DNA of 40,679 bases from a virus, in IMG/VR virus record IMGVR_UViG_3300021964_007024, positions 1-40,679 of that record; one strand, 5' to 3'. Positions 1 to 40,679 of this stretch are shown here, piece by piece. The notes under the pieces were generated by a model. It did not search any database, was not told the DNA's origin, and saw nothing but the letters and a program-made list of their open reading frames with translations. The position numbers and the translations under genes were made by a program. Position 1 is the stretch's first letter. The number at the start of each line of letters is the position of its first letter.

Positions 1-5
1 TTGCA

Positions 6-11
6 TATAAT
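6..11 (+). promoter_or_regulatory. Possible -10 box upstream of gp32
   Basis: A TATAAT hexamer lies about 60 bases before the gp32 start. Any -35 box would fall outside the left edge of the window, so this promoter cannot be confirmed here. A strong Shine-Dalgarno (AAGGAGG, about 58-64) sits in the same leader, 7 bases before the ATG at 72. Confidence 0.35.
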
Positions 12-71
12 AGTAAGTATGCATTAGGCATAAATGACATTTTTTATTAGGCAAACAAAGGAGGCTACAAA

Positions 72-1058
72 ATGGCATCATTAGCAGAAATCCGCGCAAA
101 ACTAGCGGAACAGCAAAATCGCTCAACTGGTAATTCTACTGGTGGCGGAGACAACGCAATTTACCCACATTGGAATATGCAAGAAGGCAAGGAAGCCGTG
201 GTAAGATTCTTACCAGACGGTAACACTGACAACACATTCTTTTGGGTAGAACGTGCGATGATTAAATTACCTTTCGCAGGTATTAAAGGCGAGTCGGACA
301 ACCGTAACGTAATTGTGCAGGTTCCATGTGTGGAAATGTATAATGACGGAACTGCGTGTCCAATTCTTTCAGAAGTTCGTCCATGGTTTAAGGACAAGAG
401 TCTTGAGGACATGGGTCGTAAGTATTGGAAGAAGCGTTCTTATATTTTCCAAGGTTTCGTAAACGAGGATCCGATTGGCGAAGACAAGACACCGGAAAAT
501 CCAATTAGACGTTTTATCATTGGTCCACAAATTTTTCAAATTATCAAGGGTGCATTAATGGATCCTGAGTTGGAAGAATTACCAACTGATTACATGAAGG
601 GTGTTGACTTCCGTATTAAGAAAACAAGCAAAGGCGGTTACGCTGATTATTCTACTTCGCAATGGTCACGTAGAGAGCGTGCATTAACTGAAGAAGAAAA
701 TGCAGCAGTCCAAGCAAATGGCCTGTTTAACTTAAATGACTTCCTTCCTAAGAAGCCAGGTGAAGTTGAACTACAGGTTATGAAAGAAATGTTTGAAGCA
801 TCAGTTGATGGTGAAGCATATGATATGGACAAGTGGGGACAATACTTTAAGCCAGCCGGAATGGGCCAGGCTACAGGTGATCCTAACAAGGCCAAACCAT
901 CTGCTCCAGCACCACAAGCGGCTCCAGTAACTGAGGCAGCACCTGCTCCACAAGCAGAGGCAGCACCAGCAGTAGCATCTGAAACACCTGCAGAAGGTGG
1001 AGACAGTGCTAACAGGGCTCAGGACATTTTGGCAATGATCCGTAACAGACAGCAGTAA
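72..1058 (+). CDS. 32: Single-stranded DNA-binding protein gp32
   Basis: T4-type SSB that coats single-stranded DNA and coordinates replication, recombination and repair. The N-terminal segment (about 1-30) is followed by an OB-type core with the family pattern around residues 80-130, then an Ala/Pro/Glu-rich linker (about 270-315) and a short amphipathic tail. T4 gp32 holds zinc with one His and three Cys. Here Cys86 and Cys96 match two of them, but the third cysteine position reads Leu (CPIL) and I see no matching upstream His, so zinc binding may be lost, as I recall for marine relatives. The length, 328 aa, is close to T4's 301 plus the extended linker. The start is set by AAGGAGG. It is followed by uvsX, the partner it loads with. 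Confidence 0.93.
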   Translation: MASLAEIRAKLAEQQNRSTGNSTGGGDNAIYPHWNMQEGKEAVVRFLPDGNTDNTFFWVERAMIKLPFAGIKGESDNRNVIVQVPCVEMYNDGTACPILSEVRPWFKDKSLEDMGRKYWKKRSYIFQGFVNEDPIGEDKTPENPIRRFIIGPQIFQIIKGALMDPELEELPTDYMKGVDFRIKKTSKGGYADYSTSQWSRRERALTEEENAAVQANGLFNLNDFLPKKPGEVELQVMKEMFEASVDGEAYDMDKWGQYFKPAGMGQATGDPNKAKPSAPAPQAAPVTEAAPAPQAEAAPAVASETPAEGGDSANRAQDILAMIRNRQQ

Positions 1059-1067
1059 ACAGTTTGT

Positions 1068-1117
1068 GTGTGAGTTCCGGCAAAAATCTCCATACGGTAT
1101 CCAGCGAGATCTCACAC
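1068..1117 (+). promoter_or_regulatory. Inverted repeat between gp32 and uvsX
   Basis: The 84-base gap between gp32 and uvsX contains GTGTGAG (1068-1074) and its exact reverse complement CTCACAC (1111-1117), with a GAGATCTC palindrome at 1106-1113. There is no T run, so it does not look like a simple terminator. It could be a leader hairpin or RNA-processing site controlling uvsX. The role is inferred only from position. Confidence 0.3.
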
Positions 1118-1142
1118 GCTTCTTAACAAAGGAAAGGTAATT

Positions 1143-2213
1143 ATGGCAAAAGCATTTGACATTACTAAATTTAGAAAGACACTAACCAAGAGCATTGATG
1201 GCCTTGGTGTGGGATTTAATGATCCTACTGACTGGGTTTCTACGGGAAACCTAGCACTAAACTATTTGATCAGTGGCGACTTCCACAAGGGCGTTCCACT
1301 GGGTAAGGTTACCGTGTTTGCGGGTGAATCTGGTTCAGGCAAATCTTACTTCTGTTCAGCAAACATCGTGAAGGCAGCACAGGAACAGGGTATTTTTGTT
1401 GTGTTAGTTGACAGTGAAAATGCACTAGATGAAAAATGGCTACAAGCATTAAATGTTGACACATCAGAAGATAAACTGCTTAAACTTAACATGAGCATGA
1501 TCGATGACGTTGCTAAAACCGTTTCTGAATTCATGAAAGAATATAGAGACATGGCTGAAGAAGAACGTCCTAAAGTGTTATTTGTTATTGATAGTTTGGG
1601 TATGTTATTAACACCCACTGACGTTGATCAATTTCAAAAGGGTGATATGAAGGGTGATATGGGTCGTAAGCCTAAGGCATTAACAGCACTCGTTCGTAAC
1701 ACAGTTAACATGATTGGTAGTTATAATGTAGGTATGGTATGCACTAACCACACGTATGCATCACAGGATATGTTTGATCCAGATGATAAAATTAGTGGTG
1801 GTCAAGGCTTTATCTACGCATCGAGTATTGTTGTTGCAATGCGTAAACTAAAACTTAAGGAAGATTTAGACGGCAATAAAGTAACCACAGTGCAAGGTAT
1901 TAGAGCAGCCTGTAAGGTAATGAAAACACGTTACGCAAAACCATTTGAATCAGTTCAAGTTAAAATTCCATACGAAACAGGAATGGATCCTTACAGTGGA
2001 CTTGTAGATCTTTTCGAGGCGAAAGGTTTACTTAAGAAAGACGGTAATAGACTTAAATACACTGACCTTAACGGAGAAACGCATTTGGAGTATAGAAAAG
2101 CGTGGATTGGTGAGAAGTTAGATATGATTATTAATGACATTGCCAACAAGCCCGACATTGCAGATGCAGAAGAAGCCGTGGAGGTAGAAACAGAATCTGT
2201 CAATGGAGAGTAA
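1143..2213 (+). CDS. uvsX: UvsX RecA-like recombinase
   Basis: RecA/Rad51-family strand-exchange ATPase that forms filaments on single-stranded DNA and drives recombination-dependent replication and repair. The Walker A motif GESGSGKS is at residues 61-68. The Walker B strand is VLFVIDSLG at about 145-153. An SGGQGFIY segment in the second half matches the family's L2/C-terminal ATPase core. The C-terminal end is acidic. Its length of 356 aa is near the T4 protein (about 390). An AAAGG-type ribosome site precedes the ATG. It is flanked by gp32 and uvsY, its two biochemical partners, which supports the call. Confidence 0.95.
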   Translation: MAKAFDITKFRKTLTKSIDGLGVGFNDPTDWVSTGNLALNYLISGDFHKGVPLGKVTVFAGESGSGKSYFCSANIVKAAQEQGIFVVLVDSENALDEKWLQALNVDTSEDKLLKLNMSMIDDVAKTVSEFMKEYRDMAEEERPKVLFVIDSLGMLLTPTDVDQFQKGDMKGDMGRKPKALTALVRNTVNMIGSYNVGMVCTNHTYASQDMFDPDDKISGGQGFIYASSIVVAMRKLKLKEDLDGNKVTTVQGIRAACKVMKTRYAKPFESVQVKIPYETGMDPYSGLVDLFEAKGLLKKDGNRLKYTDLNGETHLEYRKAWIGEKLDMIINDIANKPDIADAEEAVEVETESVNGE

Positions 2214-2217
2214 AAAT

Positions 2218-2439
2218 ATGAACCAGGATCTACTTGCTGATATTTGGAACGTTCTAGGTGAACGAATTCCTGACAAGGACAAGCAAGAAGCCGCTGCCGA
2301 GTTTGTTAACACACTACTTGATTATGGAATTGCAGAGTCAACACTAGAAGGTATGTTAGGTATAGATACATATCTTGACACAGCAATCGAATATGCAATC
2401 GAAGACGAACCCGGCGAACAAGACGAATGGGATGACTAA
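2218..2439 (+). CDS. Small conserved acidic protein between uvsX and uvsY
   Basis: A 73-aa acidic, mostly helical protein with no motif I can name. The pattern, beginning MNQDLLADIW, is familiar to me from marine T4-like phages as a conserved hypothetical beside recombination genes. An ATG 15 bases upstream (2203) is in frame. I prefer 2218 because GGAG at about 2205-2208 is ideally spaced for it. The gene overlaps nothing after the uvsX stop at 2213 and directly abuts uvsY. Function unknown; its position suggests recombination or replication. Confidence 0.75.
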   Translation: MNQDLLADIWNVLGERIPDKDKQEAAAEFVNTLLDYGIAESTLEGMLGIDTYLDTAIEYAIEDEPGEQDEWDD

Positions 2440-2898
2440 ATGACAAATTGGTATGACCGTGTTTCAAAAGATATTTCGACTATTCCAGATGCTGCAAAGT
2501 ATTTCGAATCCGAACTATTAGAAGCAAAGAAAGAAACAAACATCAAAGGAAGAATAGAGATGGCATCAGCAACGATGCCTGCTATCGTTGAAACACGGTT
2601 CAGCCAACTTCAAGAGATCGAAGCCATCCTAGAATATCTTAATATTGAACTTCGTCGTCTACGTGCTTCGCACTTTAGAAAGTATGTTGAGAACTATCAA
2701 CGTGCATTAAGTTCGAGAGATGCTGAAAAGTTTGTAGATGGTGAAAATGATGTTGTAGATTTTGAAAAGATTATCAATGAATTTGCCCTATTGCGTAATA
2801 AGTGGTTAGGCATCATTAAAGGGCTTGACATCAAGCAGTGGCAAATATCCAACATTGTTAAACTTAGAACCGCTGGCCTAGACGATGCAACTCTTTAA
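2440..2898 (+). CDS. uvsY: UvsY-like recombination mediator
   Basis: UvsY helps UvsX displace gp32 from single-stranded DNA and nucleates the presynaptic filament. The C-terminal third has the recognisable UvsY signature: a NKWLGIIKGL stretch followed by W-Q-I and a VKLRTAGLDDATL ending, close to T4's ending. The length of 152 aa compares with 137 in T4. It is rich in Lys, Arg and Glu and predicted helical throughout. The ATG follows the previous TAA directly, implying coupled translation with the small protein upstream. Its 3' end overlaps the converging minus-strand gene by 4 bases. Confidence 0.85.
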   Translation: MTNWYDRVSKDISTIPDAAKYFESELLEAKKETNIKGRIEMASATMPAIVETRFSQLQEIEAILEYLNIELRRLRASHFRKYVENYQRALSSRDAEKFVDGENDVVDFEKIINEFALLRNKWLGIIKGLDIKQWQISNIVKLRTAGLDDATL

Positions 2899-3305
2899 AG
2901 TTTACCTTCTTCTCTTAGTTTAGCACGTATTTTTGTAGCACTGATATTGTGTATATCTTCACCTAGATTGTGTTCTGTGAAAGTATATCCTACACCTCTT
3001 CCATAACTTATATCAACTATATTAGGAACTTTCATAATAATATAATCTTCATTTTCACGGAAGTCCTCCTTCCATAATGCATCGATAATATTATTTTTTA
3101 CTTGATCCCATTCAAATGGATTATCGTTTTGATTAGCGGTTCGACCCCCACCAGCATCCTCGCCGACGATACCTCCCACATCTCTTACCATGATTACTAC
3201 TTGTCCAGTTTCAGCAAATGCTTTTTTAAACAGTGCTGTGTGGCCTGGGTGCCACGGTTGCCATCTACCTAACATCTCCGTAGTTGGCTTCTTCCAATCA
3301 AACAT
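2895..3305 (-). CDS. HxGH-type nucleotidylyltransferase, small
   Basis: A 136-aa member of the nucleotidylyltransferase superfamily (NMNAT, PPAT, ATP sulfurylase, cytidylyltransferase). The nucleotide-binding HPGH lies at residues 19-22 after GRWQPW, and the second motif ISATKIR is near the C-terminus. I start it at the ATG at 3305, which has GGAG six bases upstream, rather than an upstream TTG. Substrate is unknown. It is the last gene of a minus-strand trio with a DUF2061-like membrane protein and an APS kinase, which raises the possibility of a sulfate-activation role, since ATP sulfurylase shares this fold and a similar IS-x-T-x-x-R motif. NMN or phosphosugar adenylylation is equally possible. 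Confidence 0.75.
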   Translation of the reverse strand: MFDWKKPTTEMLGRWQPWHPGHTALFKKAFAETGQVVIMVRDVGGIVGEDAGGGRTANQNDNPFEWDQVKNNIIDALWKEDFRENEDYIIMKVPNIVDISYGRGVGYTFTEHNLGEDIHNISATKIRAKLREEGKL

Positions 3306-3507
3306 CTTTGACTCCAAATGTTATGTGTTTATACCAAACTCGTTCATGTATGTAGTATAAAACAAACTTGATGACGAGATCGGCTGCAAAGACAGCACCT
3401 ACTGCCTTTGGTGGCAAGCCAAACATATAGGCAATCAATGCCGTAGTTGTGCTCGCAATAATTCGCCAGGTCACTGCCTTGGCTAAGTGTCTAGTTCTTG
3501 CTACCAT
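3298..3507 (-). CDS. DUF2061-like small membrane protein
   Basis: A 69-aa protein with an Arg/Lys-rich N-terminus, two predicted membrane helices (about 13-30 and 34-52) and the ending LYYIHERVWYK typical of DUF2061. It is expected in the inner membrane, function unknown. I begin at the internal ATG at 3507 (MVARTRHLAK); the longer frame adds an unlikely hydrophobic prefix. It overlaps APS kinase by 17 bases upstream and the nucleotidylyltransferase by 8 bases downstream, so the three genes form one tight operon. DUF2061 proteins are, as I recall, sometimes found beside cysC in bacteria. Confidence 0.75.
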   Translation of the reverse strand: MVARTRHLAKAVTWRIIASTTTALIAYMFGLPPKAVGAVFAADLVIKFVLYYIHERVWYKHITFGVKDV

Positions 3508-3925
3508 TTTGCAAATACTTAGAAACAACATCCATTAGTTGGACATGAGTATCATTAAACCATTCGGCTACATGATAATCGTATTGACCTTTCTCTAATG
3601 GAACATACATCTTGTTTGTATCCTCAAAACGGCCTTCCTTGATTGTATCCATCCATACCACAAAATCTGCACCGAATTCATCACGTGCTTGCGGAGTGGG
3701 TGCTACAAAATCTGCAACGCATATTTTTCCAGCCTTTACTATTCCATCTGCTAGATAACGCATACGTTGTGCTTGACGAATACGACCTTCTGGTGTAAAA
3801 TCCCAGTCATTGTATTCCTTTCTGACAGCGTCAGCATTTATCCACACTGCGCCAATTAGTTTGCTAAAGGGTTCTGCCAAAGTAGTTTTGCCGCTACCTG
3901 GCAAGCCACATATTAGTATTTTCAT
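3491..3925 (-). CDS. cysC: Adenylylsulfate (APS) kinase-like protein
   Basis: APS kinase phosphorylates APS to PAPS, the universal sulfate donor. The P-loop GLPGSGKT is at residues 7-14, the NADAVR segment at 30-35 matches the family's DGDxxR, and FVAPTPQAR (73-81) aligns with the conserved F-x-SP-x-x-x-x-R element. It is short (144 aa versus about 180-200 in bacteria). The start is the ATG at 3925, with AAAGGA upstream; an in-frame upstream start at 3958 lies across the promoter motif. First gene of the minus-strand trio. A small kinase acting on another nucleotide is the alternative. The presence of two sulfotransferases in the window supports PAPS production. Confidence 0.8.
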   Translation of the reverse strand: MKILICGLPGSGKTTLAEPFSKLIGAVWINADAVRKEYNDWDFTPEGRIRQAQRMRYLADGIVKAGKICVADFVAPTPQARDEFGADFVVWMDTIKEGRFEDTNKMYVPLEKGQYDYHVAEWFNDTHVQLMDVVSKYLQNGSKN

Positions 3926-3947
3926 GATTATTCCTTTTTCACTTCTA

Positions 3948-3955
3948 TATTTATC
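3948..3955 (-). promoter_or_regulatory. T4-like late promoter motif for the APS kinase operon
   Basis: GATAAATA on the minus strand, one base from the T4 late consensus TATAAATA. The predicted start leaves a leader of about 17 bases containing the AAAGGA ribosome site. It is divergent from the motif at 3970-3977. Confidence 0.55.
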
Positions 3956-3969
3956 CAATTAACTGGTCA

Positions 3970-3977
3970 CATAAATA
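3970..3977 (+). promoter_or_regulatory. T4-like late promoter motif placed for a leaderless mRNA
   Basis: CATAAATA on the plus strand, followed by five bases and the ATG at 3983. By T4 late-promoter spacing, transcription would begin at the A of the ATG. There is no Shine-Dalgarno sequence between motif and start codon. Confidence 0.55.
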
Positions 3978-3982
3978 TAAGC

Positions 3983-4756
3983 ATGAACACAATTGTATTA
4001 GTAACAGGTGGGTTTGATCCACTACATTCAGGACACATTGCCTATTTCAACGCAGCAAAAGATTTAGGAGACTACCTAGTTGTTGGAGTTAATTCCGACG
4101 AATGGTTAGAGCGAAAGAAAGGTAGAGCATTTATGCCTTGGAACGAACGTGCAGCCATTATCGAAGCACTAGGGTGTGTTGATCAAGTGATAGAATTTGA
4201 TGACAGTAATGATAGTGCCACAGAAGCAATTAAGTATGTTTTAAATTTTTGGAAAAGCGGTGAGAAAATAATTTTTGCTAATGGCGGCGATAGGACTGAG
4301 GGTAATATTTTAGAAATGCTTTCGGTAACCGATCCTAGACTTTCTTTCAAGTTTGGTGTAGGAGGAGAGGATAAAAAGAATTCAAGCAGTTGGATACTCA
4401 CTGAATGGAAAGCACCAAAAACAAAACGAGATTGGGGTTATTACCGTGTTATACACGAATACGATAATCATACTAAAGTGAAAGAACTTACAGTAGATTC
4501 CGGAAAGCGTTTATCAATGCAACGACATAAACAACGTTCAGAACATTGGTTTGTTGCAGAAGGAACTGCGACAGTTTATACCATCGACACACAGACTACT
4601 GATTACGAACTTTACGGAGTGTTCGAACAGCATAAAAGTTTGCATATTTCTACAAATGAATGGCACCAGTTATCAAATGAAACTGATAAACCATTAAGAG
4701 TTGTTGAAATACAATACGGTGAAAATTGTATTGAAGAGGATATCGAAAGACAATGA
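3983..4756 (+). CDS. Nucleotidylyltransferase-cupin fusion protein
   Basis: The N-terminal half (about 1-135) is a cytidylyl/adenylyltransferase of the RfaE/HldE C-domain type, with GGFDPLHSGH at 9-18 and a VGVNSDEWL strand. It would activate a phosphosugar or polyol phosphate. The C-terminal half (about 150-250) is a cupin resembling the mannose-6-phosphate isomerase tail of ManC/AlgA: RDWGYYRVI, SMQRHKQRSEHWFVAEG with likely metal-binding His/Glu, and HQLSN. A protein carrying both would pair sugar activation with isomerisation or sugar binding. The canonical ISST/ISGT motif of the transferase is not obvious. It opens the plus-strand sugar cluster and overlaps the next gene by 4 bases. Which sugar it uses is not determinable here. 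Confidence 0.8.
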   Translation: MNTIVLVTGGFDPLHSGHIAYFNAAKDLGDYLVVGVNSDEWLERKKGRAFMPWNERAAIIEALGCVDQVIEFDDSNDSATEAIKYVLNFWKSGEKIIFANGGDRTEGNILEMLSVTDPRLSFKFGVGGEDKKNSSSWILTEWKAPKTKRDWGYYRVIHEYDNHTKVKELTVDSGKRLSMQRHKQRSEHWFVAEGTATVYTIDTQTTDYELYGVFEQHKSLHISTNEWHQLSNETDKPLRVVEIQYGENCIEEDIERQ

Positions 4757-5556
4757 GAAATTGGATATTTTTAAGCAAGGATAATAAAGACCCGTATGTT
4801 AATTCATTTGCTAACGGTTGCAGTTCTCCTACCGTAGATTCTAGATATTTTAACTATGACGACTCCGAAGATCCTATTGTATTACGAGGTATCCTAAAGA
4901 AAAAAATTATGCATCGCTGTTGGGAAGACAACAGAGACTTTTACTATATTGATACAGGGTATTGGGGTAATGAACCAACACAAAGCAACCCCAATGGTTG
5001 GAAATACTGGCACAGAATTGTTAAGAACGATCTACAACATGGAAACACAATTATTGAAAGACCAAATGATAGGTTCGAAGCATTTAATAAAAAATTTAAA
5101 CCTTGGAAAAAGGATGGAAGAAAAATTCTTATTGCTGCGCCGGACGAAAAACCAATGAAGTTTTACGAAAAAGATTTAGATCAATGGTTAGCAGATACAA
5201 TTACAGAAATTAAGAAGTTTACAGATAGACCCGTAGAAGTAAGACGCAGAAATAAACTTAGATTGGATAGGTTAGTAACTGACACACTAGAACAGGCACT
5301 TAACGACGATGTATATGCTCTAGTAACGTTTAATTCAAATGCAGCCGTCGAATCTATATTTCATGGCATACCGGTATTTGCTCTAGCACCGACAAGTGCA
5401 GCGTCTCCGGTAGCATCAAATGATCTTTCCAAGATTGAAACTCCTTATTATCCTGATAGAGATAAACTTCAGGCATGGGGGAATCATTTAGCATATGGAC
5501 AATTTCATTTGAGTGAATTAAAATCAGGTAAAGCCAAAAGGATGTTGGAGGAATAA
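4753..5556 (+). CDS. Capsule-synthesis-like (KpsC/KpsS-like) protein, paralogue A
   Basis: A 267-aa predicted GT-B-type protein. It has an N-terminal block ending FYYIDTGYWGN, a WHRIVKN motif (86-92), a beta strand KILIAAP (124-130), and a C-terminal donor-type motif NSNAAVESIFHGIPVFAL (194-211), as in capsule polysaccharide synthesis proteins. The RPHP motif seen in two paralogues here is replaced by VRRR (163-166). It shares all these blocks and the ending AYGQFHLSEL with the gene at 6239. The role is inferred to be sugar or polyol-phosphate transfer, or a non-catalytic descendant. It is coupled by overlaps on both sides. Confidence 0.65.
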   Translation: MRNWIFLSKDNKDPYVNSFANGCSSPTVDSRYFNYDDSEDPIVLRGILKKKIMHRCWEDNRDFYYIDTGYWGNEPTQSNPNGWKYWHRIVKNDLQHGNTIIERPNDRFEAFNKKFKPWKKDGRKILIAAPDEKPMKFYEKDLDQWLADTITEIKKFTDRPVEVRRRNKLRLDRLVTDTLEQALNDDVYALVTFNSNAAVESIFHGIPVFALAPTSAASPVASNDLSKIETPYYPDRDKLQAWGNHLAYGQFHLSELKSGKAKRMLEE

Positions 5557-6236
5557 TGAAAGTATTTGTAGGATACGATACAAGAGAAGACATTGCATAT
5601 CAAGTATGCAAGCACAGTATTATTAGTAAACAGCCCAATGCAGATGTGCGACCATTAAAACAACAGGAACTACGAGATGCAGGATGGTATAATCGTCCTA
5701 TTGATAAACTAGCATCAACCGAATTTACATTTACACGTTTTCTTATTCCTGAGCTTATGAATTTTAAGGGTTGGGCATTGTTCATGGACAGTGATATGAT
5801 ACTTACTACTGATATTAAAGAATTGTTTGATCAGGCAGATGACAAGTATGCTGTTATGTGTGTTCAGCATGATTATAAAATAACTGAAGATACAAAAATG
5901 GATGGACAAAAACAAACAATGTATCCACGCAAAAATTGGTCGAGTGTTGTTCTTTGGAATTGCGGACATCCTAGCAATGCTGTAGTAACACAAAACTTTG
6001 TAAATGATACAAGTCTTAATGGTGCATACATGCACAGATTTAGTTGGCTTAAGGACGAAGAAATTGGAGAATTAGATCATACATGGAATTATCTAGTAGG
6101 TGTTTATAATGATATCGAAAAGCCAAAACTAATTCATTATACAGAAGGCGGACCGTGGTTTGAAAATTATAGAGATTGCGAATTTCACGGTGAATGGAAA
6201 ACAGAACTGTATAACATGATGGAAAACGAAGTATAA
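5556..6236 (+). CDS. DxD glycosyltransferase (GT-A, GT8-like)
   Basis: A 226-aa GT-A-type protein. It starts MKVFVGYDTRED, typical of small phage and bacterial GT8-like proteins, with a metal and nucleotide-sugar binding DSD at residues 78-80 (ALFMDSDMIL) and a C-terminal LIHYTEGGPW segment where the family places a conserved His. It would transfer a hexose from a nucleotide sugar; acceptor unknown. The ATG overlaps the previous TAA (TAATG). Lying between paralogues A and B, it is almost certainly co-translated with them. Confidence 0.75.
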   Translation: MKVFVGYDTREDIAYQVCKHSIISKQPNADVRPLKQQELRDAGWYNRPIDKLASTEFTFTRFLIPELMNFKGWALFMDSDMILTTDIKELFDQADDKYAVMCVQHDYKITEDTKMDGQKQTMYPRKNWSSVVLWNCGHPSNAVVTQNFVNDTSLNGAYMHRFSWLKDEEIGELDHTWNYLVGVYNDIEKPKLIHYTEGGPWFENYRDCEFHGEWKTELYNMMENEV

Positions 6237-6238
6237 TA

Positions 6239-7018
6239 ATGGCAAATAAAATTAGTTTAGAAGAATCTCTAGTTTTAGGTTCTAATGGAAAATTAACACT
6301 GGATGTTAAGGATACATCAAAGCCATTAGTTGTAAGAGGTGTAATTAAACGAGATCACGTTAACGAATGTATTAAGACTGGAAGAGATTTTTACTATATT
6401 GATACTGGTTATCTTGGTAATTTCGTAAGTCCTGGTAATCCAAATGGTAAGAAGTTATGGCATAGAGTAGTCAAGAACGAAAATCAACATTCGACTATTA
6501 GAGACGTTCCAAAAGACAGATGGGAGAAGTTGATTGAACAGGATCCTAGTCTTGCTTGGTCGGGATGGAAGAACTACAATAAAAAAATTCTATTAGTCAT
6601 GCCCAATCCTAAGGCTTGCAAATATTACGGAATCGATTATGATACTTGGGTCAAGAAGACAGAAGAAGAAATTAAAGAACACATTAATTTACCCATTGAA
6701 GTTAGGATTAAAGGATCTAGATCAGCAAGAGTAAAAGAATATACAATTTATGATGCACTAGATTCTGGAACATATGCAACAGTAACGATGAACAGCATGG
6801 CTGCTATGGAATCCATTGTGCATGGTGTTCCTGCATTTGTATCAGTTCCTTGTGCTGCTGGCCCACTAGCATCAAATGATCTAGCACAATTAAATAACCC
6901 ATTCAAGCCTGATATTAAGTTGATAGAAAAACAATGTAAGAGTTTGGCTTACGGACAATTTACACTTGACGAAATCCAAGACGGAACAGCATATGATTTA
7001 ACGGAAAGATATTCATGA
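6239..7018 (+). CDS. Capsule-synthesis-like protein, paralogue B
   Basis: A 259-aa close relative of the product of 4753-5556. Shared blocks are DFYYIDTGYLGN (50-61), LWHRVVKN (73-80), a KKILLVMP strand (115-122), NSMAAMESIVHGVP (185-198), LASNDLAQL and the ending AYGQFTLDEIQDGTA. RPHP is again absent (VRIK). Similarity over the whole length points to duplication within this phage lineage. Likely a GT-B-fold transferase or an inactive derivative. Two bases separate it from the upstream stop, and its ATGA stop overlaps the next gene. Confidence 0.65.
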   Translation: MANKISLEESLVLGSNGKLTLDVKDTSKPLVVRGVIKRDHVNECIKTGRDFYYIDTGYLGNFVSPGNPNGKKLWHRVVKNENQHSTIRDVPKDRWEKLIEQDPSLAWSGWKNYNKKILLVMPNPKACKYYGIDYDTWVKKTEEEIKEHINLPIEVRIKGSRSARVKEYTIYDALDSGTYATVTMNSMAAMESIVHGVPAFVSVPCAAGPLASNDLAQLNNPFKPDIKLIEKQCKSLAYGQFTLDEIQDGTAYDLTERYS

Positions 7019-8145
7019 AATTATTATTAAACGACAAAGAAATAGCACATTTTTTATTTGGACTACTTGATCATTATGAACCATTAAAGCGTAATGTTGA
7101 ACTACGCCACACTCATACTTATAAATTCATGAAAGATTTTCAAATGAAAGAACTACAACGTGAACAGAAGCGTGGCGACAAGTATGAACATCCTAAAATA
7201 ACAATGGATCGGGAAGATAAAGCGAAATATTTTGAAAAAATAAAGAAAACTGTCCTTAGAGATGTTGAAAATTATTATAAGGATTGTAAGAGGTATCTTG
7301 TCGAAAAGAGACAATCTGACTTTAATACTATACATAAGAATCTAGAAAATATTATAGATACCTTAGGAAAACAAAATATTATAAACTTGTATAAGACAAG
7401 TAACTATAAGAATTTTGTTAAAGGAACAGGTTTTAGTCTTGATAAAAATGCTGTGATGATGAGAAGACACGAATTTAATGATTATACTGCTGACTGTCTT
7501 ATTAGAAACACAGTTGGTAACGAGGAATTACTTGTTACAAAAATAGATAAAAACTATCCTATGTGGTTTATTGATAGTGGTTATACTAATTTTCTAGAAC
7601 CTAGAAAAACATGGCATAGATTAGTTAGAAATCATCTACATTATGGAAAGTATTTTGAAGCACCTATGACCAGATTAAATAATTTTCCAGAGTTTCCTAA
7701 GCCTTGGAGAAAGAATGGCGAAATAATTTATATTATCGAACCCGGACCATTTGCTGCTAGTATTTTTCATTGCGATCTAAAAACATGGAAATATGATGTT
7801 GCTAAGGAATTAAGAAAGTATACTGATAAGAGAATTGTGTTTAGAAAAAAAGCACCTAAAAGACAGAGACCCAGCCTTACAAAACAATTAATGAATGATG
7901 ATTATCACTGTGTTATCAGTATTAATTCTAACGCAGCAACTGAAGCAATATGGGCAGGTATTCCGGCAATTACACTAGGAACACACATTACTAATCCAGT
8001 AACCAAGAACAAACTAAGTGATATCAACGATTTGTTTTATGGAAATTTAGGTAGTTGGCTAGCAATGTTAAGTTATTCACAATTTACAAAAGAAGAACTT
8101 ATGGACGGAACAGCCAAGAAAATATTAGATCAGTATCATGTCTAA
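7015..8145 (+). CDS. Capsule-synthesis-like protein with N-terminal extension, paralogue C
   Basis: A 376-aa protein. The C-terminal part (about 180-376) repeats the family blocks: MWFIDSGY (183-190), WHRLVRN (200-206), IIYIIEPG, NSNAATEAIWAGIP (304-317) and SYSQFTKEELMDGTA. In front lies an extension of roughly 130-160 residues, strongly charged and predicted helical (Lys/Glu/Arg rich), absent from the other four paralogues and without a motif I recognise. RPHP is replaced by VFRKK. The extension could mediate oligomerisation or partner binding. It overlaps both neighbours. Confidence 0.65.
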   Translation: MKLLLNDKEIAHFLFGLLDHYEPLKRNVELRHTHTYKFMKDFQMKELQREQKRGDKYEHPKITMDREDKAKYFEKIKKTVLRDVENYYKDCKRYLVEKRQSDFNTIHKNLENIIDTLGKQNIINLYKTSNYKNFVKGTGFSLDKNAVMMRRHEFNDYTADCLIRNTVGNEELLVTKIDKNYPMWFIDSGYTNFLEPRKTWHRLVRNHLHYGKYFEAPMTRLNNFPEFPKPWRKNGEIIYIIEPGPFAASIFHCDLKTWKYDVAKELRKYTDKRIVFRKKAPKRQRPSLTKQLMNDDYHCVISINSNAATEAIWAGIPAITLGTHITNPVTKNKLSDINDLFYGNLGSWLAMLSYSQFTKEELMDGTAKKILDQYHV

Positions 8146-9058
8146 ACTATCAGCAGTAGCATACTATAACGGCATACCACCAAATAATTCTAATCCAGAA
8201 AAACCATTAATACTGGATAATTTTTTAGCAGGCGTTCAGACTTCTGGCGATGTAGCAATAGCACATAGACAGATGAATGTTCTAGATTGCGATGTGGCCT
8301 TTATACAAGGGTTTGTTCATGAACACGGCAAATCAGCACCACATTTACAATTAAGACGCAACGCCGTTGAGAACCAAAAAAACAAAGGAAAGCGTTCTTT
8401 AATTGTTGACAGCAATCTATTCTTGTATGCTGATCCAGGCAATACAAAGCGATATCTAAGATACAGTTTCGATGGAGTATTTCCAACGACAGGATTTTAT
8501 TTTGATAAAGAAGTCGATCCTACCCGCTGGCAAAAAATTAGCAAAAATCTTAACATAGAATTAAAGCCTTATAGAACACACGGTAATCACATACTGATTT
8601 GCTGTCAGAGAAACGGTGGGTGGTCAATGAAGGGTGTTCCAGTTCAACAATGGCTGGACGAAACCATTCGTAACGTTAAAGGGTTTACTGATAGACCTAT
8701 AGTGGTAAGACCACATCCTGGAGATAAAAAGTGGCGTAATTATTTAAGGATTACCCATGAGGGCGTTAGCCTAAGCACCAATCATATTAAGCAGGATCTA
8801 CAAGGTGCATGGGCAACAGTATTACATAATAGTAGTCCGGCAGTTGCAAGTTCTATTGAAGGAATTCCAGTATTTCTTACAGATCCTAATCCTGAATTTA
8901 GTCAAGCAGCAGAAGTATCAAATACAAATCTAAAAAGATTAGAAGATCCTAAGATGTTTGATAGGCAGGCTTGGATAGAAAAATTATCAATGTGTCATTG
9001 GAATTTTGATGAATTACGATCTGGCGAAGCCTGGCAGTTTTTTAGAAAGTTTATTTGA
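8138..9058 (+). CDS. Capsule-synthesis-like protein, paralogue D (RPHP retained)
   Basis: A 306-aa GT-B-type protein. The second half contains an ILICCQRNGGWSMKG strand-loop, QQWLDETI, the RPHP motif at 191-194 and NSSPAVASSIEGIPVFL (231-247), the arrangement expected of capsule polysaccharide synthesis (KpsC/KpsS-like) and related polyol-phosphate transferases. The first half differs from paralogues A-C. It ends with the family tail HWNFDELRSGEAW. With paralogue E, this is the likelier catalytically active branch. It overlaps the converging minus-strand gene at its 3' end by 8 bases. Confidence 0.65.
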   Translation: MSKLSAVAYYNGIPPNNSNPEKPLILDNFLAGVQTSGDVAIAHRQMNVLDCDVAFIQGFVHEHGKSAPHLQLRRNAVENQKNKGKRSLIVDSNLFLYADPGNTKRYLRYSFDGVFPTTGFYFDKEVDPTRWQKISKNLNIELKPYRTHGNHILICCQRNGGWSMKGVPVQQWLDETIRNVKGFTDRPIVVRPHPGDKKWRNYLRITHEGVSLSTNHIKQDLQGAWATVLHNSSPAVASSIEGIPVFLTDPNPEFSQAAEVSNTNLKRLEDPKMFDRQAWIEKLSMCHWNFDELRSGEAWQFFRKFI

Positions 9059-9899
9059 ACTGTTGCCAATAAGGTTCCGTTCTAGGAACTTTTAAATCGT
9101 CTCTCTTACTCATACCTAGTTGTTTTCTTCCACCTTTAAGATGATCTAGATATGCACCCCATTCACAATTAATTAATGGATGTCCTTCGCCAGTGCTCAT
9201 TCCCGGTCTTGGTCTAAGATCAGTTAATGATGCCGCCCAGTTGTGTTGCTTTAGAGTAGGAAAGCGAATTCTTACACCGTCAAAAACAAAACTGTCATGC
9301 CACTCAGCCATTGAGAAAATGCCTCCGCTGCCTTCGGCATCGTCGTATACACGCTGAAACTCTTTCAAAAATTCTTGTGTCTCGTGAGTTGTAAGATGCA
9401 TTGCATAAAGCCCGCACTCTGAATATTTTCCTTTTCTCCCTAAAAAACATAAGTCCTGTTTACCAGGCAACAGGCCATTTAGATTTTTTTCAGTAATAGG
9501 ACTATGACAATATGAATCGGCATCCATCCACATTAACCATTCTGTATTACATTCTTTTGCACAGGCAAATATGCTGTAAACTTTATGTGCAAATCTGATA
9601 GCATGCCATTTGAACCCTTTTCCTGAATCTTTTCTTTTGCTTCTTATAGGGTCTGCACTTACATCACCGTTTGCTTTAGGAACATCTTTCCATTTGTTTT
9701 TAAATTTTACAAGTTCGGGACTGGCCTGGTGTAAATTCTTAATTATTAAGTTGGGTGCTGTTTCAGTAACTTCACAATCTTCAGCATAGACATATAATTT
9801 AATGCTTGCAGGCCAGTTCTTTAAAAACGAATTAATCATTCGCTTGCCGTATTGTTCATAACCTGCCTTATGAAATGTTGTCACTACACTTAAATTCAT
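9051..9899 (-). CDS. Glycosyltransferase-like protein with DAD motif
   Basis: A 282-aa GT-A-like protein. The N-terminal beta strand MNLSVVTTFHKAGYEQYG opens the nucleotide-binding fold, and the metal-binding DAD lies at residues 126-128 in WLMWMDADSY. An EWHDSFVFDGV segment follows. The C-terminal EWGAYLDHLKGGRKQLG contains the late His and Gly-Arg often seen in such transferases. It probably transfers a sugar; donor and acceptor are unknown. Minus strand, second gene of a two-gene unit with 9896-10297 (ATGA overlap). Confidence 0.7.
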   Translation of the reverse strand: MNLSVVTTFHKAGYEQYGKRMINSFLKNWPASIKLYVYAEDCEVTETAPNLIIKNLHQASPELVKFKNKWKDVPKANGDVSADPIRSKRKDSGKGFKWHAIRFAHKVYSIFACAKECNTEWLMWMDADSYCHSPITEKNLNGLLPGKQDLCFLGRKGKYSECGLYAMHLTTHETQEFLKEFQRVYDDAEGSGGIFSMAEWHDSFVFDGVRIRFPTLKQHNWAASLTDLRPRPGMSTGEGHPLINCEWGAYLDHLKGGRKQLGMSKRDDLKVPRTEPYWQQFK

Positions 9900-10297
9900 T
9901 TAATTTTTCTCCACTGATGGCACCAACCTAATTTTGCTACTGCATTGTAACCCAAATCATATAACAGTTTACTTTCTGTCTTGGGTATAACTTCGTCACC
10001 TTCTATGAATATGTCAGGCCATGTGCTAGTATATAAAGGAGTTAACTTATCCATATATTTTAATTTATCTAAATCTATAAACACTCCATTAATATTTTTT
10101 AGATGAAATGTGCTTTTAATATTTTTTCTATGAATTAAATTTTTTGATTTTATTGTTACATCTGATTCATATACAAACACCGTATTAAACATCTGTAGAA
10201 GATTTTCCAGATGTCCAAATCCGTTTCCTACAACTAAACATTCAATTGGAGGATTTTTTATATTTTTGGTAATTCTTTTTTGAAATTTATCCATCAT
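9896..10297 (-). CDS. Small Rossmann-like protein of unknown function
   Basis: A 133-aa protein. A strand plus glycine loop CLVVGNGFGHLENLLQM (about 20-36) followed by VFVYESD resembles the SAM- or nucleotide-binding start of a class I methyltransferase, but later methyltransferase motifs are not evident and the protein is short. Two tandem ATGs (10297 and 10294) are possible starts. It is preceded by a late-promoter motif and coupled to the DAD glycosyltransferase. Function unknown; it may be a truncated methyltransferase or an accessory of the neighbouring transferase. Confidence 0.55.
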   Translation of the reverse strand: MMDKFQKRITKNIKNPPIECLVVGNGFGHLENLLQMFNTVFVYESDVTIKSKNLIHRKNIKSTFHLKNINGVFIDLDKLKYMDKLTPLYTSTWPDIFIEGDEVIPKTESKLLYDLGYNAVAKLGWCHQWRKIK

Positions 10298-10316
10298 AAT
10301 TCATTAAATACTACTA

Positions 10317-10324
10317 TATTTATT
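10317..10324 (-). promoter_or_regulatory. T4-like late promoter motif
   Basis: AATAAATA on the minus strand, about 20 bases upstream of the two-gene minus unit starting at 10297. It matches the core ATAAATA seen at the other motif sites in this window. Confidence 0.45.
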
Positions 10325-10333
10325 GGAGATAAC

Positions 10334-11191
10334 ATGAGGTTCAAACTATTCCGACAGCACGGTGCACTTAACAGTCCATCAATATTTAATGCACTTGAAC
10401 AAGGTATAAAAAACTGCGGACATGAGATAGTAGACGATAATGAAGATGTTCCTGTTATTTGGTCAGTTTTGTGGAACGGAAGAATGATGGCAAATAAGCA
10501 GATATTTGAAACCGCAAGACAAAATAATAAACCTGTTTTAATTATTGAAGTAGGAAATTTAAAAAGAAATGTTACCTGGAGAATATGTCTTAATCATATA
10601 CACGGACTAGGCGTATTTGGAAACGATGAAAATCTTGATATTGACAGGCCCGCAGAGTTAGGTTTAGAATTAAAACCCAAGAACAATACAAGAAGAAAAG
10701 AAATCTTAATTGCCACACAACATTCTAAAAGTTTACAATGGAAGGGAATGCCTCCCATGGATCAATGGGTAATATCTACCATAGATAAAATTAGAGAAAA
10801 AACTAATCAGAAAATAATTTTAAGACCCCACCCTAGATCCCTTATGCCGGGAATAGAACATGAATTTAATAATGTAATTAGACAAACACCAGCACATGTT
10901 AAAGGAAGTTATGACGACTTTGATATTGATTATAATTATCACTGTGTAATAAATCATAACAGCGGCGTCCCTATACATGCGGCAATTGCCGGAACACCAA
11001 TTATTTGTGATAAGAGCAGTCTAGCGTTTTCAGTAACTGATACTATAGAAAATATTGTTAATCCTATGCTTCCTGATCGAGAGGAATGGTTAATAAAACT
11101 TGCCCATACAGAATGGACCGTGGACGAAATTAGCAAGGGCATTCCGATAAAAAGATTAGAAAAACACATATTATCACAACTAAAGTCTTGA
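10334..11191 (+). CDS. Capsule-synthesis-like protein, paralogue E (RPHP retained)
   Basis: A 285-aa protein starting at the ATG at 10334, which has GGAG five bases upstream; an in-frame ATG at 10280 lies inside the divergent gene's start region. Blocks: an N-terminal Rossmann-like half with VIWSVLWNGR, a KEILIATQHSKSLQWKGMP segment parallel to paralogue D, RPHP at 164-167, and NHNSGVPIHAAIAGTP (207-222) in place of NSNAA. It ends with EWTVDEISKG like the other paralogues. Probable GT-B transferase of the KpsC/KpsS-like type. Its stop overlaps the promoter of the next gene. Confidence 0.65.
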   Translation: MRFKLFRQHGALNSPSIFNALEQGIKNCGHEIVDDNEDVPVIWSVLWNGRMMANKQIFETARQNNKPVLIIEVGNLKRNVTWRICLNHIHGLGVFGNDENLDIDRPAELGLELKPKNNTRRKEILIATQHSKSLQWKGMPPMDQWVISTIDKIREKTNQKIILRPHPRSLMPGIEHEFNNVIRQTPAHVKGSYDDFDIDYNYHCVINHNSGVPIHAAIAGTPIICDKSSLAFSVTDTIENIVNPMLPDREEWLIKLAHTEWTVDEISKGIPIKRLEKHILSQLKS

Positions 11192-11216
11192 TTTTTTAGC
11201 AGTAAGACCTTATAAT
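11188..11216 (+). promoter_or_regulatory. Sigma-70-type promoter positioned for a leaderless mRNA
   Basis: TTGATT (11188-11193), 17 bases, TATAAT (11211-11216). Counting the last T of the -10 box as -7, +1 falls on base 11223, the A of the downstream ATG. No Shine-Dalgarno sequence lies between. The -35 box overlaps the stop codon of the preceding gene. Confidence 0.65.
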
Positions 11217-11222
11217 AAAACA

Positions 11223-12410
11223 ATGACTGATTCATTCTACATCGAAGATATATTTGTGAAGTTCGTTGATACTGTATCGCAACACAGAATTTCTATGCAG
11301 TTTCAAGATAGAACTGCTTCTTCTAGTTTCTATCAAACATTGATACAAGGAAACAGTGTTACACAAAATCAAGGATCATATATACTGAAGATTCTAAACA
11401 AATACAGAAATGTTTGCGAACCGTATTATAATTATAAACTGTTCTTAGAAGAACCTCAGTGGAAAACACCATTTAGAATTATAGACAACAGTAAAAAAGT
11501 TTGGATCGAAGTATCCGAGGAACGCAAAGTCTGGATCTGTTTTAGATTTCCTTTTCAATTAAAGGACGAATTTGATAAAGAAATTACTTCGTCTGACTCG
11601 TATCACCAAGGTAAAAGTATATGGGACAGAGAAAGAAAAATTAGAAAACTTTCCTTTTACGAATTTAATCTAATTCAAATTTATGAATTTTGTAAGGAAA
11701 AAGAATTTGAATTTGACGATACATTTATGGAAGCGTTATCGGGCGTTGAAGAGATATGGCAAAATCAGAATAGATATCTAAAAGTATCACAAATAATCAA
11801 CGGAGAAGTTGAACTCGAAAATGCTCCTGAGGATGCTTACAATTTTTTTCAAGAAAAGAAGACAAATGTTATTACGTCTGATTTAATATTGGCTAAGAAT
11901 ATGGGATACCTATACAGCAACCAACCAACAAACATGTTTGAAACTATCGCACATAATGATACTAATAAATTTTTTATTAAAAATATAGAACAGTTTTTTG
12001 AACTAGCATATGGAGTTGAGGGTAAAGTTGTTTTAATATTGGACAAGGACGAACAAACTGAAAAATGGGTTAGGTATCTTGCAGATAAAATTGATTGGCT
12101 CGGGTATGACAAGAAAGACTTCAGAGTTTGCTTTAGATCTAGCAACAAAGACAATCCAGATTTTAATAAATGGGTTAATGAAAATGGATTTGGAGGGAAA
12201 ATTAGCGATGCTAAGTTCTTGATATTTCAACAAAAGCCTGCAAAGTGGTTGTTCAAAGACGAAAATGATGTTATAATAGTTGCTACAAACAAATTATTAC
12301 CGGGTATGAATTCCACTGCACGGGCGATGTTTTCTAATCATCCCTGTGTAGTTTTTATTAACGAATACAAGCCTGTTAACAATACTAAGGAAACTGTAAT
12401 TGAACTGTAA
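11223..12410 (+). CDS. Protein of unknown function upstream of uvsW
   Basis: A 395-aa protein I do not recognise. The first part has a segment SVTQNQGSYILKILNKYR like the short Gln-anchored helical motif found in some DNA-processing enzymes. The middle is rich in aromatic and charged residues. The last third contains hydrophobic strands (KVVLILDKDEQTEKW, KFLIFQQKPAKW, VIIVATNKL) suggesting an alpha/beta domain. There is no Walker A or nuclease motif that I can defend. It overlaps uvsW by 11 bases and is driven by its own consensus-like promoter, so a replication or repair role is plausible by context only. Confidence 0.7.
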   Translation: MTDSFYIEDIFVKFVDTVSQHRISMQFQDRTASSSFYQTLIQGNSVTQNQGSYILKILNKYRNVCEPYYNYKLFLEEPQWKTPFRIIDNSKKVWIEVSEERKVWICFRFPFQLKDEFDKEITSSDSYHQGKSIWDRERKIRKLSFYEFNLIQIYEFCKEKEFEFDDTFMEALSGVEEIWQNQNRYLKVSQIINGEVELENAPEDAYNFFQEKKTNVITSDLILAKNMGYLYSNQPTNMFETIAHNDTNKFFIKNIEQFFELAYGVEGKVVLILDKDEQTEKWVRYLADKIDWLGYDKKDFRVCFRSSNKDNPDFNKWVNENGFGGKISDAKFLIFQQKPAKWLFKDENDVIIVATNKLLPGMNSTARAMFSNHPCVVFINEYKPVNNTKETVIEL

Positions 12411-13851
12411 ACTTATTATAAAAGACGAAGTCAACATAAAGTTCGAAGGACTTGCTGTTGAAACTAGGCGTAAAATTGTAAACAAATTAAAGTTTGATTT
12501 GCCCTATGCAAGACACATGCCTGCTTTTAAACTGGGGCGCTGGGACGGAACAGTAAGTTTCTTTGGAATTGGGGGCAATGGATTCCTTGCACATCTTGAT
12601 GTCGCACTACCAATAGTTGAGAATGACGGTTACGATATTGAAGTTATCGATCAGCGAAATCCTACTAAATTAGACTTTGCCAAGATTACAGAAAACTATT
12701 GGGCTGATCAAGGTGTGTGTTGGCCCGAAGGACATCCTGAAGCAGGTAAGCCTATTGTGCTTCGCGATTATCAATATGATGTAATCAACAAGTTTTTAGA
12801 AAACCCACAATCACTACAGGAAGTTGCAACTGGTGCTGGTAAAACTATTACAACTGCCACACTTTCTCATTTATGTGAGCCTTATGGTCGAACGATGGTC
12901 ATTGTGCCAAACAAAAGTCTCGTGGTGCAAACTGAAGAAGATTATAAAAACTGTGGTTTAGATGTGGGCGTATACTTTGGTGATAGAAAGGAACTAAATC
13001 ATACACATACTATTTGCACATGGCAGAGTCTTAATGTATTAGACAAGAAAAGTTATGATGGCGACAGTCTTACACTTGCAGAATTTACAGAAGGTGTTAG
13101 TGCAGTAATCATAGATGAAGTGCACCAAGCAAAGGCAGATGTGCTTAAAAAATTACTTACTGTAAACTTTCGCAACGCTCCTATACGTTGGGGTCTAACT
13201 GGAACAGTGCCTAAAGAGAAGTGGGAATTCCAAGGTATACTTGCAGGTATTGGCCCTGTAATTAATAATGTATCAGCACACGATTTGCAGGAAAAAGGTG
13301 TGTTAGCAAAACTAGATATTCAAATACTACAGACAAAAGATATCGAAGAGTTTAGAAACTATCAGGAAGAATACACTTGGTTAGTAACTGACGAGAAGCG
13401 TTTAAAATATATTGCTAATCATGTAAGTAAGGTTGCCAAGAATGGTAACACACTTGTATTGGTCAATAGAATTGATACTGGTAATAAGTTAGTGAAAAAT
13501 ATACCGGAAGCAACTTTCATTAAGGGAGATGTAAAACTTGACGAACGTAAAGAACAATATGATGAAATTAAAACAAGCGATGGGAAAATCATTGTTGCTA
13601 CATATGGGGTTGCTGCTGTTGGTATCAACATTCCTCGTATTTTTAATCTGGTTCTTATCGAGCCTGGCAAGTCATTTGTTAGAGTAATTCAAAGCATTGG
13701 GCGAGGAATACGTAAGGCAGAAGATAAGGACTTTGTGCAGATATGGGACATAACTAGCACTTGTAAGTATGCGAAAAGACATTTAACAGAAAGAAAACGC
13801 TTTTATAGGGAGGCAAAATATCCCCATACCGTAACAAAAGTAGACACATAG
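12400..13851 (+). CDS. uvsW: UvsW RNA/DNA helicase
   Basis: Superfamily 2 helicase that unwinds R-loops and D-loops and regresses forks during the switch to recombination-dependent replication. The N-terminal accessory domain (about 1-115) includes RHMPAFKLGRWDG, matching T4's RFRYGNWDG region. Motif I is ATGAGKT (143-149), motif II DEVH (239-242; DECH in T4), motif III GLTGT (265-269), and motif VI QSIGRGIRKAED is near residue 430. The start is a TTG at 12400 with AAGGA eight bases upstream. No ATG is available before residue 40, and the TTG frame aligns with T4's N-terminus. It overlaps the upstream gene by 11 bases. Confidence 0.93.
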   Translation: MNCKLIIKDEVNIKFEGLAVETRRKIVNKLKFDLPYARHMPAFKLGRWDGTVSFFGIGGNGFLAHLDVALPIVENDGYDIEVIDQRNPTKLDFAKITENYWADQGVCWPEGHPEAGKPIVLRDYQYDVINKFLENPQSLQEVATGAGKTITTATLSHLCEPYGRTMVIVPNKSLVVQTEEDYKNCGLDVGVYFGDRKELNHTHTICTWQSLNVLDKKSYDGDSLTLAEFTEGVSAVIIDEVHQAKADVLKKLLTVNFRNAPIRWGLTGTVPKEKWEFQGILAGIGPVINNVSAHDLQEKGVLAKLDIQILQTKDIEEFRNYQEEYTWLVTDEKRLKYIANHVSKVAKNGNTLVLVNRIDTGNKLVKNIPEATFIKGDVKLDERKEQYDEIKTSDGKIIVATYGVAAVGINIPRIFNLVLIEPGKSFVRVIQSIGRGIRKAEDKDFVQIWDITSTCKYAKRHLTERKRFYREAKYPHTVTKVDT

Positions 13852-13859
13852 GAGAATAA

Positions 13860-14366
13860 ATGAGAATACTAACACTAGAAAACAAGGTGTTCGATCTAAA
13901 CGAATTACCCGAAGAAGTATCAGAAGATGCTAGATTTAGTGTATTGGATAATTCCGATGCAAAGAATCCAGATTTCTTCTTTCAACCATTGATATTTTTA
14001 GAATCATTCAATAGCCCGGCTATCTTGATGAAAATCGGAGGGAATGAAATTCAAATGCCGCTGGATTGGTCCATATTAGTTGGAGATAGTGATTGTGGAA
14101 GTGATCCTGAAGTTCTGCCGTTAACATCAATTAACGAAAGAGGATTTGAAGCATTTCAAATAAACCCTATAAAGGGTTATAGATGCGAGTTTGAACCAAT
14201 TGAAATTATCAACATCTATCAAGACGTTAAATGGTATTTTCCTAAGATGAAAAACGGACAATTACTTACGGTTCCTCTAAATGACGAATATAATCCTCCA
14301 TGTGCATACTTCGTCAAAGAGATCAGTAGACAGTCAGAAGTAGTTGAATTGGCTGCATTATTATGA
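13860..14366 (+). CDS. Conserved hypothetical protein downstream of uvsW
   Basis: A 168-aa acidic soluble protein. The pattern around MPLDWSILVGDSDCGSDPEVLPL followed by NEYNPPCAYFVKEISRQ-like text is familiar to me from marine T4-like phages, where it carries no assigned function. GGAG lies five bases before the ATG, eight bases after the uvsW stop, so it is likely expressed with uvsW. No catalytic motif is visible. Confidence 0.75.
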   Translation: MRILTLENKVFDLNELPEEVSEDARFSVLDNSDAKNPDFFFQPLIFLESFNSPAILMKIGGNEIQMPLDWSILVGDSDCGSDPEVLPLTSINERGFEAFQINPIKGYRCEFEPIEIINIYQDVKWYFPKMKNGQLLTVPLNDEYNPPCAYFVKEISRQSEVVELAALL

Positions 14367-14415
14367 TAACTACATATATTACTAATGCCAATGTGCAAGG
14401 GTTGAAAGGATGACT

Positions 14416-14766
14416 ATGAAAGCAGGAAAAATTTGGGGTCAGACGGAACTGATCCATGCTAACGGTGTATTAGAATTTCACCGTATTGAATATAAAGCAG
14501 GATACAAATGCTCAGAGCATGAGCATCAATTTAAATGGAACGGATTCTTTGTTGAATCGGGCAAGATGATTGTTCGTGTTTGGCAGGATGATCAAGGACT
14601 AGTTGATGAAACTATTCTTGAGGCAGGTGACTTTACGCAAGTAAAGCCCGGCAAGATTCACCAGTTTGAAGGTTTAGAGGACGGTGTCGCTTTTGAACTA
14701 TACTGGGCAGAATTCAACCACAATGATATTGTGCGTAGAACTGTCGGAACACAAGTTAAAAAATAA
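14416..14766 (+). CDS. Cupin-domain protein
   Basis: A 116-aa single cupin barrel. Cupin motif 1 is seen as YKCSEHEHQFKWNGFFVESG (metal-binding His-x-His and Glu), and motif 2 as GDFTQVKPGKIHQFEGLEDG with a late His. Such small cupins act as sugar epimerases or isomerases, or bind metal. I choose the ATG at 14416 because AAGGA is correctly spaced for it; the ATG at 14410 overlaps that ribosome site. It overlaps the following sulfotransferase start by one base (TAATG), tying it to the sugar-decoration run that begins here. Confidence 0.8.
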   Translation: MKAGKIWGQTELIHANGVLEFHRIEYKAGYKCSEHEHQFKWNGFFVESGKMIVRVWQDDQGLVDETILEAGDFTQVKPGKIHQFEGLEDGVAFELYWAEFNHNDIVRRTVGTQVKK

Positions 14767-15377
14767 TGGCTACACAAATAATAGAACCTTATCACTGCAC
14801 TTTTATACACATTCCTAAAACCGGAGGAAACAGTATTACAACTTGGATGCAGAATAATTTTACTGCATTTGTAACTAAAAGAAATCAACATGCGAAACTT
14901 GAAGATGCTAAACATTACTGGGGCGATTTAGGATGGACATTTTGTGTGGTTAGAAATCCTTGGGACTATGTAGTAAGTTGGTATACCTTTAAAATAGATC
15001 TTGCTAAAGTTAGGATAAAAATGGCAGAAGCAAATCCTAAACTACAAGATTCTAGAAAAGAAAAGTATAATATTTCAGTTCAAGAATCACACATAGAGAG
15101 ATTAGAAAAATTAGGATTTGATGGTTGGCTAAGACAAACTGGCCGAAGCCCGCAAATAAAATGGGCACACGGATGTGATTATATTATAAAATTAGAAAAT
15201 ATGAATGAAGATTTTAAAGAAGTTCAACAAAGATTAAATTGTTTTGAACCATTGGGACATCTAAATAAAACAAGAGAACGAAAAGATTATAAATCATACT
15301 ATACAAATCAAGAGTTAATAGATATTGTTGCAAAAAAATATAGTGATGATATAAGAGAATTTAACTATGATTTTTAA
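14766..15377 (+). CDS. Sulfotransferase-family protein 1
   Basis: A 203-aa PAPS-dependent sulfotransferase-like protein. The 5'-phosphosulfate loop is HIPKTGGNS (15-23) and the 3'-phosphate motif is VVRNPWDYVVSWY (61-73), with Arg63 and Ser71 as expected. The C-terminal YTNQELIDIVAKKYSDDI is the typical family ending. It would transfer sulfate from PAPS to a carbohydrate hydroxyl. PAPS could come from the APS kinase at 3491-3925. It lies in the polycistronic run between a cupin and a sugar dehydrogenase, so a sugar or glycan acceptor is likely. Confidence 0.85.
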   Translation: MATQIIEPYHCTFIHIPKTGGNSITTWMQNNFTAFVTKRNQHAKLEDAKHYWGDLGWTFCVVRNPWDYVVSWYTFKIDLAKVRIKMAEANPKLQDSRKEKYNISVQESHIERLEKLGFDGWLRQTGRSPQIKWAHGCDYIIKLENMNEDFKEVQQRLNCFEPLGHLNKTRERKDYKSYYTNQELIDIVAKKYSDDIREFNYDF

Positions 15378-15389
15378 AAAGGAGACAAG

Positions 15390-16169
15390 ATGAAAGTAGG
15401 AATAATCGGGTATGGGTGGATAGGAAAGGCTACACAAAAATTATTTCCAGATGCACAAATTTACGATAAGTTTATTGAAGGATATACTAAACCCTTAAAA
15501 GATTGTGACATTGCATTTTTAGCAGTTCCGACTCCTTGGAATCAAGGCGACGGCCTTGATTGTTCGGCAGTTGAGGACGCTATCTCTACTTGCGGTTGTA
15601 ATTTTATTGTAATACGTTCAGCAACACAGCCCGGGTTTGCTGATGAAATGGCAAAAAAATATAATAAACGTATAGTAGTTCAACCTGAATATCTAGGCGA
15701 AACACCCAATCATCCTTTCCTACAAATGGATGCTAGACAATTTATGATCATCGGTGGTGATCCTGAAGACAGACGTAAAGTGATTGAGTGCTATCAACAG
15801 GCTTATAATGCCAATATAACAATTAGACAGGTATCAAGATACGAAGCAGAAATAATTAAATTTACAGAAAATCGTGCTATCTTTTACAAGGTTATGCAAT
15901 GCCAAGAGCTATATGATGCATGCGAGGCTGCAGGGGTAGATTACTATACTGTTAGAGATGCGGTATATGGTGACGATCCAAGACAGAACTTATGGTTTAG
16001 TTTTGTATTTCCTAAAAACAGAGGAGCCAATAGTAAGTGTATACCTAAGGACATTTATGGTTGGTGTGCATGGGCAGAAAGTGTAGGCATTGATCCTATG
16101 GCTACAAAATCGTTGTTAGAATATAACAAAACATTACTAGAAAAGAATAACAATGTCGAAGAAAAATAA
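15390..16169 (+). CDS. Short UDP-glucose/GDP-mannose dehydrogenase-like protein
   Basis: NAD-dependent sugar-nucleotide 6-dehydrogenases make uronic acids. Visible here: the Rossmann loop GIIGYGWIG (4-12), AEIIKFTEN (153-161), which matches AELxKxxxN, and the catalytic SKCIPKD (215-221) with Cys217, Lys220 and Asp221. The protein is only 259 aa, versus about 390-450 usually. It ends about 40 residues after the catalytic cysteine, so the C-terminal UDP-sugar-binding domain is missing. It may use a different substrate, need a partner, or be a reduced phage version. A strong AAGGAG precedes the ATG. It overlaps the methyltransferase gene by 17 bases. Confidence 0.8.
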   Translation: MKVGIIGYGWIGKATQKLFPDAQIYDKFIEGYTKPLKDCDIAFLAVPTPWNQGDGLDCSAVEDAISTCGCNFIVIRSATQPGFADEMAKKYNKRIVVQPEYLGETPNHPFLQMDARQFMIIGGDPEDRRKVIECYQQAYNANITIRQVSRYEAEIIKFTENRAIFYKVMQCQELYDACEAAGVDYYTVRDAVYGDDPRQNLWFSFVFPKNRGANSKCIPKDIYGWCAWAESVGIDPMATKSLLEYNKTLLEKNNNVEEK

Positions 16170-17010
16170 AGAACCTACAAAATTTATTTCTTTAGAAGAA
16201 TTTAAAACTCACTTGACTAATCTAACTGCTGATGGAATTCATGTAAGAGATGACGGCGAATTTAGTTTTGGATTTAACTGGTATGATTACGTTCAAAATA
16301 GAATGGATGAAGACATTATATCAATGCATATGACTAATTTAAAATCTCTTTATGACGAAATTGGCATAAGCCTACAAGGTAAAACAGTTTTTGATATTGG
16401 TTGCGGTAGTGGTTTATCATCTCTATCATTTGCTAGATTAGGATGTAATAAAGTTACAAGTATGGACATAGATAAGCATTCAGTTATGGCCACACAATAC
16501 ACAAAGAATAACTTTTGGAAGGGTAATATAGAATGGAATGTCTATACACATTCTATATTAAACCCTCCGATGCCTGTTGAGCCCGAATCTCAAGATATTG
16601 TTTATTCCTGGGGTGTGTTACATCACACAGGAGATATGTGGAATGCAATACGTAACTCAATAGACTGTGTAAAACCTGGCGGGTTATTTCATGTAGCTCT
16701 TTATAGATCAGGAACTAAATTTCCTAAATCACTAGATGAAAAATATGCATTTAAATTTGGAAATAAAGAAGAAAAAATAAAAATGCTATATGATAGAGCA
16801 GGGCAAAAACTATTTTCTGTTAAAAAAGGCAGAGGAATGAATAAATTCCACGATGCATTAGACTGGTTAGGTGGTCTTCCGTATGATGTAGTTGATCCTG
16901 AGGTATTATTCGGTTGGCTAGAAAGTAAATATAATTTTAAAGTTTTGTATTTCCAAGATCGTAATGGCGGCGGAAATTTTACAGCCATATTACAGAAAGT
17001 TAAATCATGA
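16153..17010 (+). CDS. Class I SAM-dependent methyltransferase
   Basis: A 285-aa methyltransferase. Motif I is VFDIGCGSGLSS (79-90), the acidic end of strand 2 is SMDIDKHS, the post-motif region is DIVYSWGVLHHTGD (Ubie/UbiG-like), and KPGGLFHVALY marks strand 5. It likely O-methylates a sugar or small acceptor given its position between a sugar dehydrogenase and a glycosyltransferase. The overlaps on both sides (17 and 4 bases) indicate coupled translation. The DNA here is extremely AT-rich. Confidence 0.85.
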   Translation: MSKKNKEPTKFISLEEFKTHLTNLTADGIHVRDDGEFSFGFNWYDYVQNRMDEDIISMHMTNLKSLYDEIGISLQGKTVFDIGCGSGLSSLSFARLGCNKVTSMDIDKHSVMATQYTKNNFWKGNIEWNVYTHSILNPPMPVEPESQDIVYSWGVLHHTGDMWNAIRNSIDCVKPGGLFHVALYRSGTKFPKSLDEKYAFKFGNKEEKIKMLYDRAGQKLFSVKKGRGMNKFHDALDWLGGLPYDVVDPEVLFGWLESKYNFKVLYFQDRNGGGNFTAILQKVKS

Positions 17011-17714
17011 ATATTGTAACCTTTAAATGGAAGAAACCAGATACAGGTTATAAATTAAAAACACAAGTTTCTTACGGAAGCAAGCATGTTAATGTATTGT
17101 ATCAATCAATTAAACGAAATACAACTTTAGATTTTAATTTTTATTGCATCACAGATGATCCTAGCGGGCTGAATCCTGATATTAAATATATTCCTTTATG
17201 GAATAAATGTATAAACTTAGGTGGCTGTTACAATAGATTATTTGTGTTTAGTAAGGAAATGAGAAAAATTATAGGAAAAAGATTTTTGTCTATCGATTTA
17301 GATGTTGTGATAACTGGAAATATAGATAAACTATTGTTAAGAAATGAAGATTTTATAATCAATGAATACAGGTCCAAAAATAATTTCCAACAAAAATATA
17401 ATGGCGGAATGTTTATGATGAATTCGGGTTGCAGGGATCAGGTTTGGAACGAATTTGATTATCATAATTCACCTAAAATAATTGAACAACAAAAAAATAA
17501 AAGAATATTAACAGGTTCTGATCAAGCATGGATACAATATGTATTAGGCGACAACGAACATTTATTTACTAGTGAAGAAGACGGAGTTTATGATTATAAT
17601 CACTTAGGACCTGTTCTTCCTAACAACTGTAGAATAGTATTTTTTCCTGGAAAAAATGATCCAGAAATTGAAATGAATAAATTACCCTGGATAAAGGAAC
17701 ACTGGAGAGAATAA
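17007..17714 (+). CDS. Glycosyltransferase-like protein with DLD motif
   Basis: A 235-aa GT-A-like protein. The N-terminal VTFKWKK...HVNVLYQSIKRN begins the nucleotide-binding fold, the metal-binding DLD lies at 97-99 (FLSIDLDVVITG), and the acceptor-side loop NGGMFMMNSG and GSDQAWIQYVLG are typical of small hexosyltransferases in bacterial glycan clusters. It ends HWRE. Start ATG overlaps the previous TGA and its own stop meets the next ATG. Donor and acceptor are unknown. Confidence 0.75.
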   Translation: MNIVTFKWKKPDTGYKLKTQVSYGSKHVNVLYQSIKRNTTLDFNFYCITDDPSGLNPDIKYIPLWNKCINLGGCYNRLFVFSKEMRKIIGKRFLSIDLDVVITGNIDKLLLRNEDFIINEYRSKNNFQQKYNGGMFMMNSGCRDQVWNEFDYHNSPKIIEQQKNKRILTGSDQAWIQYVLGDNEHLFTSEEDGVYDYNHLGPVLPNNCRIVFFPGKNDPEIEMNKLPWIKEHWRE

Positions 17715-18394
17715 TGGATTTGAATATTATAAAAGAGATTATTGCACCTAACACAATGTGTTCACAAGAACAAGTAATTGAGTTAGATGAATTATTAGAA
17801 GAAGTTTTTGAAAATAAAATTGACGGAGACATAGTTGAGTGCGGAACATGGCGAGGAGGCCTTGCCTGTCTAATAGTGCAACATATTATTAAAAATATCA
17901 AAGCAGACAAAAAAGTTTATATATACGATACTTTTGAAGGCATGCCAGAACCAGAACCAGAAGATGTAGGTGTTCAAGGTGAAAAGGCAATAGATACATT
18001 TAATAGGTGGAAGAGAAAAGATGGAACAAGCTCAAAATGGTGTAGTTCAGGTATTGAATTTGTAGAGTCTAATTTAAATAGAATTACAGAGAATTACAAA
18101 ATCTATACAAATCTTATTAAAGGGAAAGTAGAAGATACTCTGTTAATTAAGGAAAATTTACCTAAAAAAATCTGTTTAATGAGATTAGATACTGATTGGT
18201 ATCGATCTACTAAAATAGAATTAGAAACTTTTTACCCGATGTTATCCACAGGCGGCATAGTTATAATTGATGATTATAACCATTGGCTAGGGCAACAAAA
18301 AGCGGTAAACGAATTTTTAGACGGCCTTGAATGGGAATCGTTTGAAACAGTTATAGGTGCGAATGCCGGACTTATAATAAGAAAACTTAAATAG
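17714..18394 (+). CDS. TylF/MycF-type sugar O-methyltransferase
   Basis: A 226-aa member of the macrocin O-methyltransferase family, which methylates sugar hydroxyls in natural products and surface glycans. Motif I-like VECGTWRGG is at 41-49 and YIYDTFEGMPEP follows. The family signature is LMRLDTDWYRSTKIELE, then GGIVIIDDYNHWLGQQKAV with the paired aspartates that bind Mg. The full length is present. It is the strongest hint that the cluster builds a methylated sugar. Coupled by overlap to the upstream glycosyltransferase. Confidence 0.87.
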   Translation: MDLNIIKEIIAPNTMCSQEQVIELDELLEEVFENKIDGDIVECGTWRGGLACLIVQHIIKNIKADKKVYIYDTFEGMPEPEPEDVGVQGEKAIDTFNRWKRKDGTSSKWCSSGIEFVESNLNRITENYKIYTNLIKGKVEDTLLIKENLPKKICLMRLDTDWYRSTKIELETFYPMLSTGGIVIIDDYNHWLGQQKAVNEFLDGLEWESFETVIGANAGLIIRKLK

Positions 18395-18403
18395 GAAAAT
18401 AGT

Positions 18404-18979
18404 ATGGCTAAAAAAGTAAAATATACAGAAGCACTGGATCCAAATAATCCTCATCTAGGAGGAAACTTTTTAGAGTTAAATCCTAGCACACATAGTCCAG
18501 CAGCATGGAATTATGTAATTGAAAAATACAATATTAAATCAGTTTTAGATGTTGGATCAGGAACTGGATATGCTGCTAAATGGTTTAGTGATCAGGGTAT
18601 TAACGCAACGGCAATTGACGGTCTTGAATACAATGTAAAAAATGCTGTTTATCCTACTCAACAGGTAGATTTAACAGAAAGTTCTTTTACTAAGAACGTA
18701 GATCTTGTTAATTGTGTAGAAGTTGTAGAGCACATTGAGGAGAAATATCTAAATAATCTTCTAACAACTTTATGTTGTGGAAAGTATCTGATGATGACCC
18801 ATGGACTACCAGGTCAGCCAGGACACCATCATGTGAACTGCCAACCAAAGGAATATTGGATCGATCATCTAAGAGCAAGAGGCTTTGAGGAGATACCAGA
18901 AGATTCTGCTAGATTAAAATCACTGGCGAAAAAAGCCCATCATATCAAAGATAGCGTAATGTTGTTCAAAAAGGTATAA
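18404..18979 (+). CDS. Small class I SAM-dependent methyltransferase
   Basis: A 191-aa methyltransferase with motif I LDVGSGTGYAAKW (48-60), an acidic strand-2 loop ATAIDG, and NCVEVVEHIEEKY (UbiG/UbiE-like post I). A HGLPGQPGHHHVNCQ segment near the end is rich in His and Gly and may contribute to substrate or metal binding. Third methyltransferase in the cluster. A GGAAAA ribosome-like site precedes the ATG. Substrate unknown. Confidence 0.8.
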   Translation: MAKKVKYTEALDPNNPHLGGNFLELNPSTHSPAAWNYVIEKYNIKSVLDVGSGTGYAAKWFSDQGINATAIDGLEYNVKNAVYPTQQVDLTESSFTKNVDLVNCVEVVEHIEEKYLNNLLTTLCCGKYLMMTHGLPGQPGHHHVNCQPKEYWIDHLRARGFEEIPEDSARLKSLAKKAHHIKDSVMLFKKV

Positions 18980-18983
18980 AAAA

Positions 18984-20318
18984 GTGTGCGGGTTTAGTGT
19001 ATCAACGGTAACAAATTTAGAATCATCGAACGCTTTCTGCCAACGCAGAGGACCTGACCTTACAAATACTAAAATTGTTAATGGCATACAGTTTTTACAT
19101 AATCTACTGCATATAACGGGAGAAGTAACTCCACAACCATTAATTAAGGATGACATTGTTTGTGTGTTCAATGGAGAGATTTATAACTATACTTCTTTTG
19201 GTTCATATAAAAGCGATGGTGAATGCATTATTGATTTATATGAAAAAACAGGAGAAGAATTTGTAAAAAAATTAGATGGGGAATTTGCACTATGCCTAAT
19301 TGATTTTAAACAAGAAAAAATTATTATTTCTGTTGATACATTTAGTTGTAAACCCCTTTGGTATGAATTTAATCAGAATGGATTCTGCATAGGATCATAT
19401 AATAGTCAATTAACCGGATTAGGATTCAATAAAGGACAAAAATTAAAATCAAATACAACACTAATTTTTAATTCTAGAAATTTTTCTCAGATAAGATCGT
19501 ATGAAAATAGAACTTTTGATCTTAGACAGCACAAAACAACATTTAACGACTGGCTTAGTGCATTTACCAAGAGCATTCAGAAAAGAACTGCAAATACAAC
19601 TCAAGGAATGTTTGTAGGATTAAGTTCGGGGTATGATAGTGGAGCAATTGCGTGTGAATTAGAAAAACAAAATGTATCTTTCAAAGCATATTCTATTATA
19701 AACAATGAAAACCCCATGGTCATGAATGAAAGATTAAAAAAGATTAGTAACACTGAAGCATTTACTATGACCGAACAAGAGTTTGCAACTTGGAAAAATG
19801 AATTGAATAATAATTGTGAGAATTTCATGTATGATGACGGATTTAGGAACTACGATATTAAAAAAGATCAAGCATCGATGGGGTTATCGGCAATTTGTAA
19901 CCGTGCTAATTCCGAAAATCGAAGAATATATTTTAGCGGCCAAGGCGCAGACGAAATTATTAGTGACTATGGTTTTAGAGGTAAGAAAATTTACAAACAC
20001 AGTGGCTTTGGAGGGTTATATCCGGAAAAATTAGAAGGTTTTTTTCCGTGGCATAGTTTTTATGATGGAACACAAATACAATATCTAAACAAAGAAGAAT
20101 ATGTTGCTGGACATTTTGGTATAGAAACAAGATATCCATTTTTAGATAACGATCTTGTCCAAGAATTTTTATGGTTAACTCCTGAACTTAAAAATAGCAA
20201 ATATAAGAGTTGCTTGGATGCGTATCTAACAAGAAACAATTTTCCTTTTGAGCCTTCGGAGAAGAGAGGATTCAATGTAGTAGCAAAAGGAAAGAAAATG
20301 AAGAAAGCAAAGGGATGA
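18984..20318 (+). CDS. Asparagine-synthase-like glutamine amidotransferase
   Basis: A class II glutamine amidotransferase joined to an ATP-pyrophosphatase synthase domain, 444 aa (bacterial AsnB is about 550). Cys2 is the nucleophile after a GTG start (fMet-Cys-Gly). RRGPD is at 21-25 and NGEIYNY at 63-69. The synthase P-loop is SSGYDSG (214-220) instead of the usual SGGLDS. FSGQGADEI is at 317-325. In O-antigen clusters such enzymes amidate uronic acids, which would fit the nearby sugar dehydrogenase; true asparagine production is the alternative. No clear Shine-Dalgarno precedes the GTG, which lies four bases after the previous stop. Confidence 0.85.
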   Translation: MCGFSVSTVTNLESSNAFCQRRGPDLTNTKIVNGIQFLHNLLHITGEVTPQPLIKDDIVCVFNGEIYNYTSFGSYKSDGECIIDLYEKTGEEFVKKLDGEFALCLIDFKQEKIIISVDTFSCKPLWYEFNQNGFCIGSYNSQLTGLGFNKGQKLKSNTTLIFNSRNFSQIRSYENRTFDLRQHKTTFNDWLSAFTKSIQKRTANTTQGMFVGLSSGYDSGAIACELEKQNVSFKAYSIINNENPMVMNERLKKISNTEAFTMTEQEFATWKNELNNNCENFMYDDGFRNYDIKKDQASMGLSAICNRANSENRRIYFSGQGADEIISDYGFRGKKIYKHSGFGGLYPEKLEGFFPWHSFYDGTQIQYLNKEEYVAGHFGIETRYPFLDNDLVQEFLWLTPELKNSKYKSCLDAYLTRNNFPFEPSEKRGFNVVAKGKKMKKAKG

Positions 20319-20944
20319 GTTCAATAACTGTGGTAATAGCAGGCGATAGAAACTTCGAGGAATATGTCTCGAAAAGTGTTGATTATGCACGTCGTGTTGG
20401 ATATGAGCCAAAAATTTATGATCTCGGTGGTTTAGGATACGGAAAGCCATTCAAAGGAAGAGTAAGTCCACAAGTAGGAGCAAAAATACCTGCCAAGCCT
20501 GGAATTATTCTCGATGCAATAAGCGAAATTAACGAAGGTGATTATATTGCATGGGTAGATGCTGATGCACTGATAGAAAAACGATTTGATGAAATTATGG
20601 AAGACTATGATTTAGGTGTTACCGTAAGACAACCTAAACAGAAAGAAAATAGTTTGCCAATAAATGCAGGAATTGTGTTTGCAAGAAAAACTCCGCAAGC
20701 AATTTCATTTATTCAAGAATGGATTAAACTGTGCGAAAGCGGAGTTAGTGATCAACAAGAATTAAACAAACTATGCCAAGTAACAACAAAGAACACAAAT
20801 AGTTTAGTTGAAAGAAATGGAGTAAGGATACGTGTTTTTCCTTGCGCAATATACAATAATGTATATTTTGCCAAAAAAGAAACACCGAATGCAAAAATTA
20901 AACACTATAAGAGTAAATTAAGACATCTTTGGCCTAAGGATTAA
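20315..20944 (+). CDS. Glycosyltransferase-like (nucleotide-diphospho-sugar transferase) protein
   Basis: A 209-aa GT-A-like protein with ITVVIAGDRNFEEY at the N-terminus, DAD at 82-84 in YIAWVDADALI, the loop PINAGIVFARKT and a C-terminal IKHYKSKLRHLWP providing the late His. It resembles nucleotide-diphospho-sugar transferases of plant and bacterial type. Acceptor unknown. ATG overlaps the previous TGA. Confidence 0.7.
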   Translation: MSSITVVIAGDRNFEEYVSKSVDYARRVGYEPKIYDLGGLGYGKPFKGRVSPQVGAKIPAKPGIILDAISEINEGDYIAWVDADALIEKRFDEIMEDYDLGVTVRQPKQKENSLPINAGIVFARKTPQAISFIQEWIKLCESGVSDQQELNKLCQVTTKNTNSLVERNGVRIRVFPCAIYNNVYFAKKETPNAKIKHYKSKLRHLWPKD

Positions 20945-20945
20945 T

Positions 20946-21770
20946 ATGAAAATACTAGTAACAGGAAGCAACGGATACATAGGAAAGCATTTATGTAAGA
21001 TGCTCGACGGAAAACACGAAGTTTACGGATTAGATCTACATGAATCAAGTCATACTACTCATGTTAGCAAGTATTATCAAATAAACATTGACGAAAATTT
21101 TCAACTTTTTGAAGATTTTGATTGTGTCATACACCTTGCGGCTCTAGTAAGAGTTGGTGAAAGTGTTCAATACCCAACAAAGTATTATACAACTAATATT
21201 GTCGGAACTAGAAATGTATTAAATGGTATTTCATTCAAAAATTTTGTATTCGGATCAACTGGTGCAGCAGCAACGCCAACATCACCATATGCAATATCAA
21301 AATTAAAAGCAGAAGATGAAGTTAAAAACATATGCGAAGAAAAAACTGTTCCGTATACAATGTTTAGATTTTATAATGTTACCGGAACCGACGGATTTCC
21401 AGCAACCAACCCGGACGGACTGTTCTTTAAATTAACAGAAGCCATAGAAACTGGTGAATTTAATATATACGGCGGCGATTATGACACTCCAGACGGAACG
21501 CCAATAAGAGATTATGTTCATGTAAATGAAATTTGTCAAGCACTATCTGATGCTATCGATCATCCATCTAATTCCATCGAAAATTTAGGTCACGGTAAAG
21601 GTTACAGTGTTAAAGAAATTGTAAAAACGTTTCAAGAAGTTAATAATGTCCAATTTAAGATTAATATTATGGATCGAAGAGAAGGAGATCCGCCCAAAAC
21701 TATATTAGATTCAGTTTCACCATACATGTCAAACATGTATTCATTGGAAGACTATCTAAAAATTAATTGA
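20946..21770 (+). CDS. NAD-dependent sugar epimerase/dehydratase (GalE-like)
   Basis: Short-chain dehydrogenase-type sugar-nucleotide epimerase, 274 aa (GalE is about 340). The NAD loop is VTGSNGYIG (5-13), HLAALVRVGESV is the GalE-like strand 4, the catalytic site is Ser104 with Tyr115 and Lys119 (YAISK), and TPIRDYVHVNE is the GalE signature. It probably interconverts UDP-glucose and UDP-galactose or their uronic or amino forms. It ends the sugar cluster; a consensus promoter for the next unit overlaps its stop codon. Confidence 0.87.
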   Translation: MKILVTGSNGYIGKHLCKMLDGKHEVYGLDLHESSHTTHVSKYYQINIDENFQLFEDFDCVIHLAALVRVGESVQYPTKYYTTNIVGTRNVLNGISFKNFVFGSTGAAATPTSPYAISKLKAEDEVKNICEEKTVPYTMFRFYNVTGTDGFPATNPDGLFFKLTEAIETGEFNIYGGDYDTPDGTPIRDYVHVNEICQALSDAIDHPSNSIENLGHGKGYSVKEIVKTFQEVNNVQFKINIMDRREGDPPKTILDSVSPYMSNMYSLEDYLKIN

Positions 21771-21795
21771 CAATGAAAAAAAATTGTGTTAGAAT
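21767..21795 (+). promoter_or_regulatory. Consensus sigma-70-type promoter
   Basis: TTGACA (21767-21772), 17 bases, TAGAAT (21790-21795). The -35 box contains the TGA stop of the upstream epimerase gene. About 17-20 bases of leader follow, including GGAGG at 21808-21812 before the ATG at 21819. Confidence 0.8.
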
Positions 21796-21818
21796 AATAA
21801 AGACAATGGAGGTTTAAC

Positions 21819-22016
21819 ATGCTACACAAGATTAGTGAAATGTGTGACAAAGTCAATGTAATGTATGAAAGATCTATGAATTTACGTAGATTAAAATACG
21901 ACACACCTAAAGATCAACAAAATCAAAATGAAATTCAATTTTTAATTGATGACATCCAATCTTTGGCTAGGGAAGTTGGCAATGATGTAAGTCCTTACAA
22001 CAAACAGGATGACTAA
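21819..22016 (+). CDS. Small helical protein, unknown
   Basis: A 65-aa charged protein, predicted helical, with no motif I recognise. Expression signals are very good: consensus promoter and GGAGG six bases before the ATG. It is the first gene of a plus-strand run of small genes and overlaps the next by 8 bases. Confidence 0.75.
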   Translation: MLHKISEMCDKVNVMYERSMNLRRLKYDTPKDQQNQNEIQFLIDDIQSLAREVGNDVSPYNKQDD

Positions 22017-22257
22017 GATATATGAGTCACCGGACGGTGGTTCCACAGTGTATGAAAGAGACACCAAAACTGGAAAAAGAAAATGCATATCAAAGCCTAA
22101 CCGTCCAGATTATCATATTTTGGATCACGAATGGCAAGAAATTACCGAATTAGCAGAAAGTGGAAATAAAGCCTTGCAAAATTCACTAAAAGAACTTAAA
22201 ATATTATATAACTTGGTAAGAGATCCTAGTGAATTAAATGAATGGTGGAATGAATAG
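22009..22257 (+). CDS. Small hypothetical protein
   Basis: An 82-aa protein with an N-terminal beta-rich half (YESPDGGSTVYERDTKTG) followed by a helical acidic half ending NEWWNE. Similar small proteins occur in marine phages in my recollection, without function. It overlaps both the upstream gene and the lipoprotein gene that follows. Confidence 0.75.
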   Translation: MTKIYESPDGGSTVYERDTKTGKRKCISKPNRPDYHILDHEWQEITELAESGNKALQNSLKELKILYNLVRDPSELNEWWNE

Positions 22258-22414
22258 AGTAGTAGGTATTGTAATCCTAATGTTTTTATTAAATGCATGC
22301 TCCACGACTGTGGCAGTATTAGATGTTACGGCATCAACAGCAATATATGCCGGCAAAACCGTGGTTAATACGATAGATGCTGTAACACCAGATATAGTAA
22401 ACGGAGATGATTAG
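22250..22414 (+). CDS. Small lipoprotein (54 aa)
   Basis: Signal peptide MNRVVGIVILMFLLNAC: one Arg, a hydrophobic core and a lipobox LNAC with Cys17 as the predicted lipidated residue. The mature part is short and ends VVNTIDAVTPDIVNGDD, an arrangement resembling tiny bacterial lipoproteins that end near an xDAxTPD motif. It is predicted to be anchored in a membrane leaflet, function unknown. It overlaps the upstream gene by 8 bases, and its TAG shares a base with the GTG start of the next gene. Confidence 0.7.
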   Translation: MNRVVGIVILMFLLNACSTTVAVLDVTASTAIYAGKTVVNTIDAVTPDIVNGDD

Positions 22415-22875
22415 TGGCAGGACTTAAACTTAATGAAATACTAGGAGCAGTTGATCTCAATGGTAAGGAAGTATGGGATGACCTTAACGACGATCAGCGC
22501 AAGAGCGTAGTATTTTACACTCTTAATCGCTATATAAGCGTCATACAAGGGTCTCGAGAAGAAAAGGAGCACTTTGTATTACTAGGCAACGAACGCTTTA
22601 ACAAGCACCTTTTCCTGCTTTTAAATAAACATCCAAAATTGTTATGGCAATTGGCATGCAGTTGTGGTCATGAGTCAAAAAAAGTATTCTTTCACAAGTG
22701 GATGAAGTTAACCAAGTCAAAAAACAAGAAGGCAGAGTTTTTGGGTAAACTATATCCTAACATGAAGAATGAGGATTTAGAAGCTCTAGCAAAAATTACC
22801 ACTGATAAGGAGATAAAGGAATACTGTGCTGAACTTGGTTGGGACAAAAAAGAAATCAATGCAATTAAATTATAA
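22414..22875 (+). CDS. Conserved hypothetical protein, GTG start
   Basis: A 153-aa soluble, helical, Lys-rich protein. The start is GTG at 22414, with GGAG at 22403-22406. Its sequence ends CAELGWDKKEINAIKL. I associate this type with T4-like marine phage replication regions, but no motif names a function. It overlaps the zinc-finger gene by 17 bases. Confidence 0.75.
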   Translation: MAGLKLNEILGAVDLNGKEVWDDLNDDQRKSVVFYTLNRYISVIQGSREEKEHFVLLGNERFNKHLFLLLNKHPKLLWQLACSCGHESKKVFFHKWMKLTKSKNKKAEFLGKLYPNMKNEDLEALAKITTDKEIKEYCAELGWDKKEINAIKL

Positions 22876-23545
22876 GTGCGGATACTGCGGCAAAGCCTTT
22901 ACTAGAGAGAAAACACTCTCTGTGCATATATGCGAACCAAAAAGACGACATCTTTCAAAAAATGAAAAGCATGTTCAGTTAGCATTACTCACCTATCAGA
23001 GATTTTATGAAATAAGTCAGAACACACAAAAGAAAAAACCATTTGATGACTTTGTAGGAAGTCCTTACTACAATGCGTTTGTAAAATTTGGCAGTTTTAT
23101 GGCAAATACCATACCAATTTATCCAGAGAGATTTATAGATTTTGTGATTAAGAGTGGTGTGAAATTAGATCATTGGTGCCGTGATGAACTGTATGACACA
23201 TACCTGGAAGAACTAATTAGAATAGAGCCGGCAGATGGTGCAATCCAGAGAACAATACAAACAATGATGGATTGGGCTGATGATAAAGACGCCCAGTGGA
23301 ATCATTATTTTAATTATGTTAACCTAAATAGGGCAACGCATGATATTAAGGAAGGAAAAATATCTCCTTGGATTTTATTGAATTCTAAAACTGGAAAATC
23401 CATGCTACAAAAACTCAATGATGAACAATTAGAAATTGTAAGCCCAATCATAAATCCACAATTTTGGCTCAAAAAATTTAAAACGCTGCCTGCTGATGTG
23501 GAACTGGTAAGAGATGTAATAAAAGAGGCAATGATAGATCAATGA
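22859..23545 (+). CDS. C2H2 zinc-finger protein
   Basis: A 228-aa protein with an N-terminal zinc-finger-like motif CGYCGKAFTREKTLSVHIC (Cys-x2-Cys, then His-x-Cys), followed by EPKRR. The rest is helical with many aromatics and no catalytic signature. Similar proteins with a finger at the extreme N-terminus are conserved in T4-like marine phages. DNA or RNA binding is probable; the role is not established. I start at the ATG at 22859, close to the finger; a GTG at 22826 with AAAGGA upstream is an alternative. Confidence 0.75.
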   Translation: MQLNYKCGYCGKAFTREKTLSVHICEPKRRHLSKNEKHVQLALLTYQRFYEISQNTQKKKPFDDFVGSPYYNAFVKFGSFMANTIPIYPERFIDFVIKSGVKLDHWCRDELYDTYLEELIRIEPADGAIQRTIQTMMDWADDKDAQWNHYFNYVNLNRATHDIKEGKISPWILLNSKTGKSMLQKLNDEQLEIVSPIINPQFWLKKFKTLPADVELVRDVIKEAMIDQ

Positions 23546-23718
23546 AAAAAAGAATACTACAAGACGGAACCGAAGTAGAAGAACTTGATAAGCCTATTAA
23601 CCTAACCATTCTAACTAAATGTCCTAAAAAATGGAAAATCATTGACATGGAGACTGGAGAGTGTTATACTGCTAGTGGTGAATATGAAATCTACAGACAA
23701 TGGAAATTAGATGCCTGA
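23542..23718 (+). CDS. Small hypothetical protein (58 aa)
   Basis: Starts MKKRILQDGTEVEELD and ends IYRQWKLDA. Predicted mostly beta (two or three strands, with KWKIIDMETGECY central), so it may be a tiny barrel-like domain. It overlaps the zinc-finger gene by 4 bases (ATGA) and the next gene by 8 bases. The tight packing supports a real gene despite its small size. Confidence 0.65.
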   Translation: MKKRILQDGTEVEELDKPINLTILTKCPKKWKIIDMETGECYTASGEYEIYRQWKLDA

Positions 23719-24289
23719 CATAGATATAGACTTTATTGATAGAGATGAAGCATTAACACACTTTAAACATATCAAGGCTAAGCGTGTAGACGATGGAAAG
23801 ATTGTAAAACACAATACTGGTGTTTACATGCACGAGGTTCCATACGATCCTGAAAACAATCTCTGTTCAGTGCCGTATGACGAAGCAGAAGAACAGGGAT
23901 TATTCAAAATTGATTTTCTAAACGTAAATTTGTATAAAGGAATACGGAACGAAGAACATCTTACCCAACTCATGGAAAGGGAACCACTATGGGATCTACT
24001 AGAACAGGACGACTTCACCAACTTGCTCTTTCACGTAAACGGACATGGCCAAATCCTGCGAAAGTTAAAACCGACGAGCGTGCCGCAACTAGCAGCAGTG
24101 CTGGCGATGATAAGACCAGCAAAACGACATCTGACAGATCAGACATGGACGGACATTATGACAGAGGTATGGACGAAACCTAAGGGCGACGAATACTTTT
24201 TTAAGAAATCTCATGCAACTGCATATGCACTAGCAATAGTTGTTCAGATGAATTTAATCTGCGAACAAATTAGTTACGGATATCAATGA
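23711..24289 (+). CDS. Mini DNA polymerase III alpha-like (DnaE-like) protein
   Basis: A 192-aa protein that carries two motifs of the bacterial replicative polymerase DnaE/PolC. PDIDIDF at residues 2-8 is the catalytic Asp-x-Asp strand of the palm. FKKSHATAYALAIVVQMNL near 168-186 matches the conserved helix after the fingers (F-x-KSH-x-x-YA). About 160 residues separate them, versus several hundred in DnaE, so it cannot be a full polymerase. Related short proteins are conserved in T4-like marine phages and sometimes annotated as Pol III alpha. It might be a domesticated fragment acting with the phage replisome, possibly in nucleotide or DNA binding. Overlaps both neighbours. Confidence 0.75.
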   Translation: MPDIDIDFIDRDEALTHFKHIKAKRVDDGKIVKHNTGVYMHEVPYDPENNLCSVPYDEAEEQGLFKIDFLNVNLYKGIRNEEHLTQLMEREPLWDLLEQDDFTNLLFHVNGHGQILRKLKPTSVPQLAAVLAMIRPAKRHLTDQTWTDIMTEVWTKPKGDEYFFKKSHATAYALAIVVQMNLICEQISYGYQ

Positions 24290-24525
24290 CCAATTTTGAA
24301 TTTGAAGACTACCGAGAACCGCAAAAACCAAAATTAGGTGCTTGGCCGTTTTGGACTGTTCCTAAATTTTATGTGTTAAGTTATCTAATTAGGCTTGCTA
24401 TTTTTATAATTGTTATGCCTTACTTGTTTGGAGTTGTGCTCACACCCGTAGGACTTTTAATAAACTTCTTGTTAGTTGATTACTTTATATATCGTGGAAT
24501 TAAGACGGTTTACGGACTAGAGTAA
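24286..24525 (+). CDS. Small membrane protein
   Basis: A 79-aa protein with an acidic cytoplasmic-type N-terminus (about 1-25), then hydrophobic segments at about 28-52 and 54-70, indicating two membrane helices. No family recognised. It overlaps the preceding gene by 4 bases and its 3' end overlaps the converging gene by 26 bases. Confidence 0.7.
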   Translation: MTNFEFEDYREPQKPKLGAWPFWTVPKFYVLSYLIRLAIFIIVMPYLFGVVLTPVGLLINFLLVDYFIYRGIKTVYGLE

Positions 24526-24871
24526 TTGACTTTCTCTTTATTCTCTTAACAATAATATTGTTTAAACTAGTGATCGGACCTAACGTAACTGTAACATCTT
24601 TTGTTGTAAAATTACGTATAGCATGTTCAAATATATGGATTTCGTTGCGCAGAAATATATTAATAGGTATCTGTCTATTTGATTCCCACCACCATGCTTC
24701 TCCCAGTTCAAGAAACTTTTTCTTCGCAGTTTCTGTATCAATTAATTCATAGTCATAGAAACTGGTTACGTTGGCATCCTGATTGATTATTATGCCAACA
24801 AACTCCTTCTCAGCATGCGTTAAAACGCTGATAAATGGGAAATTCTGTTGTAAGTTTTCTGTTATTCTCAT
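24500..24871 (-). CDS. Conserved hypothetical protein
   Basis: A 123-aa soluble protein with a GEAWWWESNRQIPINIFL segment I recall from T4-like marine phages, conserved but unnamed. Predicted alpha/beta. It is a lone minus-strand gene. A TTGCAT/TATACT pair with an 18-base spacer lies just upstream on the minus strand and would start transcription only a few bases before the ATG, so the message would be almost leaderless. The promoter region is shared with the divergent late motif at 24873-24880. Confidence 0.75.
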   Translation of the reverse strand: MRITENLQQNFPFISVLTHAEKEFVGIIINQDANVTSFYDYELIDTETAKKKFLELGEAWWWESNRQIPINIFLRNEIHIFEHAIRNFTTKDVTVTLGPITSLNNIIVKRIKRKSITLVRKPS

Positions 24872-24872
24872 C

Positions 24873-24880
24873 GATAAATA
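24873..24880 (+). promoter_or_regulatory. T4-like late promoter motif for the virion protein gene
   Basis: GATAAATA on the plus strand, 24 bases before the ATG at 24904, with AAAGG in the leader. It overlaps a minus-strand TATACT (-10) for the divergent gene. Confidence 0.55.
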
Positions 24881-24903
24881 GTATAAAGGTTCATGTTAAG
24901 CAT

Positions 24904-25800
24904 ATGCAAATTAACTCAATATATTTATATCCAAATAGGTTGGATGTCTACACAAGTGACACGGCTTCTTGGACACCGGAGAGATTCAGAATGGTATATA
25001 ATCGCAATCTAAAGATTTATCGCGGCGTTGATAATCGGGTAGATCTACAACTTAGAAACAGTGATCAGAAAGCGTTTAACGCAACAGGTAGCACGATAGT
25101 TTTTAACCTCGTGAACGAAGAGAACAATGATCTTATTCTGCGCAAGGACTGCTCGGTAGACGATATCACAGTCGGAAGAGTGTATGTAAGTATCACTGAA
25201 GATGAAATGCTTGATATAGAACCAGGCTACTACACTTATAGTTTTCACAAGGAAACAAGATCAAACATTGATTCAACTGACTATAAAGTATTATCTAAAC
25301 TTCCTCTTTATATGGACAGCCAATACGGAGCCATAGGAAATATTGAAGTAATTGGTGGAATGGAGGGGAAACCATACGATACCAAAACTGTGGATACATT
25401 TAGAAAAATTACAAATTTTGATGTTCAAACACAGTCAGCAAGTGGACCACAGTTACAAAGCCCAAGACCAAATTTTGCCCAAAATTATAATACATCAGGT
25501 TATGAAGAATTTTTTATCAGTAGCCATATTGATGCGAACCCGAGAATGTCAACACCACAGAGTCTGCACACTTTCCAATTTTATTATAATAACTATGAAG
25601 GTGAGGTAATACTACAGGGAAGTTTGGGAGAAGGTGCAACACCAGTGGCAGGATCGTGGACAAATATAGAGACATTCAATATTACCACATCCAATTCAAA
25701 CGAATTCCATAATGTAATTGGCAAGTATAATTGGTTTAGAATCAAGCATACTCCGGACACAAATAACACAGGAACAGTTGACAAAGTATTATATAGATAG
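24904..25800 (+). CDS. Probable virion structural protein
   Basis: A 298-aa protein starting MQINSIYLYPNRLDVY, a pattern I recall from predicted structural proteins of T4-like marine phages. The N-terminal half is beta-rich (LKIYRGVDNRVDLQLRN, STIVFNLVNEEN) like immunoglobulin-type domains. The C-terminal third (FHNVIGKYNWFRIKHTP) resembles carbohydrate-binding or Ig-like decorations. The longer frame beginning at 24835 would cover the promoter and lacks a ribosome site. The late motif upstream fits a late structural role. The exact virion location is unknown. Confidence 0.7.
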   Translation: MQINSIYLYPNRLDVYTSDTASWTPERFRMVYNRNLKIYRGVDNRVDLQLRNSDQKAFNATGSTIVFNLVNEENNDLILRKDCSVDDITVGRVYVSITEDEMLDIEPGYYTYSFHKETRSNIDSTDYKVLSKLPLYMDSQYGAIGNIEVIGGMEGKPYDTKTVDTFRKITNFDVQTQSASGPQLQSPRPNFAQNYNTSGYEEFFISSHIDANPRMSTPQSLHTFQFYYNNYEGEVILQGSLGEGATPVAGSWTNIETFNITTSNSNEFHNVIGKYNWFRIKHTPDTNNTGTVDKVLYR

Positions 25801-25806
25801 TATAAT
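25778..25806 (+). promoter_or_regulatory. Perfect-consensus sigma-70 promoter, leaderless geometry for primase
   Basis: TTGACA (25778-25783), 17 bases, TATAAT (25801-25806): both boxes are exact consensus. Taking the last T of TATAAT as -7 puts +1 at base 25813, the A of the primase ATG. No ribosome site lies in the six bases between. The -35 lies inside the 3' end of the preceding gene. Confidence 0.75.
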
Positions 25807-25812
25807 ACTTGT

Positions 25813-26841
25813 ATGACTTTCGTGATAGACACATTCCGTTCGCTACTGCCTCCTCGAGCAAGATCTAACCCAAGTGGATGGACTTCGTTCAATGCACCCT
25901 GTTGCCATCATAGAGGGCATAATCACGATAAGAGAAAACGTGCAGGTGTAAGATTTGATACAGGTGTTGTATACAACTGTTTTAACTGTAAATTTACAGC
26001 AAGTTGGCAACCTGGTAGACAACTTTCAGAAAAATTTAAATCTCTTTGTAGATGGTTAGGAGCATCCGAAGATACTATCAACGGCATGATCTTTGAAGCA
26101 CTTAAAACAGAATCACTCGACTATGCCCCTAGAGAATCACAAATAAGAATTACATTTACAGAAAAGAAACTACCGGAACATAGCCTTGCAATATCAGAAT
26201 GGTTAGAAGTAGACTTTAAGGGTAATGATGTATTAGAACAGAATCTTGCCAAGGTAGTTGAATACATTTATGACAGAGGATTCGACCCATTGAGTAAAAA
26301 CTTTTATTGGACACCGCTCGAAGGGTATGCAGACAGAGTAATTGTTCCTTTTTACCATAATGGAAAGATTGTTGGTAATACAGCACGTAAAGTAAGAAGT
26401 GGAAGACCAAAGTATCTAAGTGATCATCATTCACAGTTTGTGTTTAATGTGGATGAACAAACTGAAGATCAAAAATATATTTTTGTAACAGAAGGTCCTT
26501 TTGATGCAATGTCAATTCATGGTGTTGCACTGTTGACCAATAATATATCTGAACAACAGTATAGAATTATACAAGGACTAGGACACGAAGTGATTGTTAT
26601 TCCTGATCAAGATGAAGCAGGACTACAATTAATTAACAAGGCTGTGGAATATGGATGGAGTGTTGCATTTCCTACATGGGGAGAGGATGTTAAGGATGTT
26701 GCAGATGCTGTCCAGAAGTATGGTAAACTATTTGTAACAGTCGATGCAATAAAAACTGCACAATCAGGATCCATTAAAATTAATATGGCCAAGAAAGAAA
26801 TGCAGAGAAAGTTGGAGAAACAAGATGTGGAAATGGTTTAA
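25813..26841 (+). CDS. 61: DNA primase gp61
   Basis: T4-type primase that makes RNA primers with the gp41 helicase. The zinc-binding region is at the N-terminus (Cys30, Cys31, His36, His38 and Cys56-x2-Cys59). The TOPRIM domain has TEGPFDA (226-232) and PDQDEAG (264-270), which coordinate catalytic Mg. The length of 342 aa matches T4 gp61. The C-terminal tail is Lys-rich. A consensus promoter abuts the ATG. The tiny 30-aa gene, DUF2061-like gene and carbamoyltransferase gene separate it from its partner gp41. Confidence 0.93.
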   Translation: MTFVIDTFRSLLPPRARSNPSGWTSFNAPCCHHRGHNHDKRKRAGVRFDTGVVYNCFNCKFTASWQPGRQLSEKFKSLCRWLGASEDTINGMIFEALKTESLDYAPRESQIRITFTEKKLPEHSLAISEWLEVDFKGNDVLEQNLAKVVEYIYDRGFDPLSKNFYWTPLEGYADRVIVPFYHNGKIVGNTARKVRSGRPKYLSDHHSQFVFNVDEQTEDQKYIFVTEGPFDAMSIHGVALLTNNISEQQYRIIQGLGHEVIVIPDQDEAGLQLINKAVEYGWSVAFPTWGEDVKDVADAVQKYGKLFVTVDAIKTAQSGSIKINMAKKEMQRKLEKQDVEMV

Positions 26842-26917
26842 AGAAAAATATTATGCATGGAAGGTGCGTAAGAAGATAAAAAAACTAAGGGAAAAGGATC
26901 CTTTTATATACAAATAA
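26825..26917 (+). CDS. Very small basic protein (30 aa)
   Basis: Starts MWKWFKEKYYAWKVRKK and ends DPFIYK. It is strongly basic with several Trp and Tyr. I recall near-identical tiny ORFs in T4-like marine phages, which supports it being real. It overlaps the primase 3' end by 17 bases in another frame. It may bind nucleic acid or membrane; function unknown. Confidence 0.55.
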   Translation: MWKWFKEKYYAWKVRKKIKKLREKDPFIYK

Positions 26918-26951
26918 GAATGGGTATGTCAGATAAGAATGGGTATGTCAG
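26914..26951 (+). repeat. Perfect 19-bp tandem duplication
   Basis: ATAAGAATGGGTATGTCAG occurs twice in a row (26914-26932 and 26933-26951). It duplicates the start-codon region of the next gene: the copy-1 ATG at 26920 runs into a stop after 12 codons, whereas the copy-2 ATG opens the full frame. Because 19 is not a multiple of three, only one copy can be in frame. It looks like recent replication slippage. Confidence 0.85.
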
Positions 26952-27178
26952 AGTTTAGGCAGGGTATATTTAATTTATTAAAAAGAATAATAGGCGGCAG
27001 CAGTGCTGTCCTTGCCGTAGTATATACTATTGGCCATATTGTTATTGCGATGATTTGCAATAACTTTATCACCGGAGCATCATTTGAATTAGCAGCGATA
27101 GATGCAGTGGTAGAACCAATGATTAACGGTGTATGGTTTTACATTTTACATAAAGGTTATAAAAAGTTTACAGCATGA
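26945..27178 (+). CDS. Small membrane protein, DUF2061-like architecture
   Basis: A 77-aa protein (79 aa from the ATG at 26939) with a basic N-terminus, a hydrophobic helix at about 20-42 and another at about 50-68, ending WFYILHKGYKKF. This resembles the layout of DUF2061 proteins (compare 3298-3507), but the family match is uncertain. The start lies in the duplicated 19-bp repeat, so two ATGs six bases apart are possible; I choose the second arbitrarily. It overlaps the carbamoyltransferase start by 4 bases. Confidence 0.65.
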   Translation: MSEFRQGIFNLLKRIIGGSSAVLAVVYTIGHIVIAMICNNFITGASFELAAIDAVVEPMINGVWFYILHKGYKKFTA

Positions 27179-28647
27179 TAACATGGGGAATTTCAGCAAA
27201 CAGCCACGACGGCTCACTAGCAGTGTTTGATAACAATGAATTGGTATTTGCCAGCCATACTGAGCGTTTCAGTGGACTTAAAAATGATCCTCATCTTAAC
27301 AAGGAAATACTTGAATATGCACGACAATGGGGCGAACCCAACGAAGTTGTTTGGTATGAAAAGCCTTTTAAGAAAACTGTCCGACAACTAGTTGCAGGAC
27401 AAGGGTGGAACTGGAACGAAAATAATATTAAAACTTATCTGCGTAATTATAAAATTAATGCACCCATAAGTTACAGTAACCACCATGAAAGTCATGCAGC
27501 CGCAGGTTATTATACGAGCAAGTTTCGTGATGCAACAATACTGTGCATAGACAGTATAGGAGAGTTTGAAACTCTTACAATATGGGAAGGCAAGGACGAC
27601 AAGATAAACAAGGTGTTTACACAGGGCTATCCACACAGTGTAGGACTATGGTATAGTGCAATGACACAGCGTGTTGGACTAAAGCCCAACGAGGACGAAT
27701 ACATACTCATGGGCATGGCAGCATATGGCGATACTAGAAAACACTATCATCACATGCGTGAAACATTCTTTGAATTAGGTCCACACGAGCATTGGACATT
27801 TCCTGATGTTAGATTTAAGAGTAATTTACACAGAGGATGTAAATGGTATCTTGAAGGATATACTAGATGGACTGACAAATTGAATATCGCCGCAGCAACT
27901 CAATCCATTTACGAGGATATACTTGTAGGACTAGTAGAATATTGTAGTAGGACTTATAAGAGCAAGAACTTAATAATCATGGGAGGGTGTGCATTAAACT
28001 GTAAAGCAAATAGCAAGGCATATAGTTACTATGATAATGTATGGATCATGCCTAATCCGGGAGATGCCGGTTCAAGCATTGGTGCAGTATTGGCCAAGAA
28101 GCAAAAACACATCGAATGGAAGAGTCCTTACTTGGGTTATAATATCGAAGGAGAATACCCTGTGGATGATCTATTCCGTGAACTGAAGGACAATGGTATT
28201 GTCGGTGTTGCAAATGGTAAAGCAGAGTTCGGTCCAAGAGCATTGGGCAATAGGAGTTTACTTGCTGATCCAAGAGGCAAGAACATGAAGGACTTAGTGA
28301 ACACTGTTAAGAAAAGACAGAAGTATCGTCCGTTCGCTCCTGCTATTTTGAAAGAGCATGCTGAAGAATACTTTTATGGTGATGTTGGACCATACATGCA
28401 GTTTACGGCAAAGTGTAGAAAACCCGATGAGTTTCCTGCCATTGTTCATGCTGACGGAACTAGCAGAGTCCAAACAGTTGGTAATAACGATAACACAGGA
28501 TTAAGAGAACTATTAGAACGTTGGTATGCCAAAACAGGATGCCCTATGTTGTTAAACACAAGTTTAAACATTAAAGGAAAACCAATGGTTAATAACGAAA
28601 AGGATGCAAAAAAGTTTGCTCATAAGTATGGTGTGAGTGTATACTAG
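27175..28647 (+). CDS. NodU/TobZ-type O-carbamoyltransferase
   Basis: A 490-aa full-length carbamoyltransferase. These use carbamoyl phosphate and ATP to carbamoylate hydroxyls through a YrdC/Kae1-like core plus a C-terminal domain. Visible: GISANSHDGSLAVF at the N-terminus (His11 and Asp12), HHESHAAAGYY with metal-binding histidines (103 on), MGGCALNCKAN, GDAGSSIGAVL, and the C-terminal EFGPRALGNRSLLADPR. The acceptor is unknown. A sugar of the nearby glycan cluster or a hydroxymethylated base in phage DNA are the two obvious choices. It lies between primase and helicase, in the same operon direction. Confidence 0.9.
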   Translation: MITWGISANSHDGSLAVFDNNELVFASHTERFSGLKNDPHLNKEILEYARQWGEPNEVVWYEKPFKKTVRQLVAGQGWNWNENNIKTYLRNYKINAPISYSNHHESHAAAGYYTSKFRDATILCIDSIGEFETLTIWEGKDDKINKVFTQGYPHSVGLWYSAMTQRVGLKPNEDEYILMGMAAYGDTRKHYHHMRETFFELGPHEHWTFPDVRFKSNLHRGCKWYLEGYTRWTDKLNIAAATQSIYEDILVGLVEYCSRTYKSKNLIIMGGCALNCKANSKAYSYYDNVWIMPNPGDAGSSIGAVLAKKQKHIEWKSPYLGYNIEGEYPVDDLFRELKDNGIVGVANGKAEFGPRALGNRSLLADPRGKNMKDLVNTVKKRQKYRPFAPAILKEHAEEYFYGDVGPYMQFTAKCRKPDEFPAIVHADGTSRVQTVGNNDNTGLRELLERWYAKTGCPMLLNTSLNIKGKPMVNNEKDAKKFAHKYGVSVY

Positions 28648-28680
28648 TAGAATAATTATGTATAAAGGTAAAAGAAATTA

Positions 28681-30117
28681 ATGGCTGAAAAGAATTACGA
28701 TTACGAAGTCCAAAAAGTATATTTGGAAATGATGCTAAGTGATGCAGAAACATTTGTGCGTTGCCAAGGTATTTTTGATCATACTTTGTTTGACAGAAAA
28801 TTACAAGATGCTGCACAGTTTGTTAACGAATACACAAAGCAGTATAGTGTAATGCCGGACTACGAAACTGTAAATGCAAGTTGTAGAACCGATCTTAAGA
28901 AGCCACAGGATATTAAGGAAGGCCACATGCAGTGGCTAATGGATGACTTTGAAAGTTTTACAAGACACAAGGCACTAGAACGTGCAATTATCAATTCAGC
29001 AGACTTGTTAGAAAAAAATGACTATGGACAAGTAGAAGCCATGGTTAAGGAAGCAGTGCAAATTGGGTTAGCAAGAGACATGGGAACAGATTACTTTGCA
29101 GATCCTAAAGCAAGGCTAATGGGATTAAAAGACAAAAATGGACAGGTTAGCACTGGTTGGGAAAGCATGGATAGAAAACTATTCGGCGGATTCAACAGAG
29201 GTGAATTAAACATTTTTGCAGGCGGGTCGGGTGCAGGTAAATCCTTATTCCTTGCAAACTTAGGTGTTAACTGGGCACTACAGGGATTAAATGTTGTATA
29301 CCTAACACTTGAACTTAGTGAACAATTAGTTAGTATGCGTATCGATAGTATGACCACAGGTATTACCACAAGAGACATCTTTAAGAACATAGATGATGTT
29401 GAAATGAAGGTTAAAATGATCGGAAAGAAAGCAGGAGCATTCCAAGTCAAATATATGCCAAGTGGTAAGACTGCAAATGATATTCGTGCATACTTGAAAG
29501 AATTTGAAATTAAAACGGGTAAGAAGATTGATGTATTGCTAGTAGATTACTTGGACTTGTTAATGCCAGTAGGTAAGAGAATTAGTGCAGAAAACTTATT
29601 TGTTAAGGACAAGTATGTATCAGAAGAGTTACGTAACCTGGCAATGGAACTACAGTGTGTATTTGTAACAGCGGCGCAGTTAAACAGGGGCGCAGTTGAA
29701 GAAGTAGAATTTGATCATTCGCATATCTCGGGCGGACTGAGTAAGATCCAAACAGCGGATAATGTTATTGGTATCTTTACAAGTCGTGCTATGCGTGAGC
29801 GTGGACGCTATCAACTACAGTTAATGAAAACAAGAAGTAGTTCAGGTGTAGGACAAAAAGTAGACTTAGAATTTAATGTTGAAACTCTTAGAATTAGTGA
29901 TCTGGATGAAGATGAGCAAGAGTCAACAAACGGAGCGAACAGAGGCAGTAGCAGTATTATAGATTCAATTAAGAGAAAAACAGAAGTTCAAGGCACACAA
30001 GAATCCAGTGATGATCCTACACAAGGAGTATCGGTTGGTAAAATCAAAGGCAAAGTAGAGTCAACAAAGTTGCGTGAGATTTTAAACAACATGGGTTCCG
30101 ACGATGCAGAATACTAG
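28681..30117 (+). CDS. 41: Replicative helicase gp41 (DnaB-like)
   Basis: Hexameric 5'-to-3' helicase of the phage replisome, partner of primase gp61. Residues 1-160 are the N-terminal domain. The RecA-like motor follows with Walker A GGSGAGKS (181-188), Walker B DVLLVDYLDLL, and the DnaB-family segments LTLELSE and VTAAQLNRG. The length of 478 aa matches T4 gp41 (475). An AAAGG-type site precedes the ATG. The next gene overlaps its 3' end by 14 bases. Confidence 0.94.
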   Translation: MAEKNYDYEVQKVYLEMMLSDAETFVRCQGIFDHTLFDRKLQDAAQFVNEYTKQYSVMPDYETVNASCRTDLKKPQDIKEGHMQWLMDDFESFTRHKALERAIINSADLLEKNDYGQVEAMVKEAVQIGLARDMGTDYFADPKARLMGLKDKNGQVSTGWESMDRKLFGGFNRGELNIFAGGSGAGKSLFLANLGVNWALQGLNVVYLTLELSEQLVSMRIDSMTTGITTRDIFKNIDDVEMKVKMIGKKAGAFQVKYMPSGKTANDIRAYLKEFEIKTGKKIDVLLVDYLDLLMPVGKRISAENLFVKDKYVSEELRNLAMELQCVFVTAAQLNRGAVEEVEFDHSHISGGLSKIQTADNVIGIFTSRAMRERGRYQLQLMKTRSSSGVGQKVDLEFNVETLRISDLDEDEQESTNGANRGSSSIIDSIKRKTEVQGTQESSDDPTQGVSVGKIKGKVESTKLREILNNMGSDDAEY

Positions 30118-30346
30118 TGTAATTCTATATCAGTGGAAGCCTGAAAATCAACCGCAAGATTACCTAGACATAGATTGGCCTTTAATCCACAAGGAGTGCG
30201 GTATTGAGCATATTGAATGGATTAACAATCAGGATACTACCAAGTGTCAACTTTCATTAGAACTGTTTGATGGCGGACGTCGACTAATTGTAGAATTTTT
30301 TGATCAAACATTACTCACCACTTACCATTTAATGTGGGCTAAATAG
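30104..30346 (+). CDS. Small conserved hypothetical protein
   Basis: An 80-aa acidic protein rich in Trp and Ile (VILYQWKPENQPQDYLDIDW, then HIEWIN, and a strand SLELFDGGRRLIVEFFD). It is predicted beta-alpha and reminiscent of small marine T4-like phage ORFs found after gp41. It overlaps gp41. Function unknown. Confidence 0.7.
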   Translation: MQNTSVILYQWKPENQPQDYLDIDWPLIHKECGIEHIEWINNQDTTKCQLSLELFDGGRRLIVEFFDQTLLTTYHLMWAK

Positions 30347-30350
30347 TAGT

Positions 30351-31064
30351 ATGCGCATTAAAGACCTACTATTCGAACAGGCAGATTTTGTTACAGTCAA
30401 TCGTAGATTGAACCCAAAACTATGGGATAAGGACACACTTAAACCTGAAATTAAAACACAACTCGTAAAGATTGCTGAAGTGTTTGAGGAATTTATCGGA
30501 ATCGATATTGAAGTTGTTGATTATACAATTACAGGGTCAAATGCAAACTATATGTGGACTGAATACAGCGATCTAGATCTACACATAATAGTAAAGGGCA
30601 TGCCGGACGAAAAGGAACGCGAACTTTATAACGCAAAGAAAGCATTATGGTCGGAAGAACACAACATTACCGTAAAGGGTCTGCCCGTAGAGTGCTACGT
30701 GCAAGGACAAGAAGAAGAACATCATTCAACGGGTGTATACAGCATACTGGCAGATCAATGGATAGAAAAACCCAAGAAGGTCAAACCCAAGATTGACGAT
30801 GCAGCAGTAAAGGCAAAAAAGAACAGTTTACATCACGATATTGAAACTGCGCTACTTAGTAAGGATATTACAAAACTAAGAGCAGTGAAACAAAAAATTT
30901 CACAAATGCGTAAAGCAGGATTAGAAAAAGCGGGCGAGTGGTCAACAGAAAATCTTGTATTCAAAATTCTTAGAAATCTAGGAATGATTGATAAACTAAC
31001 ACAAGAAATTCGTGACCTCGAAGATGAGGAATTAAGCCTTGAAACCGCACAAGTCCTATCATAA
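30351..31064 (+). CDS. Predicted nucleotidyltransferase (Pol beta-like fold)
   Basis: A 237-aa protein. The G-S-x(n)-D-x-D signature of the polymerase-beta nucleotidyltransferase superfamily is present as TGSNANYMWTEYSDLDLHIIV (about 62-82), with Asp76 and Asp78 in DLDLH and a further acidic/Cys strand PVECYVQG. The C-terminal half is a charged coiled-coil-like helix. Conserved in marine T4-like phages; substrate unknown. A TAAATA-like motif (GCTAAATA at 30338-30345) sits five bases before the ATG, similar to the leaderless late sites. Confidence 0.75.
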   Translation: MRIKDLLFEQADFVTVNRRLNPKLWDKDTLKPEIKTQLVKIAEVFEEFIGIDIEVVDYTITGSNANYMWTEYSDLDLHIIVKGMPDEKERELYNAKKALWSEEHNITVKGLPVECYVQGQEEEHHSTGVYSILADQWIEKPKKVKPKIDDAAVKAKKNSLHHDIETALLSKDITKLRAVKQKISQMRKAGLEKAGEWSTENLVFKILRNLGMIDKLTQEIRDLEDEELSLETAQVLS

Positions 31065-31806
31065 AATTCTCTGCATTGGTTGCAGTCATGCCTCGACAGC
31101 ATTTACAAAACATCCTTGGCCCTATTGGATAGCAAAAAATTTAAATGCAAAATTTGATGTTCTTGCAAGTCCTGGTGCAGGTATACAAATCTGCGTTGAC
31201 AAACTTGCACTTAAACTTTCTCAAGCACAATATGATTTAATTTTATTTCAAACTCCGCATGAATTAAGATTGGCAATAGGAATGAACTATGATCCTAAGC
31301 ATGATACAAGTAATGAAAATCATACGTGGGAAACCAATGGAAATAAAATAGGAGAACATTTTGTAATGGGGTTGAATCCTAGTAATAATGTTCGCGCCAT
31401 GAATAAATTCTTTGGTGGATATAATTTAAAATTGTATAAACATTTTAATAGATGGTATAACCAATATGTGGCTGACAATACCTATGAAATAAATGTTAAA
31501 TTTTTGCAGCAGATATGGACCGTGCAAAAATTATGTGAACAACACGACACACCCTACAAAATATTTCATTGGCACGAAAATACTGAGATTAATACAAACC
31601 TATATGCAAGTTGGGAGAAATTGATTAGTCATGAACACATTTTAAAAGGAAATGTTGTCGATTATCTTAACGAAAATAACATGGCAACAATAGGTGCAGT
31701 CGCTTCTCAATACTCTGATGACAAGTATCATCTTAATGATATTGGATCGGAAAAAATCGTTACTGATTTTATTCTTCCGCAAATGGATTTACAAAAAATT
31801 TCTTGA
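31039..31806 (+). CDS. SGNH-like hydrolase or esterase, TTG start
   Basis: A 255-aa protein. The opening CIGCSHAST places a Ser/His block I, near GDS-type active sites, close to the N-terminus. The C-terminal DKYHLNDIGSEKI gives the Asp228-x2-His231 pair typical of SGNH hydrolases. Such enzymes remove or add acyl groups on sugars. The start is TTG at 31039, with TGAGG upstream; no ATG exists near the N-terminus. It overlaps the nucleotidyltransferase gene by 26 bases and converges on the 2OG oxygenase gene by 18 bases. Confidence 0.65.
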   Translation: MKPHKSYHKILCIGCSHASTAFTKHPWPYWIAKNLNAKFDVLASPGAGIQICVDKLALKLSQAQYDLILFQTPHELRLAIGMNYDPKHDTSNENHTWETNGNKIGEHFVMGLNPSNNVRAMNKFFGGYNLKLYKHFNRWYNQYVADNTYEINVKFLQQIWTVQKLCEQHDTPYKIFHWHENTEINTNLYASWEKLISHEHILKGNVVDYLNENNMATIGAVASQYSDDKYHLNDIGSEKIVTDFILPQMDLQKIS

Positions 31807-32457
31807 TTTATGCAAAGGAGTCAAGCCACTTTCTACTTCAAGATTTTCAACAAAAAAAACCTGTGTTAATCTAGGCTCGTCGCCCAAGTAAAAATTATTT
31901 GCCTTGTGTGCAACTTCACTATCAAAAGATATTAGTCTATTATACTTGTTATTATATCTTACGGTTTCAATAAAGTTGTTGTTATGCTGTTTCAATAGTT
32001 TTTCATAGTCGTCAACATCCTTATTCTGATAAAATGTTTTCTTGGCCAACTGATGACTATCATATAGATCCTTATCGATTATATCATATAGTATTGTGCC
32101 GTTGTTAGAATTATTACTTTTGTTAAGATAAATGATTCCTGCAAATATAGCATCGTCGAAATGTATCCACCCAGAATTTTTTATACTGTTAGGATCGTCA
32201 TCATATGGTTCTATCTTTTGAAAGAAGGATGAAATTTTGTATGATATAGTTGTTTTGAAAATATCAAAGTATATGCTGAATATCTTTTTATTAAATTCCT
32301 GCGCAAAGTTACTGTCGATTAATGAAATGTCAATAGTTCTTTTGCCGGGCCATTTACCTTCAGGATTCGCTTGATATTCCTGCGAAAGTGCGAAGTTTCG
32401 AATCGAATCAGGATCATTATAGAAGTTGTCGATACACAGGCTAGGAAAATTTTTCAT
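31789..32457 (-). CDS. 2OG-Fe(II) oxygenase-like protein
   Basis: A 222-aa double-stranded beta-helix protein. The iron-binding His-x-Asp is HFD (99-101) in SGWIHFDD, the distal His184 is in EVAHKANN, and Arg196 in EPRLTQVFF would bind 2-oxoglutarate. These lie in the right order and spacing for prolyl-hydroxylase-type enzymes. Substrate unknown; protein, base or sugar hydroxylation are all known in the superfamily. The start is the ATG at 32457. A CATAAATA late motif ends six bases upstream, which predicts a leaderless message. Confidence 0.75.
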   Translation of the reverse strand: MKNFPSLCIDNFYNDPDSIRNFALSQEYQANPEGKWPGKRTIDISLIDSNFAQEFNKKIFSIYFDIFKTTISYKISSFFQKIEPYDDDPNSIKNSGWIHFDDAIFAGIIYLNKSNNSNNGTILYDIIDKDLYDSHQLAKKTFYQNKDVDDYEKLLKQHNNNFIETVRYNNKYNRLISFDSEVAHKANNFYLGDEPRLTQVFFVENLEVESGLTPLHKSRNFL

Positions 32458-32462
32458 CAAAG

Positions 32463-32470
32463 TATTTATG
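32463..32470 (-). promoter_or_regulatory. T4-like late promoter motif, leaderless geometry
   Basis: CATAAATA on the minus strand with five bases (CTTTG) before the ATG at 32457, the same arrangement as at 3970-3983. It is divergent with 32503-32510. Both motifs are followed by the same ACTTTG-type bases, giving an inverted repeat across the 75-base gap. Confidence 0.55.
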
Positions 32471-32502
32471 AACCAACACGATGTTATCTTTATATAATGA
32501 AT

Positions 32503-32510
32503 AATAAATA
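32503..32510 (+). promoter_or_regulatory. T4-like late promoter motif
   Basis: AATAAATA on the plus strand, 22 bases before the ATG at 32532. The leader carries AAAGG, so this transcript would have a ribosome site, unlike its divergent partner. Confidence 0.55.
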
Positions 32511-32531
32511 ATACTTTGCAAAGGTGTTTTA

Positions 32532-32975
32532 ATGTTATCCATAATAAACAAAATTGATGATTGGGTTACTGAGATCATAAAAGATGATCCTGTAAGAAAA
32601 GAAATTCCAATTGACCACAGAATTAACGAAACCGCAGAGATATTTGCTCTTTGGAATGAAACTGAACTAGGCGCAGTGACCTGTGTTTCATACTGCGAAG
32701 GTATTCCAGGAAGCGTCGAAGAAATGTATAGTCTAGGATCTCCGTTCATGGATACCGTGGTGTTCTATACCATATGGAGTTATACACCTGGATCAGGAAG
32801 ACGATTAATAATCGAAGCATCAGAAGAGATCCTAAAAAGATACCCAACAATAAAGAACGTAGTAACTCTCAGTCCTAAGACAGCAATGGCTGAAAAATTT
32901 CACTTGAAAAATGGTGCTTGGCGCTTTAGAGAAAATACGGACACTATAAATTATGCATACAGGATGGTTGATTAG
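32532..32975 (+). CDS. GNAT-like conserved phage protein
   Basis: A 147-aa protein with the layout of a small acetyltransferase: an N-terminal helix, strands TAEIFALWNE and AVTCVSYCEG, then GSGRRLIIEASEEILKRYP (a possible CoA-loop-like region) and VVTLSPKTAMAEKFHLKNGAWRF, where GNAT proteins place the last strand and the loop before it. The Q/RxxGxG/A loop is only loosely met, so the call is tentative. It is preceded by a late motif and overlaps the following lipoprotein gene by 23 bases. Confidence 0.6.
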   Translation: MLSIINKIDDWVTEIIKDDPVRKEIPIDHRINETAEIFALWNETELGAVTCVSYCEGIPGSVEEMYSLGSPFMDTVVFYTIWSYTPGSGRRLIIEASEEILKRYPTIKNVVTLSPKTAMAEKFHLKNGAWRFRENTDTINYAYRMVD

Positions 32976-33162
32976 CCTAATATTAGTCTTGGTGCTAACA
33001 CAAGGCTGTTCACGTGGTATACACAGTTGCAAGTTCAATCCTGGCGTAACTGTGGAACAGAAGTCAAAACCCAAGGACGGCGAAGTCCAAAAAGAATCTG
33101 AAATAGAATCCAAACTGCCCGTAAAAGTATCTCCAAAAGGTGAATTCAACTGTAGTTTCTAG
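32953..33162 (+). CDS. Small lipoprotein or signal-anchored protein
   Basis: A 69-aa protein. MHTGWLISLILVLVLTQGCSRG gives a hydrophobic signal with a weak lipobox (TQGC, Cys19). The mature part is Lys/Glu-rich with one further Cys pair position (Cys26 and Cys67), so a disulfide is possible. It could be an outer-membrane spanin-type or other envelope lipoprotein; the size would suit an o-spanin, but there is no partner to prove it. The following promoter for the tRNA begins right after its stop. Confidence 0.6.
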   Translation: MHTGWLISLILVLVLTQGCSRGIHSCKFNPGVTVEQKSKPKDGEVQKESEIESKLPVKVSPKGEFNCSF

Positions 33163-33191
33163 TTGACAATCAAACACTTATCCTATATAGT
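33163..33191 (+). promoter_or_regulatory. Promoter of the tRNA gene
   Basis: TTGACA (33163-33168), 17 bases, TATAGT (33186-33191), directly after the lipoprotein stop and nine bases before the tRNA. It probably also drives the membrane-protein gene at 33300. Confidence 0.75.
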
Positions 33192-33199
33192 AAGACTAT

Positions 33200-33276
33200 G
33201 CACCCGTAGCTCAGTTGGATAGAGCACAACTTTGCGGAAGTTGGGGCCAGAGGTTCGAATCCTTTCGGGTGCGCCA
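33200..33276 (+). tRNA. tRNA-Arg, anticodon GCG, CCA encoded
   Basis: A full cloverleaf. The acceptor stem is GCACCCG with CGGGTGC. The D arm is GCTC/GAGC with an A in the D loop where Arg identity A20 lies. The anticodon stem is CAACT/AGTTG with loop TTGCGGA (GCG). The T arm is AGAGG/CCTTT with TTCGAAT, the discriminator is G, and CCA is encoded (33274-33276). It resembles bacterial tRNA-Arg outside the anticodon arm. GCG would read CGC and, by wobble, CGU, normally the job of the ICG tRNA. No other tRNA was seen. Confidence 0.93.
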
Positions 33277-33299
33277 AAAACTAACAAGGAAAGGCAAAC

Positions 33300-33605
33300 A
33301 TGCTAAAGAAACAATTCAACAAGGCAGTAATAATAATAACAATACTAGTGGTAGGAGTATTCATCGGTTTGGTTAACAAGGCAGGTGCAAATGAAACTAC
33401 ACAGATAGTTCCGGAACCAAAACCCTTACATTTTAAAGTGCAGGATTGGGCACAGAATGAATGGAATGATATTAAAACGTATCAGGCCGAAAATTGGGCA
33501 AACGGTAAGGAACAACTAAACAGAAACAAACAACAGGTTTCTAACTTATTCCAAAATATAGCAGATGCTATATCAAATATTGCTACTACAACTGAAAAGC
33601 AGTAG
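33300..33605 (+). CDS. Membrane-anchored or exported small protein
   Basis: A 101-aa protein with a basic start and a single hydrophobic segment (about 9-28), ending in NKAGANE, which could be a signal peptidase site (AxA-like) or a simple anchor. The rest is helical and rich in Gln, Asn and Lys (NEWNDIKTYQAENWANGKEQLNRNKQQ). Its layout is compatible with an i-spanin-like or periplasmic coiled protein, but no signature decides. AAGGAAAGG lies before the ATG. Last gene of the plus-strand arm. Confidence 0.7.
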   Translation: MLKKQFNKAVIIITILVVGVFIGLVNKAGANETTQIVPEPKPLHFKVQDWAQNEWNDIKTYQAENWANGKEQLNRNKQQVSNLFQNIADAISNIATTTEKQ

Positions 33606-33711
33606 ACTAAACACATGCTAGACACCGCCTTAAACGCATTTTAAGCGTCATACAGCGGTGTTTAGTGTTCATAGCACCACAAACACTATACACATCTAAA
33701 ACAGCGTTTTA
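33606..33711. terminator. Convergent-junction hairpins, likely terminator region
   Basis: The gap between the plus and minus arms holds ACACCGC (33622-33628) with GCGGTGT (33655-33661), an alternative 9-bp pairing ACTAAACAC (33606-33614) with GTGTTTAGT (33658-33666), and a perfect TAAAAC-AGC-GTTTTA hairpin (33697-33711). The first two pairings share bases and exclude each other. T runs are short, so efficiency is uncertain. Confidence 0.5.
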
Positions 33712-33730
33712 CGTTAGGCTTATAGAATAC

Positions 33731-33919
33731 TTAGGCCATGTTCCAACTGATTGGCTGTCCTGATTGATCCAAAACCAAATCACCGGTGTCCTTGTATTGG
33801 GCAACCATTATGCCCTTGCCGTTTCCGTTCTTGATCCACTTGCAGGGTTTGATTTCCCTGTCATCGTGTGTTCTAGTCACATGGTTAGTGATTATTCCTC
33901 TTGCTTTGATTCCAGCCAT
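33731..33919 (-). CDS. Small hypothetical protein
   Basis: A 62-aa basic/polar protein with predicted beta strands (EIKPCKWIKNGNGKGIMVAQY, GDLVLDQSGQPISW). No named family. Its ATG shares one base with the stop of the basic protein gene upstream, so they are coupled. It is the last gene of the minus-strand arm before the convergent junction. Confidence 0.65.
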   Translation of the reverse strand: MAGIKARGIITNHVTRTHDDREIKPCKWIKNGNGKGIMVAQYKDTGDLVLDQSGQPISWNMA

Positions 33920-34068
33920 TATGGTCTCCCCTGTCCGACATTAAACTTGTGCGAACGCTTCTTGTGCTTGTTCATTGAACTCATCTTGCACTTGCTTCTT
34001 TTTTGGGCAGAGCTGGTTTTCTTGGGCATCTTTTCGTGCCTCACGTGGTTCTTGTTGACCTTTGCCAT
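33919..34068 (-). CDS. Very basic small protein (49 aa)
   Basis: A Lys/Arg-rich protein (MAKVNKNHVRHEK..., MSSMNKHKKRSHKF...GQGRP) with almost no acidic residues. I recall small ORFs with the KMSSMNKHKKRS pattern in T4-like marine phages. Nucleic-acid binding or a capsid-internal role is plausible from charge only. GGGAGC precedes the ATG. Too short for routine gene calling but its stop/start overlap with the next gene supports it. Confidence 0.65.
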   Translation of the reverse strand: MAKVNKNHVRHEKMPKKTSSAQKRSKCKMSSMNKHKKRSHKFNVGQGRP

Positions 34069-34123
34069 ATTGCTCCCGGGTTAAGGGTTTGAGTTTAGTA
34101 ATATGAGTAGTTATCCGTTTTGA

Positions 34124-34345
34124 TTATTTTTTGCAGGATTGAGGGGCAAATACGCAGCCAAGTGCGTCCGCTATGCCCTGGAAGTTTGGTGCACCGCCCG
34201 TCTGTTGATCTTCCACTGCGTGCTTGGTTTCTTCCTGTTCGATGATCTTATCAACCACGGGAACCTGTCCACATGCCTGTAGACCAAGCATGATCAATAT
34301 CAGTATCAGTATAAGAGCAGCACGTATTTCCCATTTGGTGTCCAT
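34124..34345 (-). CDS. Small lipoprotein
   Basis: A 73-aa protein starting at the internal ATG at 34345. Signal MDTKWEIRAALILILILIMLGLQAC gives a typical lipobox LQAC with Cys25. The mature part has Gln/Gly-rich stretches and two Cys near the end (GCVFAPQSCKK). The longer ORF adds nine residues across the upstream gene's end and is less likely. Four bases separate it from the sulfotransferase stop. Role unknown; lysis or envelope function possible. Confidence 0.65.
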   Translation of the reverse strand: MDTKWEIRAALILILILIMLGLQACGQVPVVDKIIEQEETKHAVEDQQTGGAPNFQGIADALGCVFAPQSCKK

Positions 34346-34349
34346 GCAG

Positions 34350-34886
34350 TTACTTATCCGGATCGTATCCAAAATTCACGAAATCCTCCCAGAACACTTC
34401 TCGTATCACGTCACGTGTTAGACTGCCCAAGTAGGCGCCATGGTCCTCTATGCCACCGGAATTAAGGTGCAGAAACTTGCCCGTGATCGAGGGGAACAAC
34501 TGCACGAGATCTCGTTCAAGAGTTTCATAGTGTATTATGGTGTCAACCAACTGTGTTTGGTGCAGTGCGGTGTGCGTCCACTCGGTCTGTGGCTGCCATG
34601 CACTCTTGGCACGCCCCTTGCAGAATCGTGACAGCACGAACTCATCAAAGCTCATGTTCGCATACTTGGGCAGTCGACTGATCCACTCATACCAACTAAC
34701 CGTGCGTGTGTAGGGATTGCGAACAACGGCAAAACTCTGCCATGGTTCACCACGAAAATCACGTGCATAGCGATGCCGCGTGTGCTGCTGATCACCCTCG
34801 CCCACCACGAAGTCTATGCCATTCCTTCCCAGCATCTTGCCCACGGTTGTGCCCGCATTCTTGGGTATGTGTATGAATCGTATCAT
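34350..34886 (-). CDS. Sulfotransferase-family protein 2
   Basis: A 178-aa PAPS-dependent sulfotransferase-like protein: 5'-PSB HIPKNAGTT (6-14) and 3'-PB VVRNPYTRTVSWY (54-66). Similar in length to the first sulfotransferase (14766-15377) but clearly diverged, and in GC-richer DNA. The start is ATG at 34886; a GTG at 34889 is also in frame. A CTTAAATA motif (34893-34900), one or two changes from the late consensus, ends six bases before the ATG. It lies beside the mini-hairpin cluster. Confidence 0.83.
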   Translation of the reverse strand: MIRFIHIPKNAGTTVGKMLGRNGIDFVVGEGDQQHTRHRYARDFRGEPWQSFAVVRNPYTRTVSWYEWISRLPKYANMSFDEFVLSRFCKGRAKSAWQPQTEWTHTALHQTQLVDTIIHYETLERDLVQLFPSITGKFLHLNSGGIEDHGAYLGSLTRDVIREVFWEDFVNFGYDPDK

Positions 34887-34900
34887 CACTTGTATTTAAG

Positions 34901-34961
34901 CGGCGTAGCCGTCAGCGATTTTTCCGCGTAGCGGTGCGCGATTTTAGAGCTGCGAAGCAGC
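34901..34961. repeat. Three mini-hairpins with GCGNAGC cores
   Basis: Three perfect short stems close 3-base loops: CGGC-GTA-GCCG (34901-34911), CCGC-GTA-GCGG (34924-34934), GCTGC-GAA-GCAGC (34949-34961). Each centre is GCGNAGC, and d(GCGAAGC) is known as an unusually stable DNA mini-hairpin. GCGATTTT follows the first and second. The region between 34890 and 35044 carries no gene that I can support. Confidence 0.8.
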
Positions 34962-35044
34962 AAGCGGTAGCGCACGAAATTTGTAAGAGAATTAGTAGTG
35001 GCCCCGGAGACTGTCGTCACGGTGCAGTCACAGTGAGTGGAGAA

Positions 35045-35263
35045 TTAAAGAGAGTTTACGCCAGCAGTATATTCAACCACGAATCCCGTCCATGGATCCT
35101 CAGTTCTAGCAGTCATCTTCTCAGCATACTGATCAGCATAGTCCTCTGCCAGTTTGCGGCCCTGCTTGGTGTTTGGAAATCTAGCACCCGTAAGGTCCTG
35201 TGTCTTTAGTGTAACACCCGTCCTGTTGTTGCGTAGTTTTGGTAATAGATATATTTGACTCAT
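35045..35263 (-). CDS. Small hypothetical protein
   Basis: A 72-aa basic protein starting MSQIYLLPKLRNNRTG at the ATG at 35263; an in-frame longer start would cross the late motif. It has a central helix (KQGRKLAEDYADQYAEKM). No family recognised. A GATAAATA motif ends only four bases before the ATG, so the message would be leaderless or nearly so. It ends at 35045, next to the mini-hairpin spacer. Confidence 0.6.
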   Translation of the reverse strand: MSQIYLLPKLRNNRTGVTLKTQDLTGARFPNTKQGRKLAEDYADQYAEKMTARTEDPWTGFVVEYTAGVNSL

Positions 35264-35267
35264 GCTG

Positions 35268-35275
35268 TATTTATC
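35268..35275 (-). promoter_or_regulatory. T4-like late promoter motif, near-leaderless
   Basis: GATAAATA on the minus strand followed by CAGC and the ATG at 35263. Start of transcription is predicted within one base of the start codon. The 158 bases between 35276 and 35433 hold no supported gene. Confidence 0.5.
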
Positions 35276-35433
35276 CTCTAGCACCTAAAGTAGAACTTGT
35301 TTGTTCAACTAACACACTGTTTATACGATAGCACGTTCTAACACGGTGCAGTTATTCTTACTTGCTTGTGTGTGAACACTAACAAGTTCTTACAAGTATT
35401 TACAGTGATAAAACAAATACCCACTCAAACGGG

Positions 35434-35649
35434 CTATTTTGACAGTATTTTGACACCATATAATGCGCTGTTTGACAGTATTGCTATGGCCAAGGTAAGA
35501 TCCCTCGTATTGTGCAGTATTATAGTGTTGTGTGCATTTTGGCTTGCATGTATGCCCTTGACGAATAGATCTATAACAGCAGTGTGCGTTATGTTATCAC
35601 AGTAGTCGTGTAGTTTGTTGTCAGGGTATTCAAGCAGCAGTGTATACAT
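35434..35649 (-). CDS. Small hypothetical protein
   Basis: A 71-aa protein (MYTLLLEYPDNKLHDY...LAIAILSNSALYGVKILSK) without a named family. No strong Shine-Dalgarno sequence precedes the ATG, and an overlapping plus-strand ORF exists, so this call is moderate. Support comes from strand and spacing: it begins 12 bases after the upstream gene in the same direction. Confidence 0.45.
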   Translation of the reverse strand: MYTLLLEYPDNKLHDYCDNITHTAVIDLFVKGIHASQNAHNTIILHNTRDLTLAIAILSNSALYGVKILSK

Positions 35650-35660
35650 GGTAATACTTA

Positions 35661-35870
35661 TTATGTTCCCAACTGATGGTTGTTTTCGTGGCTTATATCG
35701 TGTAGAACGTGGCTCCAGCGTATGTAGAACCTCATGTGTGTCCTATCGTGTGGATTGAGCCAAAAGCGTGTTCTATTAAAGTGCATTTCAAAGTCCGTGT
35801 GCGTTAACTGTCCTAGCTCACGCATAACAGTGGGAACTATGTCACGTGTGTATATGCAGTAGTGTGTCAT
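35661..35870 (-). CDS. Small hypothetical protein
   Basis: A 69-aa His- and Arg-rich protein (HTDFEMHFNRTRFWLNPHDRTHMRFYIRW). ATG overlaps the stop of the 39-aa gene upstream (ATGA), a strong hint of coupled translation. No family recognised. The many His and Trp residues might suggest metal or nucleic-acid binding, but nothing proves it. Confidence 0.55.
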   Translation of the reverse strand: MTHYCIYTRDIVPTVMRELGQLTHTDFEMHFNRTRFWLNPHDRTHMRFYIRWSHVLHDISHENNHQLGT

Positions 35871-35986
35871 CCTAGATATCTCTCGGCAATGCGCCTATTT
35901 GAGGTAATGCACACTATGTCAAGATGCTCATTTATGACTATGTAGCGTTGGGGACGGCCCTGCCTGCGTTCCGTTATGATTCTCAT
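35867..35986 (-). CDS. Very small basic protein (39 aa)
   Basis: Starts MRIITERRQGRPQRYIVI and ends RRIAERYLG: strongly basic with a short predicted strand and helix. It begins four bases after a CATAAATA late motif, so it would open a leaderless or near-leaderless transcript covering the next small genes. Below usual gene-calling length; promoter placement and the ATGA overlap support it. Confidence 0.5.
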   Translation of the reverse strand: MRIITERRQGRPQRYIVINEHLDIVCITSNRRIAERYLG

Positions 35987-35990
35987 ACTG

Positions 35991-35998
35991 TATTTATG
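35991..35998 (-). promoter_or_regulatory. T4-like late promoter motif, near-leaderless
   Basis: CATAAATA on the minus strand, then CAGT and the ATG at 35986. The four bases after the motif are nearly the same as at 35264-35267 (CAGC), so the two sites look related by descent. Confidence 0.5.
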
Positions 35999-36111
35999 GT
36001 TTGCCCGAAATGGGTCTACAGGTCAAAAAAAATTGCTGCGCAAAAAATTTGGGTAGTAACTTTATCTTTCTCCGGTGGTGATTCTAGACCACTACCAAAA
36101 TTATACTAGCA

Positions 36112-36131
36112 TATACACGCTACGCTGTATA
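36112..36131 (-). terminator. GCGTAGC hairpin downstream of a minus-strand gene
   Basis: On the minus strand, TATACA and TGTATA arms enclose GCGTAGC with one extra G, nine bases past the stop of 36141-36326. It shares its core with the cluster at 34901-34961. No T run follows, so it may be a transcript-end stabiliser or a repeat rather than a classical terminator. Confidence 0.45.
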
Positions 36132-36140
36132 CCGGTCAGC

Positions 36141-36326
36141 CTAACCTGGGACCATTGTCTCATCACCGATGACAAAAAGAATGTTGTCATATCTGTCTCG
36201 GACCTCAACACGCTCCGCCTCGTAGTCATCGCTCACGCACTGTGCCACCTCCTCGGCTTCCTCCTGCGTTTCGTAGAACCCCTCATAGTGTTCCACAGTG
36301 TCCTCTACATAGTATACCCTATACAT
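36141..36326 (-). CDS. Small acidic protein
   Basis: A 61-aa acidic protein with alternating strand-helix-strand (YRVYYVEDTVEHYEGFYETQEEAEEVAQCV... VEVRDRYDNILFVIGDE). It looks like a compact ferredoxin-like or single-domain fold; no family name. GGGAGGT is eight bases before the ATG, within the end of the upstream lipoprotein gene whose TAG directly precedes the ATG. Confidence 0.7.
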   Translation of the reverse strand: MYRVYYVEDTVEHYEGFYETQEEAEEVAQCVSDDYEAERVEVRDRYDNILFVIGDETMVPG

Positions 36327-36548
36327 CTAGCACCTCCCTGTTTGGTGTGGCTGTCGTTTGCTTGGGGGTAGATGGCCCGCACACCTTGCCAGAGCATCGC
36401 CCTCGTTGTTTGGAATCTGATCGAACAGTGTCTCTTTTGGAAAGTCAGGATCATATGGTGTGTCCATTGGGCCGTGAATGCTACACGCACCCAGCATGGC
36501 ACACACTACTAGCATGCCTAGTGTCCGCTTATGCTTCTTATCTTCCAT
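36327..36548 (-). CDS. Small lipoprotein
   Basis: A 73-aa protein from the ATG at 36548 (AAAGGA upstream). Signal MEDKKHKRTLGMLVVCAMLGAC: charged N-region, hydrophobic core, lipobox LGAC with Cys22. The mature part contains PMDTPYDPDFPKETLFDQ and a basic end. The longer ORF reaching 36731 has an unlikely Ser/Arg/Cys-rich prefix. It overlaps the upstream lipoprotein gene by 31 bases in another frame. Confidence 0.65.
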   Translation of the reverse strand: MEDKKHKRTLGMLVVCAMLGACSIHGPMDTPYDPDFPKETLFDQIPNNEGDALARCAGHLPPSKRQPHQTGRC

Positions 36549-36697
36549 ACTACTTCTTCCTTTACTGTGCTGCCTTCGTATATGTTCTTCACATTGACCG
36601 CGCCCTGTGTATAACGCAGAGCCTCCTTGGCTGTCATTGTGCCGCATCCTGTCAGCATTACTCCAGCAATCAATACTACGAGTAGGCTGGCTCTCAT
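36518..36697 (-). CDS. Small lipoprotein
   Basis: A 59-aa protein. Signal MRASLLVVLIAGVMLTGCGTM has a perfect lipobox LTGC (Cys18). The mature part KEALRYTQGAVNVKNIYEGSTVKEEVVWKIR is short and helical-then-beta. ATG overlaps the previous TAA (TAATG). Role unknown; two adjacent lipoproteins hint at an envelope or lysis function. Confidence 0.7.
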   Translation of the reverse strand: MRASLLVVLIAGVMLTGCGTMTAKEALRYTQGAVNVKNIYEGSTVKEEVVWKIRSISGH

Positions 36698-36894
36698 TAC
36701 TTGTTCTGCCCCACCAGCATGAAGAACACACCGCTCAGCATGAACACTATGCCCGTGGCCGCTAACACTATCATGGTAGCCAAATCGTTTGCCTGTTCCA
36801 TGCACTTACCATCACAGTCTCCTGCACTACCGGCTGCCATCATGATGCCTGCAATAAAGAAGAATGCTCCTATCCATGTTGTGATCGTTTTCAT
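36697..36894 (-). CDS. Two-helix membrane protein
   Basis: A 65-aa protein starting MKTITTWIGAFFFIAGIMMAAGS. Hydrophobic segments at about 5-22 and 38-60 flank an acidic, Cys-containing loop (CDGKCMEQAND). Possible holin-like topology, unproven. The start is the ATG at 36894 with AAAGGAGCGACA upstream, the leader shared by the cassettes to its right. First gene of a four-gene unit ending at 36141. Confidence 0.7.
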   Translation of the reverse strand: MKTITTWIGAFFFIAGIMMAAGSAGDCDGKCMEQANDLATMIVLAATGIVFMLSGVFFMLVGQNK

Positions 36895-36924
36895 TGTCGC
36901 TCCTTTTGTTTGTTTCATATTATT

Positions 36925-36952
36925 ATAATAGCATCTACACACATAAAGTCAA
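36925..36952 (-). promoter_or_regulatory. Sigma-70-type promoter, right-arm cassette
   Basis: On the minus strand TTGACT (36947-36952), 16 bases ending TGC, then TATTAT (36925-36930); a TATAAT three bases on gives 19-base spacing. It lies just after the terminator at 36955-36983. Confidence 0.75.
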
Positions 36953-36954
36953 CC

Positions 36955-36983
36955 AAAAAGAGTGTTGCATTTCTGCAACACTC
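36955..36983 (-). terminator. Rho-independent terminator
   Basis: On the minus strand GAGTGTTGC, a 6-base loop AGAAAT, GCAACACTC, then five T: a perfect 9-bp stem 14 bases after the stop of 36997-37386. The next promoter's -35 follows within a few bases. Confidence 0.87.
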
Positions 36984-36996
36984 CTGGTGTTTATTA

Positions 36997-37386
36997 TTAG
37001 TCTGCCCTGCTTCCCATATACATGTTAACACCATATGATCTGAACACATCAGCATATGCCTGGGCACCCACTTCCTTGCAATCCATGCTCTGCCCTCTGT
37101 GCTGTGCTGGATCCCAAAGTTGGAGTATGCCACCCTGCCAGCTCTTACGGAAGCCCACAGCCTGTAGGGCCTTGCCCAACTTTGAGTTAGAACGCACCTT
37201 GACGTCAACCCACGCAAAGCCACAATACATTGGCTCTCCATACTGGTTACCGCCTGTCTTCTCATTCCACTCGTCCAGCATCTTCTGCACTGCTGCCTTT
37301 GCGGCTGCTGTTGCTTCCGCATGGATCATCTCAACCTTGACTAGATCGAAAGTTGGTGTTACCGTTACTGTCTCTTCTTTAAACAT
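36997..37386 (-). CDS. Conserved hypothetical phage protein
   Basis: A 129-aa protein. The N-terminus MFKEETVTVTP precedes a helix AEATAAAKAAVQKMLDEWNEKTGG, followed by EPMYCGFAWVDVKVRSNSKLGKAL and LQLWDPAQHRGQSMDCKEVGAQAYADVFRSYGV. The pattern with CGFAWV is one I know from T4-like marine phages, conserved without function. It has its own promoter, an AAAGGAGCGAAC leader and a strong terminator, so it forms an independent single-gene unit. Confidence 0.8.
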   Translation of the reverse strand: MFKEETVTVTPTFDLVKVEMIHAEATAAAKAAVQKMLDEWNEKTGGNQYGEPMYCGFAWVDVKVRSNSKLGKALQAVGFRKSWQGGILQLWDPAQHRGQSMDCKEVGAQAYADVFRSYGVNMYMGSRAD

Positions 37387-37416
37387 GTTCGCTCCTTTTG
37401 TTTAAGTTATAATAAT

Positions 37417-37445
37417 AGTATATGGCCTTTTTGGATAAAGGTCAA
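37417..37445 (-). promoter_or_regulatory. Sigma-70-type promoter, right-arm cassette
   Basis: On the minus strand TTGACC (37440-37445), 17 bases, TATACT (37417-37422). The -35 overlaps the 3' end of the upstream gene (37442-37636). The leader carries AAAGGAGCGAAC before the ATG at 37386. Confidence 0.8.
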
Positions 37446-37636
37446 CCCCTATCTTCTACCTCACGTTTGTCAGCAAATGCTAACAAATCTTCTGCCACTG
37501 CACGAGCCTGTTCGCGTGTAAGGCTCACATGCTCCTGCCAATCCGTTGTGATCTGCACACACGTGCCACGATCCTGTCCACCCCAAAAGCGTGTCAATTT
37601 CACGTCCTTGTCTGTGCTTTGTAAATCTGTTGCCAT
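37442..37636 (-). CDS. Small conserved hypothetical protein
   Basis: A 64-aa protein with LTRFWGGQDRGTCVQITTDWQEHVSLTREQARAVAEDLLAF, a beta-hairpin followed by an amphipathic helix that I associate with many phage small early proteins. Function unknown. AAGGAGCGAAC lies eight or more bases before the ATG at 37636. It has its own promoter. Confidence 0.78.
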   Translation of the reverse strand: MATDLQSTDKDVKLTRFWGGQDRGTCVQITTDWQEHVSLTREQARAVAEDLLAFADKREVEDRG

Positions 37637-37668
37637 CTTGTTCGCTCCTTATTTCTAACTATATCTAT

Positions 37669-37696
37669 AGTATAGCATCACTGTCCAAAATGTCAA
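37669..37696 (-). promoter_or_regulatory. Sigma-70-type promoter, right-arm cassette
   Basis: On the minus strand TTGACA (37691-37696), 16 bases ending TGC (extended -10), then TATACT (37669-37674). Confidence 0.82.
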
Positions 37697-37701
37697 CCCC
37701 T

Positions 37702-38388
37702 TTATTTCATAAAAGTATGGTTGCCGATCACTACCTGTAGTTGTTTTGAGTCAGCCCAGTATGGGTAGACTAGGTTGTGTGCATAGTAGTAGAGACTGCC
37801 CTTGGTGTTATCATTAACACGATAGGTTCCATAGCCCAGGGTCCATATTGCTACTTCAACGCTCTTTCTCCACGCTTCCGCGTTCAGTTCTATGCTCTCA
37901 CCGGTCTTTTCATAGTTGGCCCAAATTACATCCTTCTGCCCATCACAATACCATGAGAACTGACACTTGTGCTTGATGGGATAATACACAGGCTCTAGGT
38001 TGGGATCCTTCTTGGTCTTCCATGATTCTCTCACGGGACCTTGATACACCACATCACAGTATGAGTTGGGGAAGTCTTGTGAATGCACCCTGTTCCGAGT
38101 CACATTAGCAACTGCGGCCTTGCCCTCAACGCCTTCTGCTCTGCTTTCAAAGTAGATGTTCTCTGCTAGGCAGATCATTTCTTGGTGTTTGCTGTTGGGG
38201 ATCTTTGATTCGTTTACTTCCTGCCATACAATCTGCTTGGCCTGACTAGTAAGTTCCGCCGCATGCGGAAATGAAAACTTACGATCGTCTGCATTAGCAA
38301 ACGAGGCAACACCTGTCAGCAATAGTATTGCTAGGGCACTGCCTACCGTTGTTAGGGTTAGTATTAGAAAACTTTTAAATTGGTTCAT
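37702..38388 (-). CDS. SleB/CwlJ-type cell-wall hydrolase with signal peptide
   Basis: A 228-aa protein of the Hydrolase_2 family (peptidoglycan lytic enzymes such as SleB and CwlJ). The N-terminus has a Lys, a hydrophobic segment (about 7-30) and ASFANA, a likely signal peptidase I site near residue 33. The catalytic domain begins CLAENIYFESRAEGVEGKAAVANVTRNRV (73-101), where the family Glu lies, and continues with CDVVYQG and CQFSWYCDG. It would degrade peptidoglycan in the periplasm, either at lysis or during entry. The start is the ATG at 38388 with AAGGAGCGAA. The promoter is sigma-70 type, not late type. Confidence 0.87.
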   Translation of the reverse strand: MNQFKSFLILTLTTVGSALAILLLTGVASFANADDRKFSFPHAAELTSQAKQIVWQEVNESKIPNSKHQEMICLAENIYFESRAEGVEGKAAVANVTRNRVHSQDFPNSYCDVVYQGPVRESWKTKKDPNLEPVYYPIKHKCQFSWYCDGQKDVIWANYEKTGESIELNAEAWRKSVEVAIWTLGYGTYRVNDNTKGSLYYYAHNLVYPYWADSKQLQVVIGNHTFMK

Positions 38389-38412
38389 GTTTCGCTCCTT
38401 CATTATAGTATT

Positions 38413-38441
38413 ACTATACTATTGATTTTGGAGTTTGTCAA
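38413..38441 (-). promoter_or_regulatory. Sigma-70-type promoter for the cell-wall hydrolase
   Basis: On the minus strand TTGACA (38436-38441), 17 bases, TATAGT (38413-38418). The -35 lies in the 3' end of the upstream gene 38419-38610. Confidence 0.78.
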
Positions 38442-38610
38442 CCATTTTGAAGAATTGGTTAAACATATCCTCGGATTTGTCTTCACCCTTGGGTATACAT
38501 ATAGCCTTGGGATCCTGCTCCTTGACTATATCCAGTGCCTGCTTGCAGATGTCCTCTGAAGGATATGTCATCTGTAGATTAAGGGCCGCCGCTATAAGAA
38601 TGAACTTCAT
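38419..38610 (-). CDS. Small exported Cys-containing protein
   Basis: A 63-aa protein from the ATG at 38610: MKFILIAAALNLQMTYPSEDICKQALDIVKEQDPKAICIPKGEDK. The short hydrophobic start could be a signal peptide, and Cys22 and Cys38 may form a disulfide. AAAGGAAGG lies upstream, and the TAATG overlap with the preceding gene shows coupling. An in-frame extension to 38679 is less likely. Resembles small exported proteins of marine phages; function unknown. Confidence 0.7.
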   Translation of the reverse strand: MKFILIAAALNLQMTYPSEDICKQALDIVKEQDPKAICIPKGEDKSEDMFNQFFKMVDKLQNQ

Positions 38611-38957
38611 TACGCCGCCTTCCTTTCCTGGTAGGCCTCTCTCTTGAGGCCGGTTTGTGGAGATACCCGGTAGGCACACTCCTTTTTGAATTCACGATAA
38701 TCCTCATCATCGTCCTCCAACTTGGCCAACCACTCAGCCTCTGTTTCCCACTCTACTGGGAACTCTTTCCAGCCCAAGCCGTTGTCCGAGAACGCCGCCA
38801 TTACGAACGCAACCGCATCCTGCACACGGTCCAACCCACTAACGATGTAGGTGTCGCCACCCTTCATCTTCCAATAGTGGTTGTTAGAAGAAAACTTACC
38901 GTCCTCCTGATGGGCACCGTAGTTTTCTAAGTGTTGAGTGTGAATTGCATAGTTCAT
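38610..38957 (-). CDS. Conserved hypothetical protein
   Basis: A 115-aa protein starting MNYAIHTQHLENYGAHQEDGKFSSNNHYWKMKGGDTYIVSGL, a pattern familiar from T4-like phages of marine bacteria, followed by helical acidic DDDEDY and a basic tail. Soluble; no catalytic motif. Own promoter and AAGGAGCGAAC leader. Confidence 0.78.
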   Translation of the reverse strand: MNYAIHTQHLENYGAHQEDGKFSSNNHYWKMKGGDTYIVSGLDRVQDAVAFVMAAFSDNGLGWKEFPVEWETEAEWLAKLEDDDEDYREFKKECAYRVSPQTGLKREAYQERKAA

Positions 38958-38987
38958 ATAGTTCGCTCCTTAATTGTTTATACTGTT

Positions 38988-39016
38988 AGTATAGCAAGGA
39001 TTGTCCAAAAAGTCAA
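38988..39016 (-). promoter_or_regulatory. Sigma-70-type promoter, right-arm cassette
   Basis: On the minus strand TTGACT (39011-39016), 17 bases ending TGC, TATACT (38988-38993), then AAGGAGCGAAC before the ATG at 38957. Spacer begins TTTTGGACA, as at 37669-37696. Confidence 0.82.
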
Positions 39017-39061
39017 CCCCTTTTTTCCCCAATAGAATCAAGAGGTTGTAGTGGGTAACCC

Positions 39062-39262
39062 CTAGGCTCCGTAGTAATAATCGCCCATGATATCGCCCAC
39101 GGTTTCCTTCTTGGTGTCCATCTCCATGAGCTCGTAGCCTATGTTGGCCATCAAGCCATCCGCTAGGTCCGGATATCTTTCAACGAGGTTCTTGACCAGG
39201 CTTTCTCTTTCGTCCTGGTCCATTCTTGCTATGCCTTCGATGATTAGTTGTTCTGTCGTCAT
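39062..39262 (-). CDS. Small acidic hypothetical protein
   Basis: A 66-aa helical acidic protein (MTTEQLIIEGIARMDQDERESLVKNLVERYPDLADGLM... GDYYYGA). AAAGGAGCAGAC precedes the ATG. It lies ten bases after the small membrane protein gene and is probably co-transcribed from the promoter at 39464. No family recognised. Confidence 0.75.
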   Translation of the reverse strand: MTTEQLIIEGIARMDQDERESLVKNLVERYPDLADGLMANIGYELMEMDTKKETVGDIMGDYYYGA

Positions 39263-39272
39263 GTCTGCTCCT

Positions 39273-39437
39273 TTAGGTTAGTGTTATTACGATTTGGCCC
39301 CATACAAGTGATATGAGGAATAGGAATGCAACCAAGCCCAAGCATACCACTGCGAACTTGAATCCTACTTCTAGGATCGCTGGCGCAAACTTGAATATGA
39401 TGTAGGCTACTGCAATGAATCCGATAATTTCTAACAT
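39273..39437 (-). CDS. Small two-helix membrane protein
   Basis: A 54-aa protein starting MLEIIGFIAVAYIIFKFAPAIL and continuing FKFAVVCLGLVAFLFLISLVW: two membrane helices with a short linker. It could be a holin-like or host-membrane-modifying early protein. The ATG at 39437 has AAAGGAGCGAG upstream; the longer ORF crosses the promoter. Confidence 0.72.
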   Translation of the reverse strand: MLEIIGFIAVAYIIFKFAPAILEVGFKFAVVCLGLVAFLFLISLVWGQIVITLT

Positions 39438-39463
39438 TTTACTCGCTCCTTTATTATGTTTAT

Positions 39464-39492
39464 AATATAGCACATTCTATCCGAACTGTCAA
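39464..39492 (-). promoter_or_regulatory. Sigma-70-type promoter, right-arm cassette
   Basis: On the minus strand TTGACA (39487-39492), 17 bases ending TGC, TATATT (39464-39469). It sits two bases beyond the T run of the terminator at 39495-39533. Confidence 0.82.
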
Positions 39493-39494
39493 CC

Positions 39495-39533
39495 AAAAAA
39501 AGGGCCCGACTAGCATTCTATCTAGCCGGACCC
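39495..39533 (-). terminator. Rho-independent terminator
   Basis: On the minus strand an imperfect 12-bp stem (arms 39522-39533 and 39502-39513), an 8-base loop and seven T. It ends the gene at 39566-39880, 32 bases after its stop. Confidence 0.88.
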
Positions 39534-39565
39534 AGTGAGTGGTATCTATCCGGGAGCGAATCGGA

Positions 39566-39880
39566 TTATGCTACCACTGGCTCCACAGTTTCTTGTGAAA
39601 CTGGAGCATCCACACCAGTCTGTGCTGGCTTAGGATTCTTCTTAGCGATATAGTCAATCGCTGCCTGTGTGGCAGGATTACCCTTCGCGAAATCCACTGA
39701 CTTAAGATGCTCAGCGATTTCCCACTTATACATCTCCCTATCAAGGTTGATCATGTCCACGTCTGTGTGGCCATTCTTGATTAGGATCTTGATTCTCATT
39801 GAATCGTTTGCGAACCTAATCTTTGTTTTCCCATTCAGTGTTGATACACCTACTACTGAGAACTTTTTATCTGTTGCCAT
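39566..39880 (-). CDS. Conserved hypothetical phage protein
   Basis: A 104-aa protein beginning MATDKKFSVVGVSTLNGKTKIRFANDSMRIKILIKNGHTDVDMI, a pattern I recall as widely conserved in T4-like marine phages. The N-terminal two thirds form a probable beta-rich domain; the C-terminal tail is Pro/Ala/Glu-rich. Function unknown. It has a perfect-consensus promoter about 80 bases upstream, AAAGG before the ATG, and a strong terminator, so it is likely a highly expressed single-gene unit. Confidence 0.82.
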   Translation of the reverse strand: MATDKKFSVVGVSTLNGKTKIRFANDSMRIKILIKNGHTDVDMINLDREMYKWEIAEHLKSVDFAKGNPATQAAIDYIAKKNPKPAQTGVDAPVSQETVEPVVA

Positions 39881-39957
39881 AATGTTTACCTTTATATGCC
39901 TTTCTTGTGTGTTAGTTTAAAGAGCATTTGGAATGTCACAACCGTATGCTCAATTTC

Positions 39958-39986
39958 ATTATACACAATTTTGAATTGGTTGTCAA
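39958..39986 (-). promoter_or_regulatory. Perfect-consensus sigma-70 promoter
   Basis: On the minus strand TTGACA (39981-39986), 17 bases, TATAAT (39958-39963). Unlike the other cassettes, a leader of about 70 bases separates it from the ATG at 39880. Confidence 0.85.
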
Positions 39987-39989
39987 CCA

Positions 39990-40196
39990 TTATTTCTGTC
40001 CAAAATTGGGTATTACCTGTATGGTCACGGCCTGCTTCTCGTCCAATTCTGCGACGAACTCATCGTCCATAACCAAGTCCTGAAAATGTAGATCCAACAG
40101 TCTTTCAACCTGTTCCAGATCAGCATTCCCTTCACTCGCACACTCTACCGTGAGTGTGTAAGTAAATCTTCTCTTTGCTTCCGGTGCCTCAGACAC
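39990..40196 (-). CDS. Small hypothetical protein, GTG start
   Basis: A 68-aa protein. I start at the GTG at 40196, because AGGAGG is six bases upstream; the longer frame begins with a TTG inside the previous gene. Content: RRFTYTLTVECASEGNADLEQVERLLDLHFQDLVMDDEF, then a strand AVTIQVIPNF, suggesting a small alpha/beta fold. Overlaps the upstream gene by 8 bases. Function unknown. Confidence 0.7.
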   Translation of the reverse strand: MSEAPEAKRRFTYTLTVECASEGNADLEQVERLLDLHFQDLVMDDEFVAELDEKQAVTIQVIPNFGQK

Positions 40197-40679
40197 TTTC
40201 AGCCTCCTTCTTTGCTTCAATACCTTCAGTCAACCATTCAGTCAACTCTTCGGGTTCTTCTTCCATGCACTCTGTGATACCAAAAGCGTCATTAAGATCT
40301 TCTGGAAGTTCGTTCTCCAAAGTCTTCTTGTCGCCTTCTAGGCTATAGTGTTCGTCACCAAACTCTGTTTCCCACTTGCCTGCAAATGCACAACCTGGTT
40401 CGTAATACATTGCCTCAATGTATAGATCCGGATGTGCCTCTTCCGCATGCTCATAGACTCCTACTGGTGGTGCCCAAGCACTCTGGAAGTTGCCTGTTAG
40501 GATTGCTTCACCGTCACCAGCATCCTCATAGTTCCAGTCACCCTCGCATGTGTCCCACTTGGTGCCCCAGTTAGATGAGCACCAGTCATACCAGTTAGGA
40601 ATGTTATCCTCGGCACATTGCTCTCGTTCTTTCTGTCCCAAGTTGCCCGTGAATGTATTCTCAGGCATGGGGTGCAGGA
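40189..40679 (-). CDS. Api92/DUF1281-like protein, 5' end outside the window
   Basis: At least 159 aa. NWYDWCSSNWGTKWDTC near residue 25, ILTGNFQSAWAPPVGVY and YEPGCAFAGKWETE match the Api92-like (DUF1281) ferredoxin-like family of phage and plasmid proteins, whose role is unknown. An ATG exists at 40668, but the frame stays open to the window edge. The in-frame residues before the Met read Leu-His-Pro, and the family normally has a zinc-finger-like region ahead of its PMPE motif. So the gene very likely begins to the right of this window. The tail is acidic. Confidence 0.75.
   Translation of the reverse strand, partial: LHPMPENTFTGNLGQKEREQCAEDNIPNWYDWCSSNWGTKWDTCEGDWNYEDAGDGEAILTGNFQSAWAPPVGVYEHAEEAHPDLYIEAMYYEPGCAFAGKWETEFGDEHYSLEGDKKTLENELPEDLNDAFGITECMEEEPEELTEWLTEGIEAKKEAESV

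Follow-up and report, generated by a model that had tools for sequence, protein, structure and literature searches.

Lipopolysaccharide (LPS)-like gene clusters in P-SSM2-type cyanophages and capsular polysaccharide modification systems in jumbo phages have been described previously (PMC2984593, PMC7824862), and the broad kind of gene set treated here, the phage LPS-like cluster, is already known. The clusters are compact and combine a nucleotidylyltransferase, a cupin, an epimerase, several glycosyltransferase (GT) families and methyltransferases, with tailoring genes that vary among relatives, all of which recurs in the window (the whole 40,679-nucleotide stretch analysed). The phage concerned is very large and water-dwelling, and it encodes a conserved enzyme set for building and decorating sugar chains (Table 1). 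Compared with the traits of phage LPS/capsule clusters (P-SSM2, Iyer et al. 2021), the window holds (i) multiple transferase families, namely GT8, GT-A, five GT-B proteins and two more DxD enzymes, and (ii) sugar activation by an epimerase/dehydratase, a cupin isomerase and a HIGH nucleotidylyltransferase. Polymorphism among related viruses is seen in the cargo slots and not in the core. Megablast found no near-identical named phage.

Table 1. Features of the locus in the window and the matches or motifs behind each assignment
Feature	Role	Coordinates	Strand	Basis
gp32, uvsX, small ORF, uvsY	upstream backbone	72-2898	+	PHROG 1.9e-64, 9.8e-72, 1.3e-14
HxGH nucleotidylyltransferase (2895-3317) and APS-kinase-like P-loop kinase (3491-3958)	probably cargo	2895-3958	-	match halves of phrog_10255
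Nucleotidylyltransferase-cupin fusion	core	3983-4756	+	Pfam CTP_transf_like 2.8e-15, MannoseP_isomer 2.3e-22
GT-B paralogue C	core	4753-5556	+	alignment A2; without HP motif
GT8-type glycosyltransferase (DxD)	core	5556-6236	+	PF01501 1.5e-7; phage homologues
GT-B paralogue E		6239-7018	+	blastp/synteny; mainly in the window's own clade
GT-B paralogue F, N-terminal extension		7015-8145	+	hhalign to A2, E value 1.1e-34
GT-B paralogue G	core	8138-9058	+	invariant Q157, R191-x-H193-P194
GT-A glycosyltransferase H (DxD)	core	9051-9899	-	AlphaFold2 pLDDT 92
Small companion of H		9896-10297	-	weakly methyltransferase-like, PF01564 E value 0.043
GT-B paralogue J	core	10334-11191	+	invariant Q129, R164-x-H166-P167; model pLDDT 93
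K (unknown), uvsW, M	backbone block	11223-14366	+	uvsW: phrog_16 5e-79
K	backbone	11223-12410	+	profile matches Phosso, 1.1e-16
M	backbone	13860-14366	+	
Cupin	co-distributed with core	14410-14766	+	31/38 core loci vs 0/11 core-less, Fisher P 1.1e-6
PAPS-type sulfotransferase	cargo	14766-15377	+	PF03567 8.3e-8, phrog_3347 3.9e-14; IPKTGG, RNPWDYVVSWY
Short UDP-glucose/GDP-mannose dehydrogenase	cargo	15390-16169	+	PF00984 5.4e-10, PF03721 4.9e-9
SAM methyltransferase	cargo	16153-17010	+	PF08241 9.8e-13
DxD glycosyltransferase	cargo	17007-17714	+	phrog_1962 2.1e-17
TylF-type sugar O-methyltransferase	cargo	17714-18394	+	PF05711 2.3e-31
SAM methyltransferase	cargo	18404-18979	+	PF13489 4.5e-8
Asparagine-synthase-type (AsnB) glutamine amidotransferase	cargo	18984-20318	+	PF13537 1.7e-18, PF00733 6.3e-12
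DxD glycosyltransferase	cargo	20315-20944	+	PF03407 6.1e-8
GalE-like NAD-dependent epimerase	cargo	20946-21770	+	PF01370 1.5e-33

Between uvsY (2440-2898) and position 21770 we count 18 supported sugar genes, a real set if somewhat smaller than the "roughly twenty" of an earlier note made from the letters alone. That note had the set interrupted only by a uvsW block; one backbone block does split the two sugar islands, but it includes K and M in addition to uvsW, and it is retained by island-less phages, as is the order gp32-uvsX-small ORF-uvsY upstream. K was rejected as a sugar gene because phages without sugar genes keep it. Overlaps of 1-17 bases, said to join most genes, occur at 12 of the 21 junctions, but the genes at 9051-10297 lie on the minus strand and the set is therefore not one operon. 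The functional calls of the note largely held: Pfam matches cover all the activation genes (nucleotidylyltransferase-cupin, GalE-like and dehydrogenase-like) and all the decoration genes (a sulfotransferase, three methyltransferases and an amidotransferase), the four DxD glycosyltransferases are the GT8 enzyme, the GT-A-fold protein H and two second-island proteins, and the five "capsule-like" proteins form one GT-B family with a Kdo-transferase-like fold. Its starting point at 3491 is not supported, since the kinase there has a scattered distribution and is not demonstrably a member. The kinase/nucleotidylyltransferase pair is probably cargo rather than part of the glycan core, being found with and without the sulfotransferase and elsewhere beside unrelated genes, including a NADAR gene; the kinase was considered as a PAPS supplier because its PDB hits are APS kinases, but among the fetched loci the sulfotransferase co-occurs with it only in the window and in L145. 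The gp55-gp66 array of Atu_ph07 was likewise discarded as a relative, as the GT-B profiles gave only one chance-level match there.

The core comprises the nucleotidylyltransferase-cupin fusion, the GT8 enzyme, the five GT-B paralogues, H and the cupin at 14410. By Pfam and NCBIfam, the halves of the fusion resemble a heptose-1-P adenylyltransferase and a phosphomannose-isomerase-like cupin, with all NCBIfam matches below equivalog cut-offs. The model of H matches alpha-1,3-galactosyltransferases, LARGE1 and BoGT6a in Foldseek; its orientation flips between relatives, and its small companion co-occurs with E/F. Of 45 spanning loci, 31 have the core at the same site. The other 14 lack the whole block, apart from the fusion, which two of them retain, and four gains or losses suffice to explain this pattern on a uvsW tree of 74 sequences. 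Core genes with an estimable dS had low dN/dS values (0.05-0.19). Because its genes are gained and lost as a block at one site, the first island fits the single assembled pathway that the earlier note had proposed for the whole set. In contrast, gene content of the second island differs among close relatives, and part of it moves between slots: a methyltransferase-AsnB-GT cassette occupies slot 2 in L092 and slot 1 in L042, and an AsnB-epimerase-GT cassette occupies slot 1 in L068. In the window, the amidotransferase keeps Cys2 and SSGYDS, and the dehydrogenase keeps the Cys in KCIPKD and is missing its C-terminal domain.

The five GT-B paralogues give almost no Pfam signal and were united by profile comparison (E values of 6.8e-27, 4.8e-41 and 1.1e-34), with paralogue E joined through blastp and synteny. 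A PDB sequence search with alignments A1, A2 and A4 gave nothing useful. For the model of J, the top 27 Foldseek hits are all WbbB, KpsC or KrkA (E values of 1.7e-7 to 6.4e-6; best 1.7e-7, 8.5e-7 and 2.7e-6, respectively), at TM-scores of only 0.41-0.52. The modified GT-B fold of WbbB (GT99), KpsC (GT107) and KrkA (GT140) is thus common to J, although sequence similarity between these families and the phage family is undetectable. G and J also share with them the (K/R)xHP motif, which marks CMP binding in retaining Kdo transferases (PMC12887879), and, equally spaced from it, the Gln of QxxxD. All 70 G and all 63 J sequences have [KR]xHP preceded by a Gln at a distance of 34-37 residues, whereas (K/R)xHP is rare in the other paralogues (C 1/55, E 0/17, F 2/15). 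None of these 133 G and J sequences has the nucleophilic Asp of QxxxD: position Q+4 is Gly or Ser in G (mainly Gly) and mostly Ser in J, which poses the enzymological question of how a Kdo-transferase fold would work without its nucleophile. Both paralogues appear related to bacterial Kdo transferases of capsule and LPS synthesis, with loss of the known catalytic residue. In the searches made, this transferase family with a readable motif is almost phage-only. A bacterial source was rejected, as bacterial matches come from four contigs only, all from metagenome-assembled genomes and possibly viral.

In some relatives, slot 2 carries kdsA, whose product scores above NCBIfam cut-offs, together with a kdsB-like gene, and these genes accompany the core and are missing from every core-less locus. 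The window, a genome fragment, has neither gene, and the larger fragments of its clade (L092, 195 kb; L087, 132 kb; L097, 138 kb) gave no KdsB-family match. Together, the fully conserved (K/R)xHP motif of G and J and the kdsA/kdsB genes of relatives suggest that the glycan is acidic and derived from CMP-sugars; at least G and J probably draw on a CMP-linked acidic donor, either Kdo or a related ulosonic acid.

We consider, with a probability of roughly 0.45, a two-layer soluble glycan pathway in which the sugar most likely goes onto a virion protein, giving the phage an acidic glycan that varies. Core enzymes would assemble a short sugar chain during infection, with G and J, at least, taking CMP-activated Kdo or a similar ulosonic acid that may be host-made or, in some relatives, supplied through phage KdsA and KdsB. 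The second island would act as a swappable cassette altering the outer chemistry, which in this phage may consist of sulfation, methylation and perhaps also an amidated uronic acid. Counting for this reading are the block-wise retention of the core, the cupin linkage, the low dN/dS, the fold of J and the motif of G and J, as well as the recurring AsnB cassettes and the association of KdsA/KdsB with the core. None of the window's island proteins has a transmembrane segment by hydropathy, and its islands encode neither a transporter nor a polymerase, which also counts for it. Against it stand the missing Asp, paralogues C, E and F mostly without the HP motif, the lack of kdsA/kdsB in the window and the low TM-scores of J. 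A fuller version appears doubtful to us: a phage-specific CMP-ulosonic-acid transferase family, derived from the retaining Kdo-transferase fold and working without a covalent nucleophile, would equip jumbo-phage virions with an acidic glycan of Kdo type, whose outer decorations would change through cassette exchange in the manner of a serotype switch.

A virion protein is favoured as acceptor because of the homologues in Caulobacter phages CcrColossus, CcrPW and CcrBL9, where two GT-B-family genes and then a GT8 homologue follow immediately after tail genes and precede the lysozyme/endolysin; neither an H homologue nor a cupin was seen at that place. The sets of the window and of Pelagibacter phage Mosig sit instead in replication/nucleotide regions, away from tail genes, which counts against a virion acceptor. 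Host-surface modification follows closely as a tenable, if less probable, alternative: working at the inner membrane, the enzymes would extend or cap precursors of host LPS or capsule, and the altered surface of the infected cell would not be bound by competing phages, or by released progeny that meet it on debris. The acceptors of KpsC and WbbB are linked to lipid or O-antigen, and the fold of J, nearest to these Kdo transferases of capsule and O-antigen, is equally an argument for a surface glycan; heptose- and Kdo-type sugars belong to the LPS core. The accepted view of cyanophage LPS clusters is the same (PMC2984593, PMC7824862), and LPS genes occur in 76% of one marine jumbo-phage group (PMC9123017). 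The island genes include no flippase, polymerase, membrane anchor or lipid-linked initiating enzyme, however, and the Caulobacter homologues lie in a tail-lysis region.

That the slots are mere hot spots whose genes have no common product seems very improbable. Three slots do hold variable genes, including a peroxiredoxin, a vitamin-uptake-type transporter and 2OG oxygenases, and the cupin appears laterally exchanged (identity at fourfold sites 0.65-0.68 vs 0.29-0.37 for uvsW), but the core comes or goes as one block with its gene order conserved, the cupin is linked to it and the AsnB cassette recurs, all of which speaks against this reading. Of the three products offered in the earlier note, virion glycan and host-surface change still stand and DNA modification is disfavoured. 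Such hypermodification, in which hydroxymethylated pyrimidines in the phage genome would receive an oligosaccharide built by the transferases, would suit the position of the set among recombination and replication genes and the NodU-like carbamoyltransferase at 27175-28647, and viral glycosyltransferases reportedly hypermodify DNA, going by the title of a 2024 study by Pyle et al. cited in PMC12619734. The Thymidylat_synt family includes the hydroxymethylases, but the largest core-bearing record (357 kb, not certified complete) holds a single member, which is ThyA-type (LGVPFNIAS), and we accordingly regard this product as very improbable. A TET/JBP search gave no match, although its control also matched nothing, and the NodU-like gene does not track the core (9/11 vs 5/8, P 0.6), for which reason it was also rejected as a pathway member. 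Equally improbable is a small sugar-derived metabolite, a reading proposed for a cyanophage cluster (PMC7824862): the amidotransferase, sulfotransferase, methyltransferases and nearby carbamoyltransferase do look like a tailoring set, but the core is mostly glycosyltransferases, as chain building would need.

With a virion protein as acceptor, the locus would give the phage a glycan whose outer chemistry can be exchanged; with the host surface as acceptor, it would be a pathway dedicated to blocking superinfection. A related arrangement in a named phage is gp185-gp189 of Mosig EXVC030M, where one run holds homologues of H, the GT8 enzyme, C and E together with a sulfotransferase; it differs in phage lineage and genomic site, shares 27-46% identity, and no nucleotidylyltransferase-cupin was seen in the run. 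Phage LPS-like clusters are usually called sporadic cargo. Unlike the P-SSM2-type clusters, the core here has a main transferase family that is almost phage-only in the searches made, and it is locked between uvsY and uvsW, where two large clades of jumbo-phage relatives retain it on an all-or-none basis.

In related phages, joint retention of the sugar genes, by which the earlier note proposed to recognize one assembled pathway, was seen for the core. Gene order was read in 160 related loci, fetched with UvsX and UvsW as anchors, and in the 45 spanning uvsY to uvsW, the core was kept there as a unit in 31, represented only by the nucleotidylyltransferase-cupin gene in 2 and absent from 12, Phosso and Vibrio phage 2.275.O among them. 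Mapped onto a tree of 74 uvsW sequences, the core requires four gains or losses, against 13 for shuffled labels, and every member of two starred clades (23 and 32) carries it. The separate cupin gene, across uvsW from the core, tracks it (present in 31 of 38 loci with the core and in 0 of 11 without it; P 1.1e-6, optimistic because related phages are counted as independent). Where dS was estimable, the core genes show purifying selection, with dS often saturated.

Window features (strand entered where minus)
Feature	Position	Strand	Remark
Kinase/HxGH nucleotidylyltransferase pair	2895-3958	minus	split
Kinase	3491-3958	minus	
Nucleotidylyltransferase-cupin	3983-4756		core
C	4753-5556		core, GT-B family
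GT8	5556-6236		core
E	6239-7018		GT-B family
F	7015-8145		GT-B family
G	8138-9058		core, GT-B family
H	9051-9899	minus	core, GT-A
Small neighbour of H	9896-10297	minus	
J	10334-11191		core, GT-B family
K	11223-12410		backbone
M	13860-14366		backbone
Cupin	14410-14766		goes with core
Second island	14766-21770		cargo
NodU/TobZ-type carbamoyltransferase	27175-28647		between primase and DnaB
DUF6445 protein	31789-32460	minus	weak 2OG-Fe dioxygenase similarity
Endolysin-like gene	37702-38403	minus	

Among named phages, nothing closely matches the 40,679-base window record. By UvsX and UvsW it comes nearest to Sinorhizobium phage Phosso and Agrobacterium phage Atu_ph07 (67-68% and 54-57%), both above 460 kb; therefore, it is most likely a jumbo myovirus fragment. 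Its backbone runs gp32, uvsX, uvsY, K, uvsW, M, small genes, a structural gene, primase, the NodU-like gene and DnaB helicase. The NodU-like gene also occurs in core-less relatives and is thus an independent feature (linkage to the core, P 0.6, related phages counted as independent). The DUF6445 protein has no counterpart in the fetched loci. From 34000 to 40679, the coding strand switches and G+C rises from about 0.34 to 0.43-0.50. Atu_ph07 itself carries about nine tandem paralogues (gp55-gp63, L083:1319-8593), mostly of about 255 aa, in which YRGM-like motifs recur; by eye they are candidate ADP-ribosyltransferases, and they have no relation to the sugar genes.

The sugar gene set is real, although 18 genes (3983-21770), rather than roughly twenty, are backed by profile searches and family comparison. 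K and M belong to the backbone, being kept by phages that lack sugar genes. The previously described overlaps of 1-17 bases occur at 12 of 21 junctions. A single operon is ruled out because H and its small neighbour lie on the minus strand. Nothing demonstrates that the minus-strand kinase belongs to the set. The kinase/HxGH nucleotidylyltransferase pair matches two halves of phrog_10255, occupies a different slot near a zinc-finger gene in L127, L145, L146 and L159, and adjoins a NADAR gene in Stenotrophomonas phage Bhz60. All four DxD transferases were borne out (GT8, H and the genes at 17007 and 20315); the H model (pLDDT 92) has a GT-A fold nearest to alpha-1,3-galactosyltransferases and LARGE1.

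Despite almost no Pfam signal, the five proteins previously called capsule-like are a single family: profile comparison gave E-values of 6.8e-27 and 4.8e-41 among the C, G and J alignments and of 1.1e-34 for F against C. The first 27 PDB matches of the J model (pLDDT 93) are the retaining beta-Kdo transferases WbbB, KpsC and KrkA, whose signature combines QxxxD, with Asp as nucleophile, and a CMP-binding (K/R)xHP (PMC12887879, PMC10148158). The HP motif is present in 70/70 G and 63/63 J sequences of the fetched loci, preceded by a Gln at a distance of 34-37 residues (38 in KrkA), yet Asp never occupies its QxxxD position in these sequences; in C, E and F the HP motif is mostly missing. G and J therefore look like CMP-sugar transferases working without the known nucleophile, and because this defining residue is absent, they were not classed in GT99, GT107 or GT140.

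A Kdo-type donor finds independent, indirect support in relatives, where KdsA and a KdsB-like gene occupy the second slot of 12-13 loci (KdsA scores exceed NCBIfam cut-offs, 337 vs 242 and 327 vs 314). Among loci covering this slot, eight core loci carry both genes, four others, cut off upstream, carry one or both, and core-less loci carry neither. In cyanophage S-SCSM2R, kdsA and kdsB occur alongside a GT8 homologue. Neither kds gene was seen in the clade to which the window belongs; CMP-Kdo would there come from a Gram-negative host. In an uncultured 462-kb phage (LR756500.1, 131124-134601), a kdsA homologue lies about 2 kb from a sulfotransferase homologue.

Joint retention does not extend to the second island, whose slot content varies among close relatives and partly recurs in another slot. 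L092 shares with the window, in the same slot, the UDP-sugar dehydrogenase, two methyltransferases, AsnB, a DxD transferase and the epimerase, whereas L042 and L068 carry AsnB and the same DxD transferase between uvsY and the core; the cassette thus travels between slots. Fourfold-site identity of the cupin gene (0.65-0.68, versus 0.29-0.37 for uvsW; L149, L150, L142) suggests lateral exchange between distant phages. In ten relatives, the second slot holds a vitamin-uptake/queuosine-precursor-type transporter (PF02592; e.g., L149:12339-12980) adjoining kdsA/kdsB or other cargo.

Regarding the acceptor, Caulobacter phages CcrColossus, CcrPW and CcrBL9 have two GT-B-family genes and a GT8 homologue directly behind tail genes, before lysozyme or endolysin, an arrangement that favours virion modification; however, the sets of Pelagibacter phage Mosig EXVC030M and the window occupy replication regions, and the closest enzymes of solved structure use lipid- or O-antigen-linked acceptors. 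DNA modification, also proposed earlier, is disfavoured because a 357-kb core-bearing record (not certified complete) has ThyA and no hydroxymethylase.

As a broad kind, phage LPS-type clusters are already known: they have been described for P-SSM2 (PMC2984593) and surveyed across jumbo phages (PMC7824862), 76% of one marine jumbo group has LPS genes (PMC9123017), reported viral auxiliary genes include kdsA and kdsB (PMC10653327), and glycosyltransferases are core genes of 'moraphages' (PMC12619734). As far as these searches go, what is new is (i) a position-locked, all-or-none core, (ii) a nearly phage-only GT-B family with the CMP motif kept and the nucleophile lost, and (iii) an exchangeable cassette.
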